A program made the position numbers and the translations under genes. The notes under the pieces were generated by a model. It was not told the DNA's origin. It saw only the letters and a list, made by a program, of their open reading frames with translations, and did not search any database. From Neopestalotiopsis rosae (Eukaryota > Ascomycota > Sordariomycetes > Amphisphaeriales > Sporocadaceae): a DNA stretch of 64,000 nucleotides. Location of the stretch: assembly GCA_023078685.1 (NCBI GenBank), contig JALGAS010000001.1:7502001-7566000 (forward strand), read 5' to 3'. Shown one piece after another: positions 1 through 64,000 of the stretch. Position 1 is the stretch's first letter. Every line of letters starts with the position of its first letter.

Positions 1-3000
1 TTCGACGTGACTTACCCGGAACCGGCATCGGTAACGAAATCCTATAATTCGACGGATTTCGAAGAAATCGAATTATTAAATAATAATTCGAATTTCCTCA
101 TAATTACGGAACGGTGGCATAAAGTCCTTGGCCACCCTAGCTTCGATATTTTAGCTAAAACAGCTAAAATAACCGCTGGTATACCGAAGGGGGAAATAAA
201 AAAGGAAGATTTCTATTGCGAATCTTGCTTTTCGGGTAAAATTACCCGTAACTAAGCCCGTATTAATCCGAATCGGGCAGAAATACCGTTATATCGACTT
301 TGCATCGATACGGTATATATTACCCCATCCAGCTACTCCGGTTATAATTATATAACCGGCTTTACCGATAATAAAACCGGCTTCCGTAACGTGGAGTTTT
401 CCAAGGAAAAGTCTGAAATATTCGATATCGTTACCAAGAAAATCGAATATTATAAAACACAATTCGGTCGATACCCGAATATGATTCGCATAGATAACGG
501 CAGGGAGTTTTCCCCGGTTAAATTAAACGATTATTTAACCGGAAAAGGGATTATTTTCGAACCTACTACTCCGTATACACCGGAACAAAACGGTATTGCC
601 GAAAGGACGAATCGAATAATAATCGAAAAAACCCGTACGGTTTTTATCGATCTACAACTCCCGAAAAATCTCTGGGAATTCGTTATAAAAGCCGTTGTTT
701 ACTTAGTAAATATTACGGCTACGTCGTCCGGTCAGCTTACCCCTTACCAGGAATTCTACGATTATTTCTAGCCGCAACGGGATAATAAACCTGACGTATC
801 TACCATCCATACCCTTAAAACGCCTATTTTGGTATATAAACCAAAAGAAAATCGGGTCACTTCCGATAAATTCGGTAATATTACCGAAAACGGAAAAATA
901 ATCGGCTATAGTAGTAATAAGATTTACTACGTTTATATTGCCGATCGACCGTATAAATCACGAATTATACGGACCTCCCATATTCGATTATTACCGGAAA
1001 ATCGAAAAAAGGGGGAGAATTCACAGGATTCGGATAATCTTCAGAAATTACAGAATTCGGAGAATTCACAGCATTCTAATAACTTTCGAACTACCGTTCC
1101 GGGGAATCGAACCTCGAACCCCACGGCAGAAGCCGCAAATATTAACCGTTACGCTAAGTCGGATAACTTAACCATCGGTTCATTTGAGAACGAAAGTCAA
1201 GGGATTAATAGCCCTTATAACCTCCGGTCAAGGGAAGAATGCACGGCCATGGATATCGACCGACCGAACCTACCCGGTACCAGCGAACGGCCGAACTTAC
1301 CCGGTATCAGCGAACGACCGAACTTACCCGGGAACACCGAATCCGATATCATTTCGAATATTCCGAGATCGAATATCGAAGTAGTCCTTCCGAAACTTAC
1401 GGAAGAAGAACGAGATAAATTCGTTAAATACGACGAATTATTCGCTAATATCTCGTATTATTCCACGATCGATAACGGCTATACTGAACCGAAAACGCTT
1501 AAACAAGCGTTAAAAACGCCGGAAAAGGAAAAATGGCTGCAAGCTGCCCACGAAGAACTTCGGCAACTTATACGAAAAGGGACTTTTCAGGCAGTCGATC
1601 GTGATGAAATCCAAAAGGCCGGTAAATACCCACTTACCGTTAAATAGGTTTTTAAAAGAAAAACCGATAAAAACGGTAATATTGAGCGGTATAAGGCAAG
1701 ACTGGTGGTACGTGGATTCGAACAACGATACGGTATCGATTATTTCGAAACCTTCGCTACGGGAATAAAATCCACTACCTGGAGGCTTTTATTAGCTCTC
1801 TCTGCATACTACGACTAGGAAATCGAACAAATCGATATAATCGGTGCTTTCCTAAACGGGGAATTAAACGAAGAAGTGTTTATTACCCCGATAACCGGAT
1901 TATCCGACTTCCTTGCCGAAAATCCGGAATTAAATAATTTCGGATGGAAAGACGATAATACCCAGGCTATATTGTTGAAAAAGGCACTATACGGCCTTAA
2001 ACAAAGTCCACGTCAATGGCAAATCACACTGAAAAACGCCTTGAAAAAGCTCGGATTTAATCCACTTATTTCAGACGAATCAGCGTATTATAATAAAGAT
2101 TCTAATATCTTTATTATTACTTACGTGGATAATTTCCTGATTTTTGGTCCTGATTTACGAAAAATCAACCAATTAAAACAGGATATTTCGAAAGATTTCG
2201 AAATAAAAGACCTGGGACCAGTTTCGTATTTTCTCGGTATACAAATTAAAAGAAACCGGGAAAAAAAAACCATTCGCATCAACTAGTCAACTTACCTCAA
2301 ACGCCTACTGGAAATTAACGGTTTTTCCGATATCAAACCATCCAGTATACCGCTAAGTCCTGGTTTTCCGAAATCGTTGTATATTAATAAAACCAACGAA
2401 AAACCGGCTTCTTCGGAATTTATCCACCGATACCAGCATTTATTAGGTGGATTAATGTACGCTATGGTACAAACCAGGCCCGATCTGGCTTACCCCGTAT
2501 CGTTTTTAGCCAGATTCATGCAAAACCCATCGAATACTTCGATAAAAGGGGTAATAGGGGTTTTTAACTATATAAAATCCCATTTCCACCTTGGAATCAC
2601 TTATAACGGGACTATAAAACCCGGATTAATAGGATATTCCGATGCCGACTTTGCTGGGGATTACGAAACCCGTAAATCTACGTCCGGTTATTTATTTACC
2701 TTAAATAACGGACCGATAAGCTGGAAATCGAAAAGGCAATCCACGATTTCCTTATCAACCACCGAAGCCGAGTTTAACGGGCTAGAGCAGGCTACCCGGG
2801 AGGCTATATAGTTGAAAAATCTCCTTAAAAAAATCGGTATTAATATTAATACCGTATTAATTAAAAAAAATAATACGGGAGCCATTAATTTAGCTTATAA
2901 CCCCGAATATCATCAAAGGACGAAACATACTGCTATACGGTATTATTACGTCCGCCAAGAAGTCGAAAATCAAAATATTCGTGTCGAATATATATCGACG

Positions 3001-3102
3001 AATAATATTCCAGCAGACGGCCTTACGAAACCACTTCCCAGGGATAAATTCCAAAAGTTCGTAAAACTATTAAACTTAACCGATACTGTTTAACAGGGGG
3101 AG
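1..3102 (+). mobile_element. Ty1/copia retrotransposon family A, decayed, 5' end outside the window
   Basis: Plus-strand coding remnants appear in copia order. They are a GAG-pre-integrase zinc region (HKVLGHP then CESC, about 115-235), an integrase core (DNGREF about 490 and the TPEQNGIAER region about 590), an integrase C-terminal segment (about 830-1000), reverse transcriptase (about 1640-2290) and RNase H (SDADFAG about 2640, then ADGLTKPLPR about 3015-3045). In-frame TAA/TAG codons interrupt it at about 253, 769, 1645, 1816, 2284 and 2809. Several fall where the family normally has Trp or Gln, which fits C-to-T/G-to-A transitions. The RT active-site motif reads YVDN instead of YVDD. A purine-rich tract (about 3092-3102) precedes the 3' LTR. 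The element cannot be autonomous. The beginning of the element lies left of position 1. Confidence 0.93.
1261..1341 (+). repeat. 27-bp tandem repeat, 3 copies, inside the copia element
   Basis: Three near-identical 27-bp units encode a nine-residue repeat of the form RPNLPG-x-(S/T)-E. They lie in the linker between integrase and reverse transcriptase. Linkers of copia polyproteins are often low-complexity, so no separate function is implied. Confidence 0.85.
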
Positions 3103-3573
3103 TGTTGCACGGATGTTATACAGCATCGGATAGTGCATAAAATTAGCATTATAACGATATATAAATCGTTATAATAGCTATAAAAGCTATAAAGATATCG
3201 GTTATTAACGATATCTTTAACGTTCGGTAAAGCCCCACTAAATAGTAGCCATTGCGGTAGCAACACTATAGGGTAGCCCCACCCAAATACCTTCTATAGT
3301 ATTCCACCACTTTCCTTAATTATAAATCAACCGTATTATTAATTAACTTAATTATAAATCAACTTAATTAATAATATATTCCAGAATGTTCTTATTGGTT
3401 GGTTTTATAGGTATAAAAGGGAGTTATTTTATTTATAATTAGTTTACTTTCTTTCTCTCCTTAAGCTTCAATATAACCACGTTTTCCAGCCTATACCAGA
3501 CGATTCTACGAATCTATAATTAAACGCTTCCCTGTGCCTAAGGTATATGATTACCCAATCAGACCTTAGAACA
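3103..3573 (+). repeat. 3' LTR of copia family A (471 bp)
   Basis: The LTR starts TGTTGCACGG immediately after the purine-rich tract and ends TTAGAACA, giving the canonical TG...CA ends. A TATA-like segment with GGTATAAAAGGG lies near 3410-3421. An inverted, transition-riddled copy of nearly equal length at 5699-6168 independently fixes both ends. Confidence 0.88.
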
Positions 3574-3604
3574 GTATATAATTATTTAATTAAACCTTAA
3601 AATA
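3574..3604 (+). repeat. Tandem, RIP-altered copy of the last ~31 bp of the family A LTR
   Basis: Directly after the LTR end, 31 bases match the LTR tail at 3543-3573 almost only through C-to-T and G-to-A differences. The same mutated tail is seen at the end of the inverted LTR. This suggests insertion beside, or recombination with, an older and already mutated LTR of the same family. Confidence 0.7.
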
Positions 3605-5698
3605 TAAACGATTATAAACCTTACGGAAAAAAAATAAAAGATATTTAACCTTAATTATAATTATTACCGAAACCGAAAAATAATATATTTTAAATAATAT
3701 ATTGCGATTAAAGAATTTAAGCAATAAATTATAATAATAATATTTTTAACCTTTTTTTATATATTATATTTTATATAAATAATTATATAATTAATATAAA
3801 AACCTAAAGGCTTATTACGGTATAATAGCTATGGACGAAAAAAAAAAAGCTAAAAAAAATTATAAAAAATTATTAAAGCTTTAAAATTTTTAAAAAAGCC
3901 GTTAATTAAATTAATAAATAAAAAATAATAATAATAAAAATTTAAATAAAATAAATTATTAAAATATAAAATAATTTAATATAATTTATAAATTTTTTAA
4001 ATATAATTATTTTAATTATATTATAATAAATGATTTTTTATTAAATTTATAAAAAATAAAATATTTCCGATAAAAATTTAATATATCGGGAAATAAATAA
4101 TAATTTTTATAAAAATATAGCTATTTAATAATTTATAAAAATTAAAATTAAAAAAAAGCTTTTATAATATATGCTAAAAAAGCTAATAATTAGCTTTAAA
4201 ATAAAAATTAAAATAAAGAAACTCGCCCCGTTAAAAATAACGTATTTTTTCGATTAAATATAATAAATTTACGTAAAATAAAAAATAAAAAAATTACGTA
4301 AAAAAGGCAAAAAAATAATAAATATTTAATTTATAATTTTTTTTACGCTTTAAAAAAATGCTTTTATATATTTTTTAAAAAGGTATTTTTTAATTTTATT
4401 TTTTATAAAAATATTATTATTCGCGTAAATAAGGCTTTTAATAAAAATATTAATTTATAAAGATAAATCCGTAATTTAAAAAAAAATAAAAAATAATAAA
4501 ATTAATATACCGCGAATAATTAAAAAAAATCGCTTTCGATTAATATAAATTAATAAAACGGACGATTAATAATAAATATATAAAATAATTTTGCCGTATT
4601 TATAAAAAATTATTTTTTACGTTATTTAATTATTTTAAATTTAATAATAACGATTTTAATTATTAACGCTAAAATAAAATTTATAAATTATAAATAAGCT
4701 TTTAATTACGATTTTATTTAATTAAGCGATTAAAAGCTATTTATTTATAAATATAATATAATAACCGTATAATTCGGATTTAAAATGCTATTTTTAAACG
4801 ATATAATTTATTATTTTATATTATTAATTATATTAATATTATTCCGTTAATTATAAAACCGAAAATATTATTAAAAAAAATAAAAACGATTTTATAATAT
4901 TACGCCGAAAAAATAAATTCTTAATTAATATATTTTAAAATCGATATAAATAATACGTTTTTAAATACCGATTTTATAAATTATTTTTAATATTATTCGC
5001 TATTTATAAAAAAATATATTATATAAATAAAAAAATTATTATTAATTAATAAAGCTATATAATAATATTATAAAATAAAATATTTAAGCTTAATAATTTT
5101 TAAATATTTTATTTATTCGTTTTAAAAGGTAAAAATTTAAAGATTTATTATAATAAAATACGAAATTTGCGCTTCAATAAAAATTATACGTTAATTATAA
5201 AAAATACCGCGGGTAATTAATAAAAATTATAGCGAACGGCTAATTATAAATTTTTATAATTATATTAAAAAAATTAATAATTATATTTTTTAAATATTAA
5301 TTATATATTAATAAATTAAATATATATAGAATTATTATTTTATAAAATAAATTATTATTATTTTAATTAATAATTTCCGGTTATTTTTAAATATGATAAA
5401 AATATAATATAATATTAAAATTAAAATTATCGAATATAATAATAAAATTATTTAAATTAAATAAATAATCGGAAAATATTTTAAAAATAAATTAATTAAG
5501 CTCGAGCTTTTAATATTATATATATAAGCTTAAAATAAAGCTATTAAACGCTTAAAAATAATTAAAAAAATATATATAATATATATTAACGAAAAACTCT
5601 TTTATTAATTATAGCTTAAAATCGGCAAAATAATAATATATTTATATAATTATATTTTAAATTATAATTTTTAATAGCGAATATTATATTTTAAATTT
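3605..5698. other. AT-rich RIP-type block, no intact gene
   Basis: About 2.1 kb is made almost entirely of A and T, with rare GC-containing codons and dense stops in all frames. It probably includes the 5' part of the wrecked family B copia element whose 3' part lies at 6174-8749. I could not recognise a 5' LTR of that element here. There is no coding potential. Confidence 0.75.
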
Positions 5699-6168
5699 TA
5701 TTTTAAGGTTTAATTAAGTAATTATATACTTTAGGCATAGGGAAGCGTTTAATTATAAATTCGTAAAATCGTTTAATATAAGCTGGAAAACGTGGTTATA
5801 TTAAAGCTTAAAAAGAGAAAAAAAGTAAATTAATTATAAATAAAATAACTCCCTTTTATATTTATAAAACTAATTAATAAAAATATTTTAAAATATATTA
5901 TTAATTAAATTAATTTATAATTAAATTAATTAATAATACGGTTAATTTATAATTAAGGAAAATAATAAAATATTATAAAAGGTATTTAGGTGGGGCTACT
6001 TTATAATATTGCTACCGCAATGGCCACCACTTAGTGGGGTTTTACCGAACGTTAAAATATCGTTAATAACCGATATCTTTACAGCCTTTATAGCTATTAT
6101 AACGATTTATATATCGTTATAATGCTAATTTTCTGCATTATCCGATGCTGTATAATATCCAAGCAATA
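5699..6168 (-). mobile_element. Inverted solo LTR of copia family A, heavily transition-mutated
   Basis: The reverse complement of this 470-bp segment aligns along its whole length with the LTR at 3103-3573. The differences are almost all G-to-A or C-to-T; TGTTGCAC, for example, became TATTGCTT. Flanking it on both sides is the pentamer AATTT (5694-5698 and 6169-6173), consistent with a 5-bp target-site duplication. No polypurine tract or internal element sequence adjoins it, so it is read as a solo LTR. Because the flanks are very AT-rich, the duplication alone is only moderate evidence. Confidence 0.82.
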
Positions 6169-6173
6169 AATTT

Positions 6174-8749
6174 TATAAAATAGGTACGAAAGCGAAAAAA
6201 ATTCTAAATTTAAATTATAAGCCTAATTAAATTTATTTTAAATTATTAAAATATAAAGCGTATATAATAACGTTAATAATATAATAAAAGTTTAATTATT
6301 TATAACGATTAATATTTATAAAATTTAAATTTTTAATTAAAGTAAAATAATTAATATAAAAAATATAATTATAAACGAAAAAAAATTATATAATAAAAAA
6401 TAAAATATATTTAAAAATAAGCTTTTAAATATTAATATTTAGCTTATCGCCGATTTCGTATTAAATTATTTAATATCCGACGATAATATTTTATCGGAAT
6501 TAAAAAATAAAATTATTACCGCAAAAAATATTTTATTAAGCGACGATTAAAATAATTAAAATAAAAATAATATTTAAAAAAAATAAAAAAAATAATATTA
6601 AATAAAAAGGATAAATTATATTTTTTTATTACCGCGAAATTTGCCTTTTAAATTTTATTATAAATATTTTTATTAGCTTTATTAATATATAATATAAAAG
6701 CGATTATAATTAAAAATATAGCGTTTTTAAAAAAAAACCTAAAATAATTTTATAATAAACGGGTTTTTTAGCTAATTATAAAATTATTTTTAAAATAAAA
6801 TAAAATAATAATTAAAATAATAAAGCGAAATTAAAACGCTTTTTTTATTAAAAAATAAAAATTTATAAAGCGGAAATTCCCGCTATTTTTTAAATAATAT
6901 TATAAATAATATTATTATTTATTTAATAAATTATTTTTTTTAAATAAAAGCTAATTATTTATAAAATTATAAAAATATATAATTATAAATTAAAATTAAT
7001 AAAAAGAATTTATAAATAAAAATAAATAAATTTTTAATTATATATAAATATTTATATATAAATTCGATAAATACGGAAAATTCTAAAAATATAAAGCAAA
7101 ATTTATTATTTACGGTAATTAATAAGCGAAATTACCTAAAATTAGGAAATTTACGCGGTAATATTAATTAAAAAATCGTTTTATATATTAATCGCGATTA
7201 TAGCAAAATTCGATTTTAAATTAATTTAATATAACGTAATAAATGCGTTTATATATGCTTTTATTAATTAAATTATATTTATAAAAATATCCGATAAATA
7301 CCGAAAAAAATATTATATTATTATTAAAAAAATATTTTATAAATTACGAATATTATTGTTATTATAATAAAAAAAATTTATAAAGATTTTAGCCGAAATT
7401 AATTATATATAAATATTATACGAATTTTATGCGTTTATTAAAAAAAATATTATTTTTTTTATATTAATAACGTAATTATCGCGTATAAAAATAAAAATAC
7501 GGAAGCTATTAATTAATTAATTTAATATTTAAAAAAATATAAAATTAATAATAGCGAGCCTATATAATAATTTTTAGGAATAAACATAATTAAAAATTAT
7601 AAATTTCGGATAATTTAGCTTTTTTAAAAAGCTTATTTTAAAAAAATCGCTAAATTTGCAAAAAATAAAAAAAGTTATTTAACGCCGATAAATTTTAAAA
7701 AATTATTATTTTAATTAATTATAGCGCTTCCGCACGAAATATAAAAATATTAAAAAAAAATCGGATTATTATTATTCGTTACGGTTTTTATAAAATTAAA
7801 TATCGCTTTTATAACCGCTAAATTAGCTCGGTTTTTTAATAATCTAAATTAAGCGTATTAAAATATTAGTAATCGAATTTTAATTTATTTAATTAATATT
7901 AAAATTCTTTTATTTAAAATAAAAGGATTTTTAAATTTAATAATTATTAGCGACGTATTATTTATAAATAATAATATTAACCGTAAAAATATTTAAATAT
8001 TTATAATAAAGTTATTCGGAAAATTGATTAATTAATAATTAAATAAATAAAATATAATTATTATTTCGATTATAAAAGCTAAATTATTTACGCTAATATA
8101 AATTATTAAAAAAATATTATTTATTAATCGATTATTAAAAAATTATCGATATAATTAAATAATAATATTATTATTATCGAATATAATAATAAATAAATAA
8201 TTAATTTAATTAACGCCGAAATTACGTTATTAAAAATAAAATTTCGTTATATAAATATTTATAATTATTAATTGCGTTAAAAAATTTAATAAAAAAAAAT
8301 TAAAATTATTTATAAAGCTTCGAATAAAATAATAATAAATAAATTAACGAAAAGCTTATTAATTAATAAATAATAGAATTTTTTATAATAAATAAAATTA
8401 AAAATTATATATTATAATTAAAATAAATAAATTTTAAAAAAGCTATATTTTATTAATTAACGGCTTTAAATTAAGCGTGGCTAAATTTACGATAAATCGG
8501 GGATTTAAAGGGGTATATTAAAAAATAAATTATAAAATTTATATATTAAAATATATTTAAATATATTAATTAATATTATAATATTTAAATAAATATATAA
8601 AGCCTTCCGGAAATTAGCCGGGATTACTTAAATAAGCGTATATTTCGTTAAATTTAAAGGCGCGCAATATAAATTAAAATAATATTATAATTAATATTTA
8701 ATATTAAACTAATTTAAATTTTAATAAAAAAGCTACTCTTTATTTAATA
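6174..8749 (+). mobile_element. Wrecked Ty1/copia element, family B, with 3' LTR
   Basis: Although extremely AT-rich and full of stops, plus-strand relics of a copia polyprotein can be read. A stretch at about 7765-7920 contains IAFITAKLARFF followed by a NRILIYL-like segment, matching the conserved RT/RNase H connection of copia elements. At about 8240-8280 there is a relic of the RNase H HVDI...HWLR region, and at about 8325-8360 one of the terminal ADGLTK motif. A purine-rich tract (about 8498-8513) precedes a 234-bp LTR. This is a fully dead element eroded by RIP-type mutation. Confidence 0.75.
8516..8749 (+). repeat. 3' LTR of copia family B (234 bp), heavily mutated
   Basis: It has exactly the same length as the solo LTR at 31807-32040 and aligns to it end to end. 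Most differences are transitions of the RIP type; the TGTCAGATGG start appears here as TATTAAAAAA. The best-conserved stretch is the ATTAGCCGGG...AAATAAGCG core at about 8611-8638. Confidence 0.82.
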
Positions 8750-8832
8750 ATAATTTATTCTCCTTATTACCACTATTTTGCCAAAAGCCGACTCCGTTAC
8801 CCATCACTTATTATTAAAAATAATGCATTATT

Positions 8833-8940
8833 AAAAACTTATAAAACAGCCAAAAACTTATAAAACAGCCAAAAACTTATAAAACAGAGTAAAATAGCGC
8901 GAGACCTACCTTAAATAGCATAAGACCTGCGTAAAATAGT
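8833..8940 (+). repeat. Short tandem repeats (19-bp, then imperfect 21-bp units) upstream of the methyltransferase gene
   Basis: Nearly three copies of a 19-bp unit (AAAAACTTATAAAACAGCC) lie at 8833-8887. Imperfect ~21-bp units of the form (G/C)(T)(A/T)AAATAGC...AGACCT follow up to about 8940. The block marks the transition from AT-rich transposon sequence to normal-composition DNA. Confidence 0.75.
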
Positions 8941-8966
8941 GTTTTTGGAGTCGATTTTTACCTAAA

Positions 8967-10210
8967 ATGGCAGTCATCCCCATTTTTCCGCCCAAGAAGG
9001 TGCTGGACTTCATCCGCACTCTGCAGCTGTCACTCGAGACCCCGCATGACATGCTGTCGCGTTTCTCGGGCCTGGTGAGTGCAGCGTTACCACACCCCTT
9101 TCAGCGTATTTCTCTTTAAAGACGGCTTACAGGTATCACAGCATCTGAGTATAGCAGCCGCCCGTATCGGCGAGGACCTTAACCTCTTCCAGATCCTGGC
9201 TGAGAGCGAACAGCCACTAAGTGCTGAAGAACTTGCCACTAAAACGGGCGCCGCAATTTTGCTGTAAAGTAAGCTTTGCATATATTTGGTACTTTTGCTC
9301 TATTATTGATATGTAAACAGGTCGAATTTTGCGCTATCTGGCCTCTGTCGGCCAAATTCATGAGGTCGGCCCAGATAGCTTTGCCGCCAACACGCAAACC
9401 AAAACGCTTGCCGACCCAGGCTATCGCGGGGGCATTTACCATTTTTTCAACAATTGCGGCCCCGTATTCCAAGCTTTTCCGGATTTCCTGGGGGAAAATA
9501 AATATCAGGACATTGATGATGCATCAAAAACGGCGTTCCAGAAGGCGTTCCCAACAGATTTGCCAGCCTTCCAATGGCTCCCGACCCAACCCGAACGATT
9601 TGGTCCGTTGCAACAAGTTATGACGGTGCAAGGTGCCTTAGGCAACCAATGGTTTGCCGTATTTCCCTTCGAAAAAGAGCTCGGCAACTTTTCTGGTCCA
9701 CGTGTGCTCGTTGATGTTGGTGGAGGGTTTGGGCACCAATGCGTTGCCTTAAGGGCTCGCTATCCAGAGCTTCAGGGAAAGCTCGTACTGGAAGATTTGC
9801 AACAAGCATTGGAGCATTTGCCACCTCCTTTAGCAACACAGCTTAAGGGGGTGGAACAAGTTGCTCACAACTTCTTTGAGCCTCAGCCCATAAAAGGCGC
9901 CAAATTCTATTATCTACGCCAGGTTTTGCATGACTGGCCTGATGAGAATTGCGTGGTTATTTTGAAACATCTCATGGACGCCTTGGGCCCAGATTCGCAA
10001 ATTCTCATTGACGAAATGGTGTTACCGGATGCAAATGTTCCATGGGAGGCAACAACCATTGATATGACCATGATGGCGTCTCTTGGGGCCCGTGAACGCA
10101 CCAACAAGGAGTGGCACGCGTTGCTCGATAAGGCAGGTCTGAAGGTATTGCGGATCGATACGTACTTGCCGCGCCGCCAGGACTCTATCATCCAGGCTGT
10201 TCCTAAGTGA
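8967..10210 (+). CDS. Class I O-methyltransferase-like gene, probably interrupted by an in-frame TAA
   Basis: Three exons can be read: 8967-9074, 9133-9268 and 9321-10210. They would give about 378 residues, normal for plant/fungal-type O-methyltransferases (PF00891). The SAM-binding motif VDVGGGFG and the catalytic HDWPDE motif are clear, and the C-terminus is complete. A strong donor (AAA followed by GTAAGC at 9269) and the acceptor at 9320 restore the family reading frame exactly. The second exon then contains TAA at 9265-9267, one residue before the RILRYLAS motif. Using the alternative donor at 9264 avoids the stop but shifts the frame. The gene starts only 218 bp from the RIP-mutated LTR, and CAA-to-TAA is a RIP-type change, so it is likely a recent pseudogene. 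Intact, it would tailor the cluster product, by O- or possibly N-methylation. Confidence is high for the family and lower for its inactivity. Confidence 0.8.
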
Positions 10211-10225
10211 GGACGTGATCTCCGT

Positions 10226-10260
10226 GCTAGTCCGGTCTCCGTGCTAGTCCGATCTCCATG
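10226..10260 (+). repeat. Duplicated 17-bp unit in the intergenic tail of the methyltransferase gene
   Basis: GTCTCCGTGCTAGTCCG and a near-identical unit follow each other directly, then a third partial copy (ATCTCCATG). The rest of 10211-10570 is AT-rich spacer between two genes that converge. Nothing else is recognisable there. Confidence 0.6.
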
Positions 10261-10570
10261 TATCTGTCCTCTCTCTACTCAATCAAGTACCTTCGTTCGG
10301 ATACTAGAACTGTCTATATCCAATGCTATGATCACGTTGCTTTCGGTTTAGTTGCATAAATCGCCGGAAATTGCCCAGCAGAGATGAATGTTATTTATGA
10401 TACACTCACGATTTAAAACCTTCAAGCTTAATTATGCCCTTTTTAAATATCACCGCTTCATTGCGGACGATCAATCTTCATGTTACAAGAACTAATTTTA
10501 ACTGCATATTGACACGAACTTATTCTTAGGATAATATTTACTTATATTGCTAGTATAATGACAAATGGTC

Positions 10571-12616
10571 TCAAATACCAGGCAATATATCAAAATCGTA
10601 AAGTGCCATCGGCTCGATAGCAAAAAGGCCTTGGGTTGCGTCCGAAAACCCGTCTCGTTGTGATGCGCTTAGTCTCGAATCTCCGGGCACGACTTCTCTC
10701 TGCCAAGTTGCCTTTAGGTTTTGGAATTTCGTGATGATCAAAGACAAGGGTTGGTTCTCGACACCACCCACCGTGCAGGCTGCATCTACCGCCTTGACTT
10801 GCTCAAATGTATTGATGACTCTGTCCACTGTCTGCAATAAGTCCGCACCTTGCACTGCGATTGGGTTCCAAGAGGGATCGCTGTTGGTCGTGATCTTATG
10901 CAGAAATGCCACGACATAGCATAATTGGGAGTAAATACTGCAAGATACGCTAGTGTATGCGGGCAATGGCATGGCAAAGAACATATCAAGCCAAGCATTG
11001 ATGGAGTCGACACAGCGTTGGTATACCTGGTAGCGACTCAAGTCAGGTTCGTTTCTTGGAATAGTCGGCTGGAGAATTATAGACTCTCGTATAACAAGCG
11101 TTGCGTAATGGTAACATCCAAGCATCGTGGCTATCGCTATCAATAAGCACGAGGTTCACGGGAAGGAGCTGAATCACTCACACTCGCTCCCAAACGTGGA
11201 AGTGTTGCTATTGGTATTGGCAATAAGATCGTCGAGTCGTGCTTGTAGAACGTTGACCCAGGCCGTTGACGTCTCCATGGGGCCCATTTTGTAGGATGAT
11301 TGGCGGACCTGATTGACGATAAGCTGCATCTTTACTTGTCGCACAAGTACTTGATCCAGGAGCATGGTGCTGTTGGACACTTGAACGAGGTATTCGTCTA
11401 GATATGCTGACCAGCGAAGGCCCTCGGCAACTTTGAAGGTTTGCGAAATCCTGCCCGGACAGTCAATAACGCAATAACTATATTAAATGGTGGGTTAGGG
11501 AATTGAAAGAGCATCGCACGCACATGGAAGTGATGACAAAGGCACCCAGCACAACCCGCTGCTCCTCTATTGTACGTTCCTTCGCAACAGGCTGTTGCGT
11601 CATTGCTAATGCTGGAAGAGGCGGGAATCTAGGAGGGTACTCCGGCGGTGGCATCTGCAAGCCAAGGTCCCAGACCAAGGAGACGACAAGCTGTGATGCT
11701 AAGGAAGCGAACTGCTTATCCATCGGAAATAGATGTACCCTGGTTCGGTATCAATAAATAGTTAACCAAGCGATTGAAAGGTCTAGACATGCCAGTTCAC
11801 AAAGGTCAGCAAACCTAAAAGCAGGTCAAAGTTCCTCTCACCACCAGCAACCACTCTCTCGATAATGGCGTGTCTTGCTTGAAGACTAAGTGACTTGCGC
11901 ATCTTTGATGAATTGGATGTGACAACCATGATATTCAGCCAGAAAAATGGGTAGACCTGTTGAAGCTGATCGGATGTCATATCCGGTTGAAGATAGACAT
12001 AGGGCGCAAACCACTTGGCCCATGTAAGTGTCAAGCGCCAAGGTATGTCGAGACAAAAATGCTCACCATTAATTGGTCTTGAAACCGCTTGATACAATCC
12101 TGGGCACCCACGACGGTGGAATCATCGGAAATATCTTCGCCGGTCGTAGGGGTCGAGAGCATGCTATCAGTCAGCGAGTCTGTCTCATCCCCCATCTCAA
12201 AGCCATCATTACCGGAGCTGTTGCCACCACCGTCGCCCCGGCCAGACCGCTGGGCTTGCAGAAGAGTGACAAGCTGATCTAGCTTTTCCTCGAGCCTTGC
12301 CGACCTTGAAACTGTATTGCGCTTGGGGCCGCGCTGCTTGGCTGGAGCCGCAGGCATACATGTCTTATTTAATCTGTGACATCTAATACCCACACTCAAT
12401 GTTAGTTGGGGGTGGTAAAAACAAGAATTGGATTTTGGAAAACAAATCAGCATGTTACTAAGAAATGTAAGACCTCACTGACCTCTCGCAGCCCGTACCA
12501 TCCACTCGTGGGATACACTTGCACTTTACCCGGGCGCAATTTGTGCAAGCTTTGCCGTTCACATTCCGGCGCGAGACGGAAGACTGGCGCTCGTCCGGGT
12601 TGCCTTGCATATTCAT
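10571..12616 (-). CDS. Zn2Cys6 fungal transcription factor, likely cluster regulator
   Basis: The start at 12616 gives MNMQGNPDERQ, followed by a binuclear zinc cluster: C-x2-C-x6-C (CTNCARVKCKC), then after an intron C-x2-C-x6-C (CERCHRLNKTC). Basic linker residues and a leucine-rich, coiled-coil-like segment (RLEEKLDQLVTLLQAQ) follow, then an acidic Ser/Asp-rich region. Later exons at about 11783-12030, 11506-11740, 11170-11460 and 10571-11140 form the helical middle and C-terminal part usual in these regulators. At least five introns are needed; their exact borders are my reading of GT-AG sites. The gene is divergent from the exporter, with a shared ~540-bp promoter. It is the only DNA-binding regulator in the cluster and so the likely pathway-specific activator (inference). 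Confidence 0.85.
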
Positions 12617-13055
12617 CGACGCCTGTGGGTTCAAAGCGTGTGTCGAAAGTGAAATGGTGGAAGTTGGTCAAGTCGTGCAGCAGTCTGGGTTAACAGGCTA
12701 CAGGCTAGATCAAAAGGCCCGGCGGAGCGGGGCAATTTTATTTTCCTGGTCCGGTCCGGCTGTGTTGAATCCCGGGGCCGTTTACCAAAATAGTGCTCCC
12801 GTTCCCACTGTGCCTGTTTACAATATGGCATTTTTGAGCACCCTCTGGTGTAGTATACATGCACCAGCGCAGCTACAGCCGTGGGACTCCTCGAAGTATA
12901 ACTCAACTCTGCCAAGTCAATCGCTACAAGAAGGCACGTAAGACACCAACATTGAAAGTAGCTGCTGAGATTCATAGTACTCGAACAACCCGGAAACGGA
13001 AAGCTGCCTACAACGAACTAAACTGCACTGCTCAAATTCCACCGACGCAATCAAT

Positions 13056-13097
<42 letters not shown>

Positions 13098-13159
13098 TAG
13101 CATGCGCATCCAATATCGACTAGTTTTTTCAGTCTTTTTTGAAACGAGTACATCTATAG
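12617..13159. promoter_or_regulatory. Divergent promoter region of regulator and exporter, with a 37-T tract
   Basis: The 543-bp gap separates the divergent starts of the zinc-cluster regulator and the MFS transporter. It holds an uninterrupted run of 37 T (13058-13094) close to the transporter start, and GC-rich half-site-like words such as CGGAGCGG and CCGGTCCGG near 12720-12765 that could serve a Zn2Cys6 factor. The binding-site reading is speculative. Confidence 0.5.
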
Positions 13160-15331
13160 ATGGCTCATACACCCGAGCATTCATTTCCGGAGCTGCCAGC
13201 AGCAACTAAGCGAGCAGTCATGGACACGCCGCACCAGTCCACCGGACTTGAGGGCACATCAAGGAAATCATCTATGGCCAAAATAACCGAACCTGTCACT
13301 GGGATCAAGTTTAAGTTGATGATGCTCAGTCTGACTCTCGCGTCTCTTTTGATCTTTCTAGATACATCCATCGTCTCAACCGTCAGTAGACAATTCCCAA
13401 GAAATGCCATCTTCAAGGAGCTGATATTATGTTTTCTTCAAGGCCGTCCCGCAAATTACCGACGAGTTCCACTCACTCAGCGACATTGGCTGGTATGGAA
13501 GTGCCTATCAGCTTGGAAGGTATTGCTCGAGTCTTCAATGTCGCAGCATGCAACTCATTAAACACTAACACGTGCTCCATAGTGCCGCCTTTGGTCCATT
13601 GTCGGGCAACATTTTCCATCATTTCAGCCTGAAGGTGAGAGTACAATGGCGAACCTCAATGACTTCGATTTACTGACCATCGTTCAGTGGACATATCTGG
13701 CGTTCTTTGCCATTTTCGAGATAGGTTCCGCCGTATGTGGCGCTGCCCAATCTTCGGCCATGCTGATTGTAGGCCGAGCTATAGCTGGCATTGGGGCATC
13801 TGGTGTAAGCAGTGGTGCTTACACTATTCTGTCCGCTACAGTGCCTCTCGAGAGGCGTCCTGGTAAGTTAGTCAAGTCGAGAGACAAAATGGAGCTAATT
13901 CTAATGCTGAAGCAATTTTGGGAATGCTCATGGGGAGTAAGTTCGTTCCAGTCCGGACGGCTGCAGTTTCATCTAATCAAACACTCTTCAGTTGCCCAGC
14001 TAGGTACTATTAGTGGTCCTCTTGTTGGAGGCGCCTTCACAACAGGTTACACTTGGCGATGGTGTATGTACGATTGCGCAAATTTGACAGCGTCAGATAT
14101 TGATGGTTTCTCAAGGTTTCTACGTCAACCTACCCCTCGGAGCTTTGGTCGCAGTCCCTCTTCTTCTACTGCATATCCCGGATCAAGTTGAAAAGAGCGA
14201 CCCTCTCAAGGTAGTGCGAAGCCTCCATCACCATCTCGACTTGATAGGCTTTGCGCTTCTCGCTCCAGCTATTGTACAACTTCTTCTTGCCCTGCAATTT
14301 GGCGGCGTCCAATTCGCTTGGTCATCCTCGCAAGTTATTGGTCTGTTCTGTGGTTCCGGCACAACATTCTTCGTCTGGGTATTTTGGAACATCCACAAAG
14401 GCGACCGGGCACTGCTTCCCTTCTTTATTATCAAGCGCAGAGAGGTTTGGACGAGCGGTGTCAACTATGCATTCATGATGTCGACCGTCTTTGGATCTAC
14501 CTATTTCCTCCCCGTCTACTTCCAGGCAGTGAAGGGAGTCAATGCCATCATGAGTGGTGTCTACCTTTTGCCCATTGTTTTACCTCAACTCTTCTCGGCA
14601 GTCGTCGGTGGATCGTTAGGTAAGTGGCTCAGAAGTAGCCTCGCAGACCACACGGTGAATTGATACTTTATGCTAGTTACAAAGGTTGGCTACGTGCCTC
14701 CGTTCGCTCTGGTGGGAGGTGCGCTAGGGTGTATAGGAAGTGGCCTGTTTTCCTTGTTCCAACCAGACACCCCGACCGGAGAGTGGGTTGGATTCTCCAT
14801 TGTCGCTGGCCTTGGCCGCGGTGCCAGTCTGCAAATGGTACGATGTCATCTATTTAATCGTCATAATGATGTACTAACATATTCTAGCCCCTCATTGCTA
14901 TACAATCAGCAGTGACACCAGAAGAAATGTCCCCGGCAATGGCCTTCTGCGTATGGTGCCAATACATTGGACCGACCGTCTTCCTGACTCTTTACAATAC
15001 CATATTTGATAGTAGCCTTCGATCACAAATTCCAGAGTACGCGCCCGACGTCGGTGCGCAGGCAGTCATTGCTGCTGGGGCTACCAGATTTCGTGGTCTT
15101 GTAAGCGCTCAGGACCTACCTGGGGTCTTGGTAGCATTCTCAACCAGCTTGGACTACACTTTCTATCTCCAGGCCGGCGCTGGTGTCATCGCCTGGGTCT
15201 CTGCATGGGGCATGGGATGGAAGGATATCCGGAAGAAGGAGAAGGGTTCGCAGCCTGATCAACCTGCAGATTTCAGCTCCACTCAGCACGAAGATGGTAT
15301 TGGCAGCTCGCAAAAGGAGCACTCATCATGA
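13160..15331 (+). CDS. MFS drug:H+ antiporter-type exporter (about 14 membrane segments)
   Basis: The start at 13160 reads [13 protein letters not shown]. After a charged N-terminus the first membrane segment ([20 protein letters not shown]) follows, then at least six more exons. Family motifs are the LDTSIVST region, [24 protein letters not shown] (motif B), and [22 protein letters not shown] with FYVNLPLGA (motif C region of DHA2-type transporters). The C-terminal exon ends with a short hydrophilic Lys/Ser/Gln-rich tail. Introns are about 60-90 bp; the reading frame is complete with no disabling change seen. Transporters of this type in secondary-metabolite clusters usually export the product or give self-protection. 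It converges with the NRPS gene. Confidence 0.88.
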
Positions 15332-15899
15332 GTGGGAGAGTATTTGGCAAACTAGAGGGTTTCTTTCGACTTCCCAAGCACTAAAGCCTTAGGGGTACAG
15401 ATTGCTTCTCGGCCCCTGGAAGATGCCTAAAGCATACTACCAAGGAAACCGCTGGAGGATATCAAGTAAAGCAACCAGTTCCTCCGTCATGATCGTAGAT
15501 TCTGTCAGTCTACAACTCCTTGCAATTCATGATCTAATTTCAATTCTTGCCATATTAATGAGAAAAGAAAAGTGAAGAATTGTTGTTGCTTTTTTTCTTT
15601 TTGAGGTTTGGCCAAAGTTAGTGGTCAGCGTTAGTGGTCAGCGTTAGTGGTCAGCGTTAGTGGTCAGCGTTAGTGGTCAGCGTTAGTGGACGATGTAGAG
15701 GATGTTACAGTGGACCCTTACTGGAAGTCAGTGGGCTTTACAAGGGGCTGGCAAACGGGCCAAGAGGTTGCTAGTAAAATACCAGCCGTCATGCGTCAGC
15801 CTTTCACTTGTGGGCGACATTAAACAGTACAAAGGTAGGTAGGTATGTTCAGAGCTCATGATCTATATACTAGCTACCTATCTATTCAGATAGAAGAAA
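15332..15899. other. Intergenic region between convergent exporter and NRPS genes
   Basis: The 568-bp gap contains the 3' ends of both genes and the minisatellite listed separately. No other coding or RNA signal was recognised. Confidence 0.6.
15617..15689 (+). repeat. 13-bp minisatellite, 5.6 copies
   Basis: Five perfect copies of GTTAGTGGTCAGC plus a partial copy lie between the tail-to-tail exporter and NRPS genes. Confidence 0.95.
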
Positions 15900-18800
15900 T
15901 TATAGCCGACTTCGAAGATCACAAAGCTTTAAGTCTGGATCTTTCTGGATGAAATGGAACACGGCCTGGAAGCCTTCCATAAACTTGTCCCAGTCATAGA
16001 CGCCTTTTATTGTGCTTTCGCTGAGGCGGAGAGAGACAGTCGCCGATCCGGGAGATAAGGAGCATTGCAGAAGGGAATTCAGGGCACATATCGGGCCGTA
16101 ATACTGCATCTCCCTTTCCCGAAACATTTCTGGATACGCTGTATCTAGATCCGGCTGCACGACAAGTAAAGTGCCGTATTGACATGCTGCTTTGCACTCG
16201 GGGCTCAGTTGTTCGATGGTTCGGTCCTCAATCCCTTCGTTTGCCATCATCGATAGGAGCCTGTCTTGATCCGCCTCCAGATTATACCTCAGCGACCTGT
16301 TGGGTTCCAACAAAATTCGATCAGGGAGCATTGCAGTAGTAGGGACGGCCGAGTCGATGATGTCTGCAATCGGCGCCGACCGCCGCGCAAAGACGCCCCA
16401 GAACACTAAATCGTTGGTGCCACAGTACCAGGAAGCCATGATCGCCCAGGCCAAGCGGATCTTGTTTGTTGCAGTGAAGCCATTGTTGACGACATCAAAT
16501 TTTCCAGTCAATTCACGGCTCTCGGTGGGCTCGAGTGATGCATCCAATACCGGCGGGAAAATTTGACCGTCGAAACCTGCAAACTTATCCACCCAGAACT
16601 GGTGTTTGGAAGCATTTGACTCTGACGACCACTGGACAAATGGCGCAAAGTGCGTCAAAGGCAGCTTCTGGCCCTGGTATGCGTTGAAGATACCTCGGAA
16701 GATAAGAGGCAGTGACTGGCCATCATAAATCGCATGATGAATTAGCATGACAAATTGATCTGCATGCACCCCGACCCTCACGAGACGTTTTCCCAGCCCC
16801 CATACATCCACAGCAGGCTCGTACCGTGCCTTGTTCGAGTTGTCAATGGTCTCGAAGGGAATTTTCTCACTGACCACCGCTTGGACGTAGTGGTCCTTCG
16901 TCAGCTCGACGATGCGCGTACGCAACATGGGATTAGCTTCGACGACTCTTTCCCAAGCAAAAGCCAGCTGAACTGGATCGACGTCGATTGGCAGATTGAA
17001 CTTCAGCCGCAAAGTATAGTTGTATCCCAGCTGAATGGGTATGGTGGCTGCATCAAGCTGGAGCGAGGTGATGGGAAAAGCATCCTCAATTGAGTCTGGA
17101 GATACTTGGCATTGATCGGCGATAGTACGAAGAAGCCGGTCGCCCTTCAGCTCGTGATTACTCAAAAGGCTGAATGGGTCGGGAATTTTCTCTGTCGATG
17201 AGACGTTTGATTTGACGTGCTGGCATAGGAGGGAAATTGTTTTGTGGCGCAATATGTCGGGAACCGTCAGAAATAGTTGTTCTCGACGTGCAAGTGAGAC
17301 CAGTTGCATAGCCCCAAGAGAATCACCGCCCAGAGAGGTCCACTCATCATTCCTACCGACTTCGTGTAAGTCCAGTCCGAGCACACTTGCCCAGAGCCTT
17401 TGAAGTTGTTTTTCCGATGCTGTCAATGGCATTGACCTTGCCGTGTCCTCTTGACCGAGATAGCTCAGTAATTGGGCGCGTGAAAGCAGCTTGACTCGCT
17501 CTCGCAAGTATCTGCGATCCAATTTCCCTGTCACAGTTAAAGGAATGTATTCGATGGAGAGAAAGAATTCGGGAACCATATAACTAGGCAATTTCGCCCG
17601 CAGTAGAGTCTTGGCTGTACTCATCCGATCCATGAAAGCCGCATCTGGTACCAAGAAGAGCTCGTTAGTAGAGTTGGGGCTTTTGTCTGCGACAATGAAA
17701 GCTACCAGGGAGTTGGTTCGCGGTCCAGCGGCGATAGCGTCGACAAGAACCTCTTGGAAATCTCCCAGCACAGCCCGCATATGGTACTCTACTTCTTGGA
17801 GCTCAATGCGCTGACCATTGATCTTTACTTGCATGTCCTTACGACCGATAAAGACGAAAGAACCATCAGGAAGGCGACGAACTAGATCCCCCGTCTTGTA
17901 TACCTTTTCCTCCTCTGATGAGGTGCTCGGAAGCCATGCGGGGTTTGAAATATATGCCTTGGCTGTTTGTTCTGGGTCATTGAGGTATCCTTCGCTCAGG
18001 CTGGGCCCCTGAATGACAAGCTCCCCACACTCGCCTTCTTGTATGAGGATATCATGGTTGTCTTCGTCCACTACCCAGCATCTGACAGCATGGGAGAAAC
18101 CGATATTTGTTGAGGACTCAACATTCTTATAGTCGACTTGGATAGTTGTACATCCCGCGCACTCGGCTGGACCGTACAATCCGGTTACTTGGACGTGTGG
18201 TAGCCACATGTCGAGATCGGTCTGAGTGACGGGCTCCCCTCCCAGAGCAAGATGCTTGAGACTGGGTAGTCTGGTTGGATCAAGTATGCGAGCCACCGAA
18301 GGAGTTAGGAAAACCCAGTTGACCCGTAATTTCTCGATTGTCTCGATGAGGTTGTTTTCGCGGTCGAACTCCGACGCGATGCAGAGACAACCTCCAACAA
18401 GGAGCGCCCAAAAGTGCTCCAAGAAGCTGACGTCGAATGCAAAGGATGCGAATTGCAGAACTCGGGAAGTCCGACTCAAATGCATCGCATCCCTATTGTG
18501 AAGTATTCCGGCGACCAATGCTTTGTGGGAAACAAGAATCCCTTTGGGCTTGCCTGTAGATCCAGACGTGAAGGCGACATAGGCTGCTGCGCGAGGGGCC
18601 GTAGCCGCCAATTGCAGCTGTGGTGATGCAGTCCTGAGGAGCTCTTCACCCACGGTCAAGACTACCAGATTTCCACCAAGCTTCGCCACCAACTCCTGCT
18701 GTGACTTCGAGGACAAAACCACCTGTGCGTTTAGCTGACGACACATGTGTTGCAATCGAGCCAACGGGTGCTTGGGCTCCAGGAAGCAGAAGGCGCTGCC

Positions 18801-19094
18801 GGCTTTTGTGACTGCGAGTATAGCTACTGCGGTCCATTGCGACTGGTTCAAACAGAGGGGCACAAAAACGCCTGCTCGAACTCCGTTTTGCACCAGTAGC
18901 GTGGCTAAAGTTGAGGATTTGTCGTCTAATTCTTTATATGTCAAATCTCCGTCCCACGCACAAACAGCAGGAGCATCAGGTTGTTCTTGAACGCGCTGCT
19001 GAAAAACATCCTGGATACAGAGGCTTATCTCCTCTGGCGCGACAGTGTCTTTATCGGGCTTTGCCTTGGCAACTCCGTGTTGATTGTTTGCCAT
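15900..19094 (-). CDS. Single-module NRPS, A-T-C architecture (1064 aa)
   Basis: One uninterrupted exon. The adenylation domain spans about residues 25-530 with all core motifs: AFTSGSTGKPKG (174-185), GLYGPAE (305-311), YKTGDLVRR (399-407) and VTGKLDRR (521-528). A carrier domain follows with the phosphopantetheine serine in LGGDSLGAM (588-596). A condensation domain covers about 640-1064 with an intact HHAIYDG active site (786-792). There is no starter C, thioesterase or reductase domain. The terminal C domain should therefore pass the bound amino acid to an alcohol or amine acceptor. In the flavunoidine pathway a protein of this layout esterifies a terpene alcohol with a pipecolate (recalled knowledge). 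The A-domain pocket begins D-V-x-x-L in GrsA numbering, but I did not derive a full specificity code. Function in this cluster is inferred. Confidence 0.93.
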   Translation of the reverse strand: MANNQHGVAKAKPDKDTVAPEEISLCIQDVFQQRVQEQPDAPAVCAWDGDLTYKELDDKSSTLATLLVQNGVRAGVFVPLCLNQSQWTAVAILAVTKAGSAFCFLEPKHPLARLQHMCRQLNAQVVLSSKSQQELVAKLGGNLVVLTVGEELLRTASPQLQLAATAPRAAAYVAFTSGSTGKPKGILVSHKALVAGILHNRDAMHLSRTSRVLQFASFAFDVSFLEHFWALLVGGCLCIASEFDRENNLIETIEKLRVNWVFLTPSVARILDPTRLPSLKHLALGGEPVTQTDLDMWLPHVQVTGLYGPAECAGCTTIQVDYKNVESSTNIGFSHAVRCWVVDEDNHDILIQEGECGELVIQGPSLSEGYLNDPEQTAKAYISNPAWLPSTSSEEEKVYKTGDLVRRLPDGSFVFIGRKDMQVKINGQRIELQEVEYHMRAVLGDFQEVLVDAIAAGPRTNSLVAFIVADKSPNSTNELFLVPDAAFMDRMSTAKTLLRAKLPSYMVPEFFLSIEYIPLTVTGKLDRRYLRERVKLLSRAQLLSYLGQEDTARSMPLTASEKQLQRLWASVLGLDLHEVGRNDEWTSLGGDSLGAMQLVSLARREQLFLTVPDILRHKTISLLCQHVKSNVSSTEKIPDPFSLLSNHELKGDRLLRTIADQCQVSPDSIEDAFPITSLQLDAATIPIQLGYNYTLRLKFNLPIDVDPVQLAFAWERVVEANPMLRTRIVELTKDHYVQAVVSEKIPFETIDNSNKARYEPAVDVWGLGKRLVRVGVHADQFVMLIHHAIYDGQSLPLIFRGIFNAYQGQKLPLTHFAPFVQWSSESNASKHQFWVDKFAGFDGQIFPPVLDASLEPTESRELTGKFDVVNNGFTATNKIRLAWAIMASWYCGTNDLVFWGVFARRSAPIADIIDSAVPTTAMLPDRILLEPNRSLRYNLEADQDRLLSMMANEGIEDRTIEQLSPECKAACQYGTLLVVQPDLDTAYPEMFREREMQYYGPICALNSLLQCSLSPGSATVSLRLSESTIKGVYDWDKFMEGFQAVFHFIQKDPDLKLCDLRSRL

Positions 19095-20173
19095 TGTACG
19101 TACTGGTCTTCGTCCAGCTAGTGGTATCGTGGTGGTCCGTAAGATAGATGGGGTACTATTATCGACGAATGAAGTGACTATGAAGTGTTCTAGCTATCTC
19201 TTACTTGCCAAAGAAGAAGAAGAAAGTTTATACAGTGTGTTGGAGACTGTGATCGTGGTTCGTTCAAAGTCAACAGAATCCTGATTGCCTTAAATTGAGA
19301 TGTAACCGGTGTATTCGGTATGGATGCGGTGACCCGACACAACCCGCAATTGTCTACCGATTCAAGTTTGAAAGTATGGTCACCTTCGTGAAGGCCGGGT
19401 GTGGAAACAGCCGAGGCGTCGGGCGTCATGTCAGCGTTCGCGCCTCTCCCATTGTTACACTTCTGCCGTCAGTCTAAGTATACTATGCATCATGCAGAGC
19501 TAGGGACCGATTGCATGGGCTTGGGGGGTTCGGGCTCATTCAAGGATAAATCGGGGCCGCTGCAATACATTATTGACACTGTCAGATGCCACTACAGATC
19601 GTACATAGTATCCACATTGATATGGTGTTATGTCATACTTACCAGGAGCAAAAACGAGTGCGGATCGCCTATCACGGTAATTGGCTAGGTACGTACTATT
19701 GACTTTGGATTCTTTAGTAATTACTATCGTCTAAGCGCAAACATGCAAACTAAGTCATATTGTGCAGACTTATGCGACAATTCTAAAGCAGGAAGTAGAG
19801 GAGTACTTGCAGTGTTGCCCGTTTCTAGTCATGCTACTGCACTGAGGTTAGATATTCGATTATTAACGTCCTCAAAATTGACCCAGAGTGGTCCTACGAT
19901 AAGAATGAACATGTACCACAAGTTTATAGATACCAGCGAGTCAAAAGATGCAATCTCTATGAGAATCCAGAGTACAAGCGATATCAAGACTTTTCATATG
20001 ACTCGACATATAGTTCTGTTCATATAACATTTTCAAAACAAATCATTGAGGGAAAGAAAACAGGAAAACAGAGTTGATGCTTTGATTTTCTGTATGAGCG
20101 CTGGCCAAGAGCGCTGAAGGGACGTTCGTTGAACGCGTTGTCAAATTTCTCCAACCGACGTCCTCACCGTCGA
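19095..20173. other. Intergenic region upstream of the NRPS gene
   Basis: This gap of 1.08 kb contains the NRPS promoter and the 3' flank of the SET-domain gene. Only short random open frames are present; no further gene or RNA was recognised. Confidence 0.6.
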
Positions 20174-20665
20174 CTATGCCCCCTCCGCGAGTAGCTCTTC
20201 CACATGCGGATTCATCCAGTACTGACTCAAGACGGTCGGATCTAGATCTTTGCTCCCTGAAATGAGCCCTAGACAATTCTGAGATCCGCAAGTGCATTTG
20301 AACGGCTGGACCATATCCCACTCCGTACTTGGGTAGAAGAACGTCAGCTCGTCTCCTACTGAGAGAGGCCAACCACGAGCTACGCGAACCTCAAAGGTGG
20401 ACATGTCAAATTCGAGGGAAGGCGAGCAGGAGTGGTTGCAGTAGACGAGGTCGGAGCACAGCTCGATGTTCACACCGCGCCCAGTCTGAACAGATGTATA
20501 AGTCTTCTGGGGTGCCGCAATTGCCGAGTCGATCTTGCTGAACAGTGCCCCTGCTGGCAATGCCACCAAGGAACGGGCACTGGATGTGTATGGTATCGTT
20601 CCTTTGACGACCTCGATATGAGCCGGATGGCTGGGCTGCTTCCAAGTAGCGGTGAATTCGGACAT
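20174..20665 (-). CDS. Small SET-domain protein (about 163 aa)
   Basis: Starting at MSEFTATWKQPSH (20665), this single-exon gene has the hallmark SET segments: the NHSCSPS motif (after VYCN), the GDELTFFYPSTEW segment that normally supplies the catalytic Tyr region, and a post-SET-like CTCGSQNCLG. It is only as long as a bare SET fold, without chromatin-reading domains. SET proteins transfer methyl groups from SAM to amines, classically protein lysine. Its place between the NRPS and the decarboxylase genes suggests a pathway role, for example methylation of a lysine/cadaverine-type amine or of a protein. That is inference; a histone-modifying role in cluster control is the main alternative. 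It is divergent from the decarboxylase gene. Confidence 0.82.
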   Translation of the reverse strand: MSEFTATWKQPSHPAHIEVVKGTIPYTSSARSLVALPAGALFSKIDSAIAAPQKTYTSVQTGRGVNIELCSDLVYCNHSCSPSLEFDMSTFEVRVARGWPLSVGDELTFFYPSTEWDMVQPFKCTCGSQNCLGLISGSKDLDPTVLSQYWMNPHVEELLAEGA

Positions 20666-21636
20666 GTTGACTTTCTTGTTGCTTGCGATTATGACCAGTC
20701 TCAATTTGGCTCAGAAGAAGCGTGGTTTGGGTTTTCGTCCGACGTGCTTCGTGCTCAATGAGCCAGGGAGGTAACAGGGAAAATAGACAACGGACTTCCG
20801 GGATGGGCAGGAGAGAACGGCTGATTGGACGAATTCGGAGTTTGGTTTAGACGCATCTGGGGATACGTTGATATTTGAGATATAGAGAGTATTGACCTAG
20901 TGGAGAAGAGGCATGTGGAGCTCTATGACGAATTGATACATTGGACGCGATGCCTTCGAGTTTTTGAGGCCGTAAAATTTCATTAGAGATATGTCGTAGC
21001 ATGCCATGCCGCATGATTGGAAGCTATACGATCTCGAATTCATCATGGTACAGCTCCGTGGAGATCGGCACGGGCCAGAGCGGGCCGGGTCTAGCCTGAC
21101 ATTCCACTGCCGACTACCATGTAAGTGGTTATGATCTGTCGTGGTTTACTCAGCTCTCGGGTGTCTGATGTGGAGTTTTTCATTTCGTCGCAGGATGGAT
21201 AGCGCGATCTCGCTTATGTTGCAGTATGTCTCAAGATCGGTCGTCTGTACGATGTAGAAGAGTCTCTTCACTTCCGATCTTGTTCACCCAGCAGAGGTGG
21301 GGGCCGCAAGGGGGGCCTTGCTAGCTGGGTGATCAACTAATCGACGAGGATTGAAGACCTTGCATCGTACTACTATAGTACCATGTACAATAGATACCTA
21401 GTCTACCACAGTATGTCGAGCCCTGAGGAGGTAAGACGCTACCCACGTGTCTGTCGATCATATACGTAACTATTCTGATACTCTATCAACTACTTTGACA
21501 GCTTGCTCGATCATTTTTCTGCCCAACAAAGACAGATCTTCGCTTGTAACACTGTCGCTTTGGTCGTCTGCAAAAGCAAGACGTACAACCCTTAGTACCG
21601 GAACAGTCGCAAAACGCCTAAATCAAACGAAGGAAC
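20666..21636. promoter_or_regulatory. Divergent promoter region of SET-domain and decarboxylase genes
   Basis: The 971-bp gap lies between two divergent starts. A GC-rich stretch near 21065-21095 (GAGCGGGCCGGG) resembles zinc-cluster half-sites. No coding potential was seen. Confidence 0.45.
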
Positions 21637-23103
21637 ATGCAATCAAGGAAAATGGACGACCCCAACGCCCACAGCATGGTGTTGGAAGCTATGAAGCAAA
21701 AGCTGTCGCAAGAGTCGCAAAGATACCGGTCCGAGCCATTCTGTGTCGTAGACCTGGGCGACATCTATGATGAGTATCAGCGGTGGACCAAGCTTCTACC
21801 GAATGTGAAGCCATTTTATGGTTGGTCGTTCTATAGCCTCCTTCTCCCTTTTCTGTTCTGCCCCCACCTATCCTCTTTCAAAACAATATCGTATACCAAA
21901 GACGACCATTGAGGGAGGCTGACAGTATGCCGTAGCTGTTAAATGCAATCCCAATCCTCATATTGTCAACCTTCTTGCTGGGCTCAATAGCGGGTTTGAT
22001 TGCGCATCCCAGAATGAGATGGAATTGGTCATGTTGCAGGGGGCGGCACCAGAGAACATCATCTTTGCCAATCCGTGCAAGAAGACGTCGGATCTGCAGT
22101 ATGCGCAGAAAGTAGGCGTGAGAAAAGTGACCTTTGACAACGAGGCAGAACTACATAAGATCCGTCAATGGCTCCCGGACGCTGAATTGGTTCTTAGATG
22201 TCGAGCGTCTGATCCATCTGCCTCGTACAACCTTTGCTCCAAGTTTGGGGCAACCACAGCGGCTTCAGTGAGGCTTCTTCGCTCCGCAAAACACCTGGGC
22301 CTCTCTGTCATTGGAGTGAGTTTCCATATCGGCTCGAATGCAAAAGATCCGCTAGCGTTCAATGAAGCTATACAGACTTGCCGTGAACTATTTGAGACGG
22401 GCCTTGATATAGGTCATGAGATGCACCTGTTGGATATCGGCGGTGGATTCTCGACTCAAAGCTTCGATACCATGGCTCGAGTCATTCGAGAGTCTCTTGA
22501 TAGGCATTTCTGCGGCATCGCGGTCGAAGTTGTCGCGGAGCCTGGTCGTCTCCTCGTGGCAGGCGCACTAACCCTGGCTTGCGGCATCATCGGACGGCGG
22601 GATGCGCTTGAACATACAGAGGACAAGGAAGGCCGTCACATGATCTATCTTAATGATGGCGTTTACGGCACATTCATATGTAATTTGTTCGAGCCTGGTC
22701 CGCAGCCGAAGGTGCTTCGTGCATCGGGAGCATTCTATCCGCCACAGAGTGCGGACAAGTATGAGAACTACACAATCTGGGGCCCAACTTGTGATGGAAC
22801 CGACTGCATCGCTGAATCTGTGGCACTTCCAGGGTCACTCACCATTGACGATTGGCTCTATTTTCCTTCTATGGGCGGTGAGTTCTCATCCTTTCAGTTG
22901 AATACTTCCAGCTATTGTCGGCGGTATCGTACATAAACTTTTTTGTCCATGGGGTTAATCGGTCGCGATCAGCATATTCGACATGTCTCTCAACCAGTTT
23001 TAATGGCTTCAATTGCGAAAGAGAGACCATATACGTTTCCAGCAGCCCTCTGGTTGACATAGATATACGACTAGACTTCCCTCAGAAGGCCCAGAAAGAG
23101 TAA
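21637..23103 (+). CDS. PLP-dependent ornithine/lysine decarboxylase (fold-type III, group IV)
   Basis: Three exons: 21637-21820, 21936-22877 and 22974-23103 (a second possible Met lies at 21652). The first junction creates PFYAVKCN, the PLP-lysine motif. Others in order are SGFDCAS, NPCKK, KFG, HIGSNAKDP, LDIGGGF, EPGRLLVAG and NDGVYGTF. WGPTCDGTDC carries the active-site cysteine, and the C-terminal GAY...FNGF forms across the last junction. All catalytic elements look intact. These enzymes make putrescine or cadaverine from ornithine or lysine. In a cluster with terpene cyclases and an NRPS it is likely to supply the diamine unit rather than serve housekeeping polyamine synthesis (inference). 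Substrate preference cannot be decided from motifs alone. Confidence 0.9.
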
Positions 23104-24982
23104 GCTTTACGCTTGCTTTGGAATAAACAAGGCGGCGGAACCCAGATTGTGCTGGGATGCGAGTTTTACCAAATAAAACATATAACACAAGAACAAATAC
23201 CAAAATCTGCCTACGAGAATTAGTACTACAAGGATAGCACCACTCGTAGAGAATTAAAATGTTGAAGACACACTATTGCCTTGTCCGAGTTGGGTGCTAT
23301 GGATTTTCCATTTCAGCCGCTGTGGGGCTTGAAGGGGGCTGAGAAGGCTTCTGGAAATACTAGCACTTGTTAATTTACAGGGCTTCCTCACTGAAGAAGC
23401 CTTCTGTAACAAAATGTTCTTCTCAAACCAAGGGTTCTTTTCGGACCCGGTTATGAGCCCGCTACAACGTCCAATATAGCCAGCTTGCCGTCCACTAACG
23501 TAAACCAACTAAAAGTTGTAGAACGTCGATAAAGAAAATTAACAAGAATTAAACACACGACTTGCGTTGCACGGAGTCCCGGATTTCCAAGTAAGTCACC
23601 ACGGATTTCCGGATTTCCGGATTTACGATCATGGACGAAGAGTAAGAACATTTCCAGTCCCGCTAGATTTCCACTCCGGAGGCTATAGAGTTCTAACAAG
23701 GATTTGAAAAGTGAATGATCGGCAATGAATCGTGCAAGCGCGTGATTGGCTGTGATGGCGTCGTGACAATTATGCTATCGTGCTTACCGTATAAGTGACG
23801 TGGAAAGCTTGTAAGTTATGCCTGCCCAACAACCCCGGCACCACACACCCACCAGGCCCAAAACGATCTGAGGGCCTCAGTGCCCATGGCATCCCACCTG
23901 AGGTTAGTGAACTCAATCACCAAGCCTCCCTGCGAACCGTGGCCTAGTCTTCAAAGCCTCATACTGCCACGTGCCATAAGTGTTGGAGGACCGATTATGT
24001 GGGTAGGCAGCAAGATCGGGTTGAAGCCCGGTTATTTGTCATGTACAAGTACTGTGTATACGTGATGTACTCTCAAGTTAGGGCAACAGTCAGCCCCAGA
24101 AACCCGCGCAATCAGCTCGAATCTACAAGCGATTGAGTTTGACTATAGTGCGTTAGCGCTCAGCACTACCGATAAAAAATCCGGGTCAGCCATCCCTGTA
24201 AAGGAGTTAATTTTTAAGATCTCTAGATCTTTGATGCCTGTCGCGAGCCAGGTAACGTCCACTAAATAGTACATGTGTACATCACTGTCAGCCACCGCCC
24301 CAGGTTCTCCGCCTGTGGATCACGAACCGTCGGGACTGTTGCATTCCGCAGCTAGAGACGACGAGCAGCGACTCACAGGCAAGAACCCGATGAGCAACAA
24401 TTGATAGGTGATCATCAATAGGTGACGGTCAACAAGCGATGCCCAATAAGTGGCATGAGGGTATCACAATGGGGCGGGCCGCGCCTTCGGAGTAGAGTTC
24501 CACTCAGACGGGTAAGCTCAATCAAAGTTATGAGCTGGTACCTGGATCTTTACCAAATGGAGAGGTGCTATGTACTATAGTAATCGATCAGTCAGAAACC
24601 ATTTGAAAGCTCGACAACACGCAGATTTATTCCGCGATGTGGCAAGCAGCTCGACCCTTGTCGCCTTCGTTGTCTCACACAAGACGGTATGTACTGTATA
24701 ATCATCGTGACAACGTCATGGCAATCTTGGCCTTTCACTCCCATCGCCGAACGTCAGGCCCTGGGCCTCCACGATCGGTTGGTCTCATATCACGTCACTG
24801 GGCTGACCCATCGTCGCGCAGAGCTTGAGTAGCAGCTATCCCATATCAGCTGTTTTAGAGATCCCCTTGACTTTGCTCTCGCTTCTGATCTTTGCTTAAC
24901 ATCGAGTTCTTGTTGCCTTCTCATAGTCCTGCCAACCGTACAATCTAGGCCATACACACGCCCCAATTTGACTCTTCCCACA
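23104..24982. other. 1.9-kb intergenic region upstream of the cyclase-like gene
   Basis: No gene was recognised. A cluster of GGATTTCC words occurs at about 23578-23625. A GGGGCGGGCCGCGCC stretch at about 24471-24485 could be part of the downstream promoter. The open frames present are short and without family signatures. Confidence 0.5.
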
Positions 24983-26387
24983 ATGGAAGGACTAAGAAGA
25001 CATTCGATCATGCTTGATCGCAAGCTCTGGCAGAATGATCCCATATACTTTTTTCGAACACTTGCCCCTCATATCAGCACCTCTGCGCAGCGCGCAGATG
25101 ATGCCTCCATCCAAGCCCAGATCGATGTGTTCGGGAGGGAAGATGTCGGCGCAATGCCAGGAGCCCTCGGACCAAGGGGCAACTTTGCCGCTCTCACCTT
25201 TGCTGAAGCCTTCCCCGACAGAGTTGCTATGCTAGCCTATCTGAATGAAATCCTGAGTTTCTACGAGTGTACGCTGAGCTGCCCCCGAAAGCTTCCATCC
25301 ATTTTTTCATGATCAGATCTTCCCAGGCCTCAGTATGAGAGGAGCTTGCTATTCGTATGCTTACAATGTTATTTCACAGGCTTTGAGAAACAAATGACAG
25401 AATCGGTAAGCATGCCTTTCATTTCCCACTCATTTATAGCATCTTTCGTGGTTGAATTCACCAGGATTGAACCACTTATTCACAAGATCTCTTCGGCTAA
25501 CTCACGGCTGTGTCTTGTAGTTGGAAGCTAAGCTCATTGCCGTCCCTGTCCCACAAGATCCCAAGTTCAACAATGCCGTTTGGCAAGGAAACTACAAGAA
25601 GACGATGGCGAAATGGCCAAAGTTCCTTCTACAGCTGGACCCCAAACTGGGGCCCAAGTGCATCCAGTCTCTCAAGGCGCTGATCGAGGGGACGGATATG
25701 GAACCCAAGATGTCCCAGTACAAAACGATGAAGGAATACGTTATTGATCGAACGCAATACATTGCTTGGCCGTAAGTCGTCCTTTGAATTCGTTCGTCTT
25801 CCAATCCTTGCATCGGGTCGCTCGCTTAACAAGTTATGATGTACAGGGTTGCTTGCGACAACGCCGAGTTCGGCTCGCAACTGAATCTGACACAAGAGCA
25901 AATGGATTCCGTTCGCGAGATTTTCCTGCCCCTCTGGTACCACTCCTGCTACGTCTATGACTACAACCGCTATGACAAGGAGGCCGAGATCCACTCCACC
26001 TACGGTACAGGCCGCAGCATGATCAACTCGGTGCCTCTTCTCAATCGGCTGAAGGGACTGTCCGTAGATGAAGCCAAGAGCTGGCTCAAGCAGCGGTGCT
26101 TTGAGTTGGAAGAGGAATACCTTCATCGCCGCGATGACTACTTCAAGGAGAACTCGGCGGAGACCGTTCCTGAGGATTTGCGACGTTGGTTCTTGTGCCA
26201 GGAGGACCTCGCTACCGGGTTCGCCATTTGGTGCGCGACAACTTACCACAACCATCCTCCATATGGAGAAGGGTACGCCGCTCCATTCAAGAAGCGTCGC
26301 GACGAAGGCGCCGTCTGGTTCGACAACGTGACCGATGATGACAATAAGCTCATGACGGGCGGGTTCGAAGCGGAGCTGGCAAAGTGA
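24983..26387 (+). CDS. Noncanonical terpene-cyclase-like protein without DDxxD (flavunoidine FlvF-like role proposed)
   Basis: Exons 24983-25268, 25380-25405, 25521-25771 and 25847-26387 give about 367 residues. The order of segments follows fungal class I terpene cyclases: FPDRVAMLAYLNEI before the first metal site; YDYNRYDKE at the position of the second (NSE/DTE) motif; then SVDEAKSWLKQRCFELEEEYL and the C-terminal HNHP region. Across the first intron the DDxxD position reads FYECFEK, and the NSE Asn and Ser are replaced by Tyr and Arg. Normal Mg2+-dependent ionisation of a diphosphate is therefore doubtful. In the flv pathway, as I recall, a second cyclase-like protein is implicated in forming the C-N bond between terpene and diamine; this gene is a candidate for that job. 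It converges with the trichodiene-synthase-like gene. Confidence 0.78.
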
Positions 26388-27085
26388 ACCTTGGACTCTA
26401 ACACTGTGTCTAGATATCAGATAGTGGTGTTAGGACGTTCTATCTAGTACTCCCACAATTGGCACCAGTCATGTTTTCCTCTGTTTTAGACATTCAATAT
26501 GATTTTTCAGCTTGCTGCATCCTCAATACTTGATCTGATACGTATCTTGATCTGATTCGTATCTTGATCTGATTCGTATCTTGATCTGATTCGTATCTTG
26601 ATCTGATTCGTATCTTGATCTGATTCGTATCTTGATCTGATTCGTATATTGAACTGTTCTGAGCGCTAGCGTTGCGTAATGGTACACCATGGCGCTCATT
26701 GTCCATGGGCGAATATGCAGTCACTCATCGTGTCTACCACTTTCGTCGTTTGATTAAGTTTTATCGTCAGAGAAGGATATCATGATGTAGGCGATCGTGT
26801 CACCTGAGATACGATGTCATAGGACACAAGACATTGTTGAGAAAGCTTCCACGTAGCTAGCAGGAGGAATTGTAATGTTCAATTGCTACATACAAAGATA
26901 CGCTCCAAATAGAGCTGAATGTGAACCAAAGGAAATCAAAAGTATAACGTGCGCTAAAAGAACGACGATGCCAAAAGCTGCGGCAAGAGGACCCATGCCG
27001 GTAGTCGACTACCATTGCTTCGCCTCATGACTATACTACTCTTCCAAGCGCGGAATAGGATCTACAGAAACTAGCGTAGATAACC
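26388..27085. other. Intergenic region between convergent cyclase genes
   Basis: This holds the two 3' ends and the 17-bp minisatellite listed separately. A short open frame across the repeat is just the repeat read in one frame and is not a gene. Confidence 0.6.
26529..26647 (+). repeat. 17-bp minisatellite, 7 copies
   Basis: Seven head-to-tail copies of CTTGATCTGATTCGTAT lie between the convergent cyclase-like genes. Only the first unit has a base change. Confidence 0.95.
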
Positions 27086-28216
27086 CTAGGCCACCAAGAG
27101 CTTCCCTGTGGTCTTCATATTGGTGGTTGGGTAGGAGTAATCTTGAGTGCCCACCCCGTTATCGTGCTTGAGATCCTCAGGGTTGGCCCAGAGCATGCGA
27201 TCGATCTGACCGATGCTGGTGGCCCGCTCGTAGAATCGCCGGAATTTGGTGGAGTTCTCATCTTGTCCCACCTGTGCATAGACCTCGTGCATTCGGAATC
27301 GAGGATCACAGAGATGCCAAGTGACATAGCCGTGCACAAAGGCCCGGATGGTCGCCTCGATCTTGGGATCCTTGCCTTGGAAGACGTCCACCAACTGCTT
27401 GCAGTAGAGGATTGTATCATCCGTCAGCTGCTTGAACGCGACCTCCCAGCCCACTTGATTGCAATGGGCAAGGTTGCTGACCAGGTTGATCTGATCACGG
27501 GGGCTGTCGAATTCCTTGTAGAAGGAGATCAAGTCATTACAGAGAGTCAGTTGCGGTTCGATCTGGGCGATAGCTGTGACGATTTCCTCAAAGACAAGTT
27601 CCTCGTCGAACTCGGAGCTTGGGAAGAGAGTAGCGCTAGAAATTCCTCCCAAGCCGTTGAGCCGACGCAAGAAGTTGGGGAAGTAACCAGAGCCAGGGAA
27701 GCCGCCAAAGTTCTTCTGCTCGATCCAGCAACCCTGGAAGAAATCCAGCGTACTGCGGAAAATCGTCATGCCACAGAAACCGCCGTAGAGGTGGAGGAAA
27801 TTGGTCAGGTGTGCGTTCATCCGCTGCCAGAACTGATGTTTCTGCGCCCGTCCCTTGATGAGATCCTCGCAAAAGGTGGTCATCTGCAAAGCGGGTATCT
27901 TGCTGGAGTCGTCCAGCATGATGATGTAGACAAAGTAGATGGACACGCCGACCATGACCTCGAGGGGGCACTTTGCCCAGCAATACACGGTCACCAGCGT
28001 GCTGGTTCGCATGACCGCCTGTAACCGCTTAGGCTGGACCTCGAGCGCGGCCTTTTCGATGGGTTGGTCAAAGTGTTTGGCCGTGTGGTAGAAAACATGT
28101 CTTAGGGTATTAACGCGCTGCTCATAGCTGAAATTCTCGTCCTGGTAATCAATGGTTTCGAGAAACTCAGCTAGAGCCGCGACGTACTCCTTCAAGGGGA
28201 ACTGCTTATTTGCCAT
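27086..28216 (-). CDS. Trichodiene-synthase-type sesquiterpene cyclase (376 aa)
   Basis: A single exon, read from [12 protein letters not shown] at 28216. An in-frame upstream Met at 28327 would add 37 residues unlike the family, so the shorter start is preferred. The length equals that of TRI5-type cyclases (about 375-385). The first metal motif is LDDSS at residues 101-105. The second is NDLISFYKE at 227-235, almost at the position known in TRI5. Near the C-terminus CDPRFRM replaces the TRI5 CDxRYRL basic motif. Such enzymes cyclise farnesyl diphosphate, often through a bisabolyl cation to cuprenyl- or acorane-type skeletons. In the flv pathway, as I recall, the first cyclase yields an acoradiene; this gene would fill that role. 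It is divergent from the first P450. Confidence 0.92.
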
Positions 28217-28695
28217 TGTGCTGCTGTCGTAAAGATATAAGAGGGAGATGATGTACAAAGATTCAAACAAACTTCGCTGTGATCGTAAGACAGCTTTGTA
28301 ACTTGGGCCTCGAGGGATATGAACCATTTATCTTAAAATTTGGTGCTATAGATCATACCCAGTTACTATAGTAGCAAGATCAAACACCCGAGCCGCCCAA
28401 TCAACAGCTGCTAAAGCGTGCACAAGGTTTTCACAAGTGGCTCCAGAATATATGACATGGAGTATTTGACTTGGCCATCCTACCATAGTAAGCCAGCATC
28501 GGGCTGATAGCTTATATAGTTGACTACTACTACAATAGGCTTAAACCAGACCCATATAAGCTGACACTCGAAGTGGATATTGTGTTTTTTGACACTTTTC
28601 AATCATTGCCAACAAGATAGACAAGCTTGCTTTTCTTTGTGCCGTCTATTCTTCCTTGACCCAATTCTAACATCCCAAAACACACGAACTTTACA
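28217..28695. promoter_or_regulatory. Shared divergent promoter of sesquiterpene cyclase and P450
   Basis: This 479-bp gap between two divergent starts is compact and is the natural place for coordinated control of scaffold formation and first oxidation. A possible TATA element (CATATAAGC) lies at about 28551-28559, about 140 bp upstream of the P450 start. Confidence 0.55.
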
Positions 28696-30559
28696 ATGGT
28701 CGAAGGCGTATCAGCCATCGAGCTGCATGGTCACTCGACTTTTGCAATCATTGGTCCTGCTTTCATAGCCTTCATTTTCCTCAAGGCTATCTACAACATC
28801 TATTTTCATCCTCTCCGAAATTTCCCTGGGCCCAAATTGGCAGCCGTCGGCCCTTTCTACGAGTTCTATTATGATGTCATTCGAGATGGAATGTTTATGT
28901 GGGAGGTAGAGAGGATGCACCGAACATACGGTATGTGATCAGACATGAAACTCTCCCGTCCATCCTTCGTGGTATCGTCACGAATAGCGGCCCCGAAAAT
29001 GAGCACTGACGGCCCTGTTGTATAGGTCCTATCGTTAGAGTAAATCCTAATGAGCTTCATATACTTGATCCCAACTACTACAGCACAGTGTATGCCGGAA
29101 ATCACCGCAGCACTGACAAATACCATGATGCGGTGGCCGCATTCACCGTTCCAAAAGCCAGTTTGGCCACCATACAGCATAAAGTCCATCGATTGCGGCG
29201 CTCCATCTTGAGTCCATACTTCTCAAAGGCTGCCGTTGTCCGGCTCGAACCGGCAATTCACGAGCGGATTGACCGGTTGTGTTCGCGACTAGAAGAGAAC
29301 ATGCGACTTGGACAGGTCGCGGACTTGGACGCGGCGTTTGCTGCGCTGACCGCGGACATTGTGACGACTTACTTCTATGGACAAAACTCGGACTTCTTGG
29401 GGCACGAAGGGTTCAAATTTGAAATGCGGGATGCCATTCTTGGCCTGATCCGATTCTACCACTTCACAAGGTTCTTTCCATGGGTCGCGGATACTATCAA
29501 ACGGCTGCCTATTCCAATTATGCGACTGATACACCCTGGTGCCTCATATCTTGTCTCGTCTCAGGAAGATATCAAGGCCAATATCCGTGCATCTCAAGTC
29601 AGTGGGCATAAAGAACCAAGCAAATCTGTCATCGTTCAAGCACTAGAAGATCCGACCGTACCCGCGCAGGAGAGAACCCTCGATCGTCTTGGAGACGAAG
29701 GCACGACGATCATCTTCGCTGGCACAGAGACAACGGCGAGAGCCCTCAGCGTGGGCATGTTTCACATATTGAGCAATGAGGCCATCTTAAACAAGCTGCG
29801 GGAAGAGTTGGACACTTTGCCAAGTGTGCCAAACAGAGAATACACCTATTCCCAACTCGAATCTCTGCCATATCTGGTAAGCCTTGCTTTTTCTTTCCAG
29901 CTATTATGCTCTAGCTTCTTCGAAAAACTTGAAGACTGGAACGGAATGTGATGGCAAAGTCACTAACCAGATGCCTACAGAGTGGAGCGATTCAAGAGAG
30001 CCTGCGACTGTCTCACGGCCCCGCGGTACGTCTTCCGAGAGTATCGACCGAGAAGGCCCTGGAGTATGGAGACCACGTGATACCTCCTGGCGTAAGTTTC
30101 TCGCGCGACCTTTGGTGAAGGAATTTATACCAAATAATATGTGACGCAGGTCCCTGTCAGCATGTCTACTGTTCTCGTCCACCTTGACTCGTCTATATTT
30201 CCCGAGCCTCATAGTTTTGACCCTGAGCGCTGGGTCAAGGCATCAAAGGAAGGTGTCAACCTTGACAAATTCATGGTTGCGTTTACAAAGGGCACCAGGC
30301 AGTGTCTCGGGATCACGTAAGAATCATTGCCCAATTCGTGTTTCACATATTATCGGTACTTGTCCTCTGGAGCTAACTATGTGTGGTCAGTTTGGCATAC
30401 GCGGAAATGTACTTGACTTTTGCCAAACTTATTGGCACATTCAACATGGAGATTCATGATACGTCACCGGATGATATCAAGGTACATCATATCCGACTCA
30501 CTGGAGCGCCAAAACAAGGTACTGGGGAAGTGAAGGTGAAAATCATTGATAAGATATGA
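28696..30559 (+). CDS. Cytochrome P450 monooxygenase (cluster P450 1)
   Basis: The N-terminal anchor (about residues 14-33, [20 protein letters not shown]) is followed by the proline-rich hinge [10 protein letters not shown]. Six exons end at 30559, with junctions near 28930/29024, 29876/29979, 30091/30149, 30318/30390. The I-helix oxygen-activation motif is [14 protein letters not shown] gives ExxR, PERW is present, and the heme loop is [10 protein letters not shown], with the Cys ligand intact. The frame is complete to KVKIIDKI. It is a class II, ER-bound fungal P450 of the trichodiene-oxygenase type. It probably hydroxylates the sesquiterpene made by the divergent cyclase (inference); regiochemistry cannot be predicted. 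Confidence 0.9.
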
Positions 30560-31801
30560 TCCTCCCCATGGCGCGACAAGCAACGACGTAAACAAGACCC
30601 AGGGCAAATATTCCGCGCGCTCTTGAAGCAGAAGTGGGGTTTCATGAATGTACGTGCTTGGGTGTCAGTTATATGAGGTATAGGCATGAAAATATAGCAT
30701 CATCGATCATCTCTACTATAGCATTTGCGCGAATTGTGATTGCTCTTTTGATTATGCAGGGTTCAATTAGTTTCTGCACGGTACGAGCACCGACCGACTT
30801 CGTCGTGCCGGGGCGCTCAGCTGCAGCTATACTAAGCCGTCGTCGGTTTAGTCCTATAGCGCCCATCAACAGTGGGCAGATAACCTGAGAGACAACTATT
30901 GGATGACGCCGTGGTCGGGAGTTAGTGTCAAAGATATGATGGCTATGGTATAATGATTGTTGTATTACTAGTTGAGTCATGTAGGTCCAATAGAGATTGG
31001 AAGACTCAACTACTTTGGCATACACATGGTGGAGTACACTCCGCTCATTCCCCATTTTGATGTTTAGTTGCACTTGGCGGCATGTGAGGTTTTTACGGTC
31101 TGCGGTGTGCACAGGAACTGCAATAGCTAGGTAGGTACTATCCCCTGTATACACGTGTAGTGGCGCTAAACGCTAGTGTGTGGTTGGTAACTTGTGCAGA
31201 ATTGCAGTTGACTCGCCAAGATACGCTACAGAATCGTTTATACTCCACAAACAGTATACTTAGCCAGTACCAATACCCACGGACTGGTCCAGCACTAACT
31301 CGGAAGGCAGATTGAGCCGCAACTAGTTCTACGATAGCCGGAACTCTAATCTCCATATGATCCAGGGCTATCTCCGAGCATGTCCAATACAAAGGGCACG
31401 ATCGAGTACAGTACCGCCGTACTGGTGAATCGGACGGTGGAGCTGCTGAGGCACATATGGGACGCTGCAGAAACCTCACCCGCGTCATGAATCGGATCGT
31501 CCACTTGCTGCCCCAGGATCATAAGTGTTAGCTTGGATGCAGACTGTAAGTATTATGAGCGAATTCCAGTATATTCGACAGGGCGCCTAATCTACCAAGA
31601 TTGGTATAGTCGTATAACGATCGAATATTTGTCATCCTGGAGCCGTACATGGTGTGCTTGGAGTTCCCCACGTACCCCGGGACGACCCGTGGGTCGAACA
31701 CCTCCTCCAGGATTATCAACTTTAGGTCGCTACTTGCCCCACGCGAAGGCCTAGCACCTCCCATCGGGATCTTACCAGCAGAATCATGCCAGTTTCTGTT
31801 T
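30560..31801. other. Intergenic region downstream of P450 1
   Basis: No gene was recognised in this 1.2 kb. A minus-strand open frame crosses from here into the solo LTR and is treated as chance. Confidence 0.5.
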
Positions 31802-31806
31802 ACTTC

Positions 31807-32040
31807 TGTCAGATGGTGGACCATAGAACCCATATACCAGGGTGTGCTTGAGCACATTAATCAACACCATAGGGTTTAGATAGATATATGGGGTCTCCCG
31901 GGAATTAGCCGGGGCCACCTAAATAAGCGTGCACCTCGTCAAATCTAAAGGCATAAAATATAAATCAATACATCATTATAATTAACTCCAAATATTAAAC
32001 CATTTTAAGCTACAATAGGAAAGCTACTTCTTGATCAACA
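31807..32040 (+). mobile_element. Solo LTR of copia family B with 5-bp target-site duplication
   Basis: This 234-bp segment starts TGTCAGATGG and ends GATCAACA. It is flanked by identical pentamers ACTTC (31802-31806 and 32041-32045). It aligns over its whole length with the RIP-degraded LTR at 8516-8749, which adjoins a copia internal region. No internal element sequence is left, so it results from LTR-LTR recombination or is a remnant. It is far less mutated than the copy at 8.5 kb. Confidence 0.9.
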
Positions 32041-32052
32041 ACTTCTATAGCC

Positions 32053-32091
32053 AATGCTGGAAGTTTTCATCAGCTATATACAGCCAGCATT
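32053..32091. repeat. Small inverted repeat beside the solo LTR
   Basis: AATGCTGG and CCAGCATT form an 8-bp inverted repeat with a 23-nt spacer. It may be a hairpin or chance. The remaining spacer to 32782 has no recognisable gene. Confidence 0.4.
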
Positions 32092-32782
32092 AAACAGTAT
32101 GAAGGGATGCCAAGCAGATGAGAAAGCCAGTAGGTGGGGCACAGTATCGATCTAACGTTCATAATCCTTGAGGAGCTGAATTGAATGCATGGACCATCGA
32201 CCCACGGGTATCAAGATGAACTGCCAGGCTTGATTCTTGATTCCTTGGAAAGCATCACAGGTCGCATACGCGGCCCTGTGGACATTGCCACGTTGATCAT
32301 TCCCGTAATTACTTGACCAATCTTGATCATTACCAGGAACGTGTGAACGTTTCGAGCTCTCCATAGGCGTGGAGAGCGATATCCCGCTGAAAGCCGGTAG
32401 TATGTCAGGGGGAAGAGCTAGCAATCTTAGATCTGAGATCTGCCTCTCTCCTTCCATCACCCTCCTCTCCTGAGAAAGGAAAGCAGGACTGGTAGAGATT
32501 TTGTCACAAGTTGTCACAAGCGCTTGATATCCCCACCGTACTCTGGACATGCGATGCGTCATATTAAATTTTTTGAGTGTTCTTTTCTGGGTGGCTGCTA
32601 GTGAAGCACACTTTCCTGCATCTGGTTCCATAGTACTAGTTTGTTATAGTTAGCTCTTGCGTGCGTACCTCGCGCAGTGCAACGCGGCAGAGAATATTCC
32701 AATAATTACAAACAATAACCGACAGAACTGGCTGTAAATCCGTGACGGCACGCTGATCGATAACCACGCTGCTCAGTGCAAG

Positions 32783-34550
32783 ATGGAATCTTCCCAGATT
32801 CTCTCTCTACTGAATGCAAAGTCCTTGGCGACAGTTCTTGTTGTAGCATTTTTGGTCCAACAAATCTGTTCTGCATTTTCCCTCACAGTCCTGCATCCTT
32901 TGGCCAAGTTTCCCGGTCCGAGACTGGCTGCCGTCTCAAACTGGTGGCTGATATATCACGAGTGCTTCCTGGGAAAGTCTCTCACCGATGTTCTGGCTGA
33001 ACTACATCTCAATTATGGTACGGCAGCATTGATATTCAGAACATGACAAGGGTTTTATCCTTGCATGTCGGCGCAGAAAAGAATCACGACTAAGGTGAAG
33101 AAACAGGACCTGTTGTTCGATATGGACCACATCATGTGAGTTCTAGTTCCAATCATAATAGATTTTCAGACCATTCATGCTAATTTCTTCTGCTTCTACT
33201 TGAAAAAGCTACATTTTTCAAACCTACAGGCTTACTTGGATATCTACAATGCGAAATCCAAGTGGGATAAAGATCCTGAAGTGTATAACGCAATAGTAGA
33301 CGGCTCCTCCACATTCGGTCTCACAAATTATCATTCGGCCAAGGAACGGCGGGATATTATCTGGCCATTCTATTCGCGGCAAAACGTCAAAAGTTGTGAG
33401 AAGGCCATCAGCCGACAAGTAAGTCTGAATGATAGAATGCATGAAAAAAATACCACCAGTACCATAAATACTTATTGTTTCAAAATTATTACAGGTAGCT
33501 ATCTTGGTGGAGCAACTCGACAAAGACAACAATGAGGGGAAATTATCCAATATGTCCCTTGCGCTTCGATGTCTCGCCCAGGACATGGTGGCAGACGTGT
33601 GTTTGGGCAAGTCCCTGGATACTCTGCGAGCGAAAGACTTCGAGTCACCACTCATTCTCGCCCTAGACGAGGGCCTTACTTACTATGTTGTGATGAAACA
33701 CTTTCCAACACTCCGAAAAGTTCTCGCCTTCGTGTCCAGGTTTGTTTCCCTCCCGGGCGATGCTGAGTTTTCTGCATACGGAACCATGGTATCGGACCAG
33801 GTCACGAAAGGAATTGAGCGGCCTCAGGATATTTCAACTGACTCTATGCTGGGTTTCATGGTGCTTCCATCATCAAAACCCGGACAGGACACGTCGCAGC
33901 CGAAGCTGAGTCAAGACCTTCTTATCGAAGAGCTCCAGACATTTGTCATCGGTGGTGGTGAGACTGTCGCCAGCGCCATGGTTCAAGCGCTAAGTGGCAC
34001 TTTGCAGAATCCTGCACTCTACCGAGCCGTGTTTGAAGAGATCCTTCGAGTTTGGCCGGAAGCGGGCGCAGATATGCCCTCAATCGAGGTCTTGGAGGGA
34101 CTACCGCTCTTGACTGCGGTGATCAAGGAATCTCTCCGGCTGACTCACGGGGTAGTAGCACCACTCCCTCGTGTTGTTTCCGCCGAAGGTGCCGTCATTG
34201 ACTCTCATCACGTACCCGCTGGCACCGTTGTCGGAATATCGCATGTATTCATTCATTTGTCAGGCGAGAATTTTGACGGCCCTGAAAATTTCAGACCCGA
34301 GCGGTGGATGGATGGGAGTTCCTTGGACAGGAATCTAGTTGCATTCTCCAGGGGCCCTCGTAGTTGCATAGGGATTAATTTGGCTTGGTGTCAGCTATAC
34401 ATTGCCCTGGCTACTCTGTTCAGGAAAGTCCGTATGGAGTATCCTGCGGATCTGAATGATGTCAAGATCAAGTGGAGGGATTGCTTCCAGCCACTGTACA
34501 ATGGGAAACCACTACAAGTGCGATGCACAGCCATAGATGGTCGCTGTTGA
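32783..34550 (+). CDS. Cytochrome P450 monooxygenase (cluster P450 2)
   Basis: Exons 32783-33017, 33107-33135, 33209-33418 and 33495-34550. The tiny 29-bp second exon supplies PVVRYGPHH, which completes the conserved N-terminal beta-strand. A membrane anchor (VLVVAFLVQQICSAFSLTVL) and hinge FPGPRLAAV come first. The I-helix reads IGGGETVAS, with Val where most P450s have the second Thr. ESLRLTHG, PERW and the heme loop FSRGPRSCIG are intact. It resembles P450 1 in layout (both have LRLxHG after the ExxR) but is clearly diverged. It probably performs a later oxidation of the terpene scaffold, such as ether or hydroxyl formation needed before esterification (inference). Confidence 0.9.
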
Positions 34551-35741
34551 AATCGCTAGACATATTCGAGGCCTCGTGTACACGGGTTTCCGCCAGATGG
34601 CTATCGTAATCAGATCAAACATGATTACTCTTGTGAATTCATATTATTCGTACAAATTCATCTCGATGATGTTATGTTACATTCAATTGCTATCCGAATT
34701 TGCTGTTGCTTTTCAAGTCGTCTTAATGCCACTGGACTGAAATATTTCATGTCTAGTATCTACACTCTTTGTATGGCTTGCATCACAATTAGTATCATGA
34801 TAGTCCTGAAGACAACTGTTACACCATCTTTCACGGTTCTTTGTCTTGAATTAATTGGCTATCTCTCTTCATGGTCTGTACGAAATATACCGCGTGGCTG
34901 ATCGTTCGGCTGTTTCCTTCGGGTGCACATTCGGAGAGGTATCGGCAATGAACTCGATTAGGTCATATGAGAACGTAAACTTTTGTCGGTCGCCGTTCTT
35001 TTGAGTAAGTGAAACGTCGATCGTAGAGACGCCATTTCACGGTGGATGTTGCAATGATCCAACCTCAAAGGAGCAAGCAGTATAGCCAAGGACCAGCTGA
35101 AAATGGTCGCCGATGGAAGTGGAGCGTAAGAAGATGTGAGCGGGCGGTGGTGGGGCCGATGGTATAACACCAAGCCATGGTACGATACATAGTAGTCTGC
35201 ATCAGATTTCGAGATCGGCTGGGATCATGTTCCAATCAATGCTCAAAACCCGCTGTGGGGTTATCCAGTTCAACGAGGATGGCACGGGCTGTCACTCGTG
35301 CGGCGTGTATCACGTCGTGTAGCTTTGTACTGGTGACCTATACAGGTACAGAATCTCTGACACAGGTATCCGTGTTGTGTTAGCGACAGAACTTCTAATA
35401 GTACGTATCGCGAATGGACCTTCGGGTCACTAAGTGTGGCCGTCCCTTGTCTTGTGGATTTTCCAGATTTATCCGAATCTACCATTATCGTTCTAAGAGG
35501 TTGGTGAACCTCGGGACTCAGACTTCCCTGGTAGTGTAAAGGTCTAGAGATCGTCACAGTACGAGATCATCAAGCGTCATCGCCATGTCTGCAGAAAGAA
35601 ATGGGAATGTATAATAGAATATAAAATAAAATAAAAAGTGTCTTACCGAAATTGCGATGCTGGTGATGCTGTACACTATTCTCACGATATTGACAACCTG
35701 AGTCATCAATTGACTTCGTCTCGTGCGTTACGAATTTGAAG
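34551..35741. other. Intergenic region between P450 2 and the PLP-dioxygenase fusion
   Basis: In 1.2 kb without recognisable genes, only short random frames occur on either strand. The last few hundred bases should contain the promoter of the fusion gene. Confidence 0.5.
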
Positions 35742-38174
35742 ATGACATGCAAGACCGTTCACGCTTTAGATAAGGTCCAGATGTCTCTTCCATTGTCATC
35801 CATACACGATGTTTGGAGAATAATATTTTCACGTTTCAAACGCAACACAGATGCCATCAAAATCCGGTTTGATGAGTACACGGCATTATGCGAGGAGTCA
35901 AACTTGCAACGGGATGACTGGTCCGAGTCAATCTTTTCAGGCGACTACGAAAAGCTTGTCAAGCTCAGTTCGACGTTTGAAATCGCCCTCAAGCCATTGC
36001 CAAATGTAGTTGGCGACACGGAGGAAAGGTTGGAAATCTGGCAGATCGAAGAACGTTACAGGGCTCTTGCACAACTTCAGTCGACCCTTGGGTCATTCTT
36101 CGAGCGCGTTTGCCCGGCGTACGATGGTTCGCGATTGCCGTGGTTCTTCGACCCTGCCTACTACCAGTCCCCGGGCGTGAATTACGACCGCTTCGCATCG
36201 CCGGATGTCCGGAACCGGGAACAACAACTGCTAGACACACTGCAGTTGGGCTCTTCGAATAGCCAGAACCCTCAGCTCCTACTGATGTCCAGCGGCATGG
36301 CGGCCTTTACCGTAATTCAGCAATACGTAGTCCAGCAACTTGAGCCTGGAGATGTTGTGGCAGTGTCTCCATACATCTACTTTGAATCATTCCAGCCGGT
36401 TCGCTCACACAAGTCCCTCTCCGTGGTGCACGCAAAAGGGTTTGACACAGAGAGCTTGATCGAGGTGGTGGAAAGCAACAACGCCAGTGCCCTCTTCCTC
36501 GACCCAATGTGCAACACACTGGGACTGGAAACCGTGGACCTCCGCGAATTCGGCCGCCGGGTGGCCCACAGAGAAGGCTGGGCTGACCGTCTGGTCGTGA
36601 TTGACGGCACGTTGGTGTCGGGGGGGATGCCGTTGTATGACTGGTTCGATGGCCCTCATTGCCCCAAGGTGCTGTACTACGAAAGTGCCCACAAATATAT
36701 CCAACTGGGCTTGGATCTCGTCTCGTGCGGATACGTGGTCATGCCAGAAGTCCTGGTTCCTGCAATTCAGTTGATCCGCCAGATTACAGGTACCGTCTTG
36801 TACTCCCGGAACGCATCTCTCCTCCCACCTATTGACAAGAGGGTATACAATTTTCGCATGTCTCGGTTGACTTCCAACGCTGAGAAGCTGCATCGTTTGC
36901 TTAGCGCAGGAAGCGGCACCTTTGCTGAGGTGATGTTTCCTCATCACTGGCGCGAGTACGGGTGGAGACACGGCGGAAATGTCGTTACTATCCGCTTCAA
37001 GGGGGATGGATTGAATCAGAAGCACAATCTGAGCCGCTGCTGTGATGAGATCCTCCGCGCCGCAGAAGAGCAAGGCGTCCCAATGATTAAAGGGGCCAGC
37101 CTGGGCTTCTCCACGACTCGGATTTTCGAGGCCGACGCATTTGTGAAGGGCGTCGATCCTTTCCTTCGAATATCCGCTGGAGTAAATACTGAGGACGTAG
37201 AGGCTGTTGCTCAAGCTCTTCTGAGTGGAATGAGGAGATATTGCAGATCTGTAGCGCGTGTAGAACTCGACGTGGGCCAGCAACTCTACAATGTTAGCTT
37301 CTACAATGCTGTGACGAAAATGCTGGATATGAGGGCTCGGTATATCAAAGAGCGGGTTGTCTTCATGGAAGGCAAATGGCTGGTCCCTATCCTACAGGCC
37401 CTCGGAGCTCAGGAGGAGGACTTTGACGCACTCCGGCAGGTCAGCTGTCACCTGGGTGCAGATCCTACTGTGGACTACCGGACCATCAGAAATGGGCTTT
37501 TCTGTTTCGACTTCGCGAACAAGAAAATCCATCGGCTTCGGAAACAACGCTTTACCCTGACCCTGCAGGACGACTACAAACGTCATGATTCTGGACTGCC
37601 TCGCGACTTCCCAGAAGTCCGTGGTGACCTGCAATACAACACTGCTCTGCAGGCTTTGATGGTGGTCAAGGCATTCATCATCAACAAAGTGGATATCACC
37701 CATCGCGCCCATCTGGACTACACTAACCCGGTTTCCCTGTGTAACGTTTTCAACATCCGGACTTTTACTGAAAAGGGTATCCTCGGCGAGCCTGCCCTCG
37801 AAGGCGTGCATGCTGACGGTGCCGACCACACAATGACAACTTTTCTGGGAAGTTCGAATATGACGGCAAAGAGTGGAATTACCTTCATTCATGACAACAA
37901 GGAGCTCACTGGTATCCCGACCACTGAGGCTCATCCAGGCCTCATACGACATGAGTTCCAACATCGTAACTTCCTTGACTGTCTGCTCTTCGCCGACAAT
38001 GAATCCAAGCACAGCCTAACTTCCGTCTTCCAGGAGGATTTATCTCAGCGTGCCACGCGAGATATGCTGCTATTTCTCACCCGCAAGCCGAAATTGGATG
38101 GTCATCCCTCGGGAAGTGTCGATGCCATGGAGCCGCATAGTACCCTCGGTATGAGTACTCCATTATGGCTGTGA
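35742..38174 (+). CDS. Bifunctional PLP-dependent enzyme fused to a 2-oxoglutarate/Fe(II) dioxygenase (810 aa)
   Basis: One exon of 810 codons (an alternative Met lies at 35781). Residues about 130-510 form a fold-type I PLP domain related to Cys/Met-metabolism (gamma-elimination/replacement) enzymes: MSSGMAAF, then VIDGT with the pyridine-binding Asp, then SAHKYIQLG with the Schiff-base Lys at about 318. Residues about 560-790 match the BsmA/isoleucine-4-hydroxylase family of dioxygenases (PF10014). There EGVHADG supplies the His-x-Asp iron ligands (His about 690), ESKHSLT supplies the distal His (about 757), and a following Arg (about 773) would hold 2-oxoglutarate. Both active sites look intact. 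The likely job is to build and then hydroxylate a nonproteinogenic amino acid for the neighbouring NRPS. The substrate is unknown, and I know no characterised enzyme with this domain pairing. Confidence 0.85.
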   Translation: MTCKTVHALDKVQMSLPLSSIHDVWRIIFSRFKRNTDAIKIRFDEYTALCEESNLQRDDWSESIFSGDYEKLVKLSSTFEIALKPLPNVVGDTEERLEIWQIEERYRALAQLQSTLGSFFERVCPAYDGSRLPWFFDPAYYQSPGVNYDRFASPDVRNREQQLLDTLQLGSSNSQNPQLLLMSSGMAAFTVIQQYVVQQLEPGDVVAVSPYIYFESFQPVRSHKSLSVVHAKGFDTESLIEVVESNNASALFLDPMCNTLGLETVDLREFGRRVAHREGWADRLVVIDGTLVSGGMPLYDWFDGPHCPKVLYYESAHKYIQLGLDLVSCGYVVMPEVLVPAIQLIRQITGTVLYSRNASLLPPIDKRVYNFRMSRLTSNAEKLHRLLSAGSGTFAEVMFPHHWREYGWRHGGNVVTIRFKGDGLNQKHNLSRCCDEILRAAEEQGVPMIKGASLGFSTTRIFEADAFVKGVDPFLRISAGVNTEDVEAVAQALLSGMRRYCRSVARVELDVGQQLYNVSFYNAVTKMLDMRARYIKERVVFMEGKWLVPILQALGAQEEDFDALRQVSCHLGADPTVDYRTIRNGLFCFDFANKKIHRLRKQRFTLTLQDDYKRHDSGLPRDFPEVRGDLQYNTALQALMVVKAFIINKVDITHRAHLDYTNPVSLCNVFNIRTFTEKGILGEPALEGVHADGADHTMTTFLGSSNMTAKSGITFIHDNKELTGIPTTEAHPGLIRHEFQHRNFLDCLLFADNESKHSLTSVFQEDLSQRATRDMLLFLTRKPKLDGHPSGSVDAMEPHSTLGMSTPLWL

Positions 38175-38420
38175 TGACGCCAACCGGCCAGCTACAGATC
38201 GGGTGCGTATTTAGATCTCTTCCGGGCTGGTGAGATAATAGATCACCAGCTTCGTTAATGAACAAAATCACACCCTATACTAGCATAGACCGGTTCAGGT
38301 GTGACACTGTGACAAAGACCGCATTTTTTCATCCATAGTAGTCATGATCTGAGCAAGTTGATGCTCCTTCGTAACCTTTACGCAGGAGGGGCGTCCGTGA
38401 CTTCGTCGCCGCACCTGCCA

Positions 38421-40442
38421 TCAGATAATTGCAAGTGTTTCCAACTGAATACCCTTCTCTCGTAACGCCTCCTCTGTTACCTCGATTTGTTCTGGATAGA
38501 ATTCTGATTTCGTAACTGGTATCCCAAAGTGTTCCAAGGCTTGTTCAGCCTTGTTCAATACCAGATCGCTATATTTGTCTTCCAGGGACAGCTCATATAT
38601 GTTTATGTCCACCGCACGCTGGACAGGCGACAAGTCTTTGGACGAGTCGCCATAGATTGCCTCGCCAAACATGAGACCGGGGCAATAGCAGGCACCGACT
38701 ACCTGCCACTGTGGAGAGTCGGAACCCTCGACGGCTCGAAGCACGAGTGGTGTTTTGCAGCCAATTATGATGCTCACAGAATCGCCAGGCCTTGCATGAC
38801 GGGGTGCCAGCCCAATATATCCTTGGTCGGTCGTGATGAAGCTTCTGCCGGTGAACAAGTGCATCGACGTGTTCACATACGTTTTTAATTCGTTGACAAA
38901 ATGAACATCGAGGAAACTGGAGATTTCTGAAGCGTTGTTTACGCCGTTCAATTGCCGGATAAACGTTTTGGCTTCCTCAAGTGTCGACAACCTCCGGGCT
39001 TCCATATACCTGTCTGCAAACAGGTCGGCAGTGAATGTCCGAGTATAAGCTTCACACAAATCGCCGCCCCCGAGGTATGCTTGTGTGAGGTTCTCGGGTA
39101 ACAGACTGTACATGATTTCAACGGCCTTTGCATATCGAGGCGTTCCCTCTCCGTCAGTAGTGGCGTCCAAAGCGTATGCATCCCTCACAACAGCCTTTTG
39201 AATTCCTGTCACGTTCAGTATGTTGTTACTTTCGATTGAAGCCTGAGGAGCAATCCAGGCCGATGCAGACCAGAAGGAATAAAGGGAATTGGTCTCAATT
39301 TGGCTGGACCAGTCCGGGACCCAAGTCGGCAGCTCTGGAATGGACTTGGAAGCTAGCTCGCAGCTAGCCAGGAACGACAGATTTCCCGCACGATTGAGTC
39401 GTCTGGTGGCGACATCTTGAAATACCGTGGCTGGTGAAAGGGTGTAGTCCGGCACGATGCCGAGAGTTGGTTCAGATGGTGTAAGCAAGTTCAGCGTGGC
39501 GTAGATGGCATCAAGCGGATCCCCCCATTTCAACCCGCGTAAACCGAAACGCAACTTGTCCAGGCTTAATGTAGTAGCAAAAGAAACGATCAATTCATAG
39601 ATCATTCTCCAACGTTCTTGAAATTTCGGCCGTTCGTCCGCCGGAAGATGAATCAAGATGCCAGATGTGTATAACATGAATATCGCCTTCTTCAATGTGT
39701 GTGTCGAATATTCCGTGTTACCACATCTTACAGTCGTGGGAGTGGCAGTGAGAGCCTCTTGCCTCACCCAGAGACGTTCGAACCATTCTCGATGAATCAG
39801 GCGGGACAAGGCTAGAGACTCGCGCTCGTCTAGAGTTTCTTCATGATTCGGATTTGCCCAATGCGTATCCGATCCGACAACGTCTTGCGCTGGAGCCATG
39901 GTCAAGGCTTGAAAGTCCACCTCGACTTTCGAGCCCCACGTACCCAACAGAGAGAGTGCGAATTCGCCGTCATCCTGCTCCGGGCCTAGCCAGATGAGGA
40001 CCTCGCGGGCCTTATTGTAGATGCGGGACATCAAGCAGACTTGACTGCTTCTCTCGGCCAAATCGTCTTGATTGATGCATATTGCATCTACCCAGAGCAC
40101 ACGCTGTGTTTCGTTGCTGCGAAGATGTCTCAAAGCAATGTCGAGATTTCGTGTTACTGATATAATTTTGTCATCGGACTGTCCTCGAACCACAACTTGA
40201 CTTGGATTTTCTGTAGAGCCCCAGACATAGCACAAAGCTGTAAAGCTGTGGTCGGCAATGTCCGATGCCTCTGCTTGGGCCAAAGCGGGCTCGTGCGATG
40301 TATTCGCTGACTGGGGCCGTGATAGCTGTGCGTGGCTCAGGATAATCTGTAGATCTTCGGTGAATTTCCCAGCAGGAAGCAGAGTGAGAAGCCGTATCTG
40401 AGACTCATCCTTGTTGAGCGGCGAATACTGATATGCGTTCAT
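38421..40442 (-). CDS. HET-domain (heterokaryon incompatibility) protein, 673 aa
   Basis: A single exon whose N-terminal third holds the HET domain (PF06985): FTALCYVWGS at about residue 68, then LRHLRSN, LWVDAICINQ and the MSRIYNKAREVLIWLGPE segment. The rest is helical without a recognisable second domain such as NACHT. HET proteins take part in fungal allorecognition and programmed cell death. Lying about 250 bp beyond the last biosynthetic gene, it marks the likely right border of the cluster. No disabling mutation was seen. Confidence 0.92.
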   Translation of the reverse strand: MNAYQYSPLNKDESQIRLLTLLPAGKFTEDLQIILSHAQLSRPQSANTSHEPALAQAEASDIADHSFTALCYVWGSTENPSQVVVRGQSDDKIISVTRNLDIALRHLRSNETQRVLWVDAICINQDDLAERSSQVCLMSRIYNKAREVLIWLGPEQDDGEFALSLLGTWGSKVEVDFQALTMAPAQDVVGSDTHWANPNHEETLDERESLALSRLIHREWFERLWVRQEALTATPTTVRCGNTEYSTHTLKKAIFMLYTSGILIHLPADERPKFQERWRMIYELIVSFATTLSLDKLRFGLRGLKWGDPLDAIYATLNLLTPSEPTLGIVPDYTLSPATVFQDVATRRLNRAGNLSFLASCELASKSIPELPTWVPDWSSQIETNSLYSFWSASAWIAPQASIESNNILNVTGIQKAVVRDAYALDATTDGEGTPRYAKAVEIMYSLLPENLTQAYLGGGDLCEAYTRTFTADLFADRYMEARRLSTLEEAKTFIRQLNGVNNASEISSFLDVHFVNELKTYVNTSMHLFTGRSFITTDQGYIGLAPRHARPGDSVSIIIGCKTPLVLRAVEGSDSPQWQVVGACYCPGLMFGEAIYGDSSKDLSPVQRAVDINIYELSLEDKYSDLVLNKAEQALEHFGIPVTKSEFYPEQIEVTEEALREKGIQLETLAII

Positions 40443-40997
40443 GCTTAGCTGAGAGACGCGTATTTTACGATGTGATTGCTAGGGCTTTTCTCAAGAAGTG
40501 CAAAGGACATTTTGAAGAAATGTGGTGGAAAGGAATGGTCTACGTTTCGCATCCCACCTCCCTTAGCTTGACTAGCATAAAATCAAGGTTATTATCAGTA
40601 TGGTTAGTCCCGGCCCCAACTCCTAGCTACACGCAGCTAGGTTAAATACCTACAATTCACTGCCACAAACAATGACAGCTCTTATATCAGCCGATCAAGC
40701 GCGCATGCCACAGCAGATGTATCTCCATTAGTGTATACCGATGACAAACTCACGATGTAACTTATCTTGTGCACGCAGTTTGCCCCGATTGTCCAGATAT
40801 CAGGCTCAGTCCTAGCTTTAGTGGCAACCATGTAATCTCGTGGGAGTAGCTAATGTAGCCGCACATGGCAAATCGATTCTCAAGGCGTGGTATATATCTC
40901 TATAAAAGTTTAAGCATGTCTTTTGACAATGGCAAAGGGCATCATTATGTGTGGGCGATCTCTTTCTCGCCATATATAACTGACTTCTCTTCTTCGC
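40443..40997. other. Intergenic region between HET and FSH1-type genes
   Basis: 555 bp of spacer with no recognised gene or repeat. Confidence 0.5.
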
Positions 40998-41786
40998 TTA
41001 AGACAGGGCACCGGTTTCCTCGGCAATCTCCAGGATATAGTCAACGAGTGGATTGATGTCGGTCGTTTTCAGCGGGACCCTGTGTCCTCCATCCCACTCC
41101 AGAACCCTGACTGTATCTCCGTCGCAGTAGTTTTCCAACAGGTCTCGATGGAGATCTATGTTGGGGTCGTAAAGTCCATGCACATGAATTGTAGGTAACC
41201 GCAGAATGTGGTCCTCGCTAGCGGCATCCATGAGATCCGGTTGTCCGCTGAGCGTAGTTTGTGAAGGCTCATGTAGCATGGTCGATGTGAATATTTCGGG
41301 ATCAAACGAGACCAGAGGAGCACGCCCTGCCATCAGGACCGCGAATTTCCAGGCCGGTCCAGTCTTATCCACACCAAGCTTTTCGACACGCTTTTGGTGC
41401 TTGAAGAGCAGGCTTGCGGCGAGCTTGGCGCCCTGACTGAATCCCAGCATGGCCACAAAGGGTCCTGTCGCGCCTTTCCGGTCATCTTCGTCCATGGCGG
41501 CCTTGATGCTGCCCATGATATCGTTGACGGTGGTCTCATTGTCTCTTTCCGTGTGCTCTGGCAACCAGCGCAGCCAGCGTTTGAAGGGGCCGTATTCTGC
41601 GTACACGGAGACGACGTCCGGACCTGGCTGGCACTCGTACGGAGCTTCGGGATAGACGAAGCGGAAACGTGACTTCAACGCGCGCTCAATGACGCGGCAC
41701 TGGGCTTTGAAGATGCGCGCATTTGTGCCGCCGCCGTGGAGGCATAGCATGCGCGGCAGGTCAAGATTTTCCTCTTTGTCGGCCAT
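40998..41786 (-). CDS. FSH1-family serine hydrolase (about 262 aa)
   Basis: The start at MADKEENLDLPRML (41786) is preferred because the conserved MLCLHGGGTN begins a few residues later. An in-frame Met at 41870 would add 28 residues. The alpha/beta hydrolase triad is visible: the nucleophile in GFSQG, Asp in HGLYDPN and His in GGHRVP. The domain is FSH1 (PF03959), related to yeast Fsh1-3 and to hydrolases in several polyketide clusters. A single exon. It is separated from the biosynthetic genes by the HET gene, so a pathway role is uncertain. Confidence 0.9.
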   Translation of the reverse strand: MADKEENLDLPRMLCLHGGGTNARIFKAQCRVIERALKSRFRFVYPEAPYECQPGPDVVSVYAEYGPFKRWLRWLPEHTERDNETTVNDIMGSIKAAMDEDDRKGATGPFVAMLGFSQGAKLAASLLFKHQKRVEKLGVDKTGPAWKFAVLMAGRAPLVSFDPEIFTSTMLHEPSQTTLSGQPDLMDAASEDHILRLPTIHVHGLYDPNIDLHRDLLENYCDGDTVRVLEWDGGHRVPLKTTDINPLVDYILEIAEETGALS

Positions 41787-43048
41787 AACGCTTGTGTATG
41801 TGTGCGAATGGAAAGGTGGGTATGCAAATCGCTTCGACAAATGCTCGCTTCCCTTTTCTCTGCTTCTCAATACTGTACGGTATTGTTTGCCGTAATAGTC
41901 CTCTTTAATGATTCAGAACGATGGATGATGTCGAAATGAAGGATTGGAAATAAGTAGTGCTATGACGCAAAAGATCAAATAAAACCACTGCGAATCATAA
42001 ATTTCTTAGATAAGATGGATTGAGTAAAGGGAAGAGGTGGAAAAGTCAATGGATCCTCTCATGGATTTCGGAGCCCGAAAGATTGTCAGATGTACCAAGG
42101 CATGAGGTACATCTGGACCTTCCCGATGGGATACATAATCAGCCAATTGCGGACTGTGTGCATGTGCGTCGGACTTCGCCAACCGGGGCTCGACGCTTGG
42201 GCTGCGTTACCGTACCTTTCCGCCATCACTAGCCTCCATACTGTACCTATCTTTGGTAACCTTTATGCCATGCGTAGGGCACATGGCAGGCACACATTTA
42301 GAGACGTGCTACAGTGGACGCAGCGGAGGAAGCAAGCTTTTGTATGCATGTGATGGCATGGCCGTGACTTGTTGCGGTCACTGAGTTTGTCGCCTTCGAT
42401 TCACTTAGGTAAATAAGGGATTAGAGATACCTAATGCGCCGAGTCGAGACCATTCCCCGGACCTAAAGAGAGCGCTAGGAGGTATTATTTGTCGGCGTGG
42501 GGCATTCTCTTGCGCTATTTACAGAGTGCCCTTATTACAGAAACGGTAGAGGGCAACGGTCCGGGCTGAGTGCTATGTATGGGCACCAAGCGGTACAGAT
42601 TACAGCAGCATTTACTAGCAGACGACAGTAACATGAAGAAGAGCTCGATTATGGCCGGCCCTATGTAATAACGGTGCTTGGATGCCACCGACATGCCAGC
42701 ACCGCCTGTCCCTTCGTCTTCTTCTCGATAGTAATCGACCAAGTTCTCACCTGATCTTCCATATACTAGCATAGTCGACATGAAGCTCCGACCAGCAGAT
42801 TCTAGAGGGACCAACAGCGCAAAAGCAGGCCTGGTTCGGCGAGAAGAGCATTGAGCACTTTTGCTCCACTTGTCGGTCGATGTGAAACTTTCGCGAAATT
42901 TGGCGGTAACTAGGTATTCATCAATACCTATGGGAATGTAATACAATGTAAGATCATCATTTTCTCCACCGGTGCATCAACAACCGTGGCTCAGGCGAGT
43001 TCCTTGGGTTGCAGTTTTCACCGGCACGAGGAAACAGCCGTTGTTCAA
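41787..43048. other. Intergenic region, 1.26 kb
   Basis: No gene was recognised. Minus-strand frames near 42515-42946 lack any family signature. A possible extended N-terminus of the FSH1-type gene reaches to 41870. Confidence 0.5.
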
Positions 43049-43892
43049 CTACCAAGGACATACGCCATATACACCATGCACCTTGCCAGCATCGTCAACA
43101 TTCTCCGTCTTGATGACAGCAGCGATGCGGCCGCCCCCTTCGGAAGCATCTACAGCACCTCTCTTTCGCAAAGATTTCGGGTCCCCGGTGAAGTTGGTGG
43201 CGCACAGCCCGGGATCGGCACCGAACACTAGAATGCCGTCGGGTTTCAGTCGAGCCCCGTACATGGTCATCATCATATTGAGAGCAGCCTTGCTCACTCT
43301 ATACTCGGTCGCATTGGGGCTATAGTAAGGCGAGGTCGGGTTTGCAGCGTGGGAAATAGATCCCATACTAGATGTGACAAAGACGACACGTGCTGTGGAG
43401 GAACCAGCGGCGGCGGAGGCGGCCTTTCTTAGAAGCGGTACAAACGCCTCCGTCACCCCCAATGCACCTATCACATTGGTCTCCAGCACTCGTCGCAGGG
43501 CATCCGTGGTAGGTGGACTGGCCATTGATATGATACCTGCATCGTTGACCAGGATATCAAGTCTTCCGTATTTCGACTCGATGTGGCCAGCAGCCTCCTC
43601 AATAGACTGCTGGTCAGTCACATCTATTTGTTCCATGGAGATGGTGCCCTTGATGCCAGGACTAGACCGAAGCTCCTCTGCCGCCGCTTCGCCTTTGCTT
43701 GTATCACGGCTACCGAGGATAACATGATATTCGGCGGCGGAGAGCACCAAGTTTTTGGCTGTTTCGTAGCCAACACCTTGATTGGCACCTAATGTTTTCC
43801 CAGTTATGTTTAGCTCGACTCTTGATTGAGATGTTCATTTTTTTTTTTTCCATGCGCTGTTCATCCTTACCAGTGATCAGAACGATATTCAT
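43049..43892 (-). CDS. Short-chain dehydrogenase/reductase (about 253 aa)
   Basis: A 22-bp first exon (43871-43892, MNIVLIT) joins the main exon (43049-43788) and recreates the cofactor motif TGANQGVG. Further SDR motifs are LVNDAG, where the usual NNAG reads NDAG, VFVTSSMGS with the catalytic Ser, and YRVSK with the catalytic Tyr and Lys. The length is typical of classical SDRs, close to carbonyl-reductase-like fungal enzymes. The tiny first exon is supported by a good donor (GTAAGG) and acceptor. Substrate unknown. Confidence 0.9.
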
Positions 43893-44321
43893 ATTTTGGT
43901 TGGGCGTTGTATATGGACATGGATAGATAAATCGGGATAGGATTATATCGCCGTATTCCAAAAGCTTGCAGAATACGAGACGATATGCCGACTTGAAGTC
44001 TTTTCGAGCACGGAGTTAAAGAACTATGTGCCTTTAAGTCCAGCGCCTACACTCCGCTCTATATCCGACTTCTTGTGATGACTATTCATGCCCAAGTCGA
44101 ATCACCTCCCTCCCTCCAATGAGCTCTTGTAGCTTAAGAGGTATGAGAAATTGGCCACTGCCCTGTAAGAGACAGTCGAGAATCACCGGGGCAGGCTGAA
44201 AGGCTTATTTTCAAGCGCGCCTATGCTTCCCCATCATGAAACAAAAACCGCCGAGGTTTTCACAAAGGCTGAGTATTATACTTTTTTATTTCTTGTAAAT
44301 AGCACGAAATGATTTCTCAGA
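43893..44321. other. Intergenic region, 429 bp
   Basis: Nothing recognised beyond the SDR promoter and the 3' flank of the glycosyltransferase gene. Confidence 0.5.
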
Positions 44322-45750
44322 TCAAGGCTGTATCCAAGTCTGGTCCCAACATGACGAGTCCATATCTGTCATCCACTTACTCACGCGGTCCATCATCCAG
44401 CCTGAGTTCACCTGCATCGGTGGGGCGGTGCTCTTTTGGCCGAGCTTGACAATCTTGGACGTGCTGCAAGTCTCCTCCTTAATCGTGAACTGCATGCATT
44501 CGCTGTCGGCTTCGCAGAAGGATCGGCATTCCTCCAAGGAACTGCTCTCGTCTCGGACCTCGTCTGATAGGTTATCCCAATCGGCCTTCAAGGGCATCAT
44601 CTGGGGGAATAGATATTGGCGGAAGATGTCTTTGTGCCGTAGAGTTCGACCGTTCTGTCACACGCGAAGAATCAGTAAATGGGGTTCAACAATCACGATC
44701 AAAAGAGTCTAAAAGCTAACTCACCAATTCCTTCCACGCGTTTTCAAACTCGTGAAGTTGAACCATGTCGGCTGGTGTCATGTGGTGATAACTCGAAGCA
44801 TAGTTGCACCACAAGTGCATATCGTCGCCTGCGAAGTCGTCGCTGAAGTTCATATCGTTGGGCTTCTCGCCGTACAGGTTCGGCCACGACCACTGCAGAT
44901 TGATGCCGGCATCCTTGGCCACAATACCGAGCACACAGTCGCCAGCCCAGTGGTCTCCCGTCAGCTGGTCGTAGTACTTCCTCTTGAGCTTGTACTGCTT
45001 CACGACCATTCTCAGGGCCGTGTTGGACAGCACGAAGCCGGCACCGCCATAGGCAAAGACGTCGTCGCCAATCTGCATCTGCACGCCCAGGTAGTAAGGA
45101 TACTGCTCCCAGAAGTGGCCCAGCCAGAGGAGGAGCTGCGACCACATGATGTACGTATCCGTCTCCATGAAGACGAACCACTTTGCGTCGGGCATCTCTT
45201 TCAGGGCCTTTTCCGCCACTTGCAAGAACTTCCACTTGTCCAGTCTCCAGCCGGGACTGTCGCGCCCAAAGACGCTATTCTGCGCATGTTTCCACTGCTC
45301 AACCTCGTCGGCCGAAAAGGCGCCCGTACCGCCCTTTTTCAAGTTTTGGTAGTATACAAAATCGGGGTGCGTAGCGACGATTTCGGGGTTGATCTTGTCG
45401 AGAGCATCGTGGACGTGGTGGCCGGCAACGGTCTCTTCTAAATCCGAGTAAATGGCATAATTCGGGACGCACTGCAACGTAGTGGCGAAGTGGACTGGCA
45501 GCTTCTCGTGAGCCTCGTTGGCGCCCGTCTTTAAAACGACAAAGATATCTTCCAGGCCTTGTATCTTTTCGCAAACGGGGGGTCGTGGGCGGAATAGCTT
45601 TTTAATCGGGTTGAGGTGGTCGTCGCTTTGTTGCTCAACGGCGATTGTGTCTCGGATACTGATAATGTGGTATAAAAGCAAAATTGCTGAGACTGCGCCC
45701 AGCATCCGCCAGTATAGGCGATAGCGACTGAGGGGGGAGATCAGCCCCAT
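44322..45750 (-). CDS. GT31-like beta-1,3-galactosyltransferase-type glycosyltransferase with C-terminal PAN-like tail
   Basis: Exons 44725-45750 and 44322-44654. A type II membrane anchor near residues 12-30 (RMLGAVSAILLLYHIISI) predicts a Golgi lumenal enzyme. The catalytic part shows KWFVFMETDTYI, the DxD-like metal site, then GGAGFVLS and GDHWAGDCVLG, typical of the C1GalT/Fringe group. The second exon adds a Cys-rich segment (CRSFCEADSECMQF...CSTSK) resembling a PAN/apple fold, common in fungal members of this group. It probably extends protein O-glycans. The acceptor is not predictable. Confidence 0.87.
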
Positions 45751-48196
45751 TGGATCGATCCGAGCAAGGAGCGTACAGAAGAGTGATCAGTTATCGACCA
45801 TTGTCTTCTTTCATTAGAGGAGAAGCGAAGAGGCTCAAAGTCGCGAGAGAGGCAAGAAGAGAATGAGCGGCTTTCGACCCATTCAGTCATCCCATTGTGG
45901 TGCGGATCCAGGCCACTGATATGATAATATACCTACGCAGTACGTAGTGCCTCATTCCGAAAGGAGATGTCACATCCAGGCAGGCCCTGGCCCCTACTTT
46001 TTCTTCCCAGGTTTTGGGGTGGTTTATTAGTGGCAGAGAGGGTGCTAAGAACGGATCAAGCATCGCTTACGACGCCGCCATGGCATGTTCGTCATTCTAC
46101 ACTAGGGGACGGACTCTGCCCGGTTCTGTGGGTGGACGATTCATTTAGTGGGCTCATTCAATCAATACCCAACAGGGGGGTGATCACCTTTTTTGTTTGG
46201 ATACCATACCACTGCTGCACTGATACCCTCATCTTTAGCCCGCCAAGCCCCTGAACTTGCTTGAGGCCGCGCATGTTTACTGCTTCGTGGGGGTGGGTGG
46301 ACGACGGGATTGGCGGGAGACGGCAGGCAGATCGACCTGGGAAATCAGGGGAATAAATGTTGAATACAGCGCACTGGATAAACAAAAGGGACGGCGCGGC
46401 ACGGCAGCAGTGATTTGTTGATAAACAACATGGCCCAAGGTACAGTTATACTCGCATATGATAATGATATAGTTTTAGAGTCGAGGGTCTCTCGCTCTCT
46501 TTTGACTTTGCTGCTGCGGATTTTGTTCACCCTTCTGGGCATCCCGCCTTACCAGGCAAAAGTACAAAAGCCGCTGTATACAAGCTACAGACTACCGAGG
46601 ACACATTGAGCTCTAGGTGGTTTGTGTAGTCGTCTGGGCCCTTGGTACTGTATAATGGAGATCAGCCGCCTAACAATATCCTCTAGAACCCCCCAAACCT
46701 GCATGGAATACCGCCATCACTCCACTAAACAAGGACGATCGCAAGTCTGAGAGTGATCCAATTCATTCCCCTCAAAGAAGTGTGGAAAACACCCCCGTCC
46801 ACCCCCATTTGAATCCCTGGCGCGGTGCGTAAGCGAAAGACCACATCTCGTCTATCCAAAGCCGCAACCAGTGCAACCCACATGGTGTCTGCCGTCACTA
46901 AAACAGCTGCCGGCCACTGTGGGCGAATGAATTCGTGGGTCCCACCATGGTCTGGGCGAGGAATCCCATGCCAGAAGCTAGTCTTGTAATACCATCGCCG
47001 TCTGATCTAAAGACAAGGCATCGCAATCATCGTCTCATCAGTAGGAAGGACAAGAAATATGTCAATTCTTCTGCCCTCGCAACAGCTAATGAGTAGAGAG
47101 TATTCCGTCTAATTTTGTCGGGTCATCTATCTCCTTCGCTGTTGTCTCGAGTGAAATTTGATTCAAGTCCCAAAAGGCCGCGTCAATCTGCTGGCCGGGC
47201 GCAATCAAAAACCCCGCCCTGTCGGAGAGCAACTTTAGTTTGTTGCAACCATTGGACGGGAATAGATACAAACTCGGGTTCTTGTCCTCCGCCAAACATA
47301 GACATTCCGACTGTCATACAGAATGTGCTCATGCCAGCCAATGATGGCGTCTTGTCGTCGGTGAAAATAGGCACTCTACTGGCTAGCAGCTAGGTGTATG
47401 CATGCACAAACGGCAGTGGGCCATTTGCTATCGACTATCTCTGTGGTATCCCAAGATCTTGTCCCTGTTTCAGATGTTCCAAAGCTTAATCTAGGCCTGC
47501 CTATTTTGGGAGTGCTCGGTACCCAGGTAACAGTCCTTGTTATCGCAGGACACATGCGAAAAGCAAACAAGAAAGTATGCCCCGCGAAACCACCTGTGGT
47601 ACAAGTGTCCAGGCACTTTTCTTGGCAGTTGTATTTCCCACCTTCTAATAACATACATATACAGGCATGTGGGAAGCAAAATCCCAGGCGGGCGATTGCC
47701 TCTGTACGCAAGCATCATGGCGCCATGATAGTAATGTTGCAATGAATGATGAATTCGCTTACACAGTAGACGAATGAGCTGGTGGCGATTTAATAGGAAG
47801 TACCAGCAGTGGCTGATGAAATATCTCGTCATATGGAAAGACAGCATTTGTTGAATATACTCGGTTACACTGTAGTGACTGAGGGACGCAAGCTGTCATC
47901 TTCAGGTGTGCTGTAAGCCAACGAGTCATCTCAACATACGTATTTTACCAGCCGCGGACATATAATATATCACAACTAGCATAGCAGAGCCGCTGAAGTA
48001 ACTAATATTGTTCAATTATTGCCAGTACTGTAATCAAGAACGACTAAATCTACACTACCTCGTTTCCATGTCTGGGTGGAGCCGAGTATAGAAATTCGAA
48101 TGGCCTAAACTGGCATGGTGCAAACGCTGCAAATGCTGCAGATCCAAGAACCATGCACCTTCTACCATATGGTGCGCATTATTACCGATTTTCGAT
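45751..48196. other. 2.4-kb intergenic region
   Basis: No gene could be supported. Several open frames of 60-120 codons overlap on both strands around 46000-46400 and 47000-47850, but none carries a domain signature or convincing splice structure. Confidence 0.5.
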
Positions 48197-49197
48197 CTAG
48201 CTCTTATCCTGACTGCGAGTTCGGGTGCTAACAAGGTCTCCCTGTTCTCTTGCTGCGGAGTCCTTCCTTGCCTTGGAAGCCGTCTTCGTTTTGGAATCTT
48301 CCTTGTCGGCTGTGTCCTTGGAGTCGTTGCGGGCGTTCTTTTGTGCTCCTGACTTCTTGGACTTTGAATTCTTCTTGGTTTCGACCGCGGAATCGTCGCT
48401 CGCAGCTTCATCAGCGTCGTCGTCTTTGGCATCTTCATCTTCCTCGCTGGCTTCCTCTTCTCCAGCCTCCTCGTAGGCCTCGTCGTCCTCATCCTCGTCG
48501 GCATCCTCCTTCTCTTCGTCCTTATTGCTGTCCTTCATCTCCTCGTCTTCGTTGGCATTGTCTTGTTGTTTCTTCTGCTTCTTGTTAGCTTGCTTTCCAC
48601 CCTTCTTGACTTCTTTGCCATCCTTGTTCTTAGTGTGAGGATCCTTGGAATCCTTATCGTCCTTCTTGCTGTCCTCTTCTACTCCCTCATCCTCGTCTAC
48701 GTCTTCGACCTCCTGACTCCCAGCCTTGCGCTTTTCGCCGTGGTCTTTCTCGTCACCTTCTTCTTGCTTGTCCTTAGAGGTATCCTTTTCCTTCTTGTCG
48801 TCCGAGGTGTCCGTTTGCTTCTTATTGTTTGAGGAGTCCTTTTCCTCAACGGTCAGCTCGGAAGCTCTCTTCACCACATCGTTGCCGGAGCGCTCCACAT
48901 GAACAGCGGGGTTGTCCTCGGAAGCATTCTTCTTGATGGTGTTGCCCTTCTTGGACTTGATGGCAATCTCGCCATCGTGCTTTGTCTCGGCGACCTTTCC
49001 GCCAGGAGCACCGCCTCCCCAGCTCCAGCTGACTGCGATATAAATGTCAGTACAAAGTTTTCCGGCCGTGCATGGCCCAGGGTGTAGCTCGCGAAAGGCC
49101 CATCGCTCGTGACAAGCAACACACCATGCTACGACTATAGAAGTTCGTGTGAGTGGTACTTACCCTTGTCGCCCTTCTCAGGTTCGCCTCCGGCCAT
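48197..49197 (-). CDS. Hva1/TUDOR-domain protein with long charged low-complexity tail
   Basis: The first exon at 49197 (MAGGEPEKGDK) joins across an intron to VSWSWGGGAPGGKVAE. Together with KKGNTIKKNASEDNPAVHVERSGND cut short here to its core, NPAVHVERSGNDVV, this is the hypervirulence-associated TUDOR domain (PF11160), about residues 8-75. The remaining ~220 residues are almost only Lys, Glu, Asp and Ser, predicted disordered, ending in TRTRSQDKS. The family's molecular role is poorly known; small members are common in fungi and bacteria. The tail makes this version much longer than the bare domain, and nuclear or nucleic-acid-associated function is only a guess. Confidence 0.85.
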
Positions 49198-50014
49198 GGT
49201 GTATGAAAATAGTGGTAAGTTTTATAGATAAGCGATTTCGACAGGTTGTGAGGACGGGATGATTGCTATGTGTCCAATTGAACATACGGCAGAAGGGATA
49301 TTACGAATTGGGACGATCAAACCAAGCACGAATTCCAATTGCGACGAGCCAGTTCTTATTGATCTTTACCAGCCGCTGACGCGACTGATGCAATTGGAAG
49401 CCTTTGTCGCGTTCCTTGCGCAATCCGTAAAAGTCATTACATCATATCGATGAATCATTACTGCTCTAGCGGAGGTTTAGTTGTCTAAGTTTATCTGGGG
49501 AAACCCCCGACGGCCCCTGCGTTCTTAGTCCTCCCGTACAAACACGGAGTAGTGACGGAGCCGCCAAACATCGTAGCCGGCAGATCGTAAGGAAATGCGA
49601 TTTTAAACATTGTGTCTCGATCTTCACAGTTGCAAAAATCTAATTGGGTCCTGATACGAACCACCTGTACAAGCTCGTACGTAGCCCGAGATCAACTGGA
49701 TCAGGTACTCGAGCTGAAGGATGCAGGGTGGTTAGCGTCTTACCCACTACAATCATAGATTGAAGTTTCCAACATGTCTGGGCTGAACTTCTGCTAAACT
49801 TAGACAAATTGGTTTGTTTTAGTACCACATTTTCGGGTCTCTTGCAAGTCTATGGCATATGTCACCGGAAAAGGTACCTGCACGTCATTACGCATGCGAA
49901 CTCTCTTGACCCAGCCACCGGGAATGTGGGGGAGGAACAGACCTCAAAAAGTCAATCAATTGATGGAGAGAAAACAAAATGGAGTAATGTCCAAAATTCG
50001 TTTATTTTGGCACA
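49198..50014. other. Intergenic region, 817 bp
   Basis: No recognisable gene; this contains the Hva1-type gene promoter and the 3' flank of the glycoside hydrolase gene. Confidence 0.5.
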
Positions 50015-52964
50015 TCATAGATAGGCCTTGGAAAATGGCTGAATAGTAACACCAGTCAATCCGAAGCTCTGAGACGAGAGACCAGAGTAGACGCTCGGAT
50101 ACGTTGCTTTCATCCTATTTAGTAGGGAAGAAGCGAGCTCAACTTCAATCAAATTTGTTCCATTCTGCAACCACTGACTAATGTCAAAGTTGAGTTCCGT
50201 CTGATCCAGAGGAGGCAAAGATACTCCATTGAGTCTCATGCGGAAAGAGCCATTAAACTTTGCAAACTTGACATAGTAGCCTGTGGTATTCGTTTGTGGA
50301 TTGGCAGTAAAGTTTGCAGAGTATGTAGCGTTTCCAGAGGTTTCGACGAGTTCAGGAATGGATGTCCATGGTAGTAAAGATTGTAGCTGGATTTCATGGC
50401 GGATCTTGTTCGTAGCGGTAACATCGCCTGACGTTCCATTTCCATCTGCTGGCTGCCAGTCATCAATCACCAATGTCCAGTTACTCAACTCTATAGCCTC
50501 TCCAGGGTCGTCTAGTGTAAACGTCTTTGATGTACCGTCCTGGAACTGTGTCTGAAACGTCCCGCCAGTGGTGCTGTGAGCAATCAATTGTTGGCCTGAT
50601 TCGTCTCGTACTAGCGATTCCACAGTTGTGTTTGTGGCATGTAGTATGTCGTGAGACACTGGCACCACAGTTATGAGAGTCGACTGCAACGATTGCAATT
50701 GGACTGGAAAGGTCAATCGTCCTTCCGCAATGGAATACAGTGGCAAGATGGTGATATTACCAGTCCACGGATCCAGTTGCACAGGGGCGACCAAAGAGCT
50801 GCGTGTAGGCACTGAGACTATCTGCTGCACGACGGCTGACGATGAGTTGCACACGAAATAGTACATGTCGAAATTATCAAACTCGCGCTTGATATGGGTC
50901 AAATGGGAAGACTCTTGTTGTAGCGCGGGGGAAACTCCAAGCTGCGAAATCCCCGATGCAATGTTCGCCCTGTCGACATTGGCCACGTTGTCAAGCTTCA
51001 ACATTTTATTGATAGAAGTCGTGACAGACGTGGAGTTGATGGATCCCAGGCCGAAAGACCGAGGAGCTGACCAATTTCCAACGAGAAGAATTGGAAGTCC
51101 AGACTCTGCATAATGCTCTAGCAGAGACGCCGTAGCGACAGTGAGTGTGGGAGCGTATCCGTTGAGCGCGTCACCATCTACTGCGAGAAAACTATAGTTT
51201 CCAGCACTTGGGGCAAGTCTTTTATCAGAGACAGTCGCGTTGGGCGATTTCAAGACGCCGTAATCCACGTATGCGGCTGTCCAACCCAAGTTGGCTCCAT
51301 CGCTGGTGAAGAACGGCCCAACATACTGGTCCTGCGCATGGCAGTTCTGGCGAAAGAAGGCGCAATCATATTTGGCCACACCCATCCGTGTAAAATATTG
51401 AGTTCTCCCCAGGTATCCGGTGAAATCTTCCACGTGCATCCAAGTGGGATGGCGAGGGCCCCAACTCTCCGAATAGCCGACGACACCGTTGATGGGCGTG
51501 AAAGCTGCCCACCCTGGCCACGTGGCATTAGGTCCGTCGGTGTATGAGAATCCATGGAGGACATTGCGAGTAACGCCAGCGGCGAATTCCGGATTGACAG
51601 TACCAAGAACCTTTCTCCAGGTCGTGCCGTACGCCGCCTTGGAGTAGGCTCCAAGTTCGTTTGACAAGGCGTTCAAGCCAGCCATGTTTGTTGCTCCAGC
51701 TAGTACTCGGTATTGGTCGATGACCTTGAACCCAAGAGACTCGCCTTCAGGAATATCTAGTTCCATGGCCAGCCTCATACTATCTAAACCCGGAATTCCA
51801 TACACCTGCGCTCGGTATAGCAACCCATGATCTTCAAGCCATATCTTGATTGGCTTGATATGGTAGTCGGCGTACAGGTCGCTGAGCGTGTCCGCATAGT
51901 CGTGCAGTGCTCCGGTTCGAATCGTGTCATCTGGGAAACGAAAGAGGTATGCATTATTCTTATACTTGGTTACAATAGGAAGGACAGTCCTAATGTCATA
52001 ACCCCGGCGCTTCTCGAATTGTTCCATGTAATTCGTTGTCCAGTAATTGGCTGTCACCATTTCCAGAGAGTCTTCGAACAGCGCCGTTGGCCCGGACGTC
52101 AGGAGGGCCTTGATCTCTGCCGTTAGGATGTTGGAATCCCAATAGTCGAGAACCGAACCGGCGCCAGAATCGTCGAAATGATCAACGACATACGTGGCCG
52201 TGCTGGTGTGCGGATAGTCCTCTGGCTGCTGGCCAGTACCGCGGACAAACGCCGAGTAGATAAGCCACGTCGAGTTATCCGGGGGGTCGAACGTGACTTC
52301 GCCGTCCACAACAGCGGCCGTCAAGTCGATCATGGAACCATACTCAAGGTAGACCGGATTCGAGGTGGCGTTGCTGCGCTGATCCAACCTCCACGCTTGG
52401 ACGGCAACCAATGTCTGAACAGTGACACCTCCTTTTGGATTCGAGAATGGCGATGGAACGGGACCAGAGAAATTCGACGCGGTGACAAAGGACTTTCCAA
52501 ACACGATCTCCTTGGCAGCCACATCATCATCTGCACCAATAGATGGTGATCCCATTGGCCAACTAGGACCAAACGCAGTGTCGTGACCGAGACCAAACTT
52601 GTTGGCCTCCTCCAGAGCCGCGGTGAAAGCTGCCAGCCACGGCGCCGAGCCCCAGCCGTGCGTGGTGCTGTCATAGTCGATACCCTCGGCGAGACTATGA
52701 TGCACATCCTCAATCTCGAACCCTCCAAAGCCGGCGCCGGCAATTTGTGCCACCTCGGCGCGGATCTCGTCCGTGTCCACCACACCATGTGGCCACCACC
52801 AGCGAATGTAGGGCCTGTCGGTTGTTGGCGGAGTAGCGAATCCCTCTAAAAAGTCTGAAAATTGTGACGAAGCACCCAGGAGGCTGACTACAGCTGCAGC
52901 CGTCTATGCACTGATCAGAAGTATGATCTCGAAAGTCTCTCTTCCGGCAATAACTTACCATCAT
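50015..52964 (-). CDS. GH106-like alpha-L-rhamnosidase (about 964 aa)
   Basis: A six-base first exon (Met-Met, 52959-52964) is followed by the large exon 50015-52903, read MMTAAAVVSLLGASSQF as a weak signal sequence. The family hallmark RPYIRWWWPHG follows at about residue 38, then GAGFGGFEIEDVHH, the typical beginning of glycoside hydrolase family 106 (PF17132). Mid-protein segments such as WPGWAAFTPINGVVGYSESWGPRHP and the long beta-rich C-terminal half agree in length with the family (about 900-1100 aa). It is probably a secreted enzyme releasing rhamnose from plant or glycoside substrates. The minute first exon is inferred from splice sites; if wrong, the start may lie elsewhere. Confidence 0.85.
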
Positions 52965-53575
52965 CTTTGCGAAAACAATACTGGGTTGCGAGAGTATCTT
53001 GGTCGACAATTAGGCGTGGCAAAAGTCTCTGGCTAACCTTTCTTATTCTTGATTGTTAAAGATCCCAGAGCTCATGAAGATTGATCTCTTCGTGTCCGAC
53101 TCATGTTTGGTGGAATGGTTGAAAGTCTTCTTGGCTGAAAAAGAGGCGCAATATTCTCGCCATTTCGTCGCATCTCAAGCCGCGACAATGCACCATCGCT
53201 GCTGTTGAGGCGGGGTCGCGTGGTCACGATGCGCCTCATTTTTTTTCTCTATTCCCTGAATCTTGGTTATCGTTTTGTACAAGATCTCATTCACTGGATG
53301 TCGTTAGAAAAGTACAATATTGAACAGTCGTCCACTAATCGGTACGTTCGCTCGGGTCGCTATGCGCGTACGGCTGCAATGATCCATCGTGGACTATGGC
53401 ATCTTACTATAATACTTGATCAGGTCACTGTACAAACAAACGCTACCGAGGTGACTGCAGAATCTTTTTATTTCTTCTCATTTTTTTTCGCCTGATAGCT
53501 TTAGCGCTCGCAATAAGCCTCGTTCCACATCGCATGAATAATCAAGCAATATTGACCACGTCCGAGACCATTTGC
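52965..53575. other. Intergenic region, 611 bp
   Basis: Promoter region of the rhamnosidase gene and 3' flank of the next gene; nothing else recognised. Confidence 0.5.
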
Positions 53576-54580
53576 CTAAGCCCAGTTCTCAAACCACCTG
53601 ACCGCTTGAAAGAAGGCAGACTCCTTGCCAAACTTTTGCTGGGGATCACTGACGTTGGCCCGGACGCCGAAGCCGTGCATGGTCCCGCTGTAGAGGGCGA
53701 CATTGTAGGGCTGCGACGTGTTGCCCAGGAGCGCCGTGATTTCGTGCCTACGCTCGGCCGGCATCATGGAGTCGTTGGACGCCGCCGCCATGGCCACGGG
53801 GTGCGCAATGGCCGTGATCTCGCTGTCCTCCAGGAGCGACGGGTGCGCCGCGAAGCTGGCGTCTGCGCCTTTGCCCGGGGCTGCGTACCGGAAGGCGTAG
53901 CGGCCTCCAAAGCAGTAGCCGGTGGCCTAACGTATAATGAATGAATGCCGCGGTTAGTTTTCTGTGCCCGATGCCAGGATTGTGTCTTGCAAATGGGAAA
54001 CTCGGGAAAAATATCTTACCACAATCTTGGATACTCCAGCTGTCTCTTTGAGATACTTGAGGGCAACATCAATCAAGGGATCTGTGACCTCTGGGCCGTG
54101 CTCTGCAAGAAACTGTGTGATGTTGAAGCCGGGCTCATTCATATCCACCGGCGAAGGTGTGCCATTGAACAGATCAGGGGCAACAGTCAGAAATCCGGCC
54201 CGTCCGAATGAATCTGCAAGTCTGTCTCCGTTTGTCAGCCAGGAGAGAATTTGACGTTGACGCAATGGATGGAAGTCGCCGCTCACAGTCGGTTTTGCGT
54301 CAAGTTTATACCGTACACATCTGTGAAATACAAGACTGCCGTGTCGGAGACCTTTCCGGTAATGTAGAGGTTTACTGGTCTCTCGTTAGTTGAGGTCTAC
54401 AGCGGTTGCTCAGCATAGATGAGAAAGCAATTGCTCCTACATACCCCCATCGTGTACTTCTTCACGGCCGACTGAGTCGCCATCATGGGCGATGATTGAC
54501 ACATCATCGACTGGGCACTTTGTTGCACATGCACCAACGAGTGCCAGCAGGGATACGAGCGTGGATCGTGCATACATCAT
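53576..54580 (-). CDS. Dienelactone-hydrolase-family protein, secreted
   Basis: About five exons. The first begins MMYARSTLVSLLALVGACA, a clear signal peptide. Further segments are VYITGKVSDTAVLYFTDVYG, LADSFGRAGF, DLFNGTP, then the nucleophile loop GYCFGG, AAASNDSMMP with the Asp and GTMHGFGVR with the His. The Cys-Asp-His triad places it in the DLH family (PF01738). The protein ends FQAVRWFENWA. Such secreted fungal members are mostly uncharacterised esterase-like enzymes. Splice borders between exons are my reading and approximate. Confidence 0.87.
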
Positions 54581-55313
54581 TGCTACAGACGATTATTGAA
54601 GCAGCAGTCGAGTATCGAAACAATGGACCAATACATGGAGAGTGGGTAGTCCGTTTCTACTCTATTATATACCAACAAGGAAGACAGGTACGGGGATTCA
54701 TTCGGTTTTCAAGATTTTCCAAGTCTTGCGCGTGTTGCGACATCCGACTGGGAAACTTCCTTATCGCAAAGCCTAAATCCGAGCTCAAGCCCCGAGAAAA
54801 GTCTCTGGGCAAACTACAACCATGGGCTTGAAGACTTGTTGATGCCAATCATGTCCTGGGAGAGGATCATCGTGCACGTCACGATAGGCCAGGGATACCT
54901 ACCCACATAACAACGTTGAAGGGGGCGTCCACCAATAGAGCCCACCACGTTCGATTGCGGGGTGTGGGCAAGTATAGCGTGCGTTTGTTTAGTTGCCTTT
55001 CGCTTAGTGAGGACCCTGGCCGCATCCTTTTTATCAAGAGCCGAGAAGGATGCAGTTAGCTAGGCCCTGCTTCTCTGTCTTTGTCAAGCTTTGTCATGCG
55101 GGTAAATGGCCACAGAAACTTTGACATATGCAATCCTTAGCCTTCGACAGCCAGCTTGCGCTTGGGTACAGGCAAAGCAGGGGTAGTAGAGATCGATCGT
55201 GCCATCGAAGACCACTGGCATATTGTATTATTTCCCAGATCTTGGTCCTCTAGATCATCGTGCTGTCGCTTCTATAATGAAAAACAATGCCCTATATGTC
55301 AAGTCATGGCGCT
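54581..55313. other. Intergenic region, 733 bp
   Basis: No gene recognised; promoter of the DLH-family gene on one side and the epimerase 3' flank on the other. Confidence 0.5.
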
Positions 55314-56421
55314 CTAGTCGTCTGAATGCCGACCTTGACTTTTCTCTAACTTTAGAAGATAATTCCTCACGTCAACAATTGTGTCTCTCAATGAGGGTTT
55401 GGAGAACTCCAGAAATTCCGCGGCTTTGCTGCCATCGGCCGTCCAATGGTCGCCACGATGACCTGGATTCCCCGTGGGCACTCTGTTTTTGCTGTTTTCG
55501 TCCAGATCCGATGAAATCAGATAGTCACAGAGTTCTTGATTCTCATAAGCACCATTGACTACCAAGAAGCGTTCTTCACCCGCCTTTGGTGATGAGAGCG
55601 CAGAAATCTGGGCCTCGGCAAGCGACGTAACTGCTGTCCATACTGGTTGTTTTTCGTGTCAGAGTCGGAATTGAGGCATGCAGAAAGATATTCAACTTAC
55701 TTGGCACAGTAGTCTGCGGAACTTCCTCTTTATCGAACACATCCCAGAGGGCCGCGTTACTCTGGGCGAGCTCCTGGACGGTGCCGACGGAACCATCAAC
55801 AGGGGCGCCAAAGACTATACCTGGACATATCGTGACCAGATCCCACCTGTCCTGTTCGTCGCGCAGTTTCCTTGCTTCCCGCTCTGCTAGCACCTTGCTG
55901 CCCTGATAAGAGAGCATCAACTCGGGGGCTTTGCTGGCTTGTTCGTACGTGGTCGGATTCCAGTCATCCTCGGTATACACCTTGCTTGGCAACGATCCCG
56001 AAGGCGACGGATCAAAGACGGCTGCAAAACTGCTGCAGTATACTAACCTCGTGACACTCTCATTCGTGTCGGCGGCATGGCAGATTGCCTGGACACACTG
56101 GAGGGCCGGGAGCACCAAGCCGCTCTCAAAGTCTGAGTCTGTCGACATGGGAGGCGCGGCCAGGTGGATTATGGCATGGCAGTGCTGCGCGGCCTGGACA
56201 AAGGCGTCGGGCTTGGTGAGATCGGGCACCACGTGCATGGTGAGCCGTGGATGGTTGCGATGGACTGCCTGCAGATGCGAGGACATTTGCGAGCTCTGCA
56301 CCGTCGCCTCCACCTGATGCGGCGTCTTCTCGAGGAGTTCCCGAATGACATGATGGCCGATGAACCCGTTACCGCCTGTAACCAGCACCCGGCCTTTGCG
56401 CTGAGGGTCGAGTGGAGCCAT
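55314..56421 (-). CDS. NAD(P)-dependent epimerase/reductase (extended SDR, about 349 aa)
   Basis: Exons 55701-56421 and 55314-55642; the splice keeps frame and total length (350 codons). The start at MAPLDPQRKGRVLVTGG is chosen because the NAD(P) motif TGGNGFIG lies right after. A longer in-frame start at 56529 has no family support. HLAAPPMSTDS, VYCSSFAAVFDP with catalytic Ser and a later Tyr-x3-Lys candidate (SYQGSK) follow. The GERF-like motif (GEERFLVVNG) appears after the splice. It is closest in style to dihydroflavonol-4-reductase/methylglyoxal-reductase-type enzymes. Substrate unknown. Confidence 0.87.
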
Positions 56422-59400
56422 TATATCAGCTTCTATTTGACAAGTTTGGCGAGCCGGAGGGAGGTATAGCTCGCGGGATCCAATACATGTGCAAGTCAAG
56501 GTACAGATGGTAGGTGTTTCGTGTGCCAATGATCAAATGCCGGATTATAGTAACATGTACCTGAAAGCCGTCGCTGTTCATTCATGTGCAGTATGAGATA
56601 AGTTTTCCCATCCCTCGACTAAGGTATTCGAGACTTGCAAATGATGTCGACGTGAGCCCGATTTCTTGGTCAGGAACAAATCGTCCGCCCGTACTTCATA
56701 GAAGCGGGCTGATTGGCGCCAAGGGGCCAACCACAGCGCAGAATTGATGGGCCAACGACATCATCGATGTTGAGCATTACCTGCTACACCACTAGCGCGA
56801 TGTATGCATAGCAGATCTGATTAGAGATCGGATCTCAATAGGCAATCAATATCTGGGTATTTTGTATGCATATTTCATTCTTTGTTCTTTTTACAGAGAT
56901 TCAGCTTTCAGTTGCCAAGATCAAATCTCTTCGCCAACACAGCCTGTACAAAATGGATAACCTGAGCTTCAAGTGCTGGCATACATTTGGATAACCCAGG
57001 GAGCTTTTAGCAGTATGTACAATCACTGATACGAGGTACAGTGATCGATATTTCAAACATCCATGGCTTGAAGACACAGTCTGATAAATGTATTACTTGT
57101 AGCCTTCAATGTTCTTGCCTTATGAGCTTGATCTTGATAGGGACCCAAGGACCCCCGCAAGCGTCTCAGTTGCCCCTCTTTGCCCTCCTGTCTGAGAGAG
57201 GCACAGTGCGGCTTGTCTTTATTCCCGAGCTTGATTTTCCAATCCGACCCGAGACAAGCCCGAACTCAGAGAGCGTCTCATTATTGTAATGCCTTTTGTG
57301 CCTGAACCCGTCTGCTGGAGAATGCGCAAAGATGTGCCCGTGCAAATCGTTGGCATTTTTGCCGAATTCCGAAGTCAGCAGCACATCGACCTACCAGAGA
57401 GGCCGACGAATTCCTACCGTACTCTGCTACCTAGTTGCCTACGATCAGGAGAGATAACACCAATCCTACAATCCTACGATGTATGCATTTTCTAAATGTG
57501 CACGCGACCAGCAGGGTGGTAGTATTGGGTCCAGTCTAGACACCAGACTGGACCCTGATAGACGCAGGGGTCCTCTACATAGTAGATTCGCTTCCGTTGG
57601 CGGCGACAGAATTTCCGTTTTCAAGTTGTCGAATTTTGCGAGTCTGGTTCTTCCATAGCTACTACCTTACTACACCTGCACTAGAGCTAGTAGGGGCAGT
57701 AGAATGGTCGGCCCGCAGCTGTCCTTTGACTCTCAGGTGGTTTTTTGGGTGGGACTTCAATATGACCTTCCAGAATCAGTGCGGTCTGCCCCTCGAGTGG
57801 GAAGAGGGCCGCACTCAAGAATAGCATTATGCATAGTCTATCCCACTCTATATTTGGCGGGCCACTGTCGTCGGCTAATCACACTTCCATTCATTATTCA
57901 ATAGTATTTGCGAGTGTGAGAATAGAGAGGGACAGAAACGGGTATCATGTTCTGATTTTCACCACTCTACTGTCTGTAGCTATCACTTCGTAGCCCCTCT
58001 CTCCTTTTCGCTTGCTCGCTGGCTGGGCCTTCCAAGCTGATGTCCCCTACCTACCCTAGCTCCATCAATAGAATGCCTCGGGGGGTTCTGAGTTGAAATT
58101 AAGATTTCATGTGGCACCGACCTAATAGTTAAGCGTAACGGGAGACTCCACGGCAAATTCGGCAGGGACGGGTCCTCATGGCTCAAGGCTTGAAGCTACC
58201 CACACCCCTTCTCAGCACATTCGGGGCACCTTTTCCGAATAACCCCTGGCACAAGCCTGGCAAACCTGGCTGACTTGGCTGGAACCATGAGCTACCCCAG
58301 AAATCTGGAATCTCCGGGCTGCGCTTGAATGGATTTGGCTTTTCAGCACCTGCTTATTGCTTGCTTGCAGACGGACAGCAGACGGTAGGGCTAAACAGTT
58401 GGACACACATCAAGTAGCTGGAGAGACATGTCTTTCGCTCTGATCATTCTTGACTGAGACACGGTCTGTCATGGATTTCTCCAACAAATTTCAACCGAAC
58501 CCACAAGATGCAGGCAAAGGTCAATTGGACGGACGTCTCGGGCTGTCTGTCGGGTCCAGAGTGTCGGACTATATATCCATTATAACGCAATACCACTTAC
58601 AGAGTACGAGGTAAATTCAAGGCAGGGTGTAATCCTAGGGTACGAGGTCTCCATCCGCTGAACCTGAAGCTAAGCTCCGCAGATGGAGTTTTGCCAAGAC
58701 GTTGTAAGACGGAAACTCGACCTCATTGTCCCATTTTCTTCCCTCCTTTTTTTTTCTTTGCCATTTGTTACCCAACCGCAAAGGCCAGAAGCCAAGACAC
58801 AACCTTAGCTGCACCCGCCGGTAGTTTTTCAGCAGCGCCCATCTTTGCCAGCAATCTGACGATGCTTCTTGCCAAGACGCTATTGAAAGGATGGCTGCTT
58901 CCTCTTTGAGCTCCGCAACCGACGCCCCGTCCGCTGGTTCGCTCTCTGCTGGCAATGGTTGATTGATTGTTGCCTCTGGCTGATTCTGGTTCCTCGGTCC
59001 CTCTTGGCTGGTTTCCTCTCAAAGGTCTCACACTAGACGGTCGCGATCCGTGAAATGGGATTTGACCACCAAACCTTGTAAGTGGGCTGCAGCTGGCTGG
59101 TTCTATTCTAGCCAGTAGCCCAGACTCTGTCTCCATTTAGCAAAAATGCCAAGATGTTCAGTAGGTAAGGCGAGGTCGACTACTTGTTCCGTGTCTTCAC
59201 TACCCTCGTGATCTGTCCAGTCTCGTCTCGATGCTCACGGGCTGACTGACTCTCGTCTCTCCTTTGCTTGGCTGTCGTTCTCTCCTTCCACTCCTTTTGC
59301 TACTCTAATTTTCCTTGTGATCCCCTTCGAGTCCGTGATTCTGGATCATCTTGGTTGTGAACTTCACACATCTGCTCTTTGTTCGAGTCACGTATTCCGC

Positions 59401-59657
59401 TTTCGTACCTTGATCTTGGCGAGTAAGCATACTCGTCGGCTGTCTGGAGTGCAGCCTTCCACCACTTGGCTTGTACCTTGAATCGAATCAGCAACTCCCA
59501 ACTACAGTCGGCCTAGCAACCTAAAGATGATAACTTCCAACTCCTGCTAGAACTTTGCATTGCAACTCGGACTGCGCAGGTCGGCAGTCAAGCTCCTCAG
59601 CACATTTCGTATACCTACAAGCCCACCATTCTGGCCGAGGCCTAGGAGCGCAGCACC
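56422..59657. other. 3.2-kb gene-poor region upstream of the mannosidase
   Basis: No coding gene was recognised. The last ~900 bp (58.7-59.6 kb) are pyrimidine-rich (runs of CTTCCCTCCTTTTTTTT type), as is common in fungal promoters and long 5' leaders. A perfect 11-bp hairpin lies at 57527-57555. Confidence 0.5.
57527..57555. repeat. Perfect 11-bp inverted repeat (hairpin)
   Basis: GGGTCCAGTCT and AGACTGGACCC are exact inverted copies separated by seven bases (AGACACC). It lies in non-coding sequence, far from any recognised gene end. Confidence 0.8.
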
Positions 59658-62600
59658 ATGCTTCGCGTACGCAGATACCGGGTCTATATGGTCCTCGCGG
59701 CAGTCGGCCTCCTCCTACTCTACCGCATGACCCAGGACACAGACTGGGAAGCACTTTCTACCAGACCCATTGACTATACATCCGATGCTGGCACGAAATT
59801 GGAAACCGGCTCGAAACTCGAGACCGGACAAGATAACCTCAATGGCGGCTTGGGTATCCAGCGCAAGCGACCACAACAAAAGCCGATTGACGGAACGGAG
59901 CAGGGAGAAAACATTGTCAAAATTCCAGAGCTCAGGGAACCAGAAGAAGATGGCCAGCGGGTTGATTACACGCTGCCCACAAGCACTTCCAATGAGCTAA
60001 AGGCAAAGCCTACCGAGGCCGATGACAAGAACACAGACGACAAAAAGGCAGACTCGGACACCAAGACTTCTGACACACCCGAGGTTGTCATACCTAGCAG
60101 GAAGACGCCGCACCAGGTTTGGGCAGAGGAGGCCGAGAAGGAACGTCTGGAACAGGATATACTTGATTCTGAAAACAAGGAGAAGCAAATGTTCAAGACA
60201 GTAACGACAATCAAATCGACCTCTACCTCGACCATTCACTGGATCAAGCCGACAGAGGTATTCCCGGTAGCGCCCGAGTCTCTGCTGACTCTCCCGACGG
60301 GCCAGCCCAAGTCTATACCCAAAGTTCAATATGAGTTCAAGGAGGAACCCGAGGCGGCTAGACAGGCACGCGAAGGCCGCCTGGCTGTCGTTAAAAGCGA
60401 GATGCAACGAGCTTGGTCTGGGTACAGACAGAACGCATGGATGCATGATGAGCTATCGCCTGTATCGCTCAAGTTCCGAGATCCTTTCTGCGGTTGGGCT
60501 GCTACCCTCGTCGATGCGCTCGACACTCTTTGGATCATGGGTATGAAGGAAGAGTTTGCCGAAGCCGTTGAGGCCGTGGGTAAAATCGACTTCACGACGA
60601 CACCACGAACCGAGATACCTGTCTTTGAGACGACCATCAGATACTTGGGCGGCCTTTTGGGCGCTTATGATGTCAGCGGTGGAAAGCAAGGTGGCTACGA
60701 TATTCTAGTGGATAAGGCCGTTGAACTTGCGGAAATCCTCATGGGCGTCTTTGATACTCCCAATCGCATGCCTATCCTGTATTATAACTGGAAACCAGCG
60801 TTCACCGGAAAGGCCAGACGCGCAGGATCGAGTATCAGCGTTGCTGAACTAGGCTCGTTGCTGATGGAGTTCACCCGCCTCGCCCAGGTAACCCAGGACA
60901 ACAGATATTATGATGCAGTGGCACGTATCACAGATGCGTTTGAGGAGTGGCAACTCAGGCCTAACGGGACTGACATTCCTGGCATCTTCCCAGAGCATGT
61001 AGACGCATCAGGTTGCAACAAGACGGCTGCCCAGAATGCTCTTATGAAGTTCACAGCTGAGCAGGAGGCAAATGTGCAGAGTGTGCTTGATACGCCAGAC
61101 GATTACACTGGCCGAGAGTATACACACAAGTCGAGATTCGCAAACAGCATGAACACGGTCCCTGATCTAGCACTGTCTGACAAGGCTGACAGGCTCGGTG
61201 CCAAAAAGACCAATGGCCCAAAGAGGCGGAATGTTAACGTTGACGTGGACTCTGACGAGGATCTCTATGATCACCCGCTGACCGTCAGCACCGGTTCAAC
61301 TACACAGACAAAGAAATTTACAGCTCCTCTGATACTGTCGGCACCAGATCTATACCAGCAGATGTCTACTGACAGAGTCACTGCTGAGCCGTACACTATT
61401 CCCGAGTTCTCCGATGTCTGCTATCCCCAGGGCCTTACCGCCGGCAGCTGGGGTAGAAACACTTTCGGTATGGGCGGTTCCCAGGATTCAACGTACGAAT
61501 ACTTTCCAAAGCAGTTCCTCCTTTTGGGTGGATTGGAACCAAAATATGAAACCATGCACCTCAAGGTTGCCGATGCTGTCAAGAAATGGCTTCTTTATCG
61601 TCCCATGGTCCCCGAAAACCGCGATATTCTTTTCAGCGCCAAGGTCACCACCGGTGGAATCACAAATAAAGACCCGATCAGCGAATTTGAAGTGACACAC
61701 CTGACTTGCTTCCTTGGCGGCATGTTTGGCATGGCTGGCAAGATCTTTGACGAGCCCGTCGATATTGAGATTGCCAAGAAGCTCACGGACGGGTGTGTGT
61801 GGGCATACGAGACTACCGCAACGGGAATCATGCCCGAAGGCGCAACTGTTGTGCCTTGCGCAGAGACAAGTGACTGCAGATGGAATGAGACACTTTGGCA
61901 TCAGTATCTAGATCCTCTTTGGAACATGAGAGAGAAGCAGATCGACGACTACTATAGTCGCAAGGCCGCGGCCAAGGCCAAGGCTGAGAAGGAAAGGCTA
62001 GATGAGTTACGCCGTGAGGCCGAGTCTGAGCTGGATGACGTGTCGGACGCCGCTGCTATGTCTTCAGGTTCTTTTGACCTTGCAGATCTCGCTGAGATTG
62101 CTGACGAGATGTCGGCTAAAACAGTCGAGACGCCAGCCAAATCGGATGCTGTAGCAGACGACAAGTTCCTTGAAAAGAAGAAGAAGAAGCGCGATCTGGA
62201 TACCAAGTTGGACCAGCTCGAGACCAGCTCGAACGACAATACACCACCAGCCAAGCCATCACAGAAGCTGGCATTCGAGGACCCAGTTAGTGACATCGTC
62301 GTAGCTGGCGGATCTGGCCGTGTCGGGAAGCCAATGCGCAGTAGCGCAGCGCAAGCTTCTCAAGTTTCCCTCGAAGTCGAAGAAGAGGACAGAACCAAGC
62401 CAGATCCTGCTAGGCCACTCACTCACGAGGAATACGTGAAGACACGCATTGAGAACGAAAAGATTCCTCCTGGTTTCGTGACTGTGTCGGCAAAGCACTA
62501 CATCCTTCGGTAAGCTTTATTCTCCCGCCCGTTTTCGTTAAGGCGTATTCTGGCATCCAAACTAACTATTTATGTGCAGTCCCGAGGCTATTGAGTCTGT

Positions 62601-62883
62601 TTGGTACATGTACCGCATCACAGGTGATACAACATGGCAAGAGAAGGGATGGAGGATGTTTGAGTCCATCATTGCGGCCACCCAGACCGAACATGGTCAC
62701 AGCGCCATCTCCAACGTTCTCGTGCCAGGCTCGGACAAGGATGACACAATGGAAAGTTTCTGGTTCGCTGAGACGCTCAAGTATTTCTACTTGCTCTACT
62801 CGACACCTGATGTCATCAGTCTGGACGAATGGGTGCTGAATACGGAGGCGCACCCGTTCAAGAGACCGCTGCCATCAGCCTGA
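59658..62883 (+). CDS. GH47 class I alpha-1,2-mannosidase, long form (1051 aa)
   Basis: Exons 59658-62509 and 62580-62883. A type II membrane anchor at about residues 8-21 ([14 protein letters not shown]) is followed by a ~170-residue charged, low-complexity stem. The catalytic domain starts near residue 250: [22 protein letters not shown], quoted here only as its core [10 protein letters not shown], then [26 protein letters not shown] and, across the splice, [27 protein letters not shown] and NTEAHPF with the Ca2+-binding Thr. A ~150-residue insert rich in Lys, Glu, Ser and Asp (about 770-930) makes it about twice the length of minimal class I enzymes. It trims mannose from N-glycans in the ER/Golgi. 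It is a housekeeping gene. Confidence 0.93.
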
Positions 62884-64000
62884 AAGATGTCTTGACAGAG
62901 ACGTGAGAAGAAGTGCATATATTCAGGTGCCCCATATTACTCAAAGACCTAGACACGGCGCCGAGACCAGCCTCCCACAGCCGAGGCCTATGGATACCTA
63001 CCTTCTATAAGTTGACAAGGGCCAGGGTCAGAGATGACAAACATATTTCCCTTGATGCATGCGGGCCACAGATAGTGCGTACCTGATAAGACGCAAGGCC
63101 CGAATCTGTCAATCTCACTCCATGTAGTGGAGTGCATATACCCTGCAGGAAGTAAGTATTACTCCTGCTTGTCATTCTGCATATTCAGAGAGGCATAATC
63201 TTGTTACGTGGGTCTTGATCATTGCCCTGGGGTTCGCGTTGGGCTCATGGCCTGCTCGTCTACCAACGGGCAAGTCACGATCAAGGCCATCATGATGACA
63301 ACGTCGGCGGCGCCAAAGAGATTCTGCCAGTGGCATACATATTCAGTTGTCACTCGGTTTATTCTATCCGCTTCATTTGCGGTAGAGATACATGGGTAGA
63401 AGTCATGGGTCACTCTAGGATGGAGGAATATCGATTGTAGAAAACAAACAAACAAATTTTCGATTAATGAGCAAAGTCTCTTTTTGCTTTTGCAGAAAAT
63501 TCCAAAAATGACCATTTAATTACATGATGGATGACAAATAATTGTAGAAAAACACGATTGGGCGCACAATTCTTCAAGTCTAGAAACAAGTTGCTTTCCA
63601 AATTCACATTGCAATTCTCGCTGTCTCTCGCCTCGTCTATCGTGGTATCCATGTTTGTTCGTCGCTGCATTCCATTCATTAGACCGTTTGCACTCTGCGT
63701 CAAGTCTGGCGGGGAGAATATCGAGCAAAGTACTTCGACTCGCAAGTTGCTGCGTGTTGGCCGTGGCCAGTCGTGGTGATATTTGGGATTTGACCATAGG
63801 GCGGCGGGCGGCGGGCTTGAGCGGTCGAAGCGTGTTGCGGAGAAGGACCAAAAGAATACTTGTGTCGAGAGAAAAAAATGTCCAGAAGTGCCGTTACCCT
63901 AAAACTCCATTTCCCATATGCTATTGTTTCCCTTTGTTTTTTTCCCTGGCAGGAAGACGGGTGAGACTAGCAAACAATCTCATGCGTCTTGGGTGCCAAT
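62884..64000. other. Right-hand intergenic end of the window
   Basis: 1.1 kb with no recognisable gene. Short frames on both strands near 63200-63850 lack family signatures. The stretch may hold the UTR of a gene beyond the right edge. Confidence 0.5.

Follow-up and report, generated by a model that had tools for sequence, protein, structure and literature searches.

Does this locus encode a new kind of alkaloidal-sesquiterpenoid pathway, or a further version of one already described? The question arises from an earlier note, which read the region as related to, but distinct from, the pathway of flavunoidine, an unusual terpene-alkaloid of Aspergillus flavus (PMC8902786).

Gene content and family assignment

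All the genes named in that note were found where it had placed them, at approximately 8.97-38.17 kb of the 64-kb stretch of DNA analysed (the window), by Pfam, motifs and spliced models (Table 1); the gene models were built with a simple splice script and splice sites read by eye. Counterparts of eight of the nine flv genes were recognised in this interval, FlvF by sequence and the other seven by family and architecture, and the flv roles used in the comparison are those given in a review (PMC8902786). Shared with A. flavus are the FlvF-type cyclase, two P450s, the PLP-2OG chimera and the A-T-C NRPS and, probably, the TRI5-type cyclase, the decarboxylase and the methyltransferase, whereas an FlvB-type SDR was not found in the interval, and the OMT, MFS and Zn2Cys6 genes lie outside the account given in the review (PMC8902786). 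Because this flavunoidine-like gene set is near-complete, the locus looks like one more member of the known family and not like a clearly separate pathway; the probability that it represents an orthologous flavunoidine-type cluster, its host fungus being fairly distant from A. flavus, we put at roughly 0.87. Flv-like BGCs have already been published for Fusarium, with five FlvE homologues at >47% identity to FlvE, but only four genes are stated there to be flv-like, versus the eight counterparts found here (PMC10455296). The present locus indicates that a second fungal lineage has almost the whole flavunoidine gene set, offering a natural comparison for the essential genes, the function of the PLP-2OG fusion and the formation of the C-N bond by a cyclase-like protein.

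Table 1. Positions of genes and promoter palindromes in the window
Feature	Position	Strand	Evidence
O-methyltransferase-type gene (OMT)	8967..10210	+	PF00891, last exon 9321-10210
Zn2Cys6 transcription factor, 6 exons, 571 aa	10571..12616	-	Pattern match, spliced model
MFS exporter, 9 exons, 576 aa	13160..15331	+	PF07690 E=3.7e-43
Single-module NRPS, A-T-C, 1064 aa; FlvI-type by architecture	15900..19094	-	Pfam
SET-domain protein, 163 aa; proposed free-lysine N-methyltransferase (FlvH role)	20174..20665	-	Solved SET structures
TACTATAGTA, SET/decarboxylase divergent promoter	21371..21380	.	Window scan
Group IV PLP decarboxylase, 3 exons, 413 aa; FlvG-type by family	21652..23103	+	PF02784 E=5.5e-70, PF00278 E=7.6e-21
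TACTATAGTA, upstream of FlvF-type gene	24573..24582	.	Window scan
FlvF orthologue, cyclase-like, 4 exons, 367 aa	24983..26387	+	PDB 8d7f 'Terpene cyclase flvF'
TRI5-type sesquiterpene cyclase, single exon, 376 aa; FlvE-type by family	27086..28216	-	PF06330 E=1.8e-181
TACTATAGTA, TRI5-cyclase/P450 divergent promoter	28364..28373	.	Window scan
Cytochrome P450, 5 exons, 510 aa; FlvC/FlvD role by family	28696..30559	+	PF00067 E=3.2e-54
Cytochrome P450, 4 exons, 509 aa; FlvC/FlvD role by family	32783..34550	+	PF00067 E=4.5e-51
PLP lyase (residues ~140-400) + 2OG-Fe dioxygenase (508-810), 810 aa; FlvA-type by architecture	35742..38174	+	Pfam, TqaL match
Short-chain dehydrogenase outside the interval; candidate FlvB counterpart	43049..43892	-	PF00106 E=6.3e-28

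The two cyclases

Membership of the flavunoidine (flv) family is supported by the second cyclase, which a PDB sequence search aligned across its full length with FlvF (8d7f) at 80% identity (293/365 residues, 707.7 bits, E=3.1e-212), the next solved cyclase following at E=6.9e-17. In A. flavus, FlvF catalyses the C-N coupling step of flavunoidine biosynthesis (PMC8902786). The protein had been called degenerate, and rightly, since Pfam returned only PF19086 (E=1e-6) and a pattern scan of the protein found neither a D[DE]xx[DE] nor an NDxxSxxxE motif. Its exon query matched only itself in the genome, without a second locus. Of the housekeeping proteins chosen as distance controls, uricase and N-myristoyltransferase have 57% and 60% identity to their best solved relatives, and a UDP-galactopyranose mutase, sought as a further control, was not found; that FlvF is more conserved than these two may reflect either horizontal transfer or strong constraint.

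The TRI5-type cyclase has trichodiene synthase as its best solved match, at 46% identity (158/345), and no chain named FlvE, a protein listed under B8NHE0 (PMC11600568), occurs among its 12 PDB matches. The motif NDLISFYKE is present at residue 227, but DDSSK stands in place of the DDSKD of trichodiene synthase, for which reason its activity is not assured. Two further, distant matches to this cyclase (25-28% identity) were seen in the genome.

The PLP-2OG fusion, the SET protein and the remaining genes

The proposed distinction from flavunoidine stood only in part. While an O-methyltransferase is indeed absent from the pathway as the review describes it (PMC8902786), neither of the other two features offered as differences, the PLP-2OG fusion and the SET protein, supports a separation of the clusters. 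The fusion is a shared hallmark, because FlvA is itself described as a chimera of a PLP-lyase and an aKG-dioxygenase, a description that the domain architecture found here matches (PMC8902786). A Pfam scan of the whole protein recovered the 2OG part (PF10014, E=1.1e-41), and the PLP part (PF01053, E=5.1e-9) appeared only when the N-terminal part was scanned alone. The latter is of the Cys/Met-metabolism type, as expected for a user of O-acetylhomoserine. The fusion matched TqaL, an aziridine-forming 2OG oxygenase (7eeh), at E=2e-94, with 50% identity over the whole domain (155/308) and with the H-x-D, distal His and Arg retained, although here the 2OG domain is joined to a PLP lyase. In TqaL, F168, F187 and F234 are modelled near L-valine and F345 governs aziridine formation over hydroxylation (PMC11880133); by an inferred numbering in which F168, F187, F234, I343 and F345 all land on the right letters, the first three are retained here and F345 is replaced by Leu, a pattern that fits a valine-like substrate without aziridine formation. 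The PLP-2OG query matched only itself in the genome, no second flv-like locus being detected, and none of 21 pattern matches was confirmed as a bacterial relative of the fusion. A structure prediction of the PLP part without alignment was uninformative (mean pLDDT 36.2).

As for the SET protein, FlvH is described as an N-methyltransferase (PMC8902786), and this is the role for which the SET protein is proposed. The Pfam match was below the cut-off (E=0.047), and the assignment is backed by solved SET structures, the best being BurB (9l4t, E=2.3e-9, in an alignment limited to residues 77-142). BurB is likewise a small SET protein of a natural-product pathway, a methionine S-methyltransferase that acts on the free amino acid (PMC12542666), whereas the substrate proposed here is lysine. 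Most likely the FlvH role is taken by the SET protein, although in the literature searched no text was found linking FlvH with a SET domain. Bacterial relatives are 43-44% identical, and in Bacteroidota operons such a protein directly precedes an ATP-grasp ligase-like protein. A second ligase-like protein of this kind, carrying a fused SET domain of its own, usually comes next, and at both loci tested for that stretch an ABC-transporter membrane protein follows. It is a tentative suggestion, with slightly less than even odds, that the SET protein is a free-lysine N-methyltransferase belonging to a cross-kingdom group of tiny free-amino-acid SET enzymes that would include those of fungal flv-type clusters, BurB and the Bacteroidota operons. 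The protein provides a clear case in which the action of SET domains on free amino acids can be tested; its structure prediction without alignment was uninformative (mean pLDDT 30.4).

The decarboxylase carries the motifs AVKCN, EPGR and CDGTD, and the counterparts of FlvC and FlvD are two PF00067 genes, assigned by count and family only. The NRPS comprises AMP-binding (residues 31-371), PP-binding (563-627) and Condensation (690-966) domains by Pfam, with HHAIYDGQS at residue 786; it agrees with FlvI as a single-module A-T-C enzyme in domain order and HHXXXDXXS motif, not by sequence identity, and no chain named FlvI occurs among the best 60 of its 200 PDB matches. AneB and ThmA are single-module NRPSs with the same A-T-C order and a role in terpene-amino acid esterification; AneB differs by using proline and by its QHXXXDXXS motif, HHXXXDXXS being that of NRPS C domains other than AneB's (PMC10720950). 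The regulator was recognised by a pattern match to the spacing C-X2-C-X6-C-X8-C-X2-C-X6-C, the Pfam scan giving no Zn-cluster match, and one of its introns has a GC donor.

Proposed pathway

Gene content, motifs and FlvF orthology are observations, onto which every reaction of the following route is projected from the review and from family knowledge. Free lysine would be dimethylated on its side-chain nitrogen by the SET protein and then converted to dimethylcadaverine by the decarboxylase. The TRI5-type cyclase would turn farnesyl diphosphate into an acorane-type sesquiterpene, to be oxidised by one of the P450s, the FlvF orthologue would form the C-N bond between the amine and the terpene cation, and the second P450 would add a hydroxyl. 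From O-acetylhomoserine and a valine-derived unit, the PLP-2OG fusion would build a dimethylated six-ring amino acid, which the A-T-C NRPS would load and then transfer as an ester. We predict the product to be flavunoidine itself or a closely related compound. The host given in the literature for flavunoidine is the laboratory strain A. nidulans A1145 (PMC9335490).

Alternative readings of the locus

An OMT gene is present and an FlvB-type SDR missing, so a new product is conceivable. The last OMT exon is clear (PF00891, E=1.9e-25), but a sequence and frame check of the 5' part revealed no canonical in-frame intron joining it, a possible sign of a broken or wrongly modelled gene; its automatic gene models were discarded. 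Neither the annotated genes at 8.97-38.17 kb nor the 28 different gap ORFs scanned there (9 + 20, one scanned twice) included an FlvB-like SDR, and tblastn against this interval with the 43-kb SDR gave a best E=0.42. This SDR, the nearest to the cluster, lies ~5 kb downstream, past a HET gene and an FSH1 hydrolase, and is a possible FlvB counterpart. A diverged flavunoidine-family cluster with a truly different product, for instance an O-methylated compound or one whose amino acid is unreduced or carries other substituents, would account for both the OMT gene at the cluster edge and the lack of an SDR in the core interval; we consider it unlikely, though worth keeping in mind, because the 80% identity of FlvF argues for the same coupling partners, the OMT 5' part has no clean splice, an SDR does lie downstream, and reductases can be encoded elsewhere.

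It could also be argued, from the TRI5 Pfam family and the best solved match of the first cyclase, that a Tri5 gene here anchors a trichothecene-like sesquiterpene cluster. This is highly improbable, since to our knowledge the FlvF orthologue, the decarboxylase and the NRPS have no place in the trichothecene pathway, and no acetyltransferase family was found among the window proteins scanned. Moreover, the identity of the cyclase to trichodiene synthase is below trichodiene-synthase level; in Fusarium, members of the TRI5 group share >85% identity and the FlvE homologues resemble FlvE at the lower value cited above (PMC10455296). Even less credible is a chance neighbourhood of unrelated genes without joint action, given that eight roles of one published pathway are packed inside 29 kb, that the PLP-2OG and FlvF-type queries have no second match in the genome, and that the palindrome TACTATAGTA is common to three cluster promoters and occurs nowhere else in the window. 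An orthologous flavunoidine-type cluster is thus the reading that we prefer.

Promoter motifs

The three TACTATAGTA sites compare with 0.02 expected in the window. This palindrome was chosen after a k-mer scan of the promoters, and its exact form is absent from the NRPS, PLP-2OG, second-P450 and TF/MFS promoters; in a shuffle control, some 10-mer was common to three or more of the seven promoters in 20/200 shuffles and a palindromic one in 0/200, and for 9-mers 86/200 shuffles equalled the real promoters. Among CGG-type Zn2Cys6 sites (48 spacing and orientation variants, 10 gene upstreams, mononucleotide shuffles), CGG-N1-CCG lies upstream of 5/10 cluster genes and 1/6 flanking genes, and CGG-N12-CCG upstream of 5/10 and 0/6, each with 0/100 shuffles; the enrichment is not decisive, because of the 48 variants tried and because shared divergent promoters were entered twice. 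A 12-mer related to the palindrome, CTACTATAGTAG, has four exact sites in the genome, none of them in the window (reversed control, nine), and with up to two mismatches it gave 10 matches in the window versus 1.6 expected.

Family assignment of the cluster

The N. rosae genome, fungal in character by its intron-bearing genes and gene families, comprises 53.8 Mb in 17 contigs, and the window, on contig C1, is marked at its left edge by apparent Copia-type retrotransposon pieces (a by-eye reading, with no family search) and by a block of 12-15% G+C left of the cluster, the composition being uniform from 10 kb on (46-54% G+C). All the genes named in the earlier note were recovered by family searches and our own splice models, on which every cluster gene structure given here rests; they are densely packed from about 9 to 38.17 kb in the left-to-right order OMT-type gene, Zn2Cys6 regulator, MFS exporter, A-T-C NRPS, SET protein, decarboxylase, FlvF-type cyclase, TRI5-type cyclase, two P450s and PLP-2OG fusion.

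The second cyclase has as its best PDB-chain match 8d7f, 'Terpene cyclase flvF' (707.7 bits, E=3.1e-212, residues 2-366 of 367), followed by a match at E=6.9e-17, and counted on the alignment its identity to FlvF is 80% (293/365 columns). ECFEK, which replaces the aspartate motif, is the same in both proteins, and YDYxxYDKEAEIH, which stands where a second metal motif would be expected, is the same except for two residues. The kinship with the flv family that had been proposed is thus upheld by the PDB sequence search. According to a review (PMC8902786, section 15), the flavunoidine pathway of Aspergillus flavus has acoradiene as the product of FlvE, dimethylcadaverine made from lysine through N-methylation by FlvH and decarboxylation by FlvG, the P450s FlvD and FlvC, amine addition mediated by FlvF, dimethylpipecolic acid made from O-acetylhomoserine and ketoisovaleric acid by FlvA (a PLP lyase/aKG dioxygenase chimera) and the SDR FlvB, and esterification by FlvI. 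Eight of these nine genes are matched within a 29-kb interval by family or architecture, with sequence comparison for FlvF only, and FlvB is without a counterpart. We consider it very probable (roughly 0.87) that this is an orthologous flavunoidine-type cluster, a confidence slightly lowered by extra gap scans that firmed up the absence of an SDR from the interval.

The identity of the FlvF-type cyclase is well above that of two controls, few as these are: the N. rosae uricase shares 57% identity (148/260) with the best solved uricase, whose chains are from A. flavus, and the N-myristoyltransferase shares 60% (207/345) with 4qbj, the A. fumigatus enzyme. This excess suggests either horizontal transfer of the FlvF-type gene or strong constraint on it. 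FlvE homologues and four flv-like genes have already been reported in Fusarium BGCs (PMC10455296), and no report of an almost complete flv cluster beyond A. flavus was found in the literature searched, subscription papers aside.

Coordinates of features in the window and of SET genes elsewhere
Feature	Location	Remark
Apparent Copia-type pieces followed by low G+C block	256-8900	left edge
Low G+C block	4-8 kb	
OMT-type gene	8967-10210	near the AT-rich block
TACTATAGTA	21371-21380	SET/decarboxylase promoter
TACTATAGTA	24573-24582	FlvF-type promoter
TACTATAGTA	28364-28373	TRI5-cyclase/P450 promoter
HET-domain gene, FSH1 serine hydrolase, SDR	38421-43892	adjoin the cluster
SDR	43.05-43.89 kb	
Charged reading frames	48055-49159	low-complexity
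Bacterial SET gene	L021 5884-6393	Bacteroidota contig
Bacterial SET gene	L022 5444-5941	Bacteroidota contig
Bacterial SET genes	L023 and L024 5914-6411	Bacteroidota contigs
Second N. rosae SET gene	G000:C10:2183444-2184237	L013, L014, L019, L020

Proposed differences from the flavunoidine cluster

Among the differences from flv claimed in the earlier note, the PLP-2OG fusion falls away, its architecture being that of FlvA. Two candidates for real differences are left: the OMT-type gene and an interval in which no SDR was recognised. The middle piece of the OMT-type gene runs into a stop, canonical donors and acceptor give no in-frame join that keeps this piece, and no in-frame splice links the 5' part with the last exon; the gene is possibly decaying. 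No SDR was present among 28 different gap ORFs scanned within the interval, a scan that could miss an SDR if it were strongly diverged or split into many exons, and tblastn with the 43-kb SDR over 8.9-38.3 kb gave a best E of 0.42. That neighbouring SDR might serve as FlvB; for it, the HET-domain gene and the FSH1 serine hydrolase, cluster membership is possible either way. Past the SDR lie further genes, including those for a Fringe-like protein, a GH106 enzyme and a GH47 enzyme, as well as long, Lys/Glu/Asp-rich reading frames.

Scanned alone, the PLP part of the fusion matches the Pfam Cys/Met-metabolism family above the cut-off (E=5.1e-9), a match not obtained with the whole protein, and it also matches NCBIfam models of the cystathionine gamma-synthase type, though far below their cut-offs (best E=1.8e-8); this fits gamma-substitution on O-acetylhomoserine. 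The 2OG part is 50% identical (155/308) to the aziridine-forming oxygenase TqaL and keeps its H-x-D, distal His and Arg together with F168, F187 and F234, whereas I343 and F345 are both Leu (numbering with the offset shifted by one, so that all five named residues match the right letters). Because F345, which favours aziridine, is Leu here, the 2OG domain probably does not act as an aziridine synthase.

The adenylation pocket of the NRPS reads D-V-L-F-A-G-L-G-C from motif anchors set against the GrsA positions, and no substrate was drawn from it. Its domain order is A-T-C, and its C-domain motif HHAIYDGQS (residues 786-794) fits HHXXXDXXS, which PMC10720950 gives as the form in NRPS C domains other than that of AneB, whose C domain departs from it.

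The SET protein and its relatives

Against Pfam, the SET protein remains below the cut-off (E=0.047), and among solved structures it matches BurB best (E=2.3e-9), histone methyltransferases trailing at 1e-4 and weaker. BurB is described in PMC12542666 as a SET enzyme that methylates methionine; no paper pairing FlvH with SET was found in the literature searched. In bacterial and archaeal genomes, scanning gave 78 matching stretches, four of which encode relatives, all from metagenome-assembled Bacteroidota genomes (one titled Segetibacter) and 43-44% identical to the window protein over about 120 residues (58/134 in one pair); the L022 and L023 proteins are nearly identical, so these amount to about three independent cases. 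An ATP-grasp ligase-like gene directly follows the SET gene in all four loci, and in three of them the next gene encodes another ATP-grasp protein that carries a fused SET domain, the fourth contig having no more closed ORFs of at least 110 aa past the first ligase. An ABC-transporter membrane protein follows the SET-fused gene in both loci tested (L023 and L024), and the whole set is possibly a small-molecule operon. Together with the BurB match, these neighbourhoods support, by analogy, a window SET protein that would act on free amino acids.

Another N. rosae contig carries a further SET gene of this kind, 44-53% identical by exon, with no biosynthetic cluster evident around it in ORF lists inspected by eye.

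Promoters and regulation

The palindrome TACTATAGTA occurs three times in the window against 0.02 expected, in promoters that cover five genes. It was chosen post hoc, shuffles yielding a shared palindrome in 0/200 and some shared 10-mer in 20/200, and its exact form is absent from the NRPS, PLP-2OG fusion, second-P450 and TF/MFS promoters; joint control of cluster genes through it may be proposed with modest support. CGG-N12-CCG, one of 48 variants tried, is found upstream of 5/10 cluster genes versus 0/6 flanking genes (0/100 shuffles), its sites lying upstream of the TF/MFS pair, the NRPS, the FlvF-type gene and the PLP-2OG fusion, mostly promoters without TACTATAGTA.
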